Origin: Botryosphaeria dothidea
Lineage: Eukaryota > Ascomycota > Dothideomycetes > Botryosphaeriales > Botryosphaeriaceae
NCBI GenBank assembly: GCA_011503125.2
Contig: WWBZ02000051.1
Coordinates: forward strand, 2,170,001-2,234,000
DNA: 64,000 nucleotides
Direction: 5' to 3'
Shown: piece by piece, positions 1-64,000 of the stretch
Layout: each line of letters opens with the position of its first letter
Position numbering within the stretch: position 1 is the stretch's first letter
The notes under the pieces: generated by a model
The model's input: the letters and a program-made list of their open reading frames with translations, nothing else
Database searches by the model: none
What the model was told of the DNA's origin: nothing
Made by a program: the position numbers and the translations under genes

Positions 1-736
1 GCGGCGCGCGCCACAGCTGGTAGGGGTCCTCCTTGCGCAGCGGCGCGTAGACGACCTCGCCGTCGACATACTTGTCCTCGTGGCTGCCGCCGATGGTCAG
101 GATGCCATCCTGCGTGCCGTTGTCGGCCATGTTGGTGCCGTAGAAGAGGCCGAAGCGCGGGCTGTCGAGCCTGCCGTCCCACAGCAGCGTTTCCACGAGC
201 GAGGAGGTGGCGTTCTCGGCGATGGAGGAGAAGCCGAGGCCGAGGAAGCCGTCGGCCGTGATCCAGCGCCAGCTGCTCTCATTGACCGAGAGGAAGGTCT
301 GATTCCACTCAATGGCCGGGGAGACGCCTTCAGGAGTGCTGAAGACATCCTGGGTAGCCCAGCCGGACACGCCGTCACCGTCAATGTAGGGAATCTTCGT
401 GAAAGAGTCCAGGTCAACGGAGGTGGACGAGTCTGAGCTGTTGTATCCAGTGCGCTTGTAGTCGCTCAGGCTGGGGCATGATGTTTCGGTGCACTCGGTG
501 CTGGTGAACCATGCCGTGGATGAGCCGGTGTCGAACAGCAGCCTGTACGGCTTTGGTGGTGTTCCCACTTGAAATTCGACAGAGGACTGGTAATGACGTC
601 AGTAACGATGAAAATAAGGTTACATTGATTTGGCACTAACGTAGGTGTTTTGGATGACGACCGGAAGGTCGATGACGGAAGCTGAAACAGCTGTCGCGGC
701 AGCCAAGAGGCCCGCACTCTTCACACTGGCACCCAT
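1..736 (-). CDS. Pepsin-like aspartic protease, secreted (partial, 3' end outside window)
   Basis: Read on the minus strand as exon 1 (736-641), a 54-nt intron (640-587, GTTAGT..CCAG) and exon 2 (586 to the window edge). The start at 736 gives a hydrophobic, Ala-rich leader (MGASVKSAGLLAAATAVSAS) typical of a signal peptide. After the intron the protein reads VGTPPKPYRLLFDTGSSTAW, which holds the first catalytic motif of family A1 (DTGSS), followed by the flap/core region with GFLGLGF and an N-glycosylation site (NAT). The second catalytic Asp lies beyond position 1, so only the N-terminal half is visible. There is no obvious propeptide between leader and catalytic domain, which is short for a pepsinogen-type enzyme and resembles the membrane-anchored or barrier-type fungal proteases. 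Expected to act on proteins in the secretory pathway, at the cell surface or outside the cell. Confidence 0.9.
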
Positions 737-1104
737 GATGAACGAGCGACAGGAAAACGAATGGTATGTGTGTTTGGCATCTTTTTGACAGGCGCTGATC
801 GGCAATTTAAAGACTTCAATGCTCAACGGCACAATAGGCACAGGGGCTTCTTAAAAAAGAATTGCGGTGCCGTAAATACGAGGCGCTCAGGAAAGCCATT
901 ACTCGATTAGGTAAAGCGAAGACAGTGCGGTGCTTGGCGCCTTTAGTTGCTCGTATACTTATACCCGAAGGCGCTTTGTCTCCGGTTGATGCAGCTGCAA
1001 CAATTTTGCTACAAAATATCGCAATGCGTCTTATTGAAACCTGCCTTGAACTAACTACGCAAAAGAAATCCCAAAGCCGAAGTTGTTGCATCCTTGCCCG
1101 TAGC
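737..1104. other. Intergenic, protease promoter and reductase 3' flank
   Basis: No supportable gene. It holds the upstream region of the minus-strand protease and the 3' flank of the minus-strand reductase. The open frames here lack family similarity and splice support. Confidence 0.5.
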
Positions 1105-3203
1105 TCAATGAACACCATTGGCCCCGTTCGTCCCATTAGCAGCTGCGTATGAGCGCTTTACGCCACGCTGGGGTCGAGGGAGTATTCCGGCATTTTCAAA
1201 GGAGCGAAACGTCTCTATCCACGTCTCGTAGGTATCATCGTACCTCTGCCATCCCATCTTTCGGGCTTTGTTGACGCTGCTGATGGTCGGCCAGGACTTT
1301 CCGACCGCCCAGTCCATGAACCACCACGTTCCCCAATCAAATGCTTCAGGATTGCCGCCGTATTTCTTGCAGATGCTCTCCCATACGGGCTTCTTGTCCT
1401 TTGCCCAATTGCCCATCTTGAAACTCTGCTCCATGACCTCGCTATCGCCAGCCGACTCGATGGCATTTTCACCGAGCACCTTTCGGACGTGTCAGCGTTT
1501 GGCCAAGTATGGAAATTGATGTGACATTACCTCGACGCCGTAATAGTCGCCAAGTTTCGGCAGGAGGTTCTTCCAGAAGAACACATCTCCATTCTGGTGG
1601 TTGAAGGCTTCATTCTTTGTGTGCTCCTCCGTGGTAGCCCAGACGGACATGTCGGCCAGACTCGGAGCGTACGAACTATCGTCCACGCAGTGCCAGAAAT
1701 AGCGGTTCCCCGAGAACCGAGCCTTCTGGCCGATCTCCTTGCAGACAAGCATGTATAGTGCCAGCGTGACGGCCTCCGACATTCCGTTTTCTGTCTTTGT
1801 GTTGGGATACTGTGTGCGTCCGTCATAAGGGATGAGTATGCACTTACTTCCGGGGGTGTATCCGACAATCGCATTTGGTCGGATAATGTTGTATGACCAA
1901 CTCCGCCTCTTCGACATCTCCTTCAAACAGTCCTCCCTGTGACGAACAAGTATGTTAGCTTCTTTGTTCTTTAGAATGAAGGGAGAGCTTGACTGACTGT
2001 TTGTAGTAGAAGTTCAGTCCATGGTCCTCATATCGGGGCTCGTCTTCGACCAGCGGTGCTCGTACCGGTCCGAGATGCACTCCGTAGTACTATGAGATAT
2101 TCTTTAAGTATAATTTTGGGATGGCGGGGTGGTGTACTGGTAGGGTACACTTCCACGGTAACCTGGCCTTTCTGGGGTGGCACAGGTTCTAAGTTCGAAT
2201 CTTAGACCGCTTACCTACTCGTGGCATGTGCGTCCCACGTTAAAAGCACACGTACCCGCGTTCTCCCTAGCGGTGATAAGGGGGAAAATCCACAGGTGGT
2301 TAGGGTGGGCCACAAGTGGCATGTACGTCCCACTATAAAAGCATACGTACCCGCGTTCTCTCTGGCGGTAACAAGGGGGAGAAGGGCCAGCTAGGCGCTT
2401 CTAAAAATAAATTTTAAGAGCGCTTTACCAGCGCTTATAAATAGGTAAGCCGGGACTTCTTACGGCTTAGTCTTAAGATTTACAGTCACCTCTCTCTACA
2501 GTTCCTCCCTCTTAGCTACTCTTCCTACTTTAGACACCGCTACCGGTATATAGAAAAAACCATACTAAATAGAGTATCTGCGGATACTACCATTGTAGAT
2601 AGGGAAGGTTTTTACCCGGGCTATCCCAAGAAAGTAGCCACGGTTTCCCCTTCCATATACCCTTACAGATAGCCACAGCTGCATGGACCCTTCGGGGAGC
2701 TAAATCAGCTTAAAATTGAATTTATCTATCTATCTATAATTTTGGGATTAAAGGAACAAAAGAAACTACCTTGCCACCGGTCTGCAAACAGACTCGTTGA
2801 AGAGAATCACCAGCAACCGCATCTATGGCGTTCAAGAAGTTCTCGAAGAGAGGGATGTTGGTCTCAGCAAGAAGCTTGAAGTTATCGATATGAACGTATG
2901 AGGTGAAGTAGGCGTGCGTGACTCCGGAGCAATGAGACTCCATAGCCTGGATCACTTCTTCCAGGGGAGCTAGGAAATCAATTGCGACAAACTCAACGCG
3001 CGGATCCTGCCAATGCGTCTTTGTCGGAGTCCGTGAGGTGATGATGATGCGTTCCCTGAGCTTCTCGTCAGCTCTATCACAGAGAATATTTTTTGTCTTT
3101 ACCATTCTGGTTTGGGCTCACGAATGAGGTGTTCGACGATGGCATTCCCGCTGATGCCATTGGCGCCAGTGACGAAGGCCGTTTTCTTCGGAGTGGGAGC
3201 CAT
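1105..3203 (-). CDS. PRISE-type short-chain dehydrogenase/reductase (progesterone 5-beta-reductase/SirQ-like)
   Basis: Six exons on the minus strand: 3203-3103, 3055-2770, 2089-1998, 1936-1848, 1790-1531 and 1479-1105; all joins keep frame (about 400 aa). The N-terminus has the Rossmann motif TGANGISG. The motif LQTGGK, with the lysine used by PRISE enzymes, ends exon 2, and NFYYKQED, with the catalytic tyrosine, lies in exon 3. The C-terminal region with WFMDWAVGKSW is typical of this NAD(P)H-dependent enone reductase/epimerase-like family. It shares a 420-bp upstream region with the divergent acyl-CoA ligase, so co-expression is likely. The odd feature is intron 2: a SINE has expanded it from about 54 to 680 nt directly after the lysine codon, while both splice sites and a TACTTAA-like branch region near the acceptor are kept. 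The gene may still be functional if the long intron is spliced. The natural substrate cannot be told. Confidence 0.85.
2109..2122. repeat. Target-site duplication, left copy, of the SINE
   Basis: tataattttgggat, identical to 2735-2748. It represents host intron sequence duplicated on insertion. Confidence 0.9.
2123..2734 (+). mobile_element. tRNA-derived SINE with LINE-type TATC tail
   Basis: 612-bp element bounded by an exact 14-bp direct repeat. The 5' end resembles a tRNA: a D-arm-like palindrome GTGTAC..GTACAC (A-box region, about 2131-2150) and a B-box-like AGTTCGAATCT (2192-2202). The body holds two copies of a roughly 66-bp unit (2221-2286 and 2316-2381, offset 95 bp). The 3' end is TTTATC followed by TATC repeats. 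The last 68 bp (2667-2734) closely match the 3' end of the LINE at 11183-11251. There is no coding capacity. It lies in antisense orientation inside intron 2 of the reductase gene. A non-autonomous element moved by LINE reverse transcriptase is the best reading. Confidence 0.87.
2131..2202 (+). promoter_or_regulatory. Internal RNA polymerase III promoter (A and B boxes) of the SINE
   Basis: A-box-like TGGTGTACTGG within 2130-2143 and B-box-like AGTTCGAATCT at 2192-2202, about 55 bp apart, as in tRNA genes. The B box deviates from GGTTCGANTCC at its ends, so activity is uncertain. Confidence 0.6.
2735..2748. repeat. Target-site duplication, right copy, of the SINE
   Basis: tataattttgggat, identical to 2109-2122, directly following the TATC tail. 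Confidence 0.9.
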
Positions 3204-3623
3204 TGTGTGTGATGTTGTGCAGAAAGCAAAAGTATAATTGTCAAGCTTCCGGGAGATCTGGGAGCCGATTAAGAATCCAGGCAAGAGAATCAAGCCTGAA
3301 CTATGGATGGATCTCTTTCCCCGCACTCACTGCGGCGGCAAGCGGCCCCGCTGCCGCAGGAAATTCGCGCCACTCTACCCCGGACCCCGGATCTCGGTCT
3401 GATAACCCGATGTCGGGGCAGATCGGGTCATCCGGAGCGGGTGGAGAAAGCAACTGGCGGAAATGCTGACGCCAGGGGCGGGATTTCGGTTGTGACAGCG
3501 GAAAGGCGGAATACGCTACCCCAGATCTGCACGGTTCCGTCCACACGAGCCGACCCACTTTATACAGCACTTGTATGATCCAACTGTGTCGAGCAACAAC
3601 TCGAGTCACAAACAGAATACACC
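3204..3623. promoter_or_regulatory. Bidirectional promoter, reductase / acyl-CoA ligase
   Basis: The 420 bp between two divergent start codons. It is GC-rich with several CGG/CCG triplets, including GGCGGAAATG near 3457, GGCGGAATAC near 3504 and CCCGATGTCGGGG near 3408, all possible half-sites for a Zn2Cys6 regulator. No clear TATA box on either strand. Confidence 0.5.
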
Positions 3624-5549
3624 ATGATATACCGTAGCAGCAAAGTCTTGGACTATCCCCAGGACGCTACGTTGACGGACATCCTTCTGAACTTCAACTT
3701 CAACAATACTCCGCCTGAGAAGCCCGCAATAATAGATGGACCGAGCGGAAATGTGGTTTTCACATATGAGAGCTTGCGACTAGCTGTTAGGAGTTTCGCC
3801 TCGCATCTGCAAAACCGTCTTGGCGTACAGCCGGGTGATGTTGTGGCAATACTCTCAACCACAAAGGTACAGCTTCCCACTCAGCAGAAAGCCCAGCAGT
3901 TGTGTAACTTCCGAGTTTCAGCATTACTTCCCCGTTGCAGTCCACGGAATCTTGGCAGTCGGGGGCGTCGTCTCCGCATTCAACCCGCTTTATCAGCCCA
4001 AGGTAGGCACATCCACATCCAGTAAATGAAGCACACAAGAGCCAACGAACACAGGAAATCGCCCACGCACTGCACCTATCAAAGCCCAAGCACGTCATCA
4101 TCGAAGACGCCCTCCTCGAACCCTTCTTCCACGGCCTCTCCCTGGCAACCAACCTGACCACCAACCCCACCATCCACGTCTGGAGCGACCACCGCCAACC
4201 CACCCTCCCACCGCAATGCCACCACCTCGACCCCGCCACCATCATCGCCACAGGCAGCCGCGCCTTCACCGCCCCCAGCCTCACGCCCCCGGCAATCGCC
4301 AAGACCCCGGCCTTCATCAGCTTCAGCTCCGGCACCGCCGGCCTCGTCAAAGGCGTGATCCTCACGCACGCGAACATCGTCGCCAACATCCACCAGCAGT
4401 GCGCCGCGCTCGCCGGCATGTTCGCGCCCGCCACCGTCCTCGTGCTCGCCGTCCCGTTCTTCCACATCCTCGGGTTGGCGGGCTTCTGCTGCCAGTACGT
4501 GTGCCAGGGCGCGCCGATCGTGGTGTTCCGGCGCTTCGAGGTGGGCCCGCTGCTGGACGCGGTCGAGCGCGAGCGCATCACGCACGTCAACGTCGTGCCG
4601 CCGATCGCGCTGGCGCTGCTGAACGCGCGGGAGGGGCGGACGCGGGACCTGTCCTCGTTGAGGTGCCTGATCAACGCAGCGGCGCCGCTGAAGCAGAACA
4701 TTGGCGATGAGCTGTGCGCGCGGTACGGCTGCGTCGTCACGCAGTGGTATGGGATGACGGAGGCGAGTCCGAGTCTGGCGTCGCAGCGGGAGGACGAGGT
4801 GGAGGGGCCCGGCCGGGGGAGCGTGGGGAGGCTGTTGCCGGGCGTGGAGGCGAGGGTGGTGGATGAGGAGGGGCGGGATTGTGAGGGAGGTGCGCCGGGG
4901 GAGTTGCTGATCAGGGGCCCGAATCTCATGCTTGGGTATATGATGGAGGCGGGGTTGGAGCGAGCGCGAGATGGGGATGGCTGGTTCCGGACCGGGGATG
5001 TCGGGTACTTCGACGAGAGCGGGTATCTGTTCCTGGTCGACCGGGCAAAGGAGATGATCAAGGTGAAAGGGTAAGCGGGCTTCCTTGAGAGGTCTACTGT
5101 AGAGATGAGCTGATGCGCTGTGAGCAGACATCAAGTTGCACCAGCGGAGCTGGAAGCCATCCTTCTTGGACATTCCAGTGTAGCCGATGCGGCGGTCTGT
5201 GGAATTCATGTTGATGAAGACGCAACGGAGTATCCCATCGCGTATGTCGCGCTGAACGCCAGCGAAGGCAGTCGGGGCAAGAGGGATCCGACGGCCATTA
5301 CGGATGAGATTCGCCAATATGTCGACGGGCAAGTTACTCACTATAAAAGGCTGAAAGGCGGCGTGCATGTTCCTGACGCCATACCGAGAAAGTAAGTGAA
5401 ACCACACCCCCACGGCTTTGGAGCAACTAAAGCTTTGCGAGTCTTGACTAACTCTTCTCAGCCCATCAGGAAAGGTGTTGCGCCGTCTGTTACCCGCAAA
5501 CTTACAAAGGGCCGCGGATGTTAAAAAGACATTGGTTTCGAAATTGTAG
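3624..5549 (+). CDS. 4-coumarate-CoA ligase-like acyl-CoA synthetase, peroxisomal (C-terminal SKL)
   Basis: Five exons: 3624-3866, 3922-4002, 4055-5070, 5128-5391 and 5462-5549; 563 aa, the usual length for the ANL superfamily. It activates a carboxylic acid to its CoA thioester through an acyl-AMP. Visible signatures are the P-loop FISFSSGTAGLVKG, the A5-type motif WYGMTEASP, the hinge region WFRTGDVGY..DRAKEMIKVKG and the C-terminal catalytic lysine in PSGKVLRR. The protein ends VSKL, a canonical PTS1, so peroxisomal import is expected. Exon 3 is notably GC-rich. It is divergent from the reductase and is the first enzyme expected in the cluster pathway. The substrate is not readable from sequence; aryl-propanoic or medium/long-chain fatty acids are both compatible with this family. 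Confidence 0.93.
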
Positions 5550-5584
5550 ATTGTTCTCATAGAGCAGTGAATGAGAAGATTATC

Positions 5585-6457
5585 TTAGAGTATTGACAAC
5601 TGGTCGGAGTCAAGCCTGCCTCCAAACAGAGCATTGAACCAGTCAGTATTGAACATTTCTTTTGATGGGTCTTTGTTGCTAGCATCCTTCCCATTATCTG
5701 CGCGAAAAGATACGGTACCGTTCACGGCCCGGTGGAGCATTTCTTCGAAGTCGTAATCTGCCATGACCAAGTCTCCGATGTCCGGAGATGTAGCTCCTTC
5801 TGTCTGGACTTGCCCGCCACCTGGTGCCGCCGATGATGATACTCCTCCACTTGAAGCTTGTTGCTGCCAGTCGAGTGCATTGCCAGTGTCGAGATACGCT
5901 GCACCTGTAGTTGGAATGGTTTGTGTCCCTCCGAGGAAAGACATTGACAATGTCTCGAGGGCCGGGTCAGTGGCCTGGTCCGATGTACGTATTGGGTTCA
6001 TGGAATTGCCATTAACAATGTTCCCCTGGTCAGGACCCGATGTGCCGTCTCCAAGAACCGCCGTGACCATGTGATTCAGCCGTAACACAGTCCGTATGAG
6101 CTTTCCGGATACCCATGTCTTCGTGCAGTAATTCCGCAGTGTCTGGACTGCTAAAATAGTCGGGGTGCCATATGTTGCGCGAAACAAGGGCTCCTTAACT
6201 ATTAGTGCGAAAGAGATTACTGTGGCGTTGAGCAGGTAGTGGATGAAGGGGAACATGAACTTGGGGTAGTCGTCTGGTATTTGGCTGAATTGGCCAATGA
6301 TGCTATGGGCGAGCTGTATGCACATGACTTCATTCCCGATGGAGTTTTGCTCTTTTGAGGGAGCAGTAGGGGGTTGCTGCAAGAGTGGCTTTCGAATGAG
6401 CAGCCGAAGGCTGGAAGTACGCTGCGTGCCGGTCAGTGAATCGAAAGGGGAAGACAT
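5585..6457 (-). CDS. Fungal transcription-factor-like fragment lacking a zinc cluster
   Basis: Uninterrupted minus-strand frame from the ATG at 6457 to a stop at 5585 (290 aa); the frame is open further upstream without an ATG. The part around the segment with IPDDYPKFMFPFIHYLL and TLRNYCTKTWVSGKL resembles the C-terminal end of the fungal-specific regulatory domain of Zn2Cys6 factors, followed by a low-complexity acidic tail. No Cys6 cluster or other DNA-binding domain is visible upstream before the hydrolase gene ends at 6862, leaving no room for a full N-terminus. It is either a truncated remnant or a co-regulator without its own DNA-binding domain. Its place between pathway genes suggests it was the cluster regulator. 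The functional assignment is weak. Confidence 0.55.
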   Translation of the reverse strand: MSSPFDSLTGTQRTSSLRLLIRKPLLQQPPTAPSKEQNSIGNEVMCIQLAHSIIGQFSQIPDDYPKFMFPFIHYLLNATVISFALIVKEPLFRATYGTPTILAVQTLRNYCTKTWVSGKLIRTVLRLNHMVTAVLGDGTSGPDQGNIVNGNSMNPIRTSDQATDPALETLSMSFLGGTQTIPTTGAAYLDTGNALDWQQQASSGGVSSSAAPGGGQVQTEGATSPDIGDLVMADYDFEEMLHRAVNGTVSFRADNGKDASNKDPSKEMFNTDWFNALFGGRLDSDQLSIL

Positions 6458-6834
6458 TCGAAAATTAGATTCAGCCGTCGATCCGAATGGTTCGCGCAAG
6501 CGACGGACGACGAGGGCGAGGATGCGGGATGGACGGACAAGTTGCGGAAAGCGCACAGGGGGGGAACAGAGTTGTGGGGGATCGCCAGCCACTCTCACAC
6601 ACTAGATATGCTTATGGAAATTCGGGTTCAGAGCCAAACCCACTGCCCCACAGCCTGCCGCGGCCCGCACTCAGAGCCGCAGTCCCCTTCATGCATTTCT
6701 GGGGTAAGCAGGCTGGAGAGAGCCCTTGCGATCCGTCTATTGGCCAAGCTATCTGCGGCGTGCGGAGCAAGCACGTGTGCATCTCCAAGCGGCTGGGCAG
6801 CGGGACGGAGCACGCTTGCTGTCGGCCCGAGTCC

Positions 6835-6845
6835 CGGAATTTCCG
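6835..6845. promoter_or_regulatory. CGG-N5-CCG palindromic site
   Basis: CGGAATTTCCG, an inverted CGG pair with the spacing used by several Zn2Cys6 factors. It is upstream of the regulator fragment and just past the hydrolase stop. The same 11-mer occurs at 18384-18394 and 35014-35024. Function is inferred only. Confidence 0.35.
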
Positions 6846-6861
6846 CCCAAATCCCGCCGGT

Positions 6862-8167
6862 CTACAGCTTTGCGCTTCCCGCCGACCCGACGACCTCCTG
6901 CAAGATTGCCGCCACCTCCTCGGCGAGGAGATGTGGGTGCGTCATGGGAATCTTAGTTCGTCGGGTTAGCATCACGCGCTACAATTGGGGATGCGAGGCA
7001 CTTACGAGATGGCCAGCGCCCTCGAAGATTTTCACCCATCCCGGGCTCTTTGACATCTTCTTGATCTCTTCACGGCAATCCGCATTGCTGCCAAGTAGAT
7101 GTTAGCTGCAAACCGCCTTTTCGTTTTGTTGAGCGCGAGCCTGACATGACCTTGCTTTCTCTCCCTACGAGAAAGTAATGGCGTTGACGAGAACTTGCAA
7201 GCAATTCGAGGATCGCCGGGAACGGTGCGGCAAGGTAAGTAGCCTGCATTGAAATCAGCGAGATGGAAAAGAAGACTTCGATGGATCCATAATATACCGC
7301 TTCCTGCTCCTTTGTTGTTTTCAGTGTCCAGTATGTTTGACCCTCAGAACTGACTTCGTGGATTGCCGTGTCCTGCGCAACATTGACTTATCAGCATGTG
7401 CGTTGGAGAGTTGCGCCCTACCCGACCTACAATGTACTTTTGGAGCTGTTCGGGATGCCAATCTGACATTCCCTTGCTTTTGGAGAAGGCTGCTCGGGCT
7501 TCTTCATAACTGGGCCACCTGTCACGCCTCTTCAACGCCTGGTCGGCAATAATCTGGGTCTGCCCAGGGAACTGGAAAATGATCGGTTCCACAAATACAG
7601 TGGCCAGAAGAGCTGAAGGGGCCATCATTGCGGCATGGGATCTACGGTTTTGTTAACAAATTCTTTTACACCAGGCTTCATCGCTGATACTCACAGCGCC
7701 CCGCCACCAAACGAATGACCAACACCAATAACAGGCGCTTCGACTTGGAAGTGCTCCAAGACTTTCAAAATGTCTCGCGAGTGATCGGGCCAGAATGCTG
7801 TGAGCTTTTGTCAATCAAATTGAAATGCTTCGGAACCCTCTTTTTTCATACTTTTGTCCTTGACCAACTTCCCAGTGTTCATCACAGCGCTATCACCGTG
7901 GTTCGCAGCATCCAAAGTAAGTATGCGCTTAGTGCAGGAAGAAACTCCGGGCTTATCCAGAATTTCCTTTATGATCAGCTCCCAGAACCCCTTGTTGAAT
8001 GATGTTCCGTGCGTGAGTAGTAGACTCAATCCACGAGCTGGTGCCGTGGGGATGATGTACTCCTCTACCACCAGGTTGAGCTTGACGTCGGGAGAGATGA
8101 CAGTGTCAGGATTGCGAGGGAAACTGGCCTGAATCGTGTGAACACTTTTCTGGTAGGTCGGAGACAT
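6862..8167 (-). CDS. Peroxisomal alpha/beta hydrolase, AKT2-like toxin-biosynthesis-protein family (C-terminal AKL)
   Basis: Six exons: 8167-7852, 7797-7695, 7641-7431, 7372-7146, 7087-7006 and 6951-6862; 342 aa. The fold is marked by LLLTHGTSFNKGFW (oxyanion loop), the nucleophile elbow GVGHSFGGG and a C-terminal FEGAGHL carrying the catalytic His. The protein ends GSAKL, a PTS1. Relatives include the peroxisomal hydrolase AKT2 of Alternaria AK-toxin clusters and many proteins annotated as toxin biosynthesis protein; the family probably acts on CoA thioesters or esters, but its reaction is poorly defined. It lies in the same direction as the regulator fragment (264 bp or more away) and the aldehyde dehydrogenase. 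The fourth intron (7145-7088, donor GTCAGG) was chosen because only that donor keeps frame. Confidence 0.87.
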
Positions 8168-8764
8168 GTTGAAAATGTGAAATCAACGAGACTGGTTGAG
8201 GAAATGAGAATGCGGCAAGACGATCAACAGAGTAGAGATATGAGTGAACTAAAATATGCACGAGTTCGGGCTACAGCATCATACCGTGGGCGAATCAGAT
8301 CACCGCGTGCGCCCGATGTACCGACGGCAAAAAACCCGCCAAGCGGAACCGGCGGTAGCCGGTGCAGCCCTCACACACACTGAAGAAAGCTGAAGCTGAT
8401 ACCTACAACCCACAGAAATCTGCGGTCCTGAAAGCTTTTACGTCCAAAACTGTATCACTGATCCTGAAAGCATAAAGACAAGCACGAACATAGAGGTCGC
8501 CGGCGCCCATGTCAGTGCTTACACGCTCATTTCACAAGGGAGAAGAAAGTCGTTTTTCCGTTTCCAACCGTGTATTATATTCTACGATGATGAACTACGA
8601 TTCTTTTACTCCTACGGAATATTTCTTCCTTTTCATCTTCTCCAGAAAGCCCAAACCCAACATCCACTGTATTCTTGATCCATCCCCCATCTTTCTAAAG
8701 TTTCGGAGGGAAATTCAGACTGCTCTAAGGTTAGCCGCTGCAAACTCTATGTGATTCTTTTTGC
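8168..8764. promoter_or_regulatory. Hydrolase promoter region / aldehyde dehydrogenase 3' flank
   Basis: 597 bp without a supportable gene. The part near the hydrolase start has AAGCGGAACCGGCGG around 8340-8354 and other CGG/CCG triplets as in the other cluster promoters. Confidence 0.4.
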
Positions 8765-10514
8765 TCACTTGATGTGGACACTCTTTGGCTCCAAGTATTC
8801 ATACAGCCCGTATTTCCCCAGCTCTCTACCACTGCCACTCTGCTTCGTTCCTCCGAAAGCAGTGTTCAGTTCCGGCAGATACGGTGAGTTGACTGAGACA
8901 CCGCCGCTCTCAAGCTTACTCGAGACGCGCAGTGCGCGGTTTAGATCGTTCGTGTATATATTGGCTGCACCGATGAATTAGCTGTTGATTCATGCAACCA
9001 GAATCAAAGTGGGTTCATACCTGCAAGCCCATACACACTGTCGTTGGCGAGCTCTATGGCTTCTTCTTCAGTCTTGAACGTCTGGATTGTCAATACCGGA
9101 CCGAATATCTCCTCACGAATAATCCTGCTACTCTTTTGTGGGTTGAAGAAGATGGTCGGCTCGATGAACTGTCCCTTGGCACCCTTCCGGACACCTCCGG
9201 CCAGCAGTGTCGCACTCTGCTTTCCAATCTCCACGTAAGACATGATGCGGTCAAATTGGCCCTTGTCTACTACAGGGCCAAGTTCGGTCGATGGGTCCAA
9301 TGGATCAGACCCGAGCGTTTTGCTCGCTGATTCGAAGATGCCCTTCACCGCAGCGGTAAATCTGTCTGCAATGTTCTCCTGAACGAGGACTCTGGAAGAT
9401 GCTGCACCACGTCAAAGGCTTTTCTTCCATCAAGCTGGAAGCAATACTCACCGACACAGATCTGGCCAGAGTTTGCCAGAAAGCCGCCGCCGACGCTAAG
9501 TGGCAATCAGCTTCTGCTTCAACGAATTTGACAGCCAGACTAACCTTTGCACAGTGGCCTCGAAAGTAGCATCATCAAAGACAATTGCGGGGGACTTTCC
9601 ACCCAGCTCCAATGTGACCCGCTTCAAGTTGCTCTTCAATGCCAGCTCCTGGATTGCCCTGCCAACATTGATTGAGCCGGTGAAGCTGATCTTTGTGATG
9701 CCAGGATGTGATGCGAGAGCTTCTCCGGTTGTCTGAGCGCCAGAAACAAATTGAACAACACCCGGAGGAAACCCAGCTTCGGCGAAAAGAGGGCCCAGAG
9801 CCAATGCGCCCAGAGGTGACTTCTCGGAAGCTTTGAAGATGAACTGCAGGGATTCCGTTCTCAGTCCTTCTCCTCGCTAGCGTAAAGGAATCGAAGACGG
9901 CTGAACTTACGCAGTTGCCAGCGGCCAGAGCCGGTGCTATCTTCCAGCCAATATACATGAAAGTTGCATTCCACGAAGCGATTCCAGCGCAGACCCCCAA
10001 AGGCTCGTATCTCACGATCTTGTACACGCCGTTCTCCTCGGGATATGAATCACCACTTATCTTGTCGGCCAGCCCCGCGTAGTATCTGTAGACTTGCACC
10101 ATATGGGCAATGTCGAACATTTTCAAAGCAGTCACAGGCTTTCCGGATGGCAGAGATTCGAGAGTTGCAAGACGGACGGCATTGTTCTCAACCAGATCAG
10201 CAAATTTGAGAAGACATTCCTGCCGCTGAGCGCCGGTGAATTTTCCCCATGGCCCCTCCCTTCTCGCGCAATGGGCTGCTGTTACTGCGGCGTCTACTTC
10301 TTTTCTCCCCGCGGTTTGGATTTTCGTGGGGATGATGGAGTCGTCAAAAGGATTCACCAGGGTCAAGGTCTCCGTGCTTGTCGAATCCACGAACTGTTCA
10401 CATGTAGTTGATTCAGCTTTTGTGCATACAATATTTCTGCCCAACTAGACAGACCTCATTGTTGACGAAGAGCTTCGACGGAATGTCAATTCCTTGGTAC
10501 TTAGACGCCGCCAT
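8765..10514 (-). CDS. NAD(P)-dependent aldehyde dehydrogenase
   Basis: Six exons: 10514-10455, 10393-9911, 9843-9545, 9495-9452, 9401-9021 and 8964-8765; 488 aa, normal for the ALDH superfamily. It oxidises an aldehyde to the acid. Visible motifs are the N-terminal SKLFVNNE|FVDS, YEPLGVCAGIASWN, the general base in LELGGKSP, the catalytic Cys in NSGQICVA (split by an intron after G), EEIFGPVLTIQTF for cofactor binding and a C-terminal GGTKQSGSGRELG. It ends SVHIK, with no PTS1, so it is probably cytosolic, unlike four of its neighbours. It is divergent from the ABM-like gene with a 277-bp shared promoter. In the pathway it could supply the acid that the ligase activates. All catalytic residues are present. 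Confidence 0.93.
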
Positions 10515-10791
10515 TTTGGAAACACAAAGATATTGCAGACGAGAACGTTGCGCGATGTCCGCAGGAGGCCTCACCAGCTTGCATCCATTTGAAGACAAAA
10601 TGGTAAGTGGGCCACTGCGGAATAGGTCCGCTGTCCAGTGGCGCACTCCCTTGGCACTTGTGGGGGCCCCGCATTGCTTCCCCAGTGCGGCATTTCGGAA
10701 TTAATCCGGTAGCCGCAGGTGTACTTATGCTCACCATGACGGCACCCGGATGTACCGTGCTTTGGCTAACAATAAGTCCGATCGGAGAAAA
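10515..10791. promoter_or_regulatory. Bidirectional promoter, aldehyde dehydrogenase / ABM-like gene
   Basis: 277 bp between divergent starts. It contains CTGCGGAATAGG near 10616 and TTCGGAATTAATCCGG near 10694, the latter an inverted CGG pair with a longer spacer. No TATA box stands out. Confidence 0.4.
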
Positions 10792-11168
10792 ATGGCATCG
10801 GCTGTGGTTGCCGAGTTGGTCGAGATCCCGCTGGCGGTTCCCTTTGGCAAATTCGTCCGGGAACACAATTCCGCATTCCTTCCCGTGCTCCTCAAGCAGC
10901 CGGGGATCATCTCGGTCAAGACTGGTAAGTAAAGTGATCCCGAATTCCGTCAAATGCTAGTACGACTAATCAGAGATGGTGTGAACAGGAAAGAAGCTGA
11001 ATAATTCGAATGGACCTTCAGCTGTTTCGCTGACGCTATGGCGAAGCCTGCAGGACCATGAGCGCTTCGCCAACAGCCCTGCTGCTGGCCCGTTCTTTGA
11101 GAAACTGGCGCCTTTCACGACGGGACCTCCCACGATAGGTCATTACTATTTCAACATCAGTTCGGGGT

Positions 11169-11182
11169 CACATGCCCACATA
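11169..11182. repeat. Target-site duplication, left copy, of the LINE
   Basis: cacatgcccacata, identical to 16326-16339. It is coding sequence of the ABM-like gene (S-H-A-H-I). Confidence 0.92.
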
Positions 11183-11399
11183 GATAGATAGATAAATTCA
11201 TTTCTTCCCGATATAGCTCCCTTACGGGTCCATGCGGGGCTGGCTATCTATAGTTATTTTACTCGAGGGGGAAAACCTTATCGCCTGGCAAAAACCCCTC
11301 CTTTCTATCTAGGCCTGTTTATCCCTACTAGTTCTGTTTTTCCTTCTTACCGGTAGCGGCTGCTATGGCAGCCCTACATTCGCCCACTAGCCCTACCCC

Positions 11400-14300
11400 T
11401 TCAGTCCTTATCCTCGTAGTTATCCGGGTCCTAGTATTCCCGGTGGTCCTCCTGGTTCCTCTTCCTGGTTGTCCTCCTAGATTAGTTCCCTAGCTAGACT
11501 AAACTGACTAAGCAGCCCTAGGCGTAGGAACCAGCCTGTTACTGCTTTGATCCCCTTCTTTATTGAGAGAAGGGAGTAGTAGTCCGTGGTCCCTGCCCTT
11601 TGGAGCATCTGTGCCCTGCCCTATTAGAAGTGGGGGCAGAAGAGGAGGATATACTTTAGGGTTTGTCTATGCCAGCCGCATGGACAGGCAGGACTAGGGT
11701 ACCCTAGTACCTTGCGCCTTAAGAGGAAGTCCTCTAGTCTAATATGCTCTATACGTAGTAGGGTGGCGAGTGTACTCTATGGCTTAGATAGTTCGCTGTG
11801 GATTTGTCTGATTTTTGGGTTCCACTGTATGCTTTGGGCTACTAGCTTGTCTTATCTTCCCTAGCTAGTAGACTTTATCCATCTCTCCTTCCACTTATTC
11901 CTATATACTATACGTAGCTTCGTTCGCTCCGGGAGACTCTAGTAGGTAGAGGGGCAGTAGTTAAGGAGTAAGTTTACCTTTTTTCTAAGCAGGGTTCTTC
12001 TAGTAGGGCTAGTGGCGCCTCTAGTACTTAGAGTAGCCCGAGCTATCTATTTAATACTCTGGTAAGTTTCCTCTACTACTGCCGCGACTAGGCTATCCCT
12101 AGCTCTAATAGCCTAGGCTAGTGCTAGTTCGTCCAGGTGTAGTAAGAGTAGGGGAATCCCTATCTTATACTCTAAGGTTTATATGCTAGTTAACTTATAC
12201 GCCCCTGAGATAGTGCGTAGGCACTAGTTTTGGATCTTCTTTAGTGGCTGGATGGTTGTTTTTCTCCACCCTAGGATTTCCTCTAGGGTATACTATACCC
12301 TACAGCCGTAGGTAAGGACTAGCCTTACCACGGCCGCATAGATATAACGGGCTTTAGTAAATAAGGCTCCCTAGGTAGACGCTGCGAGTCTAGAGAGAGA
12401 TATGCACTATTTAATTGCCTTAGCTCCTATTTCCCTAATATAGGGTCCCTATCTAAGCTTGTTGTCTACGTAGACTCCTAGAATCTTAATTATAGGCTCT
12501 AGGCATCTAGTAAATCTAGGGATACGGATCCCTACTGCTATATTAAATCTCCTTAGTTTCCTTATAAAATAAATAAGGTAATACTTATCGGGCGAGAAAG
12601 CTGACCCGTAGGTAGCTGCCTAGTGCTCGTAAATTTGATATACTCCCTCTAGTATCCTATAGTTCTATTCTATAGATCTACTAAAGGTTAGGATATTAGT
12701 ATTATCGACGAATCTAAGGAGGAAGGTATTACCCCTATATAGCTGTATAAGTAGGTTAGAAGCAAAGAATAGGTAGAGTATCGGCGATAGTAAGGATCCC
12801 TAGGGAATCCCGGTTAAGGTCTAGATTAGTAGACTAGTAAAGTCTCCGAAGGATAGCTAAGTGGTACGGTCCTATAGAAAGGATCGAGTAAATCTTTCTA
12901 CCCATTCTGGGAGTTTTGCTATCCTTATATTGTAGAGAAGCCTTCTATGAGATACGTAGTCATATGCTCCCGAGATATCCAGGCTAAGGACTAAAGCCAC
13001 TAGCCCTGGGTCTTATGCCTAGATAGTATAGATCTGTTCTATGAGCAGGTCAAGAGCTGCTACTGCGGATCTATTTCTCCTAGCTCCTATCTATATATTA
13101 GGGAGTAGGCCGTATGCTTTAGTAGCCTAGGAGATTCTATCTACTATAATCCTCTCAAGTAGCTTCCCTAGCGTATTAAGTAAAGTAATCGGCCTAAATA
13201 ACTTAGCTTTGGTATAGTCGTCCCTCTGTAGCTTCCTAAGGACTACGGTAATAGAGCTTTTAAACTGCCTAGGGTGGTATCTAAGTGCGAGGTATCCCTA
13301 GAAGAGCCTGGTGAGGGGTCCCCTTAGTGTCTTAGCGCATTGCTTTAGGAACCTGTTGGTAATCTTGTCTGGGCCTGGTGCCTTGTCTAGGGGAAGCTTC
13401 TTGATGGTGTGGAGGACCTGCTCTTCAGTAAGGTCTTGGGGAATCTCTACTGGCACTGGGTATATACACCCATCCAGATCTGAGAGGTCGGTGGCCCTGG
13501 GAGGTGGGAAGAACTAGTTAGTAAGGATTTCTGCCTTAGACTGGTTGTCGTAATATAGTTATTTATCTGCTCCCTAGAGGGGTGGGAACTGAGGTGGGGC
13601 TAGAGGTTCCAGTGCCCTTGTTCTTGCCTACTTTAAGAGCTTCTAGAGTGTAGATGGGTCCGAAGTAATCTCAGCTACTATTCTACGCCATGCTTTTATT
13701 CTATCTCTTCTAATCTGCCTCTTCTTGCTATTAGCAATAGTTTAGTATACTACCTAGTCCTCCTCCCTCCCTATGGCCGTCTACTTCCTTCTAGCTACTC
13801 TAGCCTAGTGCACTAGGTCCGAATACTCCTTTGTCCATTATATAGAGGCCCAGGGCGAGGGTCTCGCTACTAGGATGGTCTCCTAGATTATCCTTTGGAT
13901 GGCCTCCTAGAGTAGTATAGTAAAGTGATCTAGGTCTGCTTTAGTATCAAGAGGGGCTGCTTTAAGGTGTTCGAGCTTTAATTAGAGTATATTATTAGTT
14001 CTCTTCTAGTCTACTTTCTTCTACTAGGGCCTTAGGGGGCGTAGTTCTGCGGGGGTAGGAGAAAAATTAAGTATAGTGAGGATAGGTAGGTGGTTAGAGG
14101 ATGATTCGAGCTCCTGGCTAACTCTATAGCTAAGGATTCTCTCCTCTAGCCACCGTAATATAAAGATAAGGTCTAGAGTACTCTCGCTGCTACTATCTCG
14201 TCTAGTAATAGTGCCCCTTAGAAGGGCTAGGTTAAGATTAGCTGCGGTAGCTATCTTAATTAGGTTATCCGCTAGGGTATAGTATATTAGGGAGGTTATA

Positions 14301-14748
14301 CCTTCCTAGATAGGATGGTAGAGGTTAAAGTCCCCTAGGAGGATGTGCTTCCCTAGTTTTCTAAGAACTTCCGGTAGAAGAGATAGGGTTTCTAGAGCTG
14401 TACTAGTATAAGAGGCTGGCGGGGGATTATAGTAGTTATAAATATAGATTGTACGTGTCTTAGTAGTAAGGGATAGTATAATGAGATCTGGTGAGTGGAC
14501 TGTTGCTTGCTAGGAGTCGGGGGTAATAGCCTTGCTTATAAAGAAGTAGGTTCTTGCCGTCCCCTCCTAAGGGAAAACTGTATGGTAGGCAGGGTATCTT
14601 GCTGTTATCTTTACCCTCGGATTCCTCTAGGGTTCCTGGATAGCTAGGATATAGTAGATTTTTGGGTCCACCTCCTTGAAGAGCGGGAGTATTACCCTAT
14701 CCTTGCTCTTATAGACGTTATACTATACGATAGAGAAAGCGCCTGTAT
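11400..14748 (-). pseudogene. LINE ORF2 (AP endonuclease and reverse transcriptase), degraded
   Basis: Boundaries approximate. The N-terminal endonuclease is recognisable by ILAIQEPW (near 14655-14630) and LLGDFNLYHPI (near 14345-14315). The reverse transcriptase active-site box near 12693-12715 reads FVDN where FVDD is expected, a G to A change that removes a catalytic aspartate. Stops are frequent throughout. The copy cannot make an active protein. Confidence 0.75.
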
Positions 14749-16308
14749 CTAATATTGACTTTCTTCTATCTCTAAGTCAGGCTGCGAGGAAGTCGGTGGT
14801 GTGGGCTGCGAGGCGGAGGAAGTTCCCGCGGGCTCCTCCCCCGAGGCATGCTGGGAGCTATTAAGTCCGGTAAACCGCATTTGGTTAGGAGGCGGGGGGC
14901 GGCTTAGGTCCCTTAGCCTGCCTGGCCCTCTCTTGGCCGGCTCCTCCTCTCTGGGCCTCTTCCTTGGCCCGACCGTTAACCAGTTGGTTTGGGGCTGTGT
15001 CTTAGCCATAGGGCATCCTACCCTGTACCTCTCTGGAGCCGCTAGGCGGGCCTAGGTGGCCTTTGCCTGGCGGGCTCTGCGTGCTGGGCAGGCGTTGCTC
15101 CAGGCCGTGTGCTTTTGTGAGTAGTTTGCACACTGTATTTTTTCCTTAGGGCACTCTTGGGTGTTATGTGCCTCTGTACACTGGCTATACTTGTTCTCCC
15201 TTCTATAGTAGGTGGAGATATGGCCATAGTCCTGGCACTTAAAGCACTAGGTTACTGTAAAGGCTACACTATAGTATTCTGCTATGTAGAGCGCATAGTT
15301 ACTAATGAGTCCTTTAGTAATAATCTGGTTAGCTGCCTCGGGGTCTATAGTGCTAAGAATAATCGCTGAGTGAGTTTTCCCCTCTGGGAGCTTCCTCTTT
15401 AGCCAGGCTAGCTTGCTAATACGTAGTCCTGGGTATAGGGATAGATTCTGATCCTAAAGGGTTTGGGCGGCCTGGGGATCCTTAATGTTAATGCCTTTGA
15501 GGGGGACGTTGTGGACTAGCACTGAGTAGAGCTGCTGGTTAGGGCGGACTTCCCTACCTAGTCCTGTAGTCTATTCCTGGTCCTGGAGGAGGGCTGCTCT
15601 GGTCTGAGTATTAGGCACGAAGAGCTTAACGTCCCCACTAGGGAGCTTCTTAGCAGCTAGTACCTTTTTACACGCTAGGCTTTTCCCTGCCTAAATCTTC
15701 TTAATAATGGCCTTATTGGAGAGGTTGGCGACCTCCTGTCTATTCGTCTTATCTGGGAAGTATAGGGTAAGCTTAGTGGTAGCCGGGGGGGTAGGAGGCT
15801 TTGGGACTGCTCGGGCTGTAATGTTGGCCTAGCTAGGCACTGCGGGCGTAGGGGTAGTCTAGAGTCGGCTAACTATCTTCTGGACTTGCTGCACTTCCTT
15901 GAGGATATCCTTAAGGCCTGGCTCCTTGGTGGTCGCCTCCTGGTAGATAGTAATATGATCCTGGAAGATTGTCTTGGCAATGTCGAGAAAATTTTTCACC
16001 TGGCTAGAGAGGACTAAAGGGAGGCCAGCGGATACTTGTAGGGCTTAGAGGAGGGTGTCTGCTGTTTTTGAGGCTCTTTTAACGTATTCTACGCTGTACT
16101 GAGTGTTCTGCGGTTTGTTGGGGGTGCGCTGTGGTTGGGTAGAGGTGGTCACTGGAGGGGGCTGTTCGCCCCTTCCTGCGGCTTCTATATTAACCACAAC
16201 GCGGCTGCAGCTGCTCTGAGTGGTATTTCGAGTCTCGCTGGGCCTAGGAGAGTCCCTGGGGCCCTCTCCCGGCGCCGTAGCTTGGGGTCGATTTTTTGGC
16301 GTGGTCAT
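14749..16308 (-). pseudogene. LINE ORF1 (gag-like, CCHC zinc knuckles), degraded
   Basis: Minus-strand frame starting at the ATG at 16308 with several in-frame stops, the first after about 88 codons near 16045. Between about 15070 and 15270 it carries knuckle-like Cys/His spacing beginning CFKCQDYGH, as in ORF1 of Tad1-clade elements. The C-terminal part is rich in Pro, Ser and Lys/Arg (KRPREEEPAKRGPG). It would bind the element RNA. The stop immediately before CFKC is a TAG where CAG is expected. Confidence 0.75.
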
Positions 16309-16325
16309 GTTTTCCTTATTTCCTC

Positions 16326-16339
16326 CACATGCCCACATA
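16326..16339. repeat. Target-site duplication, right copy, of the LINE
   Basis: cacatgcccacata, identical to 11169-11182. Host reading frame resumes directly after it. Confidence 0.92.
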
Positions 16340-16787
16340 CCTTTTACGGATTTCCGCAAGTACAAAATTACGGCGGCAGATGATTCAGAGCGAGCTTCAT
16401 TGGCTGCTTGGTCTGTACAAGGTGGAGGACTCAATGCTGTTGCGGATTGTCTAGAGGACAAACAACTCATCACAGCAGCACTTTTCGGAGAGAGTGCAGA
16501 ATCTGTGCGAAAGCGGGTAGTCACGTCGCAGGGTGATGTTGTCTTGAGCGGATCATTTACGGTGGAATGGGAGGCAAAAATAGCGAGCCCTTCACTTTAA
16601 GGGTAGAGGCTATTCCAGCTGACGATAAGAAATATTATATCTATTTCAAAGCGCTTTGCTGGGAAAGACAATTTCTGTGCACAGCGAAGTATCTTGAGAA
16701 ACATCTGCTTCTTTCAAACAACTTATGAAAACAGCCTTCAGATTTTCTGCCGAACTATGAGAAACATCTAAATATGTCCAGAAAAGA

Positions 16788-18239
16788 TCAAAGCTTAGAA
16801 AAGGCCTGTAAAGAATCCCACCTGGCCTTCGTCGCTTCCGTTGCGTCATGGCCGTAAAGCCACTGTTGAAACAGCGTATTACCCATTGCGTTCGGGCTCC
16901 CGGGATAGTCGCCTGCACCGAATATCTCCTCACGCATGTCCAACATCGGGCCCTCACCCATGTGGATGAAGAACCTGTTGGTCCACGATCCACGCTGAAT
17001 CGTGTGGACTCTTTCAACTCTGGACTCATAGAAGAACTTCAGCAGCTTCGGCAGTTCCGAAACTGATCTCAACTTGGACAGAGTGACACCAAGAGCGGCA
17101 GCGTCTTCAATCGCCATAGCTGCACCTTGGGCAAGGTAAGGCAATGTTGCATGCGAGGCATCACCGATGACGACCATCTTCCCTGAGGGATGAACCCAGT
17201 CCGTGAATGGCTTCAGGTCGATTAGTCGCCATTTTTCAACGCCATCTGGAAGAAAGGACAGCAGTTTCTGGACTCTATGTAGATTTGGTGGTTAGTATCA
17301 AGTAGCGGCGTGTTGTAAAAATCATCAATCAGCTTACATCGGGGCCCATCCAGTGTATGCCTTCCGCACTTCCTCCGCATTAGCGGGTGCCCTATATCCT
17401 TTCATCGTCCGGTCATCTGGAATGACCATGAGCAAATTGAAGAATTTCTCCTTTTGCATGTTATAGCTATACCAACCCTCAGTATGGCCAGTGTCATGTT
17501 GTGTGGGAATGAAACATACCCAATGATGTGATGATCGGGCCCAAGAAATTGTTCGAACCCTGGAGTGCGCACAAGTGGAGCAAGTTCTGGATCTGCGAGT
17601 AATTTCTCGCGGGGTACGACGACTCTGAAGCAAGTGTCTCCTGTCTCATGGGGCTCCACGCTCTTTGCCAAATACTGTCTTGCCAGGCTCTTGACGCCGT
17701 CTGCAGCAACAATCAAATCCCCCTTGACGACTTCACCATTCTCCAGAACAACGCTTCCCTCTTCCGGACGGTACTCAGCAACCAAGCAACCCTTCTTAAC
17801 CTCAATTCCTCTCTTCAGGGCGGCGTTGAGTAAAGCGGTGTGGTAGTCCGGACGATATACTTGCCAGTATGGCGCACCGTACTTCTGGGGCATTTTGCTC
17901 ATGTCTGTAAATCCTTGCGGCTTTCCAGTCTTCCAACTGCGGTAATTGATGCGATTTGGCTTTGACGCGATTGCTTCCATATCCTCCCGAATGCCCCAGC
18001 GGACCAACTCTCTCGCAGCATTGGGAGGAACCTGTACTCCGGCTCCAATCTGTGGTAATCATCAACATCCAACGATCTCATTGACGCTTCACGGATCTCA
18101 AAATGCTCACTTCGACAAATCCCGGAGCCTGCTCGAGCACGACCACCTCATGGCCGGCTTCCCGCGCAGCAATTGCCGTGCCGAGGCCGCCCATCCCCGC
18201 TCCCACAACAATCACCTTGATGCTCAGCTTCGCGCTCAT
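16788..18239 (-). CDS. FAD-dependent aromatic-type monooxygenase with PTS1 (C-terminal SKL)
   Basis: Four exons: 18239-18111, 18049-17520, 17466-17338 and 17274-16788; 424 aa, the usual size for salicylate-hydroxylase-like group A monooxygenases. It would use NAD(P)H and O2 to hydroxylate a substrate. Signatures are the N-terminal GAGMGGLG for FAD binding, DLIVAADGVKS (DG motif) and MVVIGDASHATLPYLAQGAA (GD motif). The C-terminus is LQAFSKL, a canonical PTS1, so a peroxisomal location is predicted; this is unusual for the family. The intron-2 acceptor was placed at GGTATAG to keep frame (HHIIG|YNMQKEK). It lies tandem with the acyl-CoA dehydrogenase, 381 bp apart, and its promoter has a CGG-N5-CCG site. 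Substrate unknown. Confidence 0.9.
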
Positions 18240-18620
18240 GTTGGCTTAGATATCGAAGAAAAAAGGATGAAGACGATAACCTGTGTATGTATGTAGTGTA
18301 TCGCGAGTAATCAATTGTGTTTATACTTTTGTTGGTTTATTCCGATGCGGTGACCCGCACGTGTGGGTTTAACCCCGACAAAGCGGAATTTCCGTCGCTG
18401 CAACCCACATTTTCCGGGTCGATTGACCAGTAAGATGAGCCGCTCTCCTTACAGCTTGCTTCCACTTTTCCACATGAGGAATGATGGACTTTATTATGGT
18501 ATCCGTGGGGAAATAGCCTACATCACTATTAAGCTTGGCCTTAAGCCTTGGAAAGCAGGTAGCGTATTGTTTACGCTTCATTTTGCAGAAAAGATACGAT
18601 TACTTCTATATCCTCCAGCA
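18240..18620. promoter_or_regulatory. FAD monooxygenase promoter with CGG-N5-CCG site
   Basis: 381 bp. CGGAATTTCCG at 18384-18394 is 145 bp upstream of the start. GTGACCCGCACGTGTGGG near 18350 adds an E-box-like CACGTG core. Confidence 0.45.
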
Positions 18621-20255
18621 TCAAAGTTTGGAAGAATTCTCCTGAGAAAGCACCTCCCTCACTTTGAGAGCCCTCCGTACCGCCAAATCAAGGAGAATCT
18701 CCTCACTGCCTCCCGGAACTGTGATTGCCTTGACATCGCGCCAGATGCGCTCGACTCGCTCTCCACGTCCACCTCTTGTGAGGCCGATTCCGCCCATGAT
18801 TTGAATTGCCTCACGAACTACATGCTCCAACACAATACCAGAATGCGCCTTCAATTGCGCCGTTGGTCCGGCCAGATGCAGATTTGCGTCTTCGGTGGAG
18901 AGTGCACTGATCTGGAAAATCGTGCTCTGACCGAGTGCATCAGCAAAGTTGGACCATCATGCAGATATTTTCTTACCTCTATCCACGCCTGCAAAGCTTC
19001 TGTTTCTCGGCTCATATGTGCGAACTTAAAGCGAATGACTGGGTGGTCCACGAGTTTCCTGCCGAACGTCTCTCTACTTAATGCGTAGCCCATGGAATCC
19101 TCAAGGCAGACTCTGGCGGACCTTAGAGATTGCATGGCGATGAAGAGCCGCTGCACGATGTCATTAGTTGTTAAGAGAGAGAAAGTGCATCCGCTCACCT
19201 CATGGTTGAAGTTTGAAACAATGTACTTGAATGCTTTTCCGCGCTCCCCCACCACATTTTGGACGGGCACTTTGACTTCGTTGAACTCCACAAATGCTGT
19301 GCCAGCTGATGAAGAACCAGACATCTTCATATGGCGTGTTTCTAGCCCCTCACCCTGGGGGATGACCAACAATGTCTGACCGCCCAGTGGGTCTTTGACA
19401 AGTGTCAGGAAATAATCTGCATACATTCCGGAAGTGATCCACTACTCCACAAATCAGCATGCACCTGTAACCAAGACAATCTAATAGAGGACCCACTTTC
19501 TTCTGACCATCAACGACGAAGAACTTTCCATCTGCGGAAAGCTGAGCTTCAGTGGATATGCCTTGCACGTCCGAGCCGGCGTTCGGTTCAGTGATGGCAA
19601 GACACAACCTCTTCTGCCCCGAAAGTATTTCCGTAATTACCCTGCAGAGAATTAGCATCTATTTTGCAGACTTATTTAGTACAGGCGGACCTCTCTTTCA
19701 ATTCTTTACTGCCAAACTTCTGGACTGGGGGAATCGCAAGCGTCTACAACGGACCGTGAGCGCTCATCTAAACATCGTCTTTGCAGTAAATACTTACCAC
19801 ACCACCAATTAGCCCATTTGCCACACTACTCGCACGTCAGTCTACATTGACTCATCTAATTCTCAGAGCCACACTTACCCAATGCCACCCACCCTCGTGA
19901 ATTCATCATGAATCACAAAGTCGTGAAACCCATCCCACTGCTCCGGCCGCACATCCCCGATGATGGGAAACTTTCCGCGCCAGTCCTCAGGGATTTTGCT
20001 CCCCGCAGCCATTGGCATGAGTATACCAGCCTTGGCCGCGGCCTCATAGGCCGAATGCGGTATCGTGGTGGCTTCTTCCCACTGGTGCGCGAAGGGAATA
20101 ATGTTCGCCTCAACCCACTGGCGCATCACGTGGCGGAGGCGCCGATGGGAGTCCTTGATATAAGGAGACGGGATACCGCGGGACCACGGAGGCTCAGCAT
20201 AGGGAATTGTGGACCCGTAGAGCCATGGGTTTTGCTCGGTGGTCGTGTTTGACAT
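18621..20255 (-). CDS. Acyl-CoA dehydrogenase, peroxisomal (C-terminal SKL)
   Basis: Seven exons: 20255-19879, 19825-19798 (28 nt), 19743-19691, 19641-19497, 19441-19199, 19150-18977 and 18911-18621; 436 aa. All phases agree. It introduces a 2,3-double bond into an acyl-CoA using FAD. Recognisable parts are RVGGIGVANGLIGG, AIPPVQKFGSKELKER, the FAD/substrate motif LAITEPNAGSDVQG, WITSGMYADYF, and the C-terminal IQIMGGIGLTRGG..ERIWRDVKAI. The C-terminus NSSKL is a PTS1, so unlike mitochondrial dehydrogenases this one should work in peroxisomes. It is divergent from the P450 gene (390 bp shared promoter). With the CoA ligase it forms the first steps of a beta-oxidation-like route. Confidence 0.93.
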
Positions 20256-20645
20256 GGTGGTAATGTCTTGCGGAGAAATGCACATTCGAGCGGCGGAGCA
20301 GATGTGGAGCGAGGGAAACCGAAAATTAATCCGCAACTCTGTGTTGATACAAGCCCACTATCGATAAGACCCCCAGATCCAAGAGTTCCCCGGAGTCTGC
20401 ACGTATGACCCGGGGTTTGCGGGGGAGGATGCGGGCTCGGCCGACGCGGTTCCCGCTTGCGGAACCCAGGCGGAAATCCCGGATGCCGACCCATCCGCTC
20501 AACACCTCGCCTGCGGGGCTGCCGAGGGAGGCACTTCCTCTGAGAGAGAGGATGACAGAGCAACTGGATGGCGTAATTCCGAGAGCATGCGGATGGAAAT
20601 AGAAGAGATCTCTTTTTGCTTGTGCTGTGGAAACCAGGCGCAATC
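20256..20645. promoter_or_regulatory. Bidirectional promoter, acyl-CoA dehydrogenase / P450
   Basis: 390 bp between divergent starts, GC-rich in its middle. TTGCGGAACCC near 20457 and GGCGGAAATCCCGG near 20470 repeat the CGGAA theme of the other cluster promoters. Confidence 0.45.
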
Positions 20646-22391
20646 ATGTTGCTGCAATATCTTCTTGAGCCATTATCGTTCCGCTTGGTCTTCACGCTCT
20701 GCATTGTTGCAACATTAGGTCGCCTCCTGCTCAACAAATACGGAACTGGACTCAGTCATGTTCCCGGGCCGTTTTGGGCAAGCTTCACTGATCTGTGGAG
20801 ATTCTGGATAGTATGGGGGAGGCGGCCGGAGCTGGTTCACATCGAGTTGCACAAGAAATACGGCAGGCTCGTGCGTCTGGGGCCGAGAACAGTGTTGGTA
20901 TCCGACAACGCAGCGGCAAAGACCATATACGCTCTGAATTCTGGATTCGTAAAGGTGAGTCTAAGCGACACGTCATTTGGAAGTCATTCGCTGACGGGTC
21001 TGCTGGCAGTCTGATTTCTACCCCGTCCAGCAGACTGTGGCGAGAGGCCGGCCACTCCAGTCTCTTTTCAACACGACAGATGAGGCCTTCCACGCAAAGC
21101 TGCGGCGAGCTGTGTCTAACGCTTACGCGATGAGCACCATCGTTCAGTACGAGCCGCTGGTAGATTCAACCACAACGGCTTTCCTGGCCCAACTAACCGA
21201 ACGGTACGCGGACCGGGAGGACTCTTCCGGCATCTGCGACTTCGGAACATGGCTCCAATTCTACGCATTCGACGTCATTGGAGAACTCACCTACTCCAAG
21301 CGGCTGGGCTTCGTAGACCGCGGCGAAGACGTCGACAGCATCATATCCAACCTGGAATGGCTCCTGAACTACGTCTCAGTGGTGAGCCCCGCAAACCTAA
21401 ATTCAATTATACGTCCACGATCTGACTCTGTCCACAGGTCGGCCAAATGCCGCTCCTCGACCGCCTCCTCCTCAAGAACCCGCTCCGCCTCTGGAAGAGC
21501 GCGCTCGGCTTCACCAACTCCAACACGCCCGTCGTCGAGTTCGCCAAGAAGCGCATGGCCGAGCGCGGCACCGCCTCCTCCTCCTCCTCCTCCACCATCA
21601 CCAGCCCCGACGACGGACGCCCGCGCCGCGACTTCCTGTCGCGCTTCGCCGCGGCGCACGAGAAGGACCCGGGCTTCGTCAGCCAGGAGCGCGTGCTCGC
21701 GCTGACGGTGGCCAACATGTTCGCCGGGTCCGACACCACGGCCATCTCGCTGCGCGCCATCGTCTACCACCTGATCCGGCGGCCGCCCGCGCTGGCCGCG
21801 CTGCGGGCCGAGTTCGCCGCGATGGAGGCGCAGGGGGTGTGGGCGCCCGGGACGGCGCTGGTGCGGTGGGCCGACGTGCGCGACCTGCCCTATCTGAGCG
21901 CGGTGGTCATGGAGGCGCTGCGCGTGCATCCGCCGGCGGGCTTGCCGCTCGAGAGGGTCGTGCCGCCGGCGGGCGTCGGCGTGTGCGGGACGTTCTTGCC
22001 CGCGGGGACGATTGTCGGGTGCTCGGCGTGGACACTGCATAGGGATGAGGCTGTTTGGGGGGAGCGGGTGGACGAGTTCCGTCCGGAGAGGTAGCTTGAG
22101 GCGAGTGAGGAGCGGAAGGCGGAGATGAAGAACAGCCTCTTTGCGTTTGGGGCCGGGGCGAGGATGTGTATTGGGAAGAACATCAGCTTGTTGGAGATGT
22201 ACAAGTTGGTGCCTGCTATCCTGCGGAGCTTTGAGGTAGGTTTGATGCGGTGCGGTCTTTCAGAGCCTTTGCTGACTGGTGTTGGGTAGCTTGAGCTTGT
22301 TCACCCGGAGAAGGAGTGGACGATTCACAACGCATGGTTTGTGAAGCAAAGCAACTTCCACGTGAAGCTGCGCCGGAGAGTCAAACAGTAG
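20646..22391 (+). pseudogene. Cytochrome P450 (pisatin-demethylase-like), one in-frame stop before the haem motif
   Basis: Exons 20646-20954, 21010-21381, 21438-22235 and 22290-22391 would give 526 aa. The N-terminus has a hydrophobic anchor and HVPGPFW; the I-helix is MFAGSDTTA, the ExxR motif is EALRVHP, and the haem loop FGAGARMCIG is intact. Between them, DEFRPER is followed by TAG at 22092-22094, where the conserved PERW motif expects TGG. Sequence after the stop stays in frame and P450-like to the natural end. As read, the protein would lack its haem cysteine. A 45-nt stretch 22091-22135 has GT..AG ends and a length divisible by three, so splicing it out could bypass the stop at the cost of 15 residues. 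A run of Ser codons (TCC) lies near 21578-21593. Confidence 0.88.
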
Positions 22392-23030
22392 GCGGACTTG
22401 ACCGTCACCATCTCGACCATTGACTTCCTAGGACAATTAGGGTCTCTGCAAGTTCGACATGACTGAACGTACTGATGCCCATCCCCAAGCCGAAAATGAC
22501 GGGATGGATTAGGAATTCAAATCTTGCTCTGCCGTATCTTTGGACCGGTAATTCCCGCGTCAGGCCTCTTGTTCTGCCGCACTGTGGCTCCCTCATTTCT
22601 GGTGTGTTCCATCCTGAATGGGACATTCCGACGGATGAATTGCTGTCCGTCCGCGAGATAACCCACCATGCTTCGGTCTCGTGAAAGGGGTTCGAGGGAT
22701 TCCTGGGTGTGGTGGAGCATGAAGAGAACTGGGGCGTGGTTCTCTGGTGATTCCGTGTTTGGATGTGCGGTCTCCGCGCACGCCCCCTCCGGGAATACTG
22801 ACCTGATCCCGCCCGACCCCTGCATATTCCCGATCCGAACCAACGCCCCATTCCGGTCCGTCCGCACATTTGCCGATTGGCTCTGCAGGGGCGGAGCAAT
22901 TGTTGACGGCCGGCGGCCAACACCACAATGAAACATCCGCAACACTGAGTGACACGCTGGCAGACACGCCTGCACGGTTCCAGAAGGTGGCGTTGGTTTT
23001 CATGCATCAGTAGCCGCCGTATTGCTTGCC

Positions 23031-23477
23031 TCAGACAAGCAATATCAAAGGCGCGGCGGGACATGGTTCCTCCTGGAAAGGATTGAGTGCCGCAGCGGGA
23101 AGGTGCACAGACTGAGCATGCTGTACATGGTATACAAACACGTCGGAGCGGAAGTGTTTGGCGAGGGAACAAATGAGTGAAACGTCAGGAGAGGCTGTGA
23201 AGTTCTGGACAACTTCAACAGGGGAATGACCATCGATCGATGCTAAGAAGCGGCTCATGCTGGAGCGGTTAATGTTCGAGGCGAGGGAGTCCCCAGCCGT
23301 CGCTTGAACGAACCATTGCTGGCCGTGGCAGTGGAATCGTCCGTCAACAGGGCGGAAAGGAGCGTCGGACCGAAGAGGACAGTCTTGGCCGACAGTGCAC
23401 GTTTCAAACACCTTTGCCGTCGCGCGCCAAGGAAGCCAAGCCTCCTCTGAGGCTTCTTGACCGTCCGCCAAGAGCAA
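23031..23477 (-). other. Possible coding fragment, unknown
   Basis: A 148-codon minus-strand open frame with protein-like composition and several cysteines (TCTVGQDC, GRFHCHGQQW). It does not begin with ATG, no family is recognised and no splice partner was found upstream. It may be an exon of an unrecognised gene or chance. Confidence 0.2.
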
Positions 23478-23907
23478 TCCTTACTGTTTTGCCGCTCCCT
23501 ACCAATTTGACGCCCTCGGTGCTCCTCGGACTGGCTGGTGATTCAGGCCTCCCGTGGCCTGACGCTGGGATCCGGTTAAGGTTGTTTTCACGCTTCTTTG
23601 CAGCTGGCCGGCCTCATGGCCTTGGGAGAATTGGCAGACTTGGCGGCTTCACTGAACACCATAACGCCATATTTTCAAGATATTCGAGCAGACTGGTTGC
23701 GGGGACCCCAGACTTAGAGCAGGTAGTATTACCTATAGTTCGTTTTGGCGGCGGATAGGGCGTCAGTGGCGTTTTGGCGAACACACGGTTCCAGATGCAG
23801 ATTAGTCCATGGCAGTTTCAAAGTACGAGCTCCACACCTGCCCCCCTTCCAGATTGTTCCCGAGCGGACAACTCGAAATTGCCGTCCGACGTGAGGCATC
23901 GACCGCG

Positions 23908-23916
23908 ATATATAAG
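23908..23916 (+). promoter_or_regulatory. TATA box of the pectate lyase gene
   Basis: ATATATAAG 137 bp upstream of the ATG, followed by a CT-rich stretch (about 23955-24000) typical of strongly expressed fungal promoters. Confidence 0.65.
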
Positions 23917-24052
23917 ACCTTTGGTTCAGCACCGGGAAATGTTTCTCATCATCAGCACTCTCTACCTTCTTTCCTCACCACCACTTTCACTCTTTCAAAC
24001 AATCAACGGATAGATCTGTGATCATCCCTACCTTCGTTCAACAACATACAAA

Positions 24053-24905
24053 ATGCAGTCCAAGATCGTTCTCGGCCTTTCCCTCATTGCCGCCACCGGC
24101 ATGGCGGCTCCCTCGGAGCCCCTCCGTGTCCGCGCCACCCTCCCCATCCCCTCCTCCAAGGGCTCCGTTACCTACGATGAGGTCAAGTCCATCACCGGCT
24201 CTTTTGACGGTGGCATGAAGACCTACGGCCGCGGTGTTTCCTGCACTGGCCAGGCCGAGGGTGGCAACAAGGACGCCGTCTTCCAGCTTGAGGACGGCGC
24301 CACCCTGAAGAACGTCATCATTGGCGAGGACCAGATCGAGGGTATCCACTGCATGGGCAGCTGCACCCTCGAGAACGTCTGGTGGTCCTCTGTCTGCGAG
24401 GGTAAGTCTCCTTCAACCCACTGAACGGTTCGGCACTAACAATTACAGACGCCCTTACCTTCAAGGGTGACGGTGACGCCAAGGTCATCGGTGGTGGTGC
24501 CCAGGGTGCTGATGACAAGGTCCTCCAGCACAACGGTGTTGGTGATATCACCATCGACGGCTTCACCGTCGTCGACTTCGGCAAGCTGTACCGCTCTTGC
24601 GGCAGTAAGTCTTCCCAACTTCTCCCCCTTCTTCCAATCACCCGCTCACACATCCTCCAGACTGCAAGCAGAACGGTGGCACCCGCAACGTCAACATTTC
24701 CAACGTCAAGGCCTACAACGGCAAGGTCCTCACCGGCATCAACTCCAACTACGGCGATGTAGCCACCTTCAAGGACACCTGCGCCTCGTCCGTCAAGGAC
24801 ATCTGCGTCGAGTACAAGGGTACCAACAACAACGACGAGGAGCCCTCCAAGATCGGCTCTGGCCCTTCGGACAACTGCGTCTACTCCGACATCCCCTCTT
24901 GCTAG
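24053..24905 (+). CDS. Pectate lyase, polysaccharide lyase family 3, secreted
   Basis: Three exons: 24053-24401, 24449-24604 and 24661-24905; 249 aa, normal for PL3. It cleaves de-esterified pectin by beta-elimination outside the cell and needs calcium. Signal peptide [20 protein letters not shown]. Family landmarks are [35 protein letters not shown], the stretch with [15 protein letters not shown], and [16 protein letters not shown]. The cysteine-rich single-helix protein is complete, ending YSDIPSC. Codon use is strongly biased to C-ending codons (AAG, ATC, GCC), more than in the neighbours, which points to high expression. A TATA box lies upstream. It marks the organism as able to attack plant cell walls. 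Confidence 0.96.
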
Positions 24906-25384
24906 ACGTCTCGCCAAAGGCGTTCTGGGCTGGCTTTCGAGGAAGTCCACTGTGAATAATCTGATTGTTTCTTGTATGTAAATATTTAGACAAGAAGATC
25001 CTTTAAGTAAATCAAAAAAGTCAGGGCGTGCCCGACCATTATCACCGCCAATTATGTTCTAATAAAACGTGATATATGTCTAGAGATTGAAAGTTCCAGT
25101 GCCCATCCTGAATTAAGGCAAAAAGGAAGAGAAATTGATATGTTTTGAAATTGATTGAACTTCCCGTAAAAGTAGTCTTGAATAGATACAGTAAAATTTT
25201 AGTTGACCTGAGACAACAATAAGTCCGCCATCAGCTTTGGGTCTGATCCAACTCCACAATCTGCTGACACAGACCCTTTGTCCTGAAACCTCATCAAACG
25301 CCTACAGATATCCCCCTGTAGCAGATATTTAACAACGTTGTGCAGTTCATAAAATTTTGGTTAATCCGGAGCCGTACCGCTCTC
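24906..25384. other. Intergenic, convergent 3' flanks
   Basis: 479 bp between the convergent pectate lyase and FAD monooxygenase stops, AT-rich in its middle; no gene seen. Confidence 0.5.
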
Positions 25385-27034
25385 TCATGTCGCAGTACCA
25401 ACAACAACTCCACCGGCCAATTGCAAGCCGAATGGAAGCCCCTTTGTCCACTTCTCTGTGAAGGGATTTCCCCTCCGCTGTGCAATGACCTCTTCAATGT
25501 CCTTGTACATGTCGTAACTACAGGAGTGTTAGTATTACTACGGTAGAGCCCAGCATTTGATAGTACGCACGCATTCATCTCCTCGATGGTCAGCTTCTTC
25601 TTCTCGTCCTCGACCTTGTAAGTGCCGATGTTCGTGTTGCTCGAGAAACCTGGAGAGTCGTCAGCGATCTTGATGCAGAGGGAAGGATCAGTCCGGGACG
25701 GCTTACCAATTCGCTCGTTGATGTTGTACGCCGCCTTGGCAGCGGCTGACTGCACTCTTGTTGCGCGTGGCAGGCGGACGGCATCGTAGATTGAGAGGGT
25801 ATCGGCCACATCACCATTGAAGTACTTCGGGTTGAAGAGGATGCCGAGGGCGGCGGCGTCCTCGATAGCCATGCAGGCTCCCTGGCTTTGGTGAGGCATC
25901 ATCTATTGCTGGGAGTCAGTTCCTGATATCGCGACCGTTTGGAGGGCCAAGCGATGAATGCTTACCGGGTGCCCTGCGTCTCCAAGGAGGCACACCATGT
26001 TCTTGGCGATGTAAGGATACGGGTCGCTGCGAAATTGAGTCAGTCAACCGCAGGGAAGGGGCGTATTTGGCCTCATCAAAGGAAAACTCACTGCATCCAC
26101 AGACGCCACGGCTGGATATCCTTTCCGATGGCAAGATGCGCGCGGACCTGCTCGTCCAGCTGGGGGTAAGGAGCAAGCAGCTCCTCGACAGGACGATCCT
26201 CGACGCCCCAGGCCTGGTTGGTGTAGTCGCCCTTGTCGCGGGGGAAGAAGCAGTAGTACGACAGCAGCTTGCCGCCGTTGCAGGGCGAGAGGACGATCTT
26301 GTCCCACTTGCCCTCCTGGCCGCCCCAGTACTCTAGCGCGCTGTCCTGCGAGTAGTCGACCAAGCCGAGCTTGACCGCGTCCTTGGTGAGCACGTTGGCG
26401 TGCAGGCAGCTGGAGTCGGCGGGGCGCTTCTCCGGCTTGATGCCGATGAGGCCGCGGACGGCGGAGCCGATGCCGTCGGCGCCGATGATGAGGTCGTGCT
26501 GCACGGTCCTGCCGTTCTCGAACTCTATCCGGCCAGCGTTCAGGTCGAGGTTTTTGCACTGGATGGTCGTCAGCTAGCGCATTAAATAGAAGGTTGAGCG
26601 AAACAACTTACCTTGTGATGAACATGAAGTTTTGCAGGCTCTCCCTTTCCCTCCTCACCCAACGCCGAATCCTTCAGCATGGCGTGCATGTACTGGCGGT
26701 GGAACATGTTGTAGACGTATCCCCAGCGCTCCTCGTAGTCATCAAGGTCGTAGACGCTGACGGGCTCGCCGGTCTTCCAGTCGCGGTTGATGAGCTTCTT
26801 CAGCACGACAGGATCGCCCTTCTCCACGTCCACCTCCCACTCGTGCAGCCAACGGGTGCCGTTGGCGGCGCACGAAACCGATGCGCCAACCTCGCCGGCG
26901 AAGTCGTTACGCTCGTAGATGGAAACCTTGTGGCCTGCCCGTCTCAGAGCAATCGCCACCGACATTCCACCGATGCCGCCACCGATCACTCCGACGTCGA
27001 GTTTCCTCCAGCCGCCTGTAGGTAGTGAACCCAT
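25385..27034 (-). CDS. FAD-dependent monooxygenase, salicylate-hydroxylase-like (second copy type)
   Basis: Six exons: 27034-26612, 26573-26092, 26026-25966, 25902-25707, 25649-25571 and 25517-25385; 457 aa, all phases consistent. FAD-binding N-terminus VGVIGGGIGGMSVAIALRRA, DG motif LIIGADGIGSAVRG and GD motif CLLGDAGHPMMPHQSQGAC are intact. It is distantly related to the monooxygenase at 16788-18239 but ends VVVGTAT, without a peroxisomal signal, so the two should differ in location. It would hydroxylate an aromatic or similar ring with NAD(P)H and O2. Separated from the peroxisomal cluster by the pectate lyase; whether it belongs to the pathway is open, though its upstream region also carries GTTCCGCC and CGG repeats near 27250-27290. 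Confidence 0.9.
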
Positions 27035-28640
27035 TATGATAATATGTGTATAGTGTCCAAAAACGGTAAGAAACAGGGTTGGATGGAGGTTTATGCAGTT
27101 GTAGTTGGCCCCTCGTGGTCCAAATTGTTGGTCTGCCTCTTGCGTGCTTAATAAATGCAGCAGAGACCCTTTCGCAAGCTGTATATCTATACGCAATCCG
27201 TTATCGCGGGGTAGCTGCGTCTGTCAGACTCCTGACGGTCCGCACTGACGCGGACCGATCCGCATCCGACGGAGTTCCGCCTCTCCGTTTCTCAGGGACG
27301 CCGCTCCCGTGCCGAGCCCGAGCAGCTAACTCGAAGCCAAAGTATAAAGATAAGCAGTCGCGGACGATCATTGGAGGTGTCTTCAGCCCCATCTGATAGG
27401 GTTCGGGCACATGACCGGACTTGTACGGCCCATCCGTCCGCACTCCACGGCTATCTGCGGCATGACGTGTGATGATTACCCTTCCCCGACCGGATCTCGT
27501 ATATAGAAGCAAGCAGCCAAACCTTTTATCATGATAGGCAAAAAGAGCTAGGACAGCGAACTGAGCGGCATGGGCCTCGAAATGCCGAAAGACGAACTTC
27601 AATAACCGGACCTCTTACACCGAAAATGCGATGATGTTGCCATGACACGGTACTGTCGTTCGAGTACCGTGGTCGAACGTTAATTCATCAACAATTGTCA
27701 AACGACACATTTGCTCTGGCCTTTGCCATAGAAAGTACTTAGGAACCATTGCTCAGTCTTGGGGTATCAGTAACATGGATCCATAGATAATTTTTTACGT
27801 CTTCCGATGACCTTACCACTTACAACCGTCCGAGAAACCTTATTTCGCCCTATTATCAGAATTCCCAGTGTGTAGTAAAATCTAGACTCATGAGTCGCTT
27901 CCGCCGAACTGTTCGTAAACGCACCAGTGGCGCCCTGGCAGATTGAGAAATCAATGAAGAGGAAGCCGCGCACCGGGTCCTCTGTTCAGTATTTTACATG
28001 ATGACCACAGGGGATATATGACTTTCGAAATAGAGAAAAGAATACCTGAAGCAGGAAAAACAAAGTTGAAGGCGGAGAGGATCGGAGTGAAAATAAAAAC
28101 TGGTGTAGGTAAATTTGCCTGAATCTGTTTCGCAGTTACACTTAGGTTCGAGAAAATTTTGTCTGTTTTATAGTTGGGCTTGAGCAGCTTAGCGAATTAC
28201 CACCCGACAGAATGGCTGAAGCAATATAGTTATCCGAAGCTGTGGCCGGAGACGATCATTGCCATGTCCTCGGATATAAACTTTGGGCGGCCGAGTATCA
28301 TGAACCACCTTTTCGTATTCGGGAAGATACTTCGAACGGACATCATTGTAGAAGAGATGACATTGCCTTGGGCCGTTTAAGGCGCTTAAGCATTCCTACC
28401 TGGGAAGGAGGTGTAGTGATCCTCACTCCATGGCATTGCCGCTGTGCACTAGTCTCAACCGTTCGATCTTCGCGCAGGTAAGTACTAACGAAGTGTTCTA
28501 ATTAATTCAAAAAAACATCAAACCGTGATGTCGCTGATAGTACCAATATGTGCATATCTCGCAGCCGTTTTCCCCATTCCCCGGAACGCCATACCAGAAA
28601 CACATCAAAGAACCCGCATAGAAAGCCACCCCCGAAACGC
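27035..28640. other. Gene-poor region
   Basis: 1.6 kb upstream of the monooxygenase. Nothing recognised on either strand; the first 300 bp hold its promoter with CGGACCGATCCG-type repeats near 27250-27265. The rest is AT-richer with no family-like frame. Confidence 0.4.
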
Positions 28641-29198
28641 TCAAAACCTCATCGTCTCCGCCTTCATCACCACCCACCCCGCCGCCGCCGGCGTCCCCGC
28701 ACTCGCCGCCAGCTCCACCGGCTCCCGCTGCACATCCATCTCCACCGGCTCTCGCTCCCCGGACACCTCGGCCGCGTCCCGCCTCCCGCCGCCGTCCACC
28801 TCCGCGCCGCGCCCCTCGCTCCCCAGCTCCCGCACCTCCGTCCCCTGCAGCTCCGCGCGCGCGCTGGTCGGCAGCGTTCGCCGCTTCTGGTACCGGAACT
28901 GCCGCCCGCTGCGGTCCCGCCGCCCGATCGCGTACCCCCAGATCATGATGCTGCCCAGCAGGATGAGCAGCGAGGGCGCGCCGATGCCGACGGCGAGCGC
29001 GATGGTGGAATTTGGGACGTCACCGCCGCCGGTAGAGTGAGATGATGATGCGGCGGCGGGTTTGGTGATTGGTGTTGGGGATTGGGCGGCGGTGGTGGAT
29101 GTTGTTGTGGGTTTTGTTGTTGTCTGGAGGGTCGTGGCGGCGGCGGTGGCGGCGGAGACGAGCAAGCTGATGACGGCGGTGGCAGCTGCGGCCAGCAT
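28641..29198 (-). CDS. Small one-pass membrane protein, Ser/Thr-rich
   Basis: Single exon, 185 aa. A hydrophobic leader (MLAAAATAVISLLVSAATAA) is followed by a Thr/Ser/Pro-rich stretch likely to be O-glycosylated, an NST glycosylation site, one membrane segment (IALAVGIGAPSLLILLGSIM, about residues 65-85) and a charged, Arg/Glu-rich cytoplasmic tail. This layout resembles fungal SKG6/Mid2/WSC-type wall-sensor-like proteins that lack their N-terminal domain. No enzyme motif. The function is not known; the start is supported by the signal peptide. Confidence 0.6.
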   Translation of the reverse strand: MLAAAATAVISLLVSAATAAATTLQTTTKPTTTSTTAAQSPTPITKPAAASSSHSTGGGDVPNSTIALAVGIGAPSLLILLGSIMIWGYAIGRRDRSGRQFRYQKRRTLPTSARAELQGTEVRELGSEGRGAEVDGGGRRDAAEVSGEREPVEMDVQREPVELAASAGTPAAAGWVVMKAETMRF

Positions 29199-29598
29199 GG
29201 CTGGCGGGGCGCGCGGGGATTCGAGGATTCTCTTTCGTCCGGGTTGAGGCAGCCCCTGCGCGGGATGGGCTTTGGTGGCTTTTGGTTATAGGTGCGGGTG
29301 GAGAAGCGGGAAGGGCCAGGCTCGTGCTCGAGCGTTGGGAGTCATGGTGAGAGTGTCTTGGGAAGTTCTGCTTGCAAGGCAAGACAGCAACGAGATGATC
29401 AGGCATGCCATTGTTCTGGTACGAGGTATTTGGGGGCCGTTTCTGCGGCGCTTCCCCGCGATGCGGCGCGAACTTCCGAGTCGGGGTAGGCACCTTCCCG
29501 AAGAGGGCGGATGACTGATAACGTAGGATCGCGTATATGAATGGCCTTAGGGCAGACGACCCCGAGTGTGCCGGAAGATCCGTTCTCGTTGCCATTTC
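29199..29598. other. Intergenic
   Basis: 400 bp holding the promoter of the small membrane protein and the 3' flank of the hydrolase; no gene seen. Confidence 0.5.
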
Positions 29599-31162
29599 CT
29601 ATGTCCTTCCGCAGTAATCCTGCACGGCCCTCAACATCTTCTCCCTATTTCTCCGTGTGTCAAAAGCTTGAGCGTGGTCGACGTTTTCCAGCCACAAAAC
29701 GTCGACACCTTTTCCTGTCCACGGCGCTTCTTTCCAGGAACCATCACTGTCCGAGAGGTCCCTGCCTGCAAGATACCTTCCGACAGTCTCGGTGTCAACG
29801 ATCAAATCCTTCCCCGAGAGGACAACCGTAAAGTCTCGGCCGCCAAGATCTTCTTTCCATATGATGTTCTCGCTCCAGAAGAAGCAACGGGAAAGAGTGT
29901 GCGCGACACCCAGGTCCTTGGAAGCGAAGTAGTAGAGTTGGTGCTCGTTGGCGCGCGTGGGCTTGCGGGCGGTCTGTCTTGGTAAGCACTGATCTGTCCG
30001 GACGTATGTGGGAAACCTACAAAATTGAATGCCACATCGGGAAGATGAAGAAGGAAGGTGACCGGGTCTACGAAAAGGACAGAACCAATGCTTGGTGCGG
30101 TATCCGGATGATGCAGCATGTGTGTGGTGATGACACTGCCGTACGAGTGGGAAACCAGCACGAACTTTTCCCAGCCGTGGCTTCTCAGAATTCGGTTGAT
30201 CTCTACACACATTTCGTCTTTCTGGAGTATCGTCGGGGCGATTCGGAAGCTGATTGGCATGACCTCAACCGCGATGATTCCGACCTGAAGGCCGCTGTCG
30301 GCGTTGATTTCGAACAAGAAGTCAACATACGGATAGAGACCGATTCCGATGCCGTGGATGAAGACGATAGGCAGCTTCGTCGTCGATCTGTGCGGCCGGT
30401 ACCAGTACGTGAGGTGAGAGGACGGAGACCTATTCCTTGCAAGCAGGTTGTGCGGACGGAAGGGAAATGCCGAAAAGGACTGAAGAAAAGGCGGGCTGTG
30501 GTAGCTGAAGCCGTAATACCACAGACGAATGGATGTGAGCGAGTCGACAAAGAGAACAGCCTTCACGAGACCATCAGCGGCAAGGTCGAAAAAAGAGCAG
30601 GACGAGTACTTACAAGATACCAGAGCAAGCTCCGGTGGGACATGTCGACTTTGTCGAGCGTCAACCTCAGGCATCTTGCATTTCCTCTGCCACTGTCGAT
30701 TTCTCTTCCGAGAGACTTCTCAACATCTGCAACGTACTCATCGAGCTCGTCTGGATCTATCGCATTGACATCGCCGGTGTTGAAGAAAGCCCAGGCCAGA
30801 AACTCCTTCAGATTGTCGCGCTTGATCTCCGACAACGGCGCGCCCATGAACCATCCTCTCAAATAGCGAGCATGATCTGGGACGTTGGAGCTGCATTTCT
30901 GGAAGAGCAGACGGCGCTGTTCTCGAGAGGGGAGTGGAGGGTGGACTGCAGGCTCTTGCAGCTGGCGCTTGCGCGGGACGTAGAACAAAAGGTAGAATAA
31001 GGTCTCACTGATAGCCCATAGCTCCAGGATGACGGGCGCGTGATAGTCGACCAGGCGCAGGAAACGCACGGCGCAGTAAAGAATGCTAATGGGGGTGATG
31101 GCCCGCAGGCCGATTATACAAGTGCGCACGAAGACGTACTCGCCGGTTGATGTTCCAATCAT
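29599..31162 (-). CDS. Alpha/beta hydrolase with N-terminal membrane region
   Basis: Three exons: 31162-30614, 30560-30021 and 29973-29599; 487 aa. The N-terminal third has two hydrophobic segments (RTCIIGLRAITPISILYCAV and a second around ELWAISETLFYLLFYV) and an alpha-helical stretch, suggesting membrane attachment. The hydrolase domain begins with KLPIVFIHGIGIGLYPYVDF (oxyanion loop) and has the nucleophile elbow VLVSHSYGS, where the usual first Gly of GxSxG is Ser. A C-terminal VDHAQAFD may supply the catalytic His. Members of this fungal family are annotated as putative lipases/esterases with unknown substrates. The second intron was placed from GTAGGT to AAGACAG to keep frame. Confidence 0.85.
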
Positions 31163-32456
31163 CCTAGTATCAGGCCGTCGGCTTGGCCCGTTGGTGTGAT
31201 GCGACGGCGTGCATGGGTGCGTCGGTCGGCGGTTTTTGAGCGTTCGCGTCGTCGCGGATCATATGCGCTGGACTTCAGCCCTGCAGCCTCGGCCCAACAA
31301 ATCGACAACCCAACGACCTGCAAACATCTGCCCTACGGACGAAACATTCCACTTTTCATGCAGGGCAGAGCAATCAAGGGTCGTGCCGTGCGGCGACTCT
31401 GGGATTTCCAGCAGTCGTGATTTCTTGCGCAGCTTATCTTCTTCCTTCCATTCGTGCGCAAACGCTCCCAACAAACCGTCGCCCGCCAGCTCTACTCTCT
31501 TCGAAGCTCGCTCCTTCTATCCCATCTACCCCGCCAGAACCGGCCGCAGCTTCTCCACCGTCTTCTGATGCATGAGAACCTCGCCTCCAAATTGACGCCC
31601 TCCTCAACCAGTCTCTCCACCTTCTTCCACCCCCTCTCATCCCTCCTCCCCGGAACCCTGAAATTCGACCCAACTCTAGGATTCTACCTCGTCGATCCGC
31701 TGTGGGCTTCGTTTAGTTTTCAATTTCGGGGGAGGTAAGAATAAGAACGGGGTGGCTTACGAGGTTATGCTTGTGGGCAACGGGCACATACCAGCTACAC
31801 CAGCCTCCGCGACGCTCGTCGACTTTACAGGACTTAAATGCGTTCATATCGGATCTTTAATTGTAAGCTGTGCCGCCGTAAAGTTCAGGCAACGTCGCAT
31901 ACCTTCGACACGCCATGGCCGTTTTGGTACTCTTTCAGAGTCTGGTAGATTGAAAATTTAATTAAAACGAAAGGGAAACAATTCCAAGGAACCAGCCGTC
32001 TATACAGATTAGCGTTTAACGCCGAGACTCAGTAACTTTATGAACGACACTGCGGGTATGTGGGTCGTGCTTGCCCGATGACTCATGGGGATATGCTTAA
32101 GGTTCAGGAGTGGGTTGCTGCGCCACCACAATAAAGCCCACAGCCGCATCCTTCAGAGATCGCATGCAGTACAATGCAAAACTATTGTTGTGTTGTATGG
32201 ATTTAAGCTCAATACAGGCTAATCTACAAATAGTAATCGACTTCTGGATCAGACTCATCATTCATAATAGATGGAATTACAGAAGAGCCGTTCTTTCATG
32301 AACACGCCAGACATTCACTAAGCAACAAACGCCTCAAACGTCTCCGAATCAATGTAGACTTTCACCTATCGAACAATGTGACGATTCATGAACACTCGAA
32401 CTTCTTATTATTCGTAATAGATGCTATTATATACAAATCATCTCATCATGACAAAA
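31163..32456. other. Gene-poor region
   Basis: 1.3 kb. An unrecognised plus-strand frame (31454-31738) without homology features lies here; no gene can be supported. Confidence 0.35.
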
Positions 32457-34020
32457 TTAAGCCTGAGGGGTCAGGATAATACGCCTGTACGACGTCAAGG
32501 CCATCGGGCGAGCGTCATCCACGCTCAGGATGACATGAACCGTCTGATGGAAAGTCAGCAAAAGGCGCTCTTGAATTATGCTTCAGTCAAACTTACCAAG
32601 TTCTGCTGCGGCGTCACCTCCACAACGCTACCGCTCTCGTCCACCGGCGTGAACGTCACGTTCGGCGAGACGCGGGGGATCTCGCCCTCCAGGCGCATGG
32701 ACGGTTCGCGGTAGTGGAACCAGCCGAACGACAGCTCGTCGTTGTCCGGGTCCCAGGACTCGGACGCATCGAGGACGACCGAGTCACCGAGGGTGTACGG
32801 GATCTCGAGGGCGCCGAGGCCGCAGGAGCCGTTGACGACGGCGACGGGGTGGTGGTTGACGTCGGACGCGTTGCCGTTGACGGACCACTGCATGCGGGCG
32901 GCGAAGTCGTACTGGAAGGCCTGGCGCCACCGCCAGATGGAGGCCCACTTGGAGAAGAAGGTGTCGTTGTTCTTGCCGACGGCGAAGTCGGACGCGTCGC
33001 TGTACGTGGCCGTCAGGCCGGACGAGTCGGCCAGGATGTAGCGGCCGCCCCAGCCGCCCCACTCGGGGTGCTCGGGCACGTTGAGGCCGTTGGGCAGGAC
33101 GCCGAGGAAGGAGGGCGTGTCGCCCTCCATGATGTAGGACCAGTTCAGGTAGTGCGAGCCCAGCTCGCCGAGGCGGATGTGCGTCTGCAGCCATTCGTTG
33201 GTGACGAGGGAAGTGTCTGGGCCGCCCTTGTCGAAGGGGCGGAGGACTTCGCCGGAGATGGCCTGCTTGCCGTCAGTATTGGCCAAGTGGTGTTGTTGCT
33301 GAGAGGACTTACGATCCAGGTGGGCTGGGAGTACTCGCTGAAGCCGTGGATAGAGACAATGTAGAAGAGCGTGGGGAAGTTCCAGCGGATCCAGGGACCA
33401 GCGTTGTCCTGGTCAGAGATGGAGTAGACGCGCAACTTCTTGATGAACGCGGCCACCTCATCCTCACTGCGGGAGTTCTTAACTTCGTTGAGGGCTTCGG
33501 CAAGGACGTTGGCACCACCCCAAGCCAGGACCCAGAGGGGCTCTTCGGAGGCGTCGGTGGCATTGATCAGGGCGATGGATGCGTTGCTAAGCGAGGGTTC
33601 GTCGAGAGCTGCAAGACCGTAGACGGGCTGGCCAATGACGACCTTGGAGACGAGGTCATCAGCAGTAGGGTAGACGCCTGCCTCAGGGACGTTGCTGTTG
33701 AGGTTGTCCACAACCTGGCTGTATCCGTCGAGAACGCCGAAGATGGAAGGCGTGTCAATCGAGTCGTTCTTCCACGTCGAGGTGACGCCGGCGATGTTGA
33801 CGATGTCGATTTCGTTGGCGTGGGTGACCAGACGCACCAAACTCATCTGGTCGTCGGGCTCGTTGGAGATGTCGGTCATGACGAAGACCCGCGTCTTGTT
33901 CTCATACCGAACATTTTCGCAGATGCCACTCTGGAGAGCAGCATTGGCGACGGAAGCGCTGAGGCACAGCAGGCCAGAGACGGCCAGAAGCCGTCTGGGG
34001 AGGAACGAGGCGCCGATCAT
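32457..34020 (-). CDS. Secreted DUF1593 / Sde182-type nucleoside-hydrolase-like protein
   Basis: Three exons: 34020-33313, 33262-32597 and 32543-32457; 486 aa. The ATG at 34020 gives a signal peptide (MIGASFLPRRLLAVSGLLCL). The N-terminal domain has the Asp-rich motif RVFVMTDISNEPDDQMSLVR typical of nucleoside-hydrolase-like DUF1593 proteins, then WVLAWGGANVLAEAL. The C-terminal part, ending with DASESWDPDNDELSFGW and PNVTFTP, is the beta-sandwich found with this domain in the cellulose-binding protein Sde182. Several N-glycosylation sites. Exported and probably acting on a carbohydrate or glycoside; the substrate is not established. A last exon adds 28 residues (TVHVILSVDDARP) that complete the final beta strands. 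Confidence 0.9.
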
Positions 34021-35510
34021 GGTTTCAGCCTTGAGGAGCACGTTGCGGCGCGGAACCCAAGGGAATGGGCCGCTTTTTGTAGGTCAATCCGGTTCATGGG
34101 GATGGCCATTGTCGACGCAATTCGGCACCGAATTGGCCGAAGAAAAGGCTTACCTTTCCCAGAGAGGCTCGAGCCCGGGCAGACGGTGAGCACTGGAGGC
34201 GCGGCAATTGTCTGCAAGAAATTTCCGAGCCGACCCTCTCTCGTGATGAGCTCACCGTGCGGAGGATCGGCGCTGCTCCCCGCGATTTTGCCAGCATAAC
34301 AGTGTGGAGTGCGTCACTAGCAAGGAGCCCATGTGCCGCACCACAAGGGCAACCGGAGCCACCATGCCCGAGAAAGGAAACATTGGCGCCGGCAAAAGAG
34401 GGCATCAACCGCTCGAACACCGGCAGCGGGACCTTTCACTGCCATGTTAGGTAGCAATGTGGTGTCAAACTCCGCTCAGACGGCCGGTTTCTGCGCCGAG
34501 CCGGAGAGCAGGAGCCTCATGGTCTCTCCGGAGTCGCGTGTTCAATTGGTGGGCCAGAAGTCTTCGGAGCACGGAGGAAGCCGCTTTCGGAGAGAACAGG
34601 CGGCCTGGGCGCCAGCACGACTCGCTGCTGGTTGACCGCATGACGGGATTGACGTTGTTCTTCCCCGGGTCTGGATAAGTATAAGAGCAGGGTGGGCGGC
34701 GCGTCACTATATTGACGGTTTTGACGGCCCAGCACTCTGGCAAAGGGCCTGCAGAAATCATTCCTGCGCCGCACGCCAGCCGAGAGAAGGATCCAGCAGC
34801 CGAGGATGAGCCGCTGTGGAGCCGGACTGGTGCCGTTTTGCTCCGCTCTCATGACTCCGGGGCTCCAGCTCTTGCACCGCACCGAACGCACCGACGTCAC
34901 CTCCGCCCCGTTTCCTGGACGGCACTACGCCTCAATACCAGCGTCTCCCCAGTCTCTCGCCGCTTCCTCGTGATTTGCAGAACCTCATCTACCTGCCGGA
35001 CTAGACTGGCAGCCGGAATTTCCGCCGGTGAAAGTTCCGTTTCTGTCCTCACAACTTGTTCTAGATGCTCCTAATACTATGCAGAACTCACTAGCGGGCA
35101 TCCGCAGGTTTCCTCGGTCTTGGCCGCGGCGATACTAGTGCTGGTGTTGACCCATTTATGCTCACGAGAGAAGGCACCACCTCTCTCAAGTTGCGGAGCC
35201 TCTTTCCTTCGACTGCACTGGCTCGACGCTTTCGCAGTATACACTGTAGGCTTGCGCAATCCTTCTCCGGATTTGATCTAATGCCACTCCGGCTGATCCG
35301 TCGCACGAGAATCGTGAGACCCCGGGTGCAAATTCCCACCGACTGGACCTCATCTGCAAAACTTTACGGCGCCGAAAAGACCGCTGCATGGAGATCAATC
35401 CTGTGATTGAATATACACTTTGCAATTTATGTTTTTAATTTCGGCGCACGGGTGCAGAATTGAGAAGGTATGGTGTTTTCCTTTTTTTTTTTCTTGTGGC
35501 ATTCCACCTG
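34021..35510. other. Gene-poor region upstream of DUF1593 gene
   Basis: 1.5 kb, GC-rich on the left and AT-richer near 35400, ending in a T-run (about 35482-35492). No gene recognised. CGGAATTTCCG occurs at 35014-35024, the same 11-mer as in the peroxisomal cluster. Confidence 0.4.
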
Positions 35511-35515
35511 TGCAA
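35511..35515. repeat. Target-site duplication of solo LTR, left
   Basis: tgcaa, matching 35995-35999. Confidence 0.8.
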
Positions 35516-35994
35516 TGTTACGGCGCAGCCTCCACAGGCTGAGGAAGTTAGGGATCAGCCCCGCCGGAACGACAGAAGTCGGGGTCATAGAGATCCGAGA
35601 TCACGTGGCCTCGCGCTCAACCGGACCCACCCGCTCAGACAGCCTTGGCAGTCTGAGCAGATCCAACGCACTGAGCCATCCTGCTCAGTTACAACACCCT
35701 GCTCAGAAGGCCAAAGGCCATTGAGCGCAACCCACCTACTGAGCATACAGACTGTAGATACTTTCCTACGTGTATATAAACCACACTCCTTAGATAGCTT
35801 TGACCTGTGTGGTCAAGTTCAACAATAGAATTCGGACTCTATTGGTAACAAGGCCTTCGCACGCAGTGCTCAGTCTTCAGTCGTCTACTCGTTCCTCGCG
35901 TACCTCTTCTTGTACCCACTCAAGGAAAACCCCTCGACAGGTTTTCTCCCTCTTTGGTGTTTGGATCCTTAGAGGCAGAGGCCCGCTCGTTACA
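35516..35994 (+). mobile_element. Solo LTR of an LTR retrotransposon
   Basis: 479 bp starting TGTTACGG and ending CTCGTTACA, i.e. TG..CA ends with short TGT/ACA inverted termini. It is flanked on both sides by tgcaa (35511-35515 and 35995-35999), a 5-bp target duplication as made by Gypsy/Copia integrases. A TATA-like TGTATATAAACC lies near 35770-35781, where the LTR promoter is expected. About seven CTGAGC/GCTCAG hexamers cluster at 35630-35745 (U3). No internal domain follows, so it is a product of LTR-LTR recombination. Orientation is taken from the TATA box. Confidence 0.88.
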
Positions 35995-35999
35995 TGCAA
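35995..35999. repeat. Target-site duplication of solo LTR, right
   Basis: tgcaa, matching 35511-35515. Confidence 0.8.
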
Positions 36000-37045
36000 T
36001 CGGTTTGTTCACTTCACCCCGCTTTTCCAAATCTCGTTCTTTAGATTCCAAGGGTTACCAGCCCTCATCTCTTTCTACTCTCTTTTGAGATACACACGTC
36101 TCTTGCTTTGTTCCAATAACGCAGAGCAAAAGAGCTCTCACATGAAGGACAAACTTGTAATTTCATCGAGGGCTACTTCGTCTATATGCTGCGAAGGGAT
36201 GTTCGATTTGGCAAAGGTCAGAGTCAATGACGTTTCCCGTGAGCGCTGAACGACTGCGTTCGATGCAATATCACGAGCCATCGAGTATGTGCGGCGTGTG
36301 AAAAATAGCAATCACACGCTTTGTCACTATACCTTTGTTGGTCAATTTCCAACTAAAGGGCAGCGGTTGAAGTATTTTGGAGCATGATCCTCTTTAATTG
36401 CTTCGTCAGCGGTCCATTTTCCGATGTTTCCGCTCATTTTCCGTCTTTGCGGCTCGATGCGATACATGTCGGCAAACATCGGATATTGAGATAAGATGGC
36501 TTCCCGAACCACGAATAGAAATTTCAGATGGACCCTCTCCTATTGTGTTAGAACTGCTAATTAACAGCCACGAATGGCCGATAAGATCTCCAATATGTAT
36601 TTACCGCAAGGCTACTAACTAAGGGAGCAACGCTTATAGATAAGATCCTTCTGCTAATCATCCGGTAGTAGCCGATATTGCCCCAGAATCCGAATGCTCC
36701 GAGCCTCTTGGAATACCGCCATCTTGCGGCTGCGGCGAGAACTTCCACCGTCGGCTTGACAGTCTGTCCGACAAGCTGCGTTTCAGAGAGTGCGATGCTG
36801 GAACTCTACTTGAACTTTGCGCTACAAGGAGAGTTCGGGGTTCGGCGGACACGGGGACCGAGGTTCCGAGCTGCGGCTGGGTCGGAGCCAAGATATCGTA
36901 GGCTCTTCACTCAGAAACGGTGGAATGGTCTCTCCTTTGGCCTTGTCACTATAAAGAACGCCATACTCCGAGCGTCCAGAGTCAATATCATCTCAACCAA
37001 CCACAAAGTCTCTCCACAATACACAGCTCTCCCGTCTTCGAAACT
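36000..37045. other. Gene-poor region
   Basis: About 1 kb between the solo LTR and the alcohol dehydrogenase remnant. No gene recognised; the last 150 bp would be the old dehydrogenase promoter (CACTATAAAGAACG near 36947). Confidence 0.4.
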
Positions 37046-37679
37046 ATGGAAAACCGCGCTGCTTGGATTACGGAGGCAAAAGCCAAGCCATTCAAAGTTG
37101 ATGCTGCACCTTATCCTACAGCAGGACCTGGAGAGATCATCGTCAAAAATGTTGCAGTGGCCTTGGTACGTTACAATCAGCTGCATTTTTGGGTTGGCTA
37201 CTGATATGTTCCGACAGAACCATATTGACTGGAAGATCCAGTACGCGTTTCTGATCAGCAACTATCAGCTCATAGACTGACCGCATCAGGGACTTCGGCA
37301 TTATCATTCAGAAATATCCAAATATCCTCGGTCTGGACGTTACGGGCGTGGTTGTAGAAGTCGGGCCCGGAGTGACCCGGTTCAAGAAAGGACAACGCAT
37401 TGTGGCGTATGTGCATCACATGTACGGTTTAGTTATATGGCACAAAAACGTGCTAACGTCTATGGCACACCAGCACTCGCTATCGACATCCTTCTTGAAA
37501 AGAATGCACATGTCCAGCAAGGAGTATGGACCAGATTTTTCCCAGATGCATTGGCCAGCGGACAAATCAAAGTCTTCCCAGAACCTTCTGTCGTTGGTGA
37601 AGGCCTTGAAAGTATCCAGGAGGGTCTCGAAAAGCTTAAGGCTGGTGTGTCAGCTCAGAAATTAGTGGTCAAGCTGTGA
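37046..37679 (+). pseudogene. Medium-chain (zinc-type) alcohol dehydrogenase, internally deleted
   Basis: Exons 37046-37165, 37218-37240 and 37290-37406 encode a good GroES-like N-terminal domain (MENRAAWITEAKAKPFKVDA, NHIDWKIQ, LGLDVTGVVVEVGPGV, KKGQRIVA). From about 37450 a different frame encodes the C-terminal end of the same kind of enzyme (YGTPALAIDILL, GVWTRFFPDALASGQIKVFP, EGLEKLKAGVSAQKLVVKL) to a TGA at 37679. The nucleotide-binding Rossmann region of about 150-200 residues that should lie between is missing, and the two parts do not join in frame through the GTATGT..CACCAG intron-like sequence. The intact enzyme would be an NAD(P)H-dependent oxidoreductase of the MDR superfamily. 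Non-functional remnant. Confidence 0.85.
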
Positions 37680-40600
37680 ATGAGCCAGGATCTCTTACTC
37701 GGTGCATAACCCCGGCTTTGTTCTCAGCGGCGAAATTTAGATGGGCTTCTTTCCATTTCTAAGGAAACTGAGATATCATGGCGATATATAGTCTAAGTTT
37801 TCAATATTCACTAGGCTGAATACAAGGTCCTTTTATTCAGCCAAGAATCTACATGTACAGAGAACTTAGCATCCGACCAGTAAACGCATCCATAAATTGA
37901 TTTTAGTTACGTGCACAGCCTCCAGAGTATGCAAGTCAACGGCCCGGGCTACAACCAAGGTTTGGCTTATTGCGAGGCATCGGATACCAGGAATCGTCCC
38001 ACATTCACCAACAGAGCGCGTGAGCTTCGCAATGCAATGCACAATATAGTCATTCAACTTGGTTCCTAAGAGGCTTTTGGAATGTTAAAAACAAGCAGGT
38101 GTCCAGCACACTTCCGAGTACTTGTAGTGTTGCCGGCTTGCTGCTGCTATACGGATGACTTTGGACAGGAAAGCCAGCGCTCTCGCTATCAATAAATGAC
38201 TCGGAACAGTTTCACCAGGCCACTGCCGTCTTGAACGCAGCTGAATGGTTTGACGTGCAATACATAAATTGCGTCAACAGATGATCATCGGGTCATCGAA
38301 GTCTCTACATTCTACCTCTCCGCTGAAGGGTCTAAAACTCACAAAGGATACACTGAACATGTGATCACGCCTCCGCTAGCCTTTCAGTGAAACCTGACAT
38401 TGAGGTGTGGCTATTTGGAGGCACTTCGTTCATGATACGGTCATTGAGCTCACTAAAACCCTCAGGATCATCTGCTCACCAGTTTTGCGAAGGTAAGGAA
38501 GAGTCACGTCCATGTCTTCCCTATATCGCACTGTACTATAACTACGAAGATTGAACCGCAATACCGCACAATAGATCACCAAGCTCGGCAAGCATATTGA
38601 AACACGTGATATACGAACGAGACAAATATACGTCTTCGTCCGGATTGCAAAATCATGCGAAGAAGCCTTCACAACATGCCGCGGGTCGGAGACGAGGCCA
38701 GCCTCCACGTAAGATACAATGCTTTTGTTGGAATCACCTGGCTAATCACTGAGAGTAGTGGAGATACAGTTTGACTCGATGCAGTGGGGCAAGGAGGGTG
38801 GGGCGCCATCGAGGATTGGCTGGCGTTGTTCTGGGCTGACACACGGCGAAACCTGAGAGCCGATGCCCCCATGCAGGTGCTGAGCCACAAGATACGTGTG
38901 AAACAAACTGAGTAGAGTGTTTCAATGCTGAAAAGTCAAGAGAAATATGCCATATGAGGCGGCTCAGTGGCTAGGTTACGCAATCCATGTGAAAAGTAGC
39001 CTTCCTCAATACATAGGATTCTTCAGATAGCATGGGTACAGAGGTGGTTTGCGACCAACAACCTGGGAAAATATCACTGAGTAGCACAAAACCGATGGTC
39101 CCCTGCTGGCAAACCAAATCCGTCTGCCGGATGTGGTCAGAACGAAGTCCATCCCTCAAGACCCACGAGGTCAGCAATAGTAACATGCAGCACTTGGCGC
39201 ATTTCGTCAAACAATGAGAAACGGATATTCGTGGCGTTTAAGATGTGAAGGCGCATGCAGCGGAGAGTTGCACCGAACTGGAAAGTTGCACGGTGCTAGA
39301 GTGCAGAATCTTAAACCCGAGGGAGTGAGCCGCACTGGACGCCACGGCATTAGGGTGTGATCCGAATACCAGGGCCCGGATCCAACACTAGCCCAACAGG
39401 GAAACCCGGAAAACCTGGGGTAGGATCGAGAACACCCTTTCAATCTCACACAGCCCACTAACGTCATCAGCTAATCAAGTGCCAGAAACAGGCCAATCGT
39501 ACATCATCCACTGTTCCTAAAAAGGTAGTTGACTCGAAGTCCCTGTCCGTAAAATAGGGACGCGCTTCTTTTGCCGATGGTCATCCGTCCTCGGCCATGT
39601 GGGATCGCGCCAACCAAACGCTGTTCAGACCGACGTGTTGGAGGCATGGGCCGAGCTCATCAGACCGTTTTCCAGTTCTTGGCTTCAGGTTCCTGGCTGT
39701 CGTGTCATCTGCCTGAACAAAGCCAAATAGGTGGCTGCTTATACATCTTACATCGTGTATGAGGTGTTCGAAACACAATTCATTGTTTGCGCATTTGCGC
39801 GGAGCTAGTGGTAGTCATGAAGACTACTGGAATAGAGCGCCACGTATTTACGGCATCTCGTTCACCTCGGGCACAATTATCAGCGTGAGCTTAACATTCA
39901 GCAGCATTTAGGCTCAGTTGGCTCGTCCCACGCGATGCCGGGCTGTTCGGGCCCATGCTCCCCTTTCCAGGCTAGGCCTTACGGATCTTTGGTGAATAAT
40001 CACAAGGCATCATATGCCAGCGAACTCTTCGGTCTCGCAGGTAAACGCCCAGAAGGTAAGGTGTCATCTGAAGCGAGGCTGATCCTCCAGTCAGATAGGC
40101 GTACGTAAAGGCTTAAAACAAATCAATATAGACACCGTGTCAGCCTGAAGACCGGACAAGCATGCATCTGACGAGTGAGTTGCCATCCCAGCTATGATAG
40201 ATGCCGAACGTGGCGCAACGCCGGACCCTGTTTTCGATTCTTCAGACCTGCCGCAGCACGAGGCGCTAGCACAGAGGAGAAACGCGCGGGATCCTACAAC
40301 CACCCGTTCATCCAAGCCTCGGATACCATGCCCCAGATGGCATTCCGGGTCAGCACTATCCTAAAACAAGCATCGACCGACATGCTTGTTCGGACAGTGA
40401 GTGAGCCGAGGGAGTGTTGATGCCTGAGACAGGTAGTGTCCCTGATGATCCCTCGATGGTCATGGACACTCCGCCCAAATCATGCATCAAGGCCTGCTCC
40501 TTCAGGAAAACCGTGAGAGACTTAGGTCAATGTAACAGTAATCATGGCCTTTTAATGCCGTATTTCACTGTTACGCCTCCATGGCGTCTGGACAGCTGGT

Positions 40601-40695
40601 TCGTTATAAAGTTGCGAATATCCTGAGAAGATGCAGTATCATCAGTCAACCAAGCTCCATTCGTTCTTGTGGATACTTCCAGTTTGCTTGTAAAT
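37680..40695. other. Long gene-poor region
   Basis: 3.0 kb with only short open frames and no recognised domain, RNA gene or terminal repeats. A weak protein-like stretch occurs on the plus strand near 39930-40100 but is broken and unassignable. The right end holds the glucanase promoter. Confidence 0.4.
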
Positions 40696-42107
40696 ATGTT
40701 CTTTCATCTCCTTGCCCTCGCCAGTTCAGCGGCACTCACTGCTGCCTGGCTTCCAGATGCTCCTCCCTCAGGCGTTTCCCTCGGAGCTTTCCAAAGCAGC
40801 GGTACGAAGAAGATTCGCGGTGTCAATGCGGGATCACAATACATTGTCGAGCCATGGATGGCCGGCAGTGAGTGGAACGACAATATGAAGTGCAACGGCG
40901 CGCAAGCTGAGCGCCAATGCGTGGAGCAGGCTTATGGTGGGGATATGAACAAAGCCAGCAACGCATGGCAGGGCCACTGGGACCGGTGGATCACCCAGGA
41001 CGACATCAAGACCATGGTCTCGTACGGTCTGAACACAATCCGCATTCCGGTTGGTTTTTGGATGAAGGAGGACATCCTCAATCAGTATGAGCACTACCCC
41101 AAGGGTATGATGAAGCTTCTTTTTACGATGAATGTTGCTGGAACTATGATATTAACAGTTTAATATAGGTGGCTTTGCGCACTTGCAAAATTTTTGTGGC
41201 TGGGCTTCGGACGCCGGCATGTACATCATCATTGATCTCCACGGCCTTCCCGGAAGACAGAAAGGCAACGACGCCTTCACTGGAGACGTAAGCAACCAGC
41301 ATTTTGAAACCGCCCACTTTACCACTCAAGCTCATATGTTGTGCGACAGTACCAAGACTCGACCGGCTTCTATCAGAGCGACTACGAATCCGGCCGCGCC
41401 TACGAGTTCCTCAAATGGATGACTGAGAACATCCACCACAACAGCACGTTGCGCAACGTCGGCGCCATCGAACTGGTCAACGAGCCCCTGCGCGAAGACT
41501 CGGGCAACACACGCTGGATGGTTGAGCATTACTACCCGTCCGCCATCGACGCGATCCGAGGTGTCGAGAACGAGCTGGGCATCGACGACGAGCATCGTCT
41601 CAACATCATCATGATGGATGATCTGTGGGCAAGCGGTCCCGAAGCCACCTCCTCCCTTTCGGCCACTCAAAGGCAGCATTTGCTGTTCGATGATCACAAC
41701 TACCAGGGCTCGCCGATCGATAACTGCGGTGGTGCGAAGAGCTGTGCGATCAGCTACACGTGCTCGAGAAAGTCTGGACAGGGCAACAGAGTTACGGCAC
41801 AGAGCCCCAAGGTGGTTGGAGAGTGGTCGATGAAGCTCAATCAGCTGGGCGGGCAGGAGCTTCAGAACAAGGACTTTTTCAAGCAGTACTTTGCCGCGCA
41901 ACAGCAGCAGTATGAGAAGACACTGGGTTGGATCTACTGGAGCTGGAAGACGGAGCACTTCAGTGATTATCTACAGTGGTCGTACAAAGGTGAGCACTGT
42001 GATGGTCCCAATGGTGGAATAAATTTGCTGATGCGGACACAGATGCTGTTGAGCAGGGAATCATCGACAAAGACCTCAATGCCATGCTGCGCAATAGTCC
42101 CTGCTGA
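40696..42107 (+). CDS. Secreted GH5 exo-beta-1,3-glucanase-like glycoside hydrolase
   Basis: Four exons: 40696-41104, 41169-41287, 41350-41989 and 42043-42107; 410 aa. The ATG at 40696 gives a clean signal peptide ([20 protein letters not shown]); an in-frame ATG nine codons upstream is less suitable. GH5 landmarks are [44 protein letters not shown], the acid/base Glu in IELVNEP and the nucleophile Glu in KVVGEWS, followed by [10 protein letters not shown]. All catalytic residues are present. Similar fungal proteins hydrolyse beta-1,3- or beta-1,6-glucan in wall remodelling or nutrition. The last short exon ([16 protein letters not shown]..) matches the usual C-terminus. Confidence 0.93.
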
Positions 42108-42242
42108 GCTACAGCAAACATGATATCCGTTCTTTCTTCCTGCTCAGAATAGCAGATAACCTGTACATAGCCTCACAGGCGCCAGTTCTGCAAAGCATGT
42201 CAATAGTGTAGATAGCTCATCATCGTCAACTCGCATCTGTTA

Positions 42243-42671
42243 TTAATTCCTCGATCCAATCTTAAAATCCAGAGCCCTCCGCATCACCGCCTTCTCCTTC
42301 CCCCATTCGGCCTGCTCCACAAAAAGGACCTTACGCTTCATTGAATGTTGTCCTTGGGATCGCATGGGCCACGCACACCAGCCAATCAGAAGCTGAGTAA
42401 TTTCTTTTTGTCCTTTTTCTGTGACAACGTAGAACGCGTTGCCGTATTTCTTGACTTTTATGTTGACATCTGCTCCCATAGCAAGCAGTTCCCGAACAGC
42501 CAACAATCGACCTTTGTAGCATGCGACTATCAAAGCAGCCCCGAGTCTCCCGCTGCGAACATTGGCATCCACTCCCGTGTTATTGATGGAATTTGCGCTT
42601 GATCGGTCGGAATCGATGAATGAATGACTTGATTGCTTGGTTGCTGAGGCGCTCGTGGTATTAATCTCCAA
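42243..42671 (-). pseudogene. Ankyrin-repeat protein fragment
   Basis: Minus-strand open frame of 142 codons without an ATG at its start. It contains one clear ankyrin-type unit (GRLGAALIVACYKGRLLAVR, ELLAMGADVNIKVKKYGNA) and a partial second one (TEKGQKEITQLLIGWCA). It looks like the C-terminal exon of a larger ankyrin protein, but no upstream exon was found. Likely a remnant; it could be a last exon if the gene extends into 42672-43000. Confidence 0.5.
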
Positions 42672-43645
42672 GACGTCTCAGAATGAATGACTAAGCTAAT
42701 ATACTATCCAATAACAGATAACGGAGGTGATTGACTTCATTTTCCATCAGTTACTGAAGCCCCGGATGATAGCGTCGTGTCCGCAGGACGCCGCAATCTG
42801 CAGACCGCTTCCTAGAATGTTCTTCCTACACGTGACAGATTCGAGAGAAAGCAGAGACTGTAACAGGTAGCCGGAACCTCGGTTTTCGCGTCCCTCATAG
42901 GATTTGGAGCGATTTTGATCTGGTATATCAAGTTGTTGCAGCTGATAATGTGTTCATGTTGGTGTGTGAAATCGAGGCTGAGTTCGAGAAGCGAAGGCAA
43001 TACTCTTGCAGTTGTACTGTGTATGGGGGGCTTAATCTGTTCCGAGTCAGCTGCAATGCTTATTAAGCACTGAGCCGTCAGGTGGCGGTCTTTCTATTAT
43101 AGTAGATCCCCCCGGTCGTTGACATTGGCAAATATAATCCCGTATTGATGCTACTCTAGCTATTCACCGATGTGTCATGACTAAGCAGCTGTTTCTGCAT
43201 TGCGCCATAGCAAAATGACAGATCAGAGAGCAAAAAGGAGACATAAGCGCAATTGCATCTACTTCCAAAACACCAAAGACAATTTGACCACCATACTCTC
43301 AAGACAGACTGTTACCGCCCTCCTTTCCCTATTCCAATCTCGCACGGGGGTATCAAAAACCGCAATATCCAATTTTTCAGGATCCAGTCCCGTCGAATGC
43401 CATACTCCAAAACTGACAAAAAGGAAAATCAGACAGAGAGACGGAGCAGTAGTACAAGAGGAAGAAAACAAAAGGGCCTCAATAGCTCGGCGAAGAACAA
43501 CAGAAATCCTAACAACGCTACGTTGCTCATATCCAAACTCGTATGAAGTGCATTACGCAAGTTCTCAGAAAGATGAAAGATCAAAGACACATCCCAGGAG
43601 TGGAGTCCTGCTCGTAGAAGTCCGTTCTTGTGGAAGACTGGCCTT
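42672..43645. other. Intergenic
   Basis: About 1 kb with no supportable gene; the frames at 43200-43546 lack domain features. Confidence 0.4.
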
Positions 43646-45065
43646 TTAGGCAGCATCGATGGGAGAGACGGCTCCAATAAGCGCAGGCTTGCGCTTGAAG
43701 TCGCTCTCTGAGAGACAGAATCCGTCAGTGCACGGACCCATGTCCGAGCAGCTGTGCTCATGATCGAGGAGCTCGCATCCGAGGCCACTGTTATCCGTTA
43801 GTAATGATAACCATTCCCGATGCTAGCGATTCAGTGGCTTACGATTCGGTCCTGACCAACCAGTTCTCTCCCCTGTCCACGAGCTTGGCTGACTTTCCGA
43901 TGACGTCCCACTGGGTAACGGCACTCGGCACCTCTTCCTTATGGTCCGTCAGCAGCTGCAAGAACTGCTCCTTCACCTTATTCGAAACGCATCCTTCGAG
44001 GCTGACGACGGGAACATCCCTCACAAAGTCCTTGGCCGCCCAAAGTATCAATCCCGTCAGCACGCGATGGCAGCACGGCTCCAACCACGTATCAAGCCTA
44101 TACCCCTCAAAGCTCTCGCGATGCCCAAGCCTAAGCTCCAACTCCTTGAGGCGCAGGCCCTTCAAGCTCTGGGCGTCGGGCTCGCCCCACGGGCGGGCGG
44201 ATTGGTGAATCCAGACGCCAAAGAACTTGACAAAATTCCAGGTCGTCATCTGGAGGGTGACCTTGGCCAGAGTCCTGAAATCGGGCTTGCACTCGAGGAA
44301 CCGGCGGAGCGGCCAGGCGCCCTGGAAGCGGAAGTCCATGTTGCGGTACAGACGCGAGCTGAATTCAGCCGAGATTTGCTTGTTGGTGAGGAGAAGGCTG
44401 AGAACGGGACCGGCGCCGTTAAGGACGCGGCCACGGCCGTACAGCTCGGCGCGGAGGTGGGTGCCTGAACGGCCGTACTCGCGGTAGAGTAGCCCGTCAG
44501 TGCCCGCAGCGGCCATGTAGTTGAAGCCGTGCTCGAATTCGTAAGGGTAACAGAAGCTCGCGCAGTAGTCGTAGATCATGTTGCGGATCTCGCCGGGTAG
44601 AGAGAGCAGCGGAAAGGCTTGGCCGTTGGTGCTCCACTCGAGCGACTGACACCATGGCGCTGATCCGGGACCCTCCCAATACTCCTTGACGGCAGGCAGG
44701 TGCGAGAGGTAGGATGATAGTGGCAGCCAGGTGTCGCCGTCGCGGACTTCGACGGTCTTGCCAGTCAGGCGCATGCGAACGACTGTGTCCCACATGCCGT
44801 CGTAGTTTGAATATTCCGGATAGTTTCCTAGAAGAGAAGCGCGGGAGATGCGGTAGTAACGGCCATGGCCTGGCTCGACGGAAGTATATGGTAGGGCCTC
44901 CAGGGATAGCGGTAAGGAAACGTGACAGAGGATCTTGTTCTTTGCGTTGTTGATAGACAGAATTTTCTGTGCAGCTCTCATGACAGGATCCTCTTGACCT
45001 TTGCCGGGCATTATTGAACAAAAGAGCGGATGGCTGGTGGCCGTAGGTTGTATTGCGGCCGGCAT
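43646..45065 (-). CDS. LPGE-box fungal family protein with Cys-rich C-terminal exon (paralogue A)
   Basis: Exon 1 45065-43843, a 55-nt intron (donor GTAAGC, branch TACTAAC, acceptor AACAG) and exon 2 43787-43646; 454 aa. The middle has LLSLPGEIRNMIYDYCASF, the F-box-like box of a large fungal family of unknown function, followed by GAGPVLSLLLTNKQISAEF. The upstream segment GRYYRIS..VVRMRLTGKTVEVR also recurs in the paralogue at 61.3 kb. The separate last exon codes a tail with five Cys in a short span (GLGCELL, HSCSDMGPCTDGFC). Without the intron the frame would stop shortly after VRTES. No enzymatic motif. The tail could bind metal or form disulfides; this is inference. Confidence 0.82.
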
Positions 45066-46085
45066 GTTGCCGAGGGGTTAAAGGGAAAAGAAAGAGCGGA
45101 TTTTCGGCAAGGCAAGAAGCGAGCGAGGACGACAAGGATATAGCTCACGGGAACGGAGATCGGAGAAGGGGAAGAGATGTATTAAAAGGGGTGGTCTGCG
45201 GTTGAGATGGAAGCTCGGGCCACCGGGAGGCAAGGGAGAGTGGCAGAGTTCAGTGGGGGGGAAAGTATAACGGCAGCGGTATCCACGGGTTTAATAAGAC
45301 GGAAACGTCGTTGAGCAGCCTTGAGACGTCGGCCACCACGGTTTGGTCAACGCTGGAGTGTTCGGCCTTATTCCTGCGTCACCAGAAATTGGCGAGGCGA
45401 ATTTGCGTTTGGGAGAGGTAGATCAGCAAATAAGAGCGGCTATCAGAAGTTAGATTCGTGCCGAAGCATTATAGCTGATGGGCAGCCGGGATATAAGGGC
45501 GATCATGTCGCAGGCGATCATACAGATACGCGTCGACGTGCCACACTGAGACTTGACTCCCTGGCCAGCGCAAGCGGTACGCAACGCCGCGGCACTCGCT
45601 TCCGCGTCCAAGTGGCGGAGGAGACTTTGTGAGTGCAGGCCGGGGAGGGGCTAGCGGTGCGGCTGGCGGGAGGCTGGGCCGAACACGAGCAGCTACAGGA
45701 AATATTGCGGAGAAACGGACGGGACGTCTCGTCGTTTCAAGAGGCTTGGCGGGGAAGTGTTTCTCGTCCTGCGCTAGTGTCATGCGGCCGCAACGGCGGC
45801 TGGGAGAGGGTCGCGAGAGGATGCATCATGGGACGTTGGGAGATGAGCCGAGTGGTGGAGGAGTGCTGCAGACGCATCTGCTGAGGGCGACTTCGTGATG
45901 GGAAAATGAAAAGGCTGGAAGTGGGCGAAGCCGGCGCGCCCGAGCGCGAGGGAGGGTCGGGTGGCGTTGCCGGTAAATGGCAGAATTGGCACAGGGCTGC
46001 GAGGATGGCGATGAGATGATGTTCAGGGGCAGCGGCGATAAGCTCCAGCTCGATCCGCAGAGGCTCCACTCGTCCCGCGGCCGTC
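45066..46085. promoter_or_regulatory. Divergent intergenic region, paralogue A / methyltransferase
   Basis: 1.0 kb between divergent start codons. No gene recognised. Very GC-rich right half; no TATA box is obvious. Confidence 0.4.
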
Positions 46086-47231
46086 ATGCCTGCCACTCCG
46101 AGCGCTGCCTGTCATTTCCCCGACCGTCCACCACCCATGCCACGACTCCCGCATCACCTGCTGCGACGCGCTCGACTCGCCGACCGTCTGCTGCCGCCGC
46201 TGCTCCTCGCCTGCCGCGACCTCGCCTCTGCCCGCAACGAGCTGCGGTGGCTCCGTGAACATGCCTTGACCGAGGCCCCCGGCGCGTGGCCCTCCCGCCT
46301 GCGCGCCCTGGTCCTGCAGCGCGCCGCCGGCCGGCCGCTACAGTACATTCTCGGCACCGAGTTCTTTGGCGACCTTGAGATTGCCTGCCGGCCGGGCGTG
46401 CTCATTCCCAGGTGAGTCTGAGCGTCCAACCTCACTCTGACCAGCCCAGTACTGACTTTTTTTTTCAGACAGGAGACCGCCGCGTCCATCACCTTCCTCG
46501 CTGAACGTCTCCAAGCTTCGCGTGCTCTGCCCCAACGATTGCGCATTCTCGACCTCTGCACCGGCACTGGCTGTATACCGCTCTTGTTCGAGGGCCTCTT
46601 CCGCAGTTCCACCCGTGTTTCGGATCTCCAATTGCTGGGCGTCGACGTCTCGTCACGATGCGTGAATCTGGCCAGGTACAATGGGCGGCGTTGCGAGTTG
46701 CCACAGACAAAGTTTGTACAGGCAGATGTACTGGCTAAGGGTCCAGGCGCATCTGACAGCCCTGTTACCCCGCTCATGGGTCTGCTGCGCGAAAGAGGCA
46801 TGCTGCATTGGGATATCCTCATTTCCAATCCACCGTACATCTCACCGCAAGCTTTTGTCCATACCACCACGCGCTCAGTGCGAAACTTCGAGCCCAAGCT
46901 GGCCTTGGTGCCCATCTCCACAGGTCACGCGCATGCGAATAGCGGTGACCTCTTCTATCCCACACTACTGGACATTGCAGACCAAGTCAACGCCAAGGTT
47001 GTTTTATTCGAGGTTGCCGATACGGACCAGGCCCTTCGGGTTGCTCACATGGCTCAAGGTAGGAATTCATGGCAGGGTATTGAGATTTGGCGAGACGAGC
47101 CTTCCAACTCAAACCTCAATTCGGAGCCGATTATCCAAGATGAGGACGGATGCCGTATTCTTGGCCGTGGTGATGGTCGTAGCGTAGTTTGCTGGAGAGC
47201 AGAAGCTTGCACATGGCTGAACTCTAGGTAG
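46086..47231 (+). CDS. Protein N5-glutamine methyltransferase, HemK/Mtq1-like, probably mitochondrial
   Basis: Exon 1 46086-46411, a 57-nt intron ending in a long T-tract, and exon 2 46469-47231; 362 aa. It would methylate the Gln of the GGQ motif of a peptide-chain release factor using S-adenosylmethionine. Visible are LQYILGTEFFGDLEIACRPG, the SAM-binding ILDLCTGTGCIPLL and the signature NPPY (ILISNPPYISPQA). The Arg- and Leu-rich N-terminus (PRLPHHLLRRARLADRLLPP) without acidic residues is compatible with a mitochondrial presequence, as in yeast Mtq1. The start at 46086 or the Met at 46137 are both possible. A single-copy housekeeping gene, unlike its accessory surroundings. Confidence 0.92.
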
Positions 47232-49198
47232 GTGCACTGCCAACGCCTTACTTCTCCAGAGACACGAGATGTAGCATTGCAACCACACGGTGAGGCTCCG
47301 GCAAGCCTTCATAGGGGTGTGAAAACCATTTAGGCTCTACGGTTTTCCGGATGCTTTTGCAACTTTGTCTACATGCTTCGTGTTTCGAAGAGGAATGGCG
47401 CACCGTTTAGCCACGCACCAATCCGAACCCAGCGTGGACGAAGCGATTGCCGGATGCAAACTAGTTCTCGGATTCAGAAGTTGTCTCAAATGCCCCATGG
47501 GTTGCAATATGACTGAGACGATCCCTTAAAAATCGCGCTCCAGCCATGTCTCCGCGGAATTAACTATTCTGACGGTCCGCCCCACGCCGGCCCGCCCCTT
47601 TAGCAGCACGCCTCCAGATTTGAAGGCCCACCGTGTGCGGAGCGAGATCTCGGGAAGATTTCAACATCCCGCTGCATCCCAGGCATCCCCCATCGCGCAG
47701 TCGAATCCGCTTTCAAGATAGGTTCACATACAGCGACGAGTGGCCCTACTATTGGGTGATCGAGCAGTCGTGCAGACCCGTACCTTACAATCGGCTTGGT
47801 ACGAACGCGTCCGCACCTCTGCTTCAGATTTCCGTGGCTTATGGTATCGTCAAATGATTCCAGTATAGAGCCTATAAATATGATACTATTTAGTTTTAAG
47901 TCTAAGATCCTCCTTACAGTAAATGCTGCAGAATCCTCAACCCTTTTCAATGTCCGAACCCAGGAAGCACGCTCTTGAGACGAAATTTAAAAGAAAAATC
48001 TGACACGACCAACTGCGCCACCATTATCTTGCCTGTTTTTGATCTCTTCGTTTTCCTTTTTCTCTTTTTGAAACTCTGAACAAGGTCATATATTGTGTTG
48101 ATGCGCACCTGGTCCCGCACGAAATTCCCTGAAACCTCCCGCAGGTCCGATGAGGCAATGATATCTGCTGACAGCAAGATCGGATATATCATGGCGCCGA
48201 ACCAAGACTACCCCCTTAGACATCTCGTCTTAGGAGAGATGTTATCCACTCAGGGGTAAATAGGCAGCGCCTCATCCAATCATATAAAATTGATTCACCG
48301 CGCTGTATCATTAATCTCCCTCAATCTGGTAGGTGATCAGTGCGGCGAGCCCGTGTGTATATCTGTGGTATACGCTTATTACAATTTCTCTGTCTGCAGT
48401 GTCAAACGCGCTGATGCTACTGTTCTTGAGGCTGTGTGGTGCCCCTCGTTGTCTATGTTTATACCCAGGGCAACATTCCATTTTCCACATAAAACTCCAC
48501 GACTGAAAAAGAGAAAAGAATCTGTCTGATACGAGCGTACTAATAAGTTTTCCAACCAAATGAGACCGGATCTGTTATCTCCACGAAGGATGATTTGTCC
48601 GCAAGATATCTCAGACGGCTTCGAAGCAACCGCAGTCTTTCCCCCCCGTCTACATCCCTACGAAACCTCTGTTTCTGAGCACATCAGGGATTCCCCACTT
48701 AGAATCCAGCCACACCATCACAGATCTTCGCGGGCTTCAATATAAATAATTCTCTTGATCACAATTTCACAGAGCCGTCTCAGATAGGAGTGGATTTCAA
48801 GTTCTGGGGATCGTTATTCATGGGAGGACCGCAGGATCTCTTGTAATCCAGCCCCGTGACAGAGGTGTTGGATTGCTGATCCTCTTTTAGAACTTGGTAT
48901 TACTTCTGTGTGCTAGATGAGGGAGATCCAAACTCATCACTTGAGCCTGATGTCACATTACCCTCGCTGCCACTTTCAGCAGATATGGAATTCTCTTCTG
49001 TCTTACTTGCATAACAAGCTCCACGCCGTACGTGAATACATCTGTGGAAGAGATTGTGGGCTTTCCTCTCGATATCGAAAGGAGAGAGATCTCATACATG
49101 TCGGGAAATACCTCCCAGTATCCCAAGTAGCAACCACTTCAACCACCTCAACCACCTCAACCACCACAAGCCACGCGCATACCCACAGGCTCAGACCC
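47232..49198. other. Long gene-poor region
   Basis: 2.0 kb with no recognised gene. A short run of ACCACCTCA repeats is at about 49136-49170. Confidence 0.4.
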
Positions 49199-49915
49199 TT
49201 ATGTAACCCACCCCGACTTTCGTTTCCCGGCCAACTTAAGATCATGCCCGTACCAGCTCCGCGAACCCCCAGACGCGCGCGCATAATTCTCCCGCACCAC
49301 ACCACCCACCACGGCGGCGCAGCGACAGCACCGCTCCTCCGCCTCCGTCCTCTTCGCGATCTCGATGAACCAGTACGCCGCATGGATGTCGAGGCAGCGA
49401 CGGCACAGCAGGTGCGTGCGGACGAAGTTGCCCGCGGCCTCCTCGCGGCAGACGGCGGCGCACAGGTCGCGGTCGAGGCGGAGCGCGAAGGAGAGGCGGT
49501 CGGCCTGGCTTGTGGAGTCGGGCCGGATCAGTTGCGGGGTGCTTGGCGAGCAGTGCTGGAGTGCGAGGAGGTCGGCCGGGGAGAGGTGGGCCGTGATCAT
49601 GAGGAAGATTTCGGCAGGGAGGTCGAGCAGGCGGCTGGGGTGTTTTCCGGGTGTTGCTGATGAGAGTCGGATGTCTACGCTGGAGAGCTTTGCGCCGTCC
49701 GTCGAGCCATATTTGGAGTCGCTGGCTGTAGGTGAGGAAGTATTTGTAGCGGAATAGGTTTGCACCCGGCTTTGTGGAGGGTCGAGAGCATAGCGAGATT
49801 CGTCATTTCCATGACTCCGGCTGCAGCCTGAAGAAAAATCGTTTTTGGTAAGATGGATAGGAGTCTTCCCACTGGATAAAAATTTGAGAGTTTGACGAAG
49901 ATTTGAGAGAAGCAT
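49199..49915 (-). CDS. F-box domain protein
   Basis: Minus-strand frame from the ATG at 49915 to the stop at 49199 (238 aa); the frame is open slightly further upstream, so a 5' exon may be missing. After a polar, Ser-rich N-terminus it has LLDLPAEIFLMITAHLSPAD and LLALQHCS, a typical F-box start, followed by a Cys-rich segment (DLCAAVCREE, THLLCRRCLDIHAAYW, ERCCRCAAVV) seen downstream of the box in many ascomycete F-box proteins. It would link a substrate to an SCF ubiquitin ligase through Skp1. It is distinct from the LPGE/LPRE-box paralogues elsewhere in the window. Confidence 0.72.
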   Translation of the reverse strand: MLLSNLRQTLKFLSSGKTPIHLTKNDFSSGCSRSHGNDESRYALDPPQSRVQTYSATNTSSPTASDSKYGSTDGAKLSSVDIRLSSATPGKHPSRLLDLPAEIFLMITAHLSPADLLALQHCSPSTPQLIRPDSTSQADRLSFALRLDRDLCAAVCREEAAGNFVRTHLLCRRCLDIHAAYWFIEIAKRTEAEERCCRCAAVVGGVVRENYARASGGSRSWYGHDLKLAGKRKSGWVT

Positions 49916-50533
49916 GTCCGTCTCGGCGTCCAACACACAGAGTTGCTTATTATGTCTCTCTCCAGGTCCGAACTCAAATGCGTAAACAGCGGGGTGGCAG
50001 TCATCCAGGTTTTCACTTTCACCCAGAAAAACGCCCCATCAAAAGACAGGCAGTACCATAGTGTTATGGATGCAATGCTAGTAATAGTGTCTTAAACTCT
50101 GTGTGGGCATGCGTTCATTTGATCGTGTGTATAAAACTTACCAAGGCCCGCCGTGGTATAAATGCAGGCAAATGTCAACCACCATACGCATGATGGCATT
50201 ACCTCAATATCGTGCGACAAGAATATCCCCGTCCCTACCAAGTGCCTAGATTGGGTGTCTTGAATCCGCAATGTGGGTTGGTGCTGACTATCTTCACTAC
50301 GAAAGCTTATGTCTCGTACAGCTCAAACTCTGTTCCCGAGCTATCTGACGTCATTCCTAGGCAACCAATGTATTGCAAATGGTCATGGACCAGAGTTCCA
50401 ACCCAGGCAGCTTCATATTTTGCAATTGGACACCCTCTGGCGTCTAGCAACGCTCTGGATTGGGGCAGGCGGGTGACTGGCAGCAGACAAGCCGGGATAT
50501 AATTTTTGCCTGTTGAGCCAGTCCTCATCAATT
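49916..50533. other. Intergenic
   Basis: 618 bp between the F-box gene start and the tRNA; no gene seen. Confidence 0.5.
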
Positions 50534-50605
50534 GGCCGGTTGGCTCAATGGTAGAGCATTCGCCTCCTAAGCGAAAGGTTGTGGGTTCGAGTCCCATGCT
50601 GGTCG
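50534..50605 (+). tRNA. tRNA-Arg (anticodon CCT)
   Basis: 72-nt cloverleaf without intron. Acceptor GGCCGGT pairs with GCTGGTC (with G-U pairs); D arm GGCTCAATGGTAGAGC; anticodon stem TTCGC/GCGAA with loop CTCCTAA, anticodon CCT at 50566-50568 reading AGG; T arm GTGGGTTCGAGTCCCAT. Discriminator G at 50605; the adjacent CCA is genomic by chance. Confidence 0.96.
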
Positions 50606-50645
50606 CCAATTGTACTACTTCATCCAATAGATGAAGTAGGTGTTG

Positions 50646-50662
50646 TTTTTCTTTTTTTTTTT
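50646..50662 (+). terminator. RNA polymerase III terminator of the tRNA gene
   Basis: T5 then C then T11, about 40 bp after the tRNA end; poly-T stops pol III. Confidence 0.7.
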
Positions 50663-50663
50663 C

Positions 50664-53600
50664 CTTTGTTGTGTTGCAGATTTTTTTGGTGGTGTCGGTC
50701 TTACCGCGGAGTTTAGGGCGGCGAGCGAAAAACGAATGTCGGTGCGCCGGAGCCTCTTGGACAGGAGATGGAAGTAGAATCATGAAATGTGATTGGGAAG
50801 CGCTTCTCTTATCTGTGGAGAGTCCTTTTAGAAGACGATAAGAGTAATAAGTTAGAGTACGTACCGATGTTGGCACTGGGTGGATTAGCAGCTTGCAGTA
50901 TGAATCAACGATGCAGGGCCACCAAAGCATCCACGGCTACGCCAGTTGGAGGCCTTTCGTTTCAAAGCAGTTCTCTTCAGAGACGCCGACGACTCACCGG
51001 CGACGGTCCTGCGTTGGGTTCCCCCGCGAGGGAGAGAAGTAAAGCGGACCCATGTGATGAATGATCGTCCCCAAGATCGCTTTCCACATCTACAAGCGCT
51101 GTGGGCATTGAGGCACCGCAACAACCATGCTATCTTCGCGACGCCCTCGTGTTCGCGTAGATCGTTGGAGACTGTTCTGACTCTTCCATTTGGATGCTGA
51201 GTGGGAACTAAACTTACTTATGCAGGCCCCTCAGGCATTCTCGGTGCATGGGCTGAGCGGGTTGCTTGTTCCTATGAATAGTAACGTGACTAGCTGTTTG
51301 TACAACAAGATGTACCTCACACGAATTGTAGGTAAAGTCTCAACATCTCTCCTGATGGAGAGTGAGCGAGGTACTTACCCATGCCACCATGACTCTCTGC
51401 TGTCGGTGAGCACATCCCGTGCCACAAGCAGATCGCACGCACGCGGAAAGCGAGATGATCGGGGAGTCCTGGGAAGAGGGGCGAGAACGCCCTTGGGAGT
51501 GGGGCGATGCGCGGCACTTGATCAGAAAATGCCGTGTTGGAAGTAGCTATTTCGGGCTGGTGGGCAATTGTCAGCAAGCAGACGTTGTCACGGCTTGTGC
51601 GCAACGTTGCGTTGCGTTGCGTTGCGTCGTCGCGCTCGTCGTCATCGGGTGCGGACGAACGATGGACGCGGCGTGGCGTCGAGTGGTTTCGGGTAAGGCC
51701 CGTTTTGAATGCGATTCATGCTAGATGCAAGCGTCGTTGTCAGGAGTGGATAAGTAGGAAGAAGGGATTGTTGCGGTGACGAGGATGAGAGTCGTGGATT
51801 ATCTGCTCATTCGATCACAAACAGCTGGCATACATGCATGAGACGGACGAGCCCCTGTGATGCAAGTGAGTTTTGGCTGTTTCCGGATCGTCGGCTCGGC
51901 GTTTAGGGGCGCGGTGGGAAAAGGAATGCAAAGCGGAGATCGCTCTTGCACTGGACCCGCCGGGCGGAAGTGATGGTTGTTCCGCGGCGGCTGGTGATTG
52001 ATGATTGCAATTACAGACCGCCGGCGCTGGTGCTTAGGATGAATCGGGCCATGCAATCGGTTGATGAGGAAGGGTGAAGATTTACTGTGGCAGGAAGCGT
52101 CATCGTGTCAGCGCTTTGCTTCCATCAGATTGCTGAACTGCGTATCAGCTTGATGGCGGGCATCAGAATTCATTTTGCGAGACCCTTTCGTCTCCGCCGG
52201 CGGCCACGGGAAAGTCGCCTCGAGCCGTAGCGGAGACCCTCTGAGCAATTGGGCCAAATTCGTCTGTTTCCTTGGTCGAGAGCGCTGCAGGAGAAAGCAT
52301 TTACTAATGGCAATCGCTTGTAGACCTGTACTGAGCGAAAGCGCCGCGTGGGCTGGGTGCTTAAGATGCTTAACAGGAGTGAGCTCCGCTGCTCGCAACA
52401 CGCCTTGTGAAAGAATATTCTAGTACGAGGAAATTCTCGGATTGGTTCTTCCTTGGCCTCGTGCCAACCATTGCCACGGAGCGGGAACTTCCAGAGCATC
52501 GGAGCTGCAAGGGCAGCGGAATTGCTCGTGAATAATGCGGGAGAGAAAAATCTTCATGGCGTGTTCCTCTCCCACGAGGCTCCGACGGCTTGGTTTGATG
52601 GCAAGAGTTTAAGCCTTGTGGCGCAGGGCTGGTCCCGGGCGCGCCTGAACGAGGCCGTCGGCGCGAAAAGGTGACATGCAGTGGGAGGCGGAAAGGCACG
52701 CAGCTTGGTGTTGAGGACGAGAGCAAACGGACGATGCCACGGGATGGACGACTGGCTGGCGGGGAGGTCATGCAGAGTGAGGTCAAGCTCATCGCACACG
52801 CATGCCACAGGAGTGGCGCCTTCGAATATACATGTAGCTCTGCTTGGATGAGGCAGCTGGCGTGGCTTGAGGCTTGACCGGGGGCTTCTTCCATGTCGCT
52901 TCCCGCGGCTGCCAGGCCTCCCGCCAGCGCAGCGCAGCGCGGGGCGGCTCTCTAGCCAGCAAAGCAACAGAACATGGCAAGCGTGCTGTTCAGATGGGCG
53001 CTCCCGCTCCGTCTCCCGCCAGCCGGCAGCCGCTTCTGGCGCGGTTGGTGTTCGTGGATCAGCAGGGCATCCCTTGTGCGCCAATCGCTTCACCGCAACC
53101 GAGCCGGGGGCGGCATTGGTGCGTCTTATCGCGCAGTGGGGAATGCGGCCGCCAGTGACGGAGGGTGTGTGGAGGAGCGTGAGGAGCAGCAGCTGTTCAG
53201 TTCGCGGCAGCGAGAGGGCACCGGTCACACGCAATGGGCAGCCGGGTCGAGAGATCGGGTGCAGAAGACAGGGCGGGGGCAGATGGACAAGAGGCAAACG
53301 GCGGCAAGTGGGCTGGCGGGCGGGCGTGAAACAGGCAGTCGCCCACTGACTCGCGCGAGCGCCGCCGGGTGGGTGGCTCTTCCCTCTGCTTGAATTGCTG
53401 CTGCCCTGAACCCGCGGCGCCCGCCCTGGCCACCCAGCTTACGACACCCTTCGAGCCTCCGTGCCTCGTCTGCCTCCACCTCCTCCGCCCGGGGGGCCTG
53501 CAAAGCGCACCCGCTGCCCTCCCGAATCGGGCCAGTCCGCCAGTTCCTCAAGTATTGTAGCCAGCCCAGCCCGGCCCAGCCCAGCGCGCGCGGCCTCAGG

Positions 53601-53790
53601 TTCACTGTCTACCTACAATACTACTTCATCTACTGCCTATCTGGCTCTTACCTCGACCATCCCCTGCCTGCGCCGGCCGTTGGCATCTCTAATCTACACC
53701 CGCACGAGCGACTGCCGACACCGCGCGATTCGGCTCAGGCCGCCCTAACATTAATTCCCCTCCCTCACCACTCCCACACTCCTCCACACC
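50664..53790. other. Long gene-poor region with a GTTGC tandem repeat
   Basis: 3.1 kb without a supportable gene. It has a GTTGC tandem repeat at about 51603-51628, and CCCAG/GGCCCAG repeats at about 53564-53588. The right part (53400-53790) is C- and CT-rich and is probably the promoter and leader of the next gene. Confidence 0.4.
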
Positions 53791-55465
53791 ATGGCCTCCT
53801 CGTCCTCGTCCCGCCAGCGCTCCTACGACTCGCTGGCCAGCTCTGCCTCGATGCAATCCTCCGACTCGTCCGCCAAGCGCATCCGCTTGGAACCCGCCCA
53901 CTTTGACGACGATGAAGCACACGGTACGTTAGCCACCGCCAATCCACCCGGACACGAGAGTCCTCCTGCAACCCCCGCCCCGTCGTGACGTCTGGCGCGC
54001 CCTGCATCCCGTGTGCCAGTCCTCAACACCACGACCTCGACCTCCCATCTAGTCCAAATCAATTCTGTTTTCCTCCTCATTTCTTGGCATCGCTATCTCC
54101 AAAAAATTCTCCGTCGCGTGAAGGCCTGCTAACCCCATGTCAGTCTTGACATGCCACACGCTGGAGCACAGCATGCGGCTGGCCTCGCAGCACGATGATG
54201 CCCGTCTGCAGGAAATCGAGCAGGAAGAAGACGAAGAGCTGCAGGCCAGCAGCGTGCGCTATGTCGTCAGCAACAGCGACAGCAACCCGACCGAGGAAGC
54301 GCGGCCTCAGGAGCCCCTCCAGGTTGACCGCATCCAGCCACGTGACAAGTCGCGCGAGGAGTATGTCAATGCCTTGCAGCTGGGCTACAACCAGCTCATC
54401 GACGTGCTCTTGCGCGACATCCAGAAGGCATGCGATGCTCTCGTCGGCTCCAAGTATGCTTCCGTCCGCAAAATCTGCTACGACATTCTGGCTAGCACAG
54501 AGAACTGCGTGCTGCACGCCTTGCTTGACGGCAACCTGGCCTGGGATGCCGAGCACGATGTCCAGACTGGCGCAGCCCTGGACCGCCTGAGGGTCCAGGC
54601 GGAGAACCAGCCCTGCATCTACCAGCGTGTCCTTGTCGACGAATTGAACCAGTCACCCACTCCTGCCGAGTTATTCGATGTGATCGAGGGCTTGAGGCGT
54701 TACGCACGGACGGGCGAGTGGAATCTCGCCGTGCAGGTCGACACGTACAAGCGGTCCTCGGACTGGAACGAGACTCTGTCGAAGGCCGGACGTCGCAAGT
54801 ACCTGGCTGCGTTGTCAAGTCCGTACGGTACTCCCAGCGAGGCTAGACTGGCGGAGTTGGAGCTGTTCTGTCAGAAACTTCATGCACGACTCGACAAGAT
54901 CCCGACGGCAGACTGGCAAGAGCCGCTACGTTTCCCGCTTGTCGATGTGGCCTATACGGTCAACTACGAGGCGCGACTGGCGTCTAACGAGCAGCATACC
55001 GGCGCTCGCGATTTCCTCATGAACCTCGTCGAGGCCATGTGCAGCGTCTTGTTCCCCGGCCGGTATCGTGTCAAGCAGTTCCCCATCTACCTCATCTTCG
55101 AAGCGCAACAGGCCGTCATGGCAGACCTGGTGCTGGGATCCCTCTCGCAGGCGCTTCTGGCGACGGGCGGTGGGTGTGCGTACTGGGCGACAGACCTCCT
55201 GCATGGCTCAGCCATGGCAGTTGATGAGAAGAACTGGATGCGCTATGAGAAGTGGGCGGTTGACCACAGCCCCTACGTAGCCAACTGCCGCGCCGACTCG
55301 CCCCGTCAGAACGAGGAGCTCGAACGCATCAAGCGCATCATTGAAACCAAGAAGCGTGAGATGCTCGAGCTGAAGAAAGAGTACAATGAGGGCCAGCTGC
55401 AGATGCGGCTGGCGGCTCGTGATATCACCAGGCGAGTGGCCAGGTGTAATCGGTACAACTTCTGA
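53791..55465 (+). CDS. Conserved fungal hypothetical protein with C-terminal coiled coil
   Basis: Exon 1 53791-53923, a long intron (53924-54143, 220 nt, GTACGT..GTCAG) and exon 2 54144-55465; 484 aa. The N-terminus is Ser-rich and acidic with a basic KRIRLE patch, possibly a nuclear signal. The body is alpha-helical, soluble and without a domain I recognise; FPGRYRVKQFPIYLIFEAQQ is a conserved-looking core. The C-terminus (about residues 425-470; ELERIKRIIETKKREMLELK) is a predicted coiled coil ending in RCNRYNF. The intron join gives EAH|VLTCHTLEH and rules out a start at 54137. Its leader region is long and CT-rich, suggesting steady expression. Function unknown. Confidence 0.82.
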
Positions 55466-57066
55466 GCGTCCATCCGAGTTCTTCCCCTTCAACCTGATAT
55501 CCATCATCCACCAACCACGACCATCAGCATGATTATTGTGTATTGTCATCCCTTCTCATCCTCCATTAGACGATAGAGACGAGTGGGTGCGCACGGCGTG
55601 GGGTCGGTGTTCATTTCGTTTCTCGGAGGCAGTTATCGTCTCGTAATAGGATTGTGTTGCGTCGGGGGCTTCCGGCTGACGGGTAGCGAGAGGAGACTAC
55701 GGAGATTGGACGACCACGATGCGTCAACGGGGAGGCGGGACGACTTGTCGCTGCGGTGGGTACTGCGGCGGACACGGACGTGTTTTTTGTTTTGGCGCGT
55801 GTGGAGAGAGACATGTCAGTCATGGTCAGAAAGGTCAGCAAGGGCAGAACATTGGCAAAGCAGCGCAAGGCAGCAGCAAGCGACAAAGCAGACAGCAGAA
55901 GCAGCAGCGTTCTTGATGATCGGGATCTCAGGTAAACAGGCGTTCTTTGGGTTTCGGGAGTTCTTATTGGTCGCTTTTGGGCTGAGGATTTCTCTTCTCG
56001 TCGATATGAAGGAAGGCTTCGGTCGCAATTTCGGGAACGAAGATGGGCTGAAAGGTCGATTTTGAGTTTTGAGCGTATGTATGTGAGTGTGCGCGTGAGG
56101 GTTATGTGTGGAGAGAAGGACGAGCACGCGGAATGGCGGGATGGGCTGTGGGGGACAGCCGTCTACTTCTTATTTGTCTAGGGTCAGATTGCGACATACG
56201 GTCTCATTCTTGGAACATCAGCTATCTTGTGTAAGGGGGCGGCGGATGGACGCAGCCTTCTGGGCGCGCTGTCTGTTCCTTCCGGCCTCGCCTGCGACTG
56301 GTGTGAACTGTCCGCGATTGCGTGCGAGCAGCCGTCCGTGACGCGAGCCGCACTTTAGTTTGGGCCCTGTCTCGCCCAGCGGCCGCCTTGCGCCCAGGCG
56401 ACCAGTGATTTCGTGCAGCTGGCCGTTATCAGGCCAAGCGGGATCTGGGGGATCTTCTCTTTTTGACTTCGGTCGCTGGAGCTTCTTTCTGTTGCGTGGT
56501 TGGGGAGCGCAACTTGTTCGCAGACATCATCCTTGGTTGTCGCGTGTCCACTCCTCAATCCTACCCGACGTCCTCAAGACGTCCTCGGTTGCACGCTCAA
56601 GGACTCCAGCCGCGGTCTCTTGTGTACCTGGAATCGCTACATCCCTCCCGCTCAGTACCACTTGCTTTTCCAATCTCTAGGGGCGTTTGGCGTTTGCTCG
56701 GCTATCTCTCGTTTGGCTTTCCGTCCAAGAAGAGAGATGCTTTGACTGTCACGTGAGTGAAGTTGACGTGATACTCTAGCGCTACCCCCTTGCATGTTTA
56801 GAGTGTAATTTTGCATTCCCTTTTGGCTCTATGGTGCGTAGGGCTGGCTAGGGCTTTGATGATATAGGCGGGCCTGCTCCCATGCTGACGTGCTGTGTTG
56901 CTGTCGCAAATTCGGAGGAAACGTACCGGTGGTGCGTTGTTCAATCTTTCCCTCCGCTCCAAGTTCACCACTTTCTCCAAAGTACCCAGAGACGGAAGGA
57001 CATTGTAGAAGTTAACAAGAAAGGCAGCTTTTAGCATTTCAGATCTACCTATGCGGTTTCACGGCT
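55466..57066. other. Intergenic, convergent region
   Basis: 1.6 kb between two convergent genes. Open frames exist on both strands but none shows domain features; much of the left part is probably 3' UTR. Confidence 0.4.
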
Positions 57067-59191
57067 CTACAGAATGTACCGGAATCCCTTGTTGTCGAGC
57101 TCGGTCATATCCCGCATTCCCGCCTCGACGGCCTCCCTCTCCAGCTCCTCAGGCGACACGTCAGCCTGTTCACGGTCGCGCTTCTTGTTGACGCCCCACA
57201 TGTAGATGTACAGGACGATGACGGCGCCGAGCTTGACGATATAGCCGACCAGCATACTGTTCCCACGTCAGCACTTCCATAGTTTCCACAACATCAACGA
57301 AAGAGAAAGGAAGCAACTCACGCAATATATGCCGAATGATACCCCGGCGCCTCGCTATCCTTGAAAGTCTGCGGGCCGATGATGTTGCCGACGCAGTAGC
57401 CGGTAAACATCATCGCGCCCGTCAACTGCTTCTTGGTGTAGCCCGAGATGTTGCTGCTGATCATGGTCAAGCTCATCGAGAAGCCCAAGCCCTGGAAGTA
57501 GCAGAGCCACAGCGCGACCAGGCGGCCCCACTTGTTGCTGTCGGGCAGGCCGACCAGCAGCGCCGCGCCGAGGATGCAGATCGTGTTGGCCACGATCATG
57601 GTGATGCAGCGCGAGTTGGGCCACCACGTGCAGATGAAGCCGCCGGCCAGCAGCGCCGCGAACTGGACGAAGCCGCCGGGGATCTGCAGGTACTGCGAGC
57701 CGAGCGTGTCGAAGCCGAACCCCTTGACGATGAGCGACGTAAAGGACGTCAGCGCGCTGTTGGGCACCTGCGCGCCGACCGACAGCACGAAGAGGATCCA
57801 CGTCTTCGGGTCGCGCAGGAACTGGATCGCCTGCTCCTTCTTGAAGCGCGTGTTCTTGACGCCCTGCCGGTTAGCCGCGACGCGCTCCGTGGCGATGGCC
57901 CGCTCGCGCTCCGTCAGGAACTTGGCCGTCGACGGCAGGTCCGGGAGCACGAGCAGCGAGACGATGCCCCACGCGATGCTGCACGCGCCGAAGATGATGA
58001 AAACGTATTGCCAGCGCGCCAGCGCGCCCGAGTCGATGTGGCCGATGGCATAGCCGATAAGGCTGGAAAGAGGGGTTTGTTAGCGGGTCTCGGAAAGCTG
58101 CGTTTTGCTGGAGGGAAGAGCTCACCCGCCGAACATGGTGGCAATGCCGTTGGTGCCTGTTCGAGAAAGGGCGTTGTCAGTACCTGTCTGGACTCTTGCC
58201 GCCCGACGCGCTTGCCGCCGGTGAGGGGAATGGGATTTGCCGTACAGTAGTAGGCCTCCAGGCGCAGGGGCTGTTCCGCCGAAGTATACCACATGCCCAT
58301 CATCAGGACGAATCCTTCCAACCACGGTTAGCGTATCAATTTGGGGAAGAGCGGGTGCGGATACTACTCACCAGGATTGACGGCCGCCTCAAGGGCACCG
58401 AGCAGGAAGCGGTTCACCGCAATGCCGCCAAAGTTGACGCATGCTGGCGTGGTGATCAGGACGATGCCCCATGCTGGACAGAAGTAACTGGTCAGCCTCT
58501 GGGAGCGGCAGGAGAATTGTGGAGAAGTGTCTCACCGATCGTTGTCAGGCTCAGGAATTTGGCGATGGGGAATCTAGACCGAGTAATTCTCGATCAGTAC
58601 GCGTACGCTCTGTGGAGCTTTGTCGAGTGGAAGTTGTGCATACCGCTGCATAAGGTATCCAGAGGGGTACTGTGTGGCAAGGTAGCCGAAGTAAAAAATG
58701 GAACCTGAAGAGGGGTCAGCATAATGTTTGGCGATAGTAAAAGGTAGGAAATAGAGCAGAGCAGAATAGGGTCATGAAAATTAAAATTCAAAGAGGAACG
58801 TACCGAGCCATGAATATTGGCTGCCATTGATATGAGTGCCTGCTTTCAACCCGTAGACACTGGCGTAGTTGATGCCGTTCTGCGCGAAATTATTAGTTTG
58901 ACGTACTATATGCAGTGGTACACAAAATGGCAGCGGGGATACATGAGACTAGGGGCAGCTACTGACCTTGTCGAGGTACTGCAGCATGTATGTGACGAAG
59001 AGAACGGGCACGATGCGGTAGTCGATCTTGCGGAGAACGCGTTTCGCCTCGGCCTCGTCGTACTGCAAGTCCTGGTTCCTCTTGTAGACATCGTAGCTGT
59101 CATCAAGGGCCGAATCGCTGGCTGATGAGCCGCCTGAAGCCACGGGGGACTCCACGTCGTACACGGTCTGCTTGTCTTCGGTCGCGGCCAT
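57067..59191 (-). CDS. MFS transporter, anion:cation symporter family (Dal5/allantoate-pantothenate-like)
   Basis: Nine exons: 59191-58967, 58879-58804, 58704-58644, 58573-58536, 58473-58372, 58314-58246, 58156-58126, 58062-57322 and 57256-57067; 510 aa with about 12 membrane segments. Family signatures: KIDYRIVPVLFVTYMLQYLD in segment 1, NGINYASVYGL, SIFYFGYLATQYPSGYLMQR, RFLLGALEAAVNPG, WYTSAEQPLRLEAYYC and the second-half SSNISGYTKKQLTGAMMF. The protein sits in the plasma membrane and takes up a small carboxylate-type solute such as allantoate, nicotinate or pantothenate with protons; the substrate cannot be told. The upstream frame has no earlier ATG, so 59191 is the start. The intron at 58245-58157 uses the donor GTACGG, chosen by frame (YYCTNGIATMFGG). 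Confidence 0.93.
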
Positions 59192-61291
59192 CTCTGTTGC
59201 TGCTGACACTGGAGGGGACTGAAGATTAGGCTTCCGATTCTCCGGCAGCGCAAACAACAGGTTAAGAGGAGAGAATTGTGATCACGACAGGAAAAAAAAA
59301 TACTCGTCAGGAAAGCGGACTTTTCGCACCCATTTCGTCAACTTCTTGATGGCGTGCTTACGCTCAGGCTGTTGGAGACTCTTCCTACGACTATAATGCC
59401 CCCGACGACATGCCGACGCAAACGCCTCGAGCTGCCTGGCTGCGTTGCAACGGCACTGCTACCCTGACGCATCGGGCACTTCGCTCGCTGCCGATGGGTA
59501 CGCAAAGAGTAGCAGTTCTCCGCGGCCGGTAGCAGGCATCGGCCGATGTTTCCAAGACATATGGCTTGGATTATGACGGGCGCGGCGGGCGGGCAAGCCT
59601 CGCTCAAGGCTTGTGATTGGTGTTGGCGGATGCTTGATGGTTGTTCTCCCCTGCCGTGCCGCGATCACGACATTCGCGTCCCGATCACGACATGCGCCAT
59701 CAGCAACGTCGAGCAGCTTTCCGACCGTTACCTCCGACGCGCACAGCAAGTGATAATCCGAAGCCTTTCGCCCCTCTCAGGCAGAAGATTTTCCAAGCCT
59801 TGATGGTTTCTGCGACGGCTGCGGGCTTGGGTGCTTGGCTGCCGGCTTGAGAAAGCGCCTTTGCCGCCGCGCGAGCTTGGTGTCGTCGGCAATTGCTTGG
59901 GCTATTGCGTCGGAGTGCCTGCTTTTGCCGGTGGTGAGGCGGCCGCGCTCCCTGCTGGTAGTAGCGGAGGGTGGTTATCATCGTGTAAAACTTATATGCG
60001 TAGTGCTCCCATTCAGTATCATCGCCTCAAACGTCGATGACCCAATTGGCCCACTCTCCTTCCGACGCTCTCTTCCGACGGCGATCCGGTTCCTGAACGT
60101 TGACGCAGATCTTATTTTGGCCCAGTGGCCCGCATATATCTGTATCTCGCGTGGGCGTCGGAGGCTAGTGGCGGAGAAGACGGCAGACGGTTACGAGCAT
60201 GCGTGCGTTTGGTGTTGAGGCGGTACTGGTGGAGCAGTTTGCAACATTAGAATGACTCGAGTCTTGCGCTACGGGCGCGAAAAAATGACTCGTTGCTGAC
60301 TTTTTTCTATCGTGAGCCTTCGCGGATCTCAAATGGAGTCAGCCATTTCAAACGCTAGACCATTCTCTCCGGCTAAGCGTACTGCGGTGGCGCTCAGCTT
60401 CACTCGATTTACCAGTGGTTCGAAGATACGGTGCCAAATGCTTGGGGATGCAACAGACAAGTCTTTCCTTTAGCATGCTGATGGAATGCATGGACTGTAG
60501 TGGAGGCCATGGGCCTGGAATGACTCTTCCCTTGTTCTCTTTGTTCACTCATATCTCCAAGACCATTGGCAGATTAGCTCTAATAGCTCGCTTAACGAGC
60601 AGAGCTTGGCAGTTGGGTATATCAACCCCTGCCAACTCTCTCTTCAATCGATCATCCTTTCGCACCACATCCATTACATGCGTTTCTTGACCAAGAGCGC
60701 ATAGCCATGTAGAGTTTCCTGGAAGCTCCTAGATTCCCAACAGTATATTGAACTGTCTGACTGATCAACATGGAGCATCTTCAGAAATTTTAATCCCAGA
60801 CCGTGTCACATTCTCTTCTATCACTTACCTACCTTTCCTATATAAGTAGGAATTACCGTTCGCTAAATTGACCCTTAGGTTCTAGCACTATATGAATTCA
60901 ACAAACAGCTCGATTAAAATTTGTTTTTTGTTTCGTGGTAGAAACTCGGCTGCCATGCTGATCTGCGGGAGAAATTGCTGGCTTTGCGGAGGTCAGGATA
61001 CCTTGGGAACTACGCACATTGCCCTTGGAAAAGTTGTTTATTTGATTGATGGAATCAACATGATCTCGCGCAGGCTCAGCTCACCTCCGCCGTTCAAAAT
61101 GGACCTGTCCTTCTCAAAAAGGACGCTATGCCATTTCTGGGACAGACTATTCACTTTCGCCCAGCAGGGTCTTCCACACTGTCGGTCAAAAGTATTCCGC
61201 CGTGTTAACAAGACCGCATTGTCTTCACAATTTTGCCCCTGCTCGAACTGCAACTTATCCATTCATGACCTCTAGCTGACGTCCTCCCACC
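59192..61291. other. Long gene-poor region
   Basis: 2.1 kb. It holds the transporter promoter on the left. Nothing else is recognised; a plus-strand frame at 60892-61275 has no known domain. Confidence 0.4.
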
Positions 61292-62699
61292 ATGCAGGTT
61301 TATTTGCAATATTCTGCGTAAGTAAGACGAGTTCCTGTGCTACAGGGAGTTGCGCTAATATTTTCATCCAGAGTAAGTATATCACCCTGCATAAGGCACG
61401 ACCTGACTGCGCAGTCGCCGATACCGGCAAATTTCTCTGTCACCGCTGCGCCCGCACACAAAGAGACGTCTTCAGATTTCGGACGCTTCTACGAGATTAA
61501 ATGCTCACATGAACGTGGCGAAAATAGCGTCAGCGTCCGCATGAAGATGGACAGGGACGCTACGATCTTAGTCCGTTGGGAAAATACATGGGTGAATCTC
61601 GAAACCTGGCTCTCGGTCGTCATGCCTTTGCCATATGCGATAAATGGCGTCAGTCTGCCGTCCATCCGGCGTCGCCACATCAATTGCCGATGCGGAAAGC
61701 CATTTCGCATCCTTAACCTGCCCCGGGAGCTGCGAGATATGATATATGATACATGCGCAACATTCAACTACCCAGGATACTGGCGAGCGGGATGTAACTA
61801 CGCACCCTACGCAGAATATGAAATTACAAGGGGAACCCGCAGTGGCGAGGTTGGGCACCGCGCAAGCTATACCAGAACAGACCGTCGTGGAAGAATTCTT
61901 AATGGAGCTACAACGCCTTTGGGTCTTCTCCTCACAAGCAAGCAAGTTTCCGAGGAATTTTATGAGAGAATGTGGAAGATGATGGAATTCCGTTTTTTCT
62001 CAACCGAAGACTTCATGTCCATCTTCGACTTCACTACCCACCACATTCGTCTGCGTCCACAATTCAGCCAGTTGTCGAGGCTTGCTCTGGAAACGCGCGT
62101 CTGTGCATGGCTAGAACTGACGGTCACAAATTTCGAACTCACCCATACATTGCAACGGATGCCTTTGTCACATCTCACAATATTCATCAGACACCACGTT
62201 GCAAGTGAAATGCGTTCCCTGCACTTCTTGGACGAAGCATACGCCTGCTGGTCCTGCCCACAAGTTCTTGTTGGTTACATTCTGCTCTATTTGGAGCGTA
62301 GCATCTCTCATATTCGTACTGTGGAAGTCATGGGTTGCGTCAGTGAGAAGATGAAGGCAAATGTCCAGAGGAGGCTTTCACAGAGGCGTAAGAGTGAGGT
62401 CCCGACCATAACAGAATACGACATCATTGGTGAGTCGTCTTACCTCAGAGATGTCGAAGGTATGTGGATGCCAATTGGCCAGAAACTAAGCATGTTGAGT
62501 TTGCTAAGGTATATCTTTCCCTTACGCCTAGATGTGTCTGACAAGGACTTCGCTAACAAGCCACAGGCATAACGGCGTTCGCATGTGCAATTATCTCGAT
62601 GATGGCGCAGATCACGACTGTCATTCCGATGAACTAAATTGTTGTGAGGAGTATTGCATATTCGACACTGACTTGCGCATACCCAAGGACAACGCCTGA
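61292..62699 (+). CDS. LPRE-box fungal family protein with Cys-rich C-terminal exon (paralogue B)
   Basis: Exon 1 61292-61317 (only 26 nt), exon 2 61372-62508 and exon 3 62567-62699; 431 aa. The tiny first exon supplies the ATG (MQVYLQYSA) that the main frame lacks. The core has ILNLPRELRDMIYDTCATF, GATTPLGLLLTSKQVSEEF and TEYDIIGES, matching paralogue A (LSLPGEIRNMIYDYC, LLLTNKQISAEF, TQWDVIGKS). GRFYEIK..VSVRMKM matches the upstream segment of A. The last exon codes a short Cys-rich tail (VRMCNYLDDG, HDCHSDELNCCEEYC), in the same place as in A although the sequence has diverged. No catalytic motif; function unknown. Its neighbour at 63461 is a third member. Confidence 0.8.
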
Positions 62700-63460
62700 A
62701 AAAAAGGATTGCTTTGGGGGCTAGAGGATAGGTTGGAGGTCTCTGCAAAATTATAGATCTTCGCCGTAAACAAAGATACTGCGTGTCGATGTGTGTTGCC
62801 ATGGAGATTCAGGGTAACACTTTTCGGGAGCCTGCTCCTCGACGAGCGCGGGTAATTGAATTATCTATGGAGAAACATCAGAGGATAGAAGTCCATTGAT
62901 ACTTTGCGGATTTGATGAGTCTATCAAGCCTTCTCAGACTGTTTGATCCATCGGTTGGGCTGTAAAGCCATATGTATGTGTTAAAACGAAAAAATTCTTT
63001 AGGCATGGACGTAAGACATTGACCACGTCTCCGGCGTACGTAGCCTGTTACTGGCGACCTCACTTCTAAAAGGCTGCGGCAGCAACAACTCGAGAGCGCG
63101 AGTGAAGTTTTCATCCGCCTGATTCCCGATAGCGTTAGCGCCGCTGAAATAGGCAATGAGTCGTCCGTGCGCCTGCTTCTGCACCATATGTGCTTTCTCC
63201 GCGCTTCCACCGCCGACAACGTTTCCCCCACAAACAGACATTCCTTTCGAATCGGCATCCACTGCCGCGATCACAAGATGTCGCTGCCTCGCCCACAACA
63301 ACCAGCGATGCTTTCGAGCGAAGCCAGGCCGGGACTGACAAACCAACCCTTGTACGTGTGCACATTCCTCATTCTTGGAGAAGGCAGTACTAAGTGAGAG
63401 TCCAGAAGCACCGGCCGCTATGGAAGCGGAGTGTCTGGTCAAGACTCACTCCAGGAACTT
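62700..63460. other. Intergenic between paralogues B and C
   Basis: 761 bp. A minus-strand frame of about 147 codons (62999-63442) lacks an ATG and any recognised domain. Otherwise nothing seen. Confidence 0.4.
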
Positions 63461-64000
63461 ATGTCGACGGTCCTGCACAGTAACAATAACTTCCCCTGCG
63501 GTAGCAACAGGCGCAACGTTTACTTCACCATCAAACCCGTTCCAACAGCTGAGAACGACCGCGAGACAGACGGCTCCTGCTACCACATCACCAGACATGG
63601 ACCTTCTTCAGAAGACTCGACAACCGGATTCATAGTCTCAGTCAAGCTCGCAGATGATCAGAGGACGCTCATCATCCAATTGGCAGGCAAATCTGTTTAC
63701 TTCTCTAGCTGGGCCATAGTCAGGTTTGCTCAAACAAACCGGGACGGGCGCGTTTGTGAATTCAAAGACCCTTTCGGCCTCGGATCTACATTCTGGAAGC
63801 AGACATACGTATGGAACACAAGCACCAGGACTTTCCCACTGCTCAAGCTTCCGCGTGAGCTGAGAGACATGGTTTACGACAAGTGTTCCATGTTCGCGTA
63901 TCCCTCCACTTGGCGTCATGGCTGGAACTTCCTGCCAGGAGACTACGCTGTGAAAGATCTAATTGCGCCTCTGGGATACAAGTACTACAATGCTTCAAGC
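63461..64000 (+). CDS. LPRE-box fungal family protein (paralogue C), cut by the window end
   Basis: Open plus-strand frame from the ATG at 63461 to the end of the window (180 codons, no stop). It has GSCYHITRHG, FIVSVKLADDQRTLIIQL and then LLKLPRELRDMVYDKCSMFA, closely matching paralogue B (LPRELRDMIYDTCATF). The segment HGWNFLPGDYAVKD corresponds to AGCNYAPYAEYEIT of B. Together with B it forms a tandem pair. The conserved middle, and any Cys-rich tail exon, lie beyond position 64000. The start may have a short upstream exon as in B. Confidence 0.75.
   Translation, partial: MSTVLHSNNNFPCGSNRRNVYFTIKPVPTAENDRETDGSCYHITRHGPSSEDSTTGFIVSVKLADDQRTLIIQLAGKSVYFSSWAIVRFAQTNRDGRVCEFKDPFGLGSTFWKQTYVWNTSTRTFPLLKLPRELRDMVYDKCSMFAYPSTWRHGWNFLPGDYAVKDLIAPLGYKYYNASS

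Follow-up and report, generated by a model that had tools for sequence, protein, structure and literature searches.

Four of the enzyme genes at one locus of Botryosphaeria dothidea encode proteins with PTS1 tails, raising the question of whether they serve a single peroxisomal pathway and on what acid it would act. The locus occupies positions 1105-22391 of the 64,000-nt stretch of DNA analyzed here (the window) and contains the following features.

1105..3203, minus strand: PRISE-like reductase, 6 exons, with a SINE-like insert in intron 2 (Pfam PRISE, 1.9e-30)
2109..2748, plus strand: SINE-like insertion within PRISE intron 2, 612 bp at 2123-2734
3624..5549, plus strand: 4CL-type acyl/aryl-CoA ligase, 563 aa, PTS1 SKL (spliced model; Pfam AMP-binding, 5.2e-79)
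5585..6457, minus strand: 290-aa ORF without a Pfam match, absent from the original prediction
6862..8167, minus strand: MpaH/Lpx1-type alpha/beta hydrolase, 324 aa, 7 exons, PTS1 AKL (spliced model)
8765..10514, minus strand: aldehyde dehydrogenase, 488 aa (model; Pfam Aldedh, 9.7e-152)
10792..16600, plus strand: ABM-like gene split by a LINE (5' part 10792-11182, 3' part 16326-16600; models around a repeat-bounded insertion)
11169..16339, minus strand: LINE-like retrotransposon, 5,143 bp at 11183-16325 (reversed), with target-site duplication
16788..18239, minus strand: FAD monooxygenase (FMO), 424 aa, PTS1 SKL, decarboxylating 4-hydroxybenzoate/vanillate 1-hydroxylase-like (spliced model)
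18621..20255, minus strand: acyl-CoA dehydrogenase (ACAD), 441 aa, PTS1 SKL (spliced model, homologues)
20646..22391, plus strand: cytochrome P450 with an in-frame TAG (3' piece, Pfam p450, 6.2e-11)

Spliced models with GT-AG introns gave the four C-termini: the ligase ended in LVSKL, the hydrolase in GSAKL, the FMO in AFSKL and the ACAD in NSSKL, exactly the SKL, AKL, SKL and SKL tails that had been read from the sequence earlier. All four enzymes are intact in this strain. The PRISE-like reductase (ending in GVH), the aldehyde dehydrogenase (HIK) and the P450 carry no PTS1. The three divergent gene pairs of the original prediction were also recovered, separated by 420 bp (PRISE/ligase), 277 bp (aldehyde dehydrogenase/ABM) and 390 bp (ACAD/P450), as was the absence of a PKS, NRPS or terpene synthase among the genes of 1105-22391; a prenyltransferase, an enoyl-CoA hydratase and an HMG-CoA synthase were likewise not found among these genes.

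The best solved match of the ligase was the 4-coumarate:CoA ligase 3a9u (1.2e-83). The hydrolase model, after removal of a 54-nt intron at 7244-7297, was identical to the B. dothidea protein P0241, and its nearest solved relatives by both sequence and fold were MpaH' of mycophenolic acid synthesis and yeast Lpx1, at 23-24% identity. Ser134 (GHSFGG) and His294 (GAGHL) were invariant in 31 of 31 aligned rows. The acid position is a Glu shared with Lpx1, whereas MpaH' has an Asp there, which we take to fill the same role, and the FVEP motif differs from the LLDP of MpaH'. The fold, the Ser/His pair and the PTS1 together suggest a predicted MpaH'/Lpx1-type peroxisomal acyl-CoA hydrolase. The nearest solved relative of the ACAD was 3oib (1.6e-45), and its best match, P0121, differed by 5 substitutions across 426 aa; no ACAD labeled B. 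dothidea was present among the 120 matches listed.

The FMO model matched the B. dothidea protein P0001 letter for letter and has the group A FAD monooxygenase fold (Pfam FAD_binding_3, 4.2e-18; AF2 model pLDDT 92.7). Its closest solved relatives were decarboxylating 4-hydroxybenzoate/vanillate 1-hydroxylases. GsMNX1/TvMNX1, PcMNX1, CpMNX1 and VibMO1, which share FAD_binding_3, were its best sequence and fold matches, VibMO1 being a close fold match, but identity to a 1-hydroxylase structure was 36% in structural alignment. In a tree of 116 of 120 rows (four shorter than 360 aa were dropped; quick search without bootstrap), which did not include the characterized 1-hydroxylases, the FMO fell in its own 26-row clade with an SH-aLRT of 100 on a long stem of 1.71. 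Many FMO homologues are named salicylate hydroxylase; we set this name aside because 1-hydroxylase structures scored about twice the bits. By sequence and model, the FMO is thus a candidate decarboxylating 4-hydroxybenzoate/vanillate 1-hydroxylase-like enzyme. A PTS1 is by itself nothing unusual on such an enzyme, given these relatives and the strict PTS1 carried by 9 of 21 homologues in the basidiomycete clade of the FMO tree.

To ask how far the set is conserved, we counted shared contigs and tails for 26 of 120 listed FMO, 63 of 120 ACAD and 36 of 53 hydrolase matches. The ACAD rows were P0121-P0182, the 62 used for the PTS1 count, plus P0201, which was added after its contig match had been seen; 57 other, more distant ACADs were left out of the linkage count, and the FMO fragments P0027-P0029 were excluded from both FMO groups. 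Contigs were paired by exact length, and on this measure 16 of the 26 best FMO matches (B. dothidea included) lay on the same contig as an ACAD or hydrolase match. Elsewhere, among the rows counted, FMO and ACAD matches shared a contig 12 times, in 11 genera, and FMO, ACAD and hydrolase all did so 6 times, the sooty mould Baudoinia panamericana being one such case; the linked genes had close locus numbers in ten genomes. The weakest match was the Penicillium rubens pair P0201/P0262, because the locus prefixes differ.

A strict PTS1 ([SAC][KRH][LM]) ended 17 of 26 FMOs, 25 of 62 ACADs and 13 of 36 hydrolases, and a looser pattern ([any][KRHN][LMI]) ended 23, 56 and 30, respectively. Since the strict pattern occurred at 0.23-0.27% of internal positions in the homologues, chance would give 0.06, 0.16 and 0.09 such ends, and the observed strict tails are far above chance. 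The expectation that relatives would keep both the neighborhood and the tails was therefore borne out for the contigs of these three genes but only partly for the strict PTS1. Together these data support a real, conserved PTS1 enzyme set that works on CoA thioesters of an acid, an aromatic one being favored. The step order, direction, products and peroxisomal localization described below are what we infer; substrate and end product remain so because 7 of 13 ACAD-hydrolase contigs carried no FMO.

To the original prediction this looked like an undescribed peroxisomal pathway, catabolic or biosynthetic, for an aromatic or fatty acid. Among the open-access papers listed we recognized none describing this cluster, but similar peroxisomal chemistry has been published. 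According to the available text of the sources, Aspergillus niger shortens aromatic side chains in a CoA-dependent manner predicted to be peroxisomal (PMC8140964), with HcsA, FoxA, KatA and TheA-D in its beta-oxidative hydroxycinnamic acid pathway and VhyA downstream (PMC8140964, PMC8336404, PMC12388069); dehydrogenase-type peroxisomal beta-oxidation is reported in Neurospora and suggested in Podospora (PMC3338752). As far as those texts go, A. niger has a PTS1 CoA ligase, thioester release and a benzoate product, which the cluster, with its SKL-ended 4CL-type ligase, would probably share, and the flavin vanillate hydroxylase that yields methoxyhydroquinone in A. niger would have its counterpart in the 1-hydroxylase-like FMO. 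This likeness is one of descriptions, not sequences, and unlike A. niger, the cluster brings together a ligase, a dedicated ACAD, a hydrolase and an FMO, all with PTS1. A thiolase gene neighbors hcsA in A. niger, and the ligase gene adjoins a 3-ketoacyl-CoA thiolase gene in 37 of 50 Eurotiomycetes in the portion of the source available (PMC8140964), whereas the ligase here is neighbored by the PRISE gene, the orphan ORF and the hydrolase, with no thiolase gene adjoining it.

Our hypothesis, to which we give even chances, is that the core enzymes act in the peroxisome on a plant-derived C6-C3 aromatic acid, first shortening its side chain and then decarboxylating the product to a hydroquinone. 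The 4CL-like ligase would form the aryl-CoA ester, and the ACAD would introduce (or restore) the alpha,beta double bond in an ester of dihydrocinnamoyl type. Cleavage to a hydroxybenzoyl-CoA would fall to FoxA/KatA-type housekeeping enzymes of the peroxisome, a hydratase/dehydrogenase and a thiolase encoded outside the cluster. The MpaH/Lpx1-type hydrolase would release the benzoate from this ester, and the FMO would hydroxylate the carbon that bears the carboxyl group, so that CO2 is lost and a hydroquinone forms. The enzymes lacking PTS1 (P450, aldehyde dehydrogenase and PRISE reductase) may prepare the acid outside the organelle, and the ABM-like protein may act alongside the FMO. The ACAD is a candidate for the desaturation in dihydrocinnamic-acid conversion, a step whose genes the available text of a 2025 review describes as unidentified in A. 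niger (PMC12388069). If the hypothesis is right, the cluster offers named candidates, linked to one another, for an aromatic pathway of the peroxisome whose genes are mostly unlinked in A. niger, and it would redraw fungal lignin-type phenolic breakdown by placing a CO2-releasing flavin hydroxylase inside peroxisomes.

Phloretic (dihydro-p-coumaric) acid is the product expected from apple dihydrochalcones. In a narrower version, which we offer tentatively and think unlikely to hold in full, the cluster would be a dedicated route for such arylpropanoic acids, from phloretate through 4-hydroxybenzoate to hydroquinone, with ligase, arylpropanoyl-CoA dehydrogenase, hydrolase and 1-hydroxylase all in the organelle. 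It would be common to plant-associated fungi clearing host phenolics, the CO2-releasing hydroxylase having moved into the peroxisome. The ACAD would then carry out the desaturation whose genes are missing from the A. niger scheme.

The same enzymes might instead serve biosynthesis, trimming and releasing a secondary metabolite's acyl chain as happens in the mycophenolic acid and AK-toxin pathways, with the P450, PRISE, ABM and FMO proteins decorating it. The hydrolase shares the MpaH' fold family, PRISE and ABM types seem to us odd for plain catabolism, and the available text on VibMO1 calls it a prenyl-4-hydroxybenzoate decarboxylase (PMC12915361). AKT1 (carboxyl-activating), AKT2 (hydrolase), AKT3 and MpaH' are peroxisomal in such pathways, and AK-toxin clusters, so far as the source's available text describes them, carry PTS1 on AKT1-AKT3 and resemble this locus in pairing a carboxyl-activating enzyme with an alpha/beta hydrolase, both with PTS1, and in having a P450, but they contain a PTS1 enoyl-CoA hydratase, a PKS and an HMG-CoA synthase where this one has ACAD and FMO (PMC9134587). 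We consider a biosynthetic role unlikely, given that PKS, NRPS, terpene synthase and prenyltransferase are missing from the genes of 1105-22391 and given an FMO-ACAD linkage spread over more genera than is usual for a special toxin. Degradation of a non-aromatic plant acid, such as a terpenoid or cyclic acid, by an ACAD-hydrolase core with the FMO acting on another ring system would account for the contigs lacking FMO and the long stem of its clade, and among solved structures PRISE comes closest to a steroid and an iridoid enzyme, progesterone 5-beta-reductase and iridoid synthase; with the ligase nearest 4-coumarate:CoA ligase and the FMO nearest hydroxybenzoate 1-hydroxylases, we find it rather unlikely. 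That PTS1 is only a habit of each family, ligases, hydrolases and dehydrogenases often having it, and that the neighbors do not form one pathway, is very improbable: strict PTS1 does extend beyond the orthologous groups (22 of 91 further FMOs, 37 of 58 further ACADs), but the contig-sharing and PTS1 counts already weaken this idea, and the same genes are linked across separate genera at close locus numbers (ten genomes), which makes little sense unless they share a function.

Whether the aromatic-acid pathway still operates in this strain is a separate matter. The ABM-like and P450 genes are both present, as predicted, but the first is split by a LINE and the second carries an in-frame stop, both of which had been overlooked. 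The LINE within the ABM-like gene is flanked by a 14-bp direct repeat, CACATGCCCACATA, a target-site duplication; of its 4 ORF pieces, 2 gave weak matches, under the cut-off, to endonuclease-RT and RT models. The 5' piece of the ABM-like gene has 48% identity across 96 aa with the N-terminus of P0026 (Alternaria dauci), and the Pfam ABM match (E 0.025) was below cut-off. In the P450, the TAG at 22092-22094 lies upstream of the heme-cysteine motif FAFGAGARMCIG. There were 104 formal splice options around this stop, one of which, a 45-nt GT-AG intron at 22091-22135, keeps most of the PER motif and heme loop; splicing it out would eliminate the stop and preserve the frame, but PER would be altered and the residues leading to the heme loop lost. 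With a broken ABM gene and a P450 gene that is probably broken too, the pathway has probably ceased to run in full in this strain. The LINE, the TAG, the SINE-like insert in the PRISE intron and the RIP-type composition of both inserts could even mean that the whole cluster is a decaying, functionless remnant. We regard this as quite unlikely, since the frames of the six remaining enzyme genes are open and can be spliced, the FMO and hydrolase are identical to B. dothidea database proteins, and the 45-nt intron would take the stop out of the P450 at some cost to PER and the residues before the heme loop.

The SINE-like insert has its own 14-bp target-site duplication, TATAATTTTGGGAT, and a TATC-repeat tail, and shares its RIP indices and tail with the LINE; it also contains the B-box-like motif GTTCGAATC. 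Among the NCBIfam matches listed, only broad ligase, aldehyde dehydrogenase and FAD matches appeared, all below cut-offs, and nothing for either ABM piece. Rfam and tRNA scans found nothing within the cluster. The 290-aa ORF gave the impression of resembling the C-terminal part of a transcription factor. A single tRNA-Arg lay outside the cluster, at position 50534 of the window.

We found that four enzymes encoded at 1105-22391 end in PTS1 tails, as had been read from the sequence: the CoA ligase (SKL), the alpha/beta hydrolase (AKL), the FAD monooxygenase (FMO; SKL) and the acyl-CoA dehydrogenase (ACAD; SKL). The genes run in the order PRISE reductase (-), CoA ligase (+), 290-aa orphan ORF (-), hydrolase (-), aldehyde dehydrogenase (-), split ABM-like gene (+), FMO (-), ACAD (-) and P450 (+). 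When the C-termini were checked against the strict pattern ([SAC][KRH][LM]), it was absent from the ends of the PRISE, aldehyde dehydrogenase, ABM, orphan ORF and P450 products. By sequence comparison, the FMO and hydrolase models were identical to Botryosphaeria dothidea database proteins, while the ACAD differed from its best database match at 5 of 426 positions. The orphan ORF is possibly the remnant of a cluster regulator. It and the genes outside the cluster are as follows.

5585-6457, minus strand: 290-aa ORF between ligase and hydrolase, without a Pfam match
25294-27223, minus strand: second FAD-dependent oxidoreductase gene, about 3 kb past the P450, with Pfam FAD/NAD-binding matches on 26585-27223 and none of these on 25297-25902
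33148-34083: nucleoside-hydrolase-like protein, outside the cluster
41308-42120: GH5 cellulase, outside the cluster
57321-58079: MFS transporter, outside the cluster

To count linkage in other fungi, we scored homologues of FMO, ACAD and hydrolase as co-located when, in the same named organism, their contigs had exactly the same length. Among the matches entered, FMO and ACAD shared a contig in 12 cases (11 genera), FMO and hydrolase in 10, including B. dothidea, ACAD and hydrolase in 13, and all three in 6 (Pyrenochaeta, Paraphoma, Exophiala aquamarina, Alternaria panax, Baudoinia and Cylindrodendrum). Since many of the contigs are longer than 1 Mb, sharing one does not by itself indicate neighbourhood. 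Locus numbers of cluster homologues were close together in 10 genomes: A1O9_12581/12586/12591, G7Z17_g2923/2929/2931, G6011_10136/10140, ACET3X_008818/008819, BAUCODRAFT_149158/149161 (ACAD of the same genome, 123618), VF21_04900/04907, AK830_g3613/3622, KVR01_007620/007623, PEBR_00284/00300 and VD0002_g1119/1132, the last left out of the 12 FMO-ACAD cases because its longest contigs differed. The original observation holds, and it was right to see a genuine set of predicted peroxisomal enzymes. The FMO is not universal to it, since seven ACAD-hydrolase contigs carried none of the 26 best FMO matches; ACAD and hydrolase perhaps form a wider two-gene module. ACAD and hydrolase without a close FMO occurred on contigs 52614, 88712, 312165, 1003764, 1441243, 2302499 and 5066249, which come from Penicillium, Aspergillus, Thelonectria, Dactylonectria and Diaporthe.

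Conservation of the tails was partial. A strict PTS1 ended 17/26 FMO, 25/62 ACAD and 13/36 hydrolase homologues, far above its frequency at internal positions (0.23-0.27%), and none had it at residues -6 to -4. With a looser pattern ([any][KRHN][LMI]) the counts were 23/26, 56/62 and 30/36. Retention was highest in FMO and partial in ACAD and hydrolase. More distant ACADs bore a strict PTS1 oftener than near ones (37/58), so in this enzyme the tail is a family habit. Five FMO orthologues from the database search (P0003, P0004, P0012, P0014 and P0017) had the non-canonical tails -SNL, -ANL or -PNL, and could be used to test how far a PTS1 may vary in fungi.

All four PTS1 genes are intact in this strain. 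The ABM coding sequence is interrupted by a reversed 5,143-bp LINE with a 14-bp target-site duplication. Both the LINE and a SINE-like insert have RIP-type dinucleotide composition; in the LINE, TpA/ApT was 1.93 versus 0.54-0.55 in the flanks, and (CpA+TpG)/(ApC+GpT) 0.75 versus 1.33-1.34. The 3' tails of the SINE-like insert (2664-2734) and LINE (11183-11252) agree at 56/71 positions (79%) and end in TTTATCTATCTATC; such sharing would be expected of a SINE that uses the reverse transcriptase of the LINE. The P450 has a TAG at 22092-22094, upstream of the heme motif. Formally, splicing of a 45-nt GT-AG intron could excise it, losing part of the PER-to-heme segment; this candidate intron is shorter than introns modelled in other cluster genes (at least 47 nt). 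At its start, the Alternaria dauci FMO model matches the 5' part of this ABM gene (48% identity over 96 residues), which suggests that ABM belongs to the cluster; that model is probably two adjacent genes fused by annotation, and the hydrolase locus number directly follows it.

Most likely, the ligase would activate an acid, the ACAD would desaturate it, housekeeping peroxisomal enzymes would carry out hydration, oxidation and thiolysis, the hydrolase would release the product and the FMO would hydroxylate it decarboxylatively; we infer the substrates of all cluster enzymes. The pathway was originally predicted to be undescribed. Its kind is already known, and the gene arrangement, which we did not recognise in the open-access papers listed by the searches, is new to us and to those papers. 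A published precedent for the framework exists in Aspergillus niger: PMC8140964 places PTS1 on HcsA, FoxA and TheC and PTS2 on KatA, and reports that deleting single thioesterases had no effect on ferulic, caffeic or p-coumaric acid, with a theB phenotype on m-coumaric acid. A passage of a 2025 review describes the genes converting phloretic and dihydrocaffeic acid into this route as unidentified (PMC12388069). Peroxisomal dehydrogenases replacing oxidases are described for Neurospora and suggested for Podospora in part of PMC3338752, whereas a passage of PMC4259357 treats acyl-CoA dehydrogenases as markers of non-peroxisomal beta-oxidation. An excerpt of PMC8929692 reports peroxisome genes up in Candida parapsilosis on 4-hydroxybenzoate and on hydroquinone.

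In the tree of FMO homologues, the basidiomycete clade near the 1-hydroxylase kind comprised 21 proteins, of which 9 had a strict PTS1 (SKL, AKL or SRL). Hydroxybenzoate hydroxylases in peroxisomes may therefore not be uncommon.
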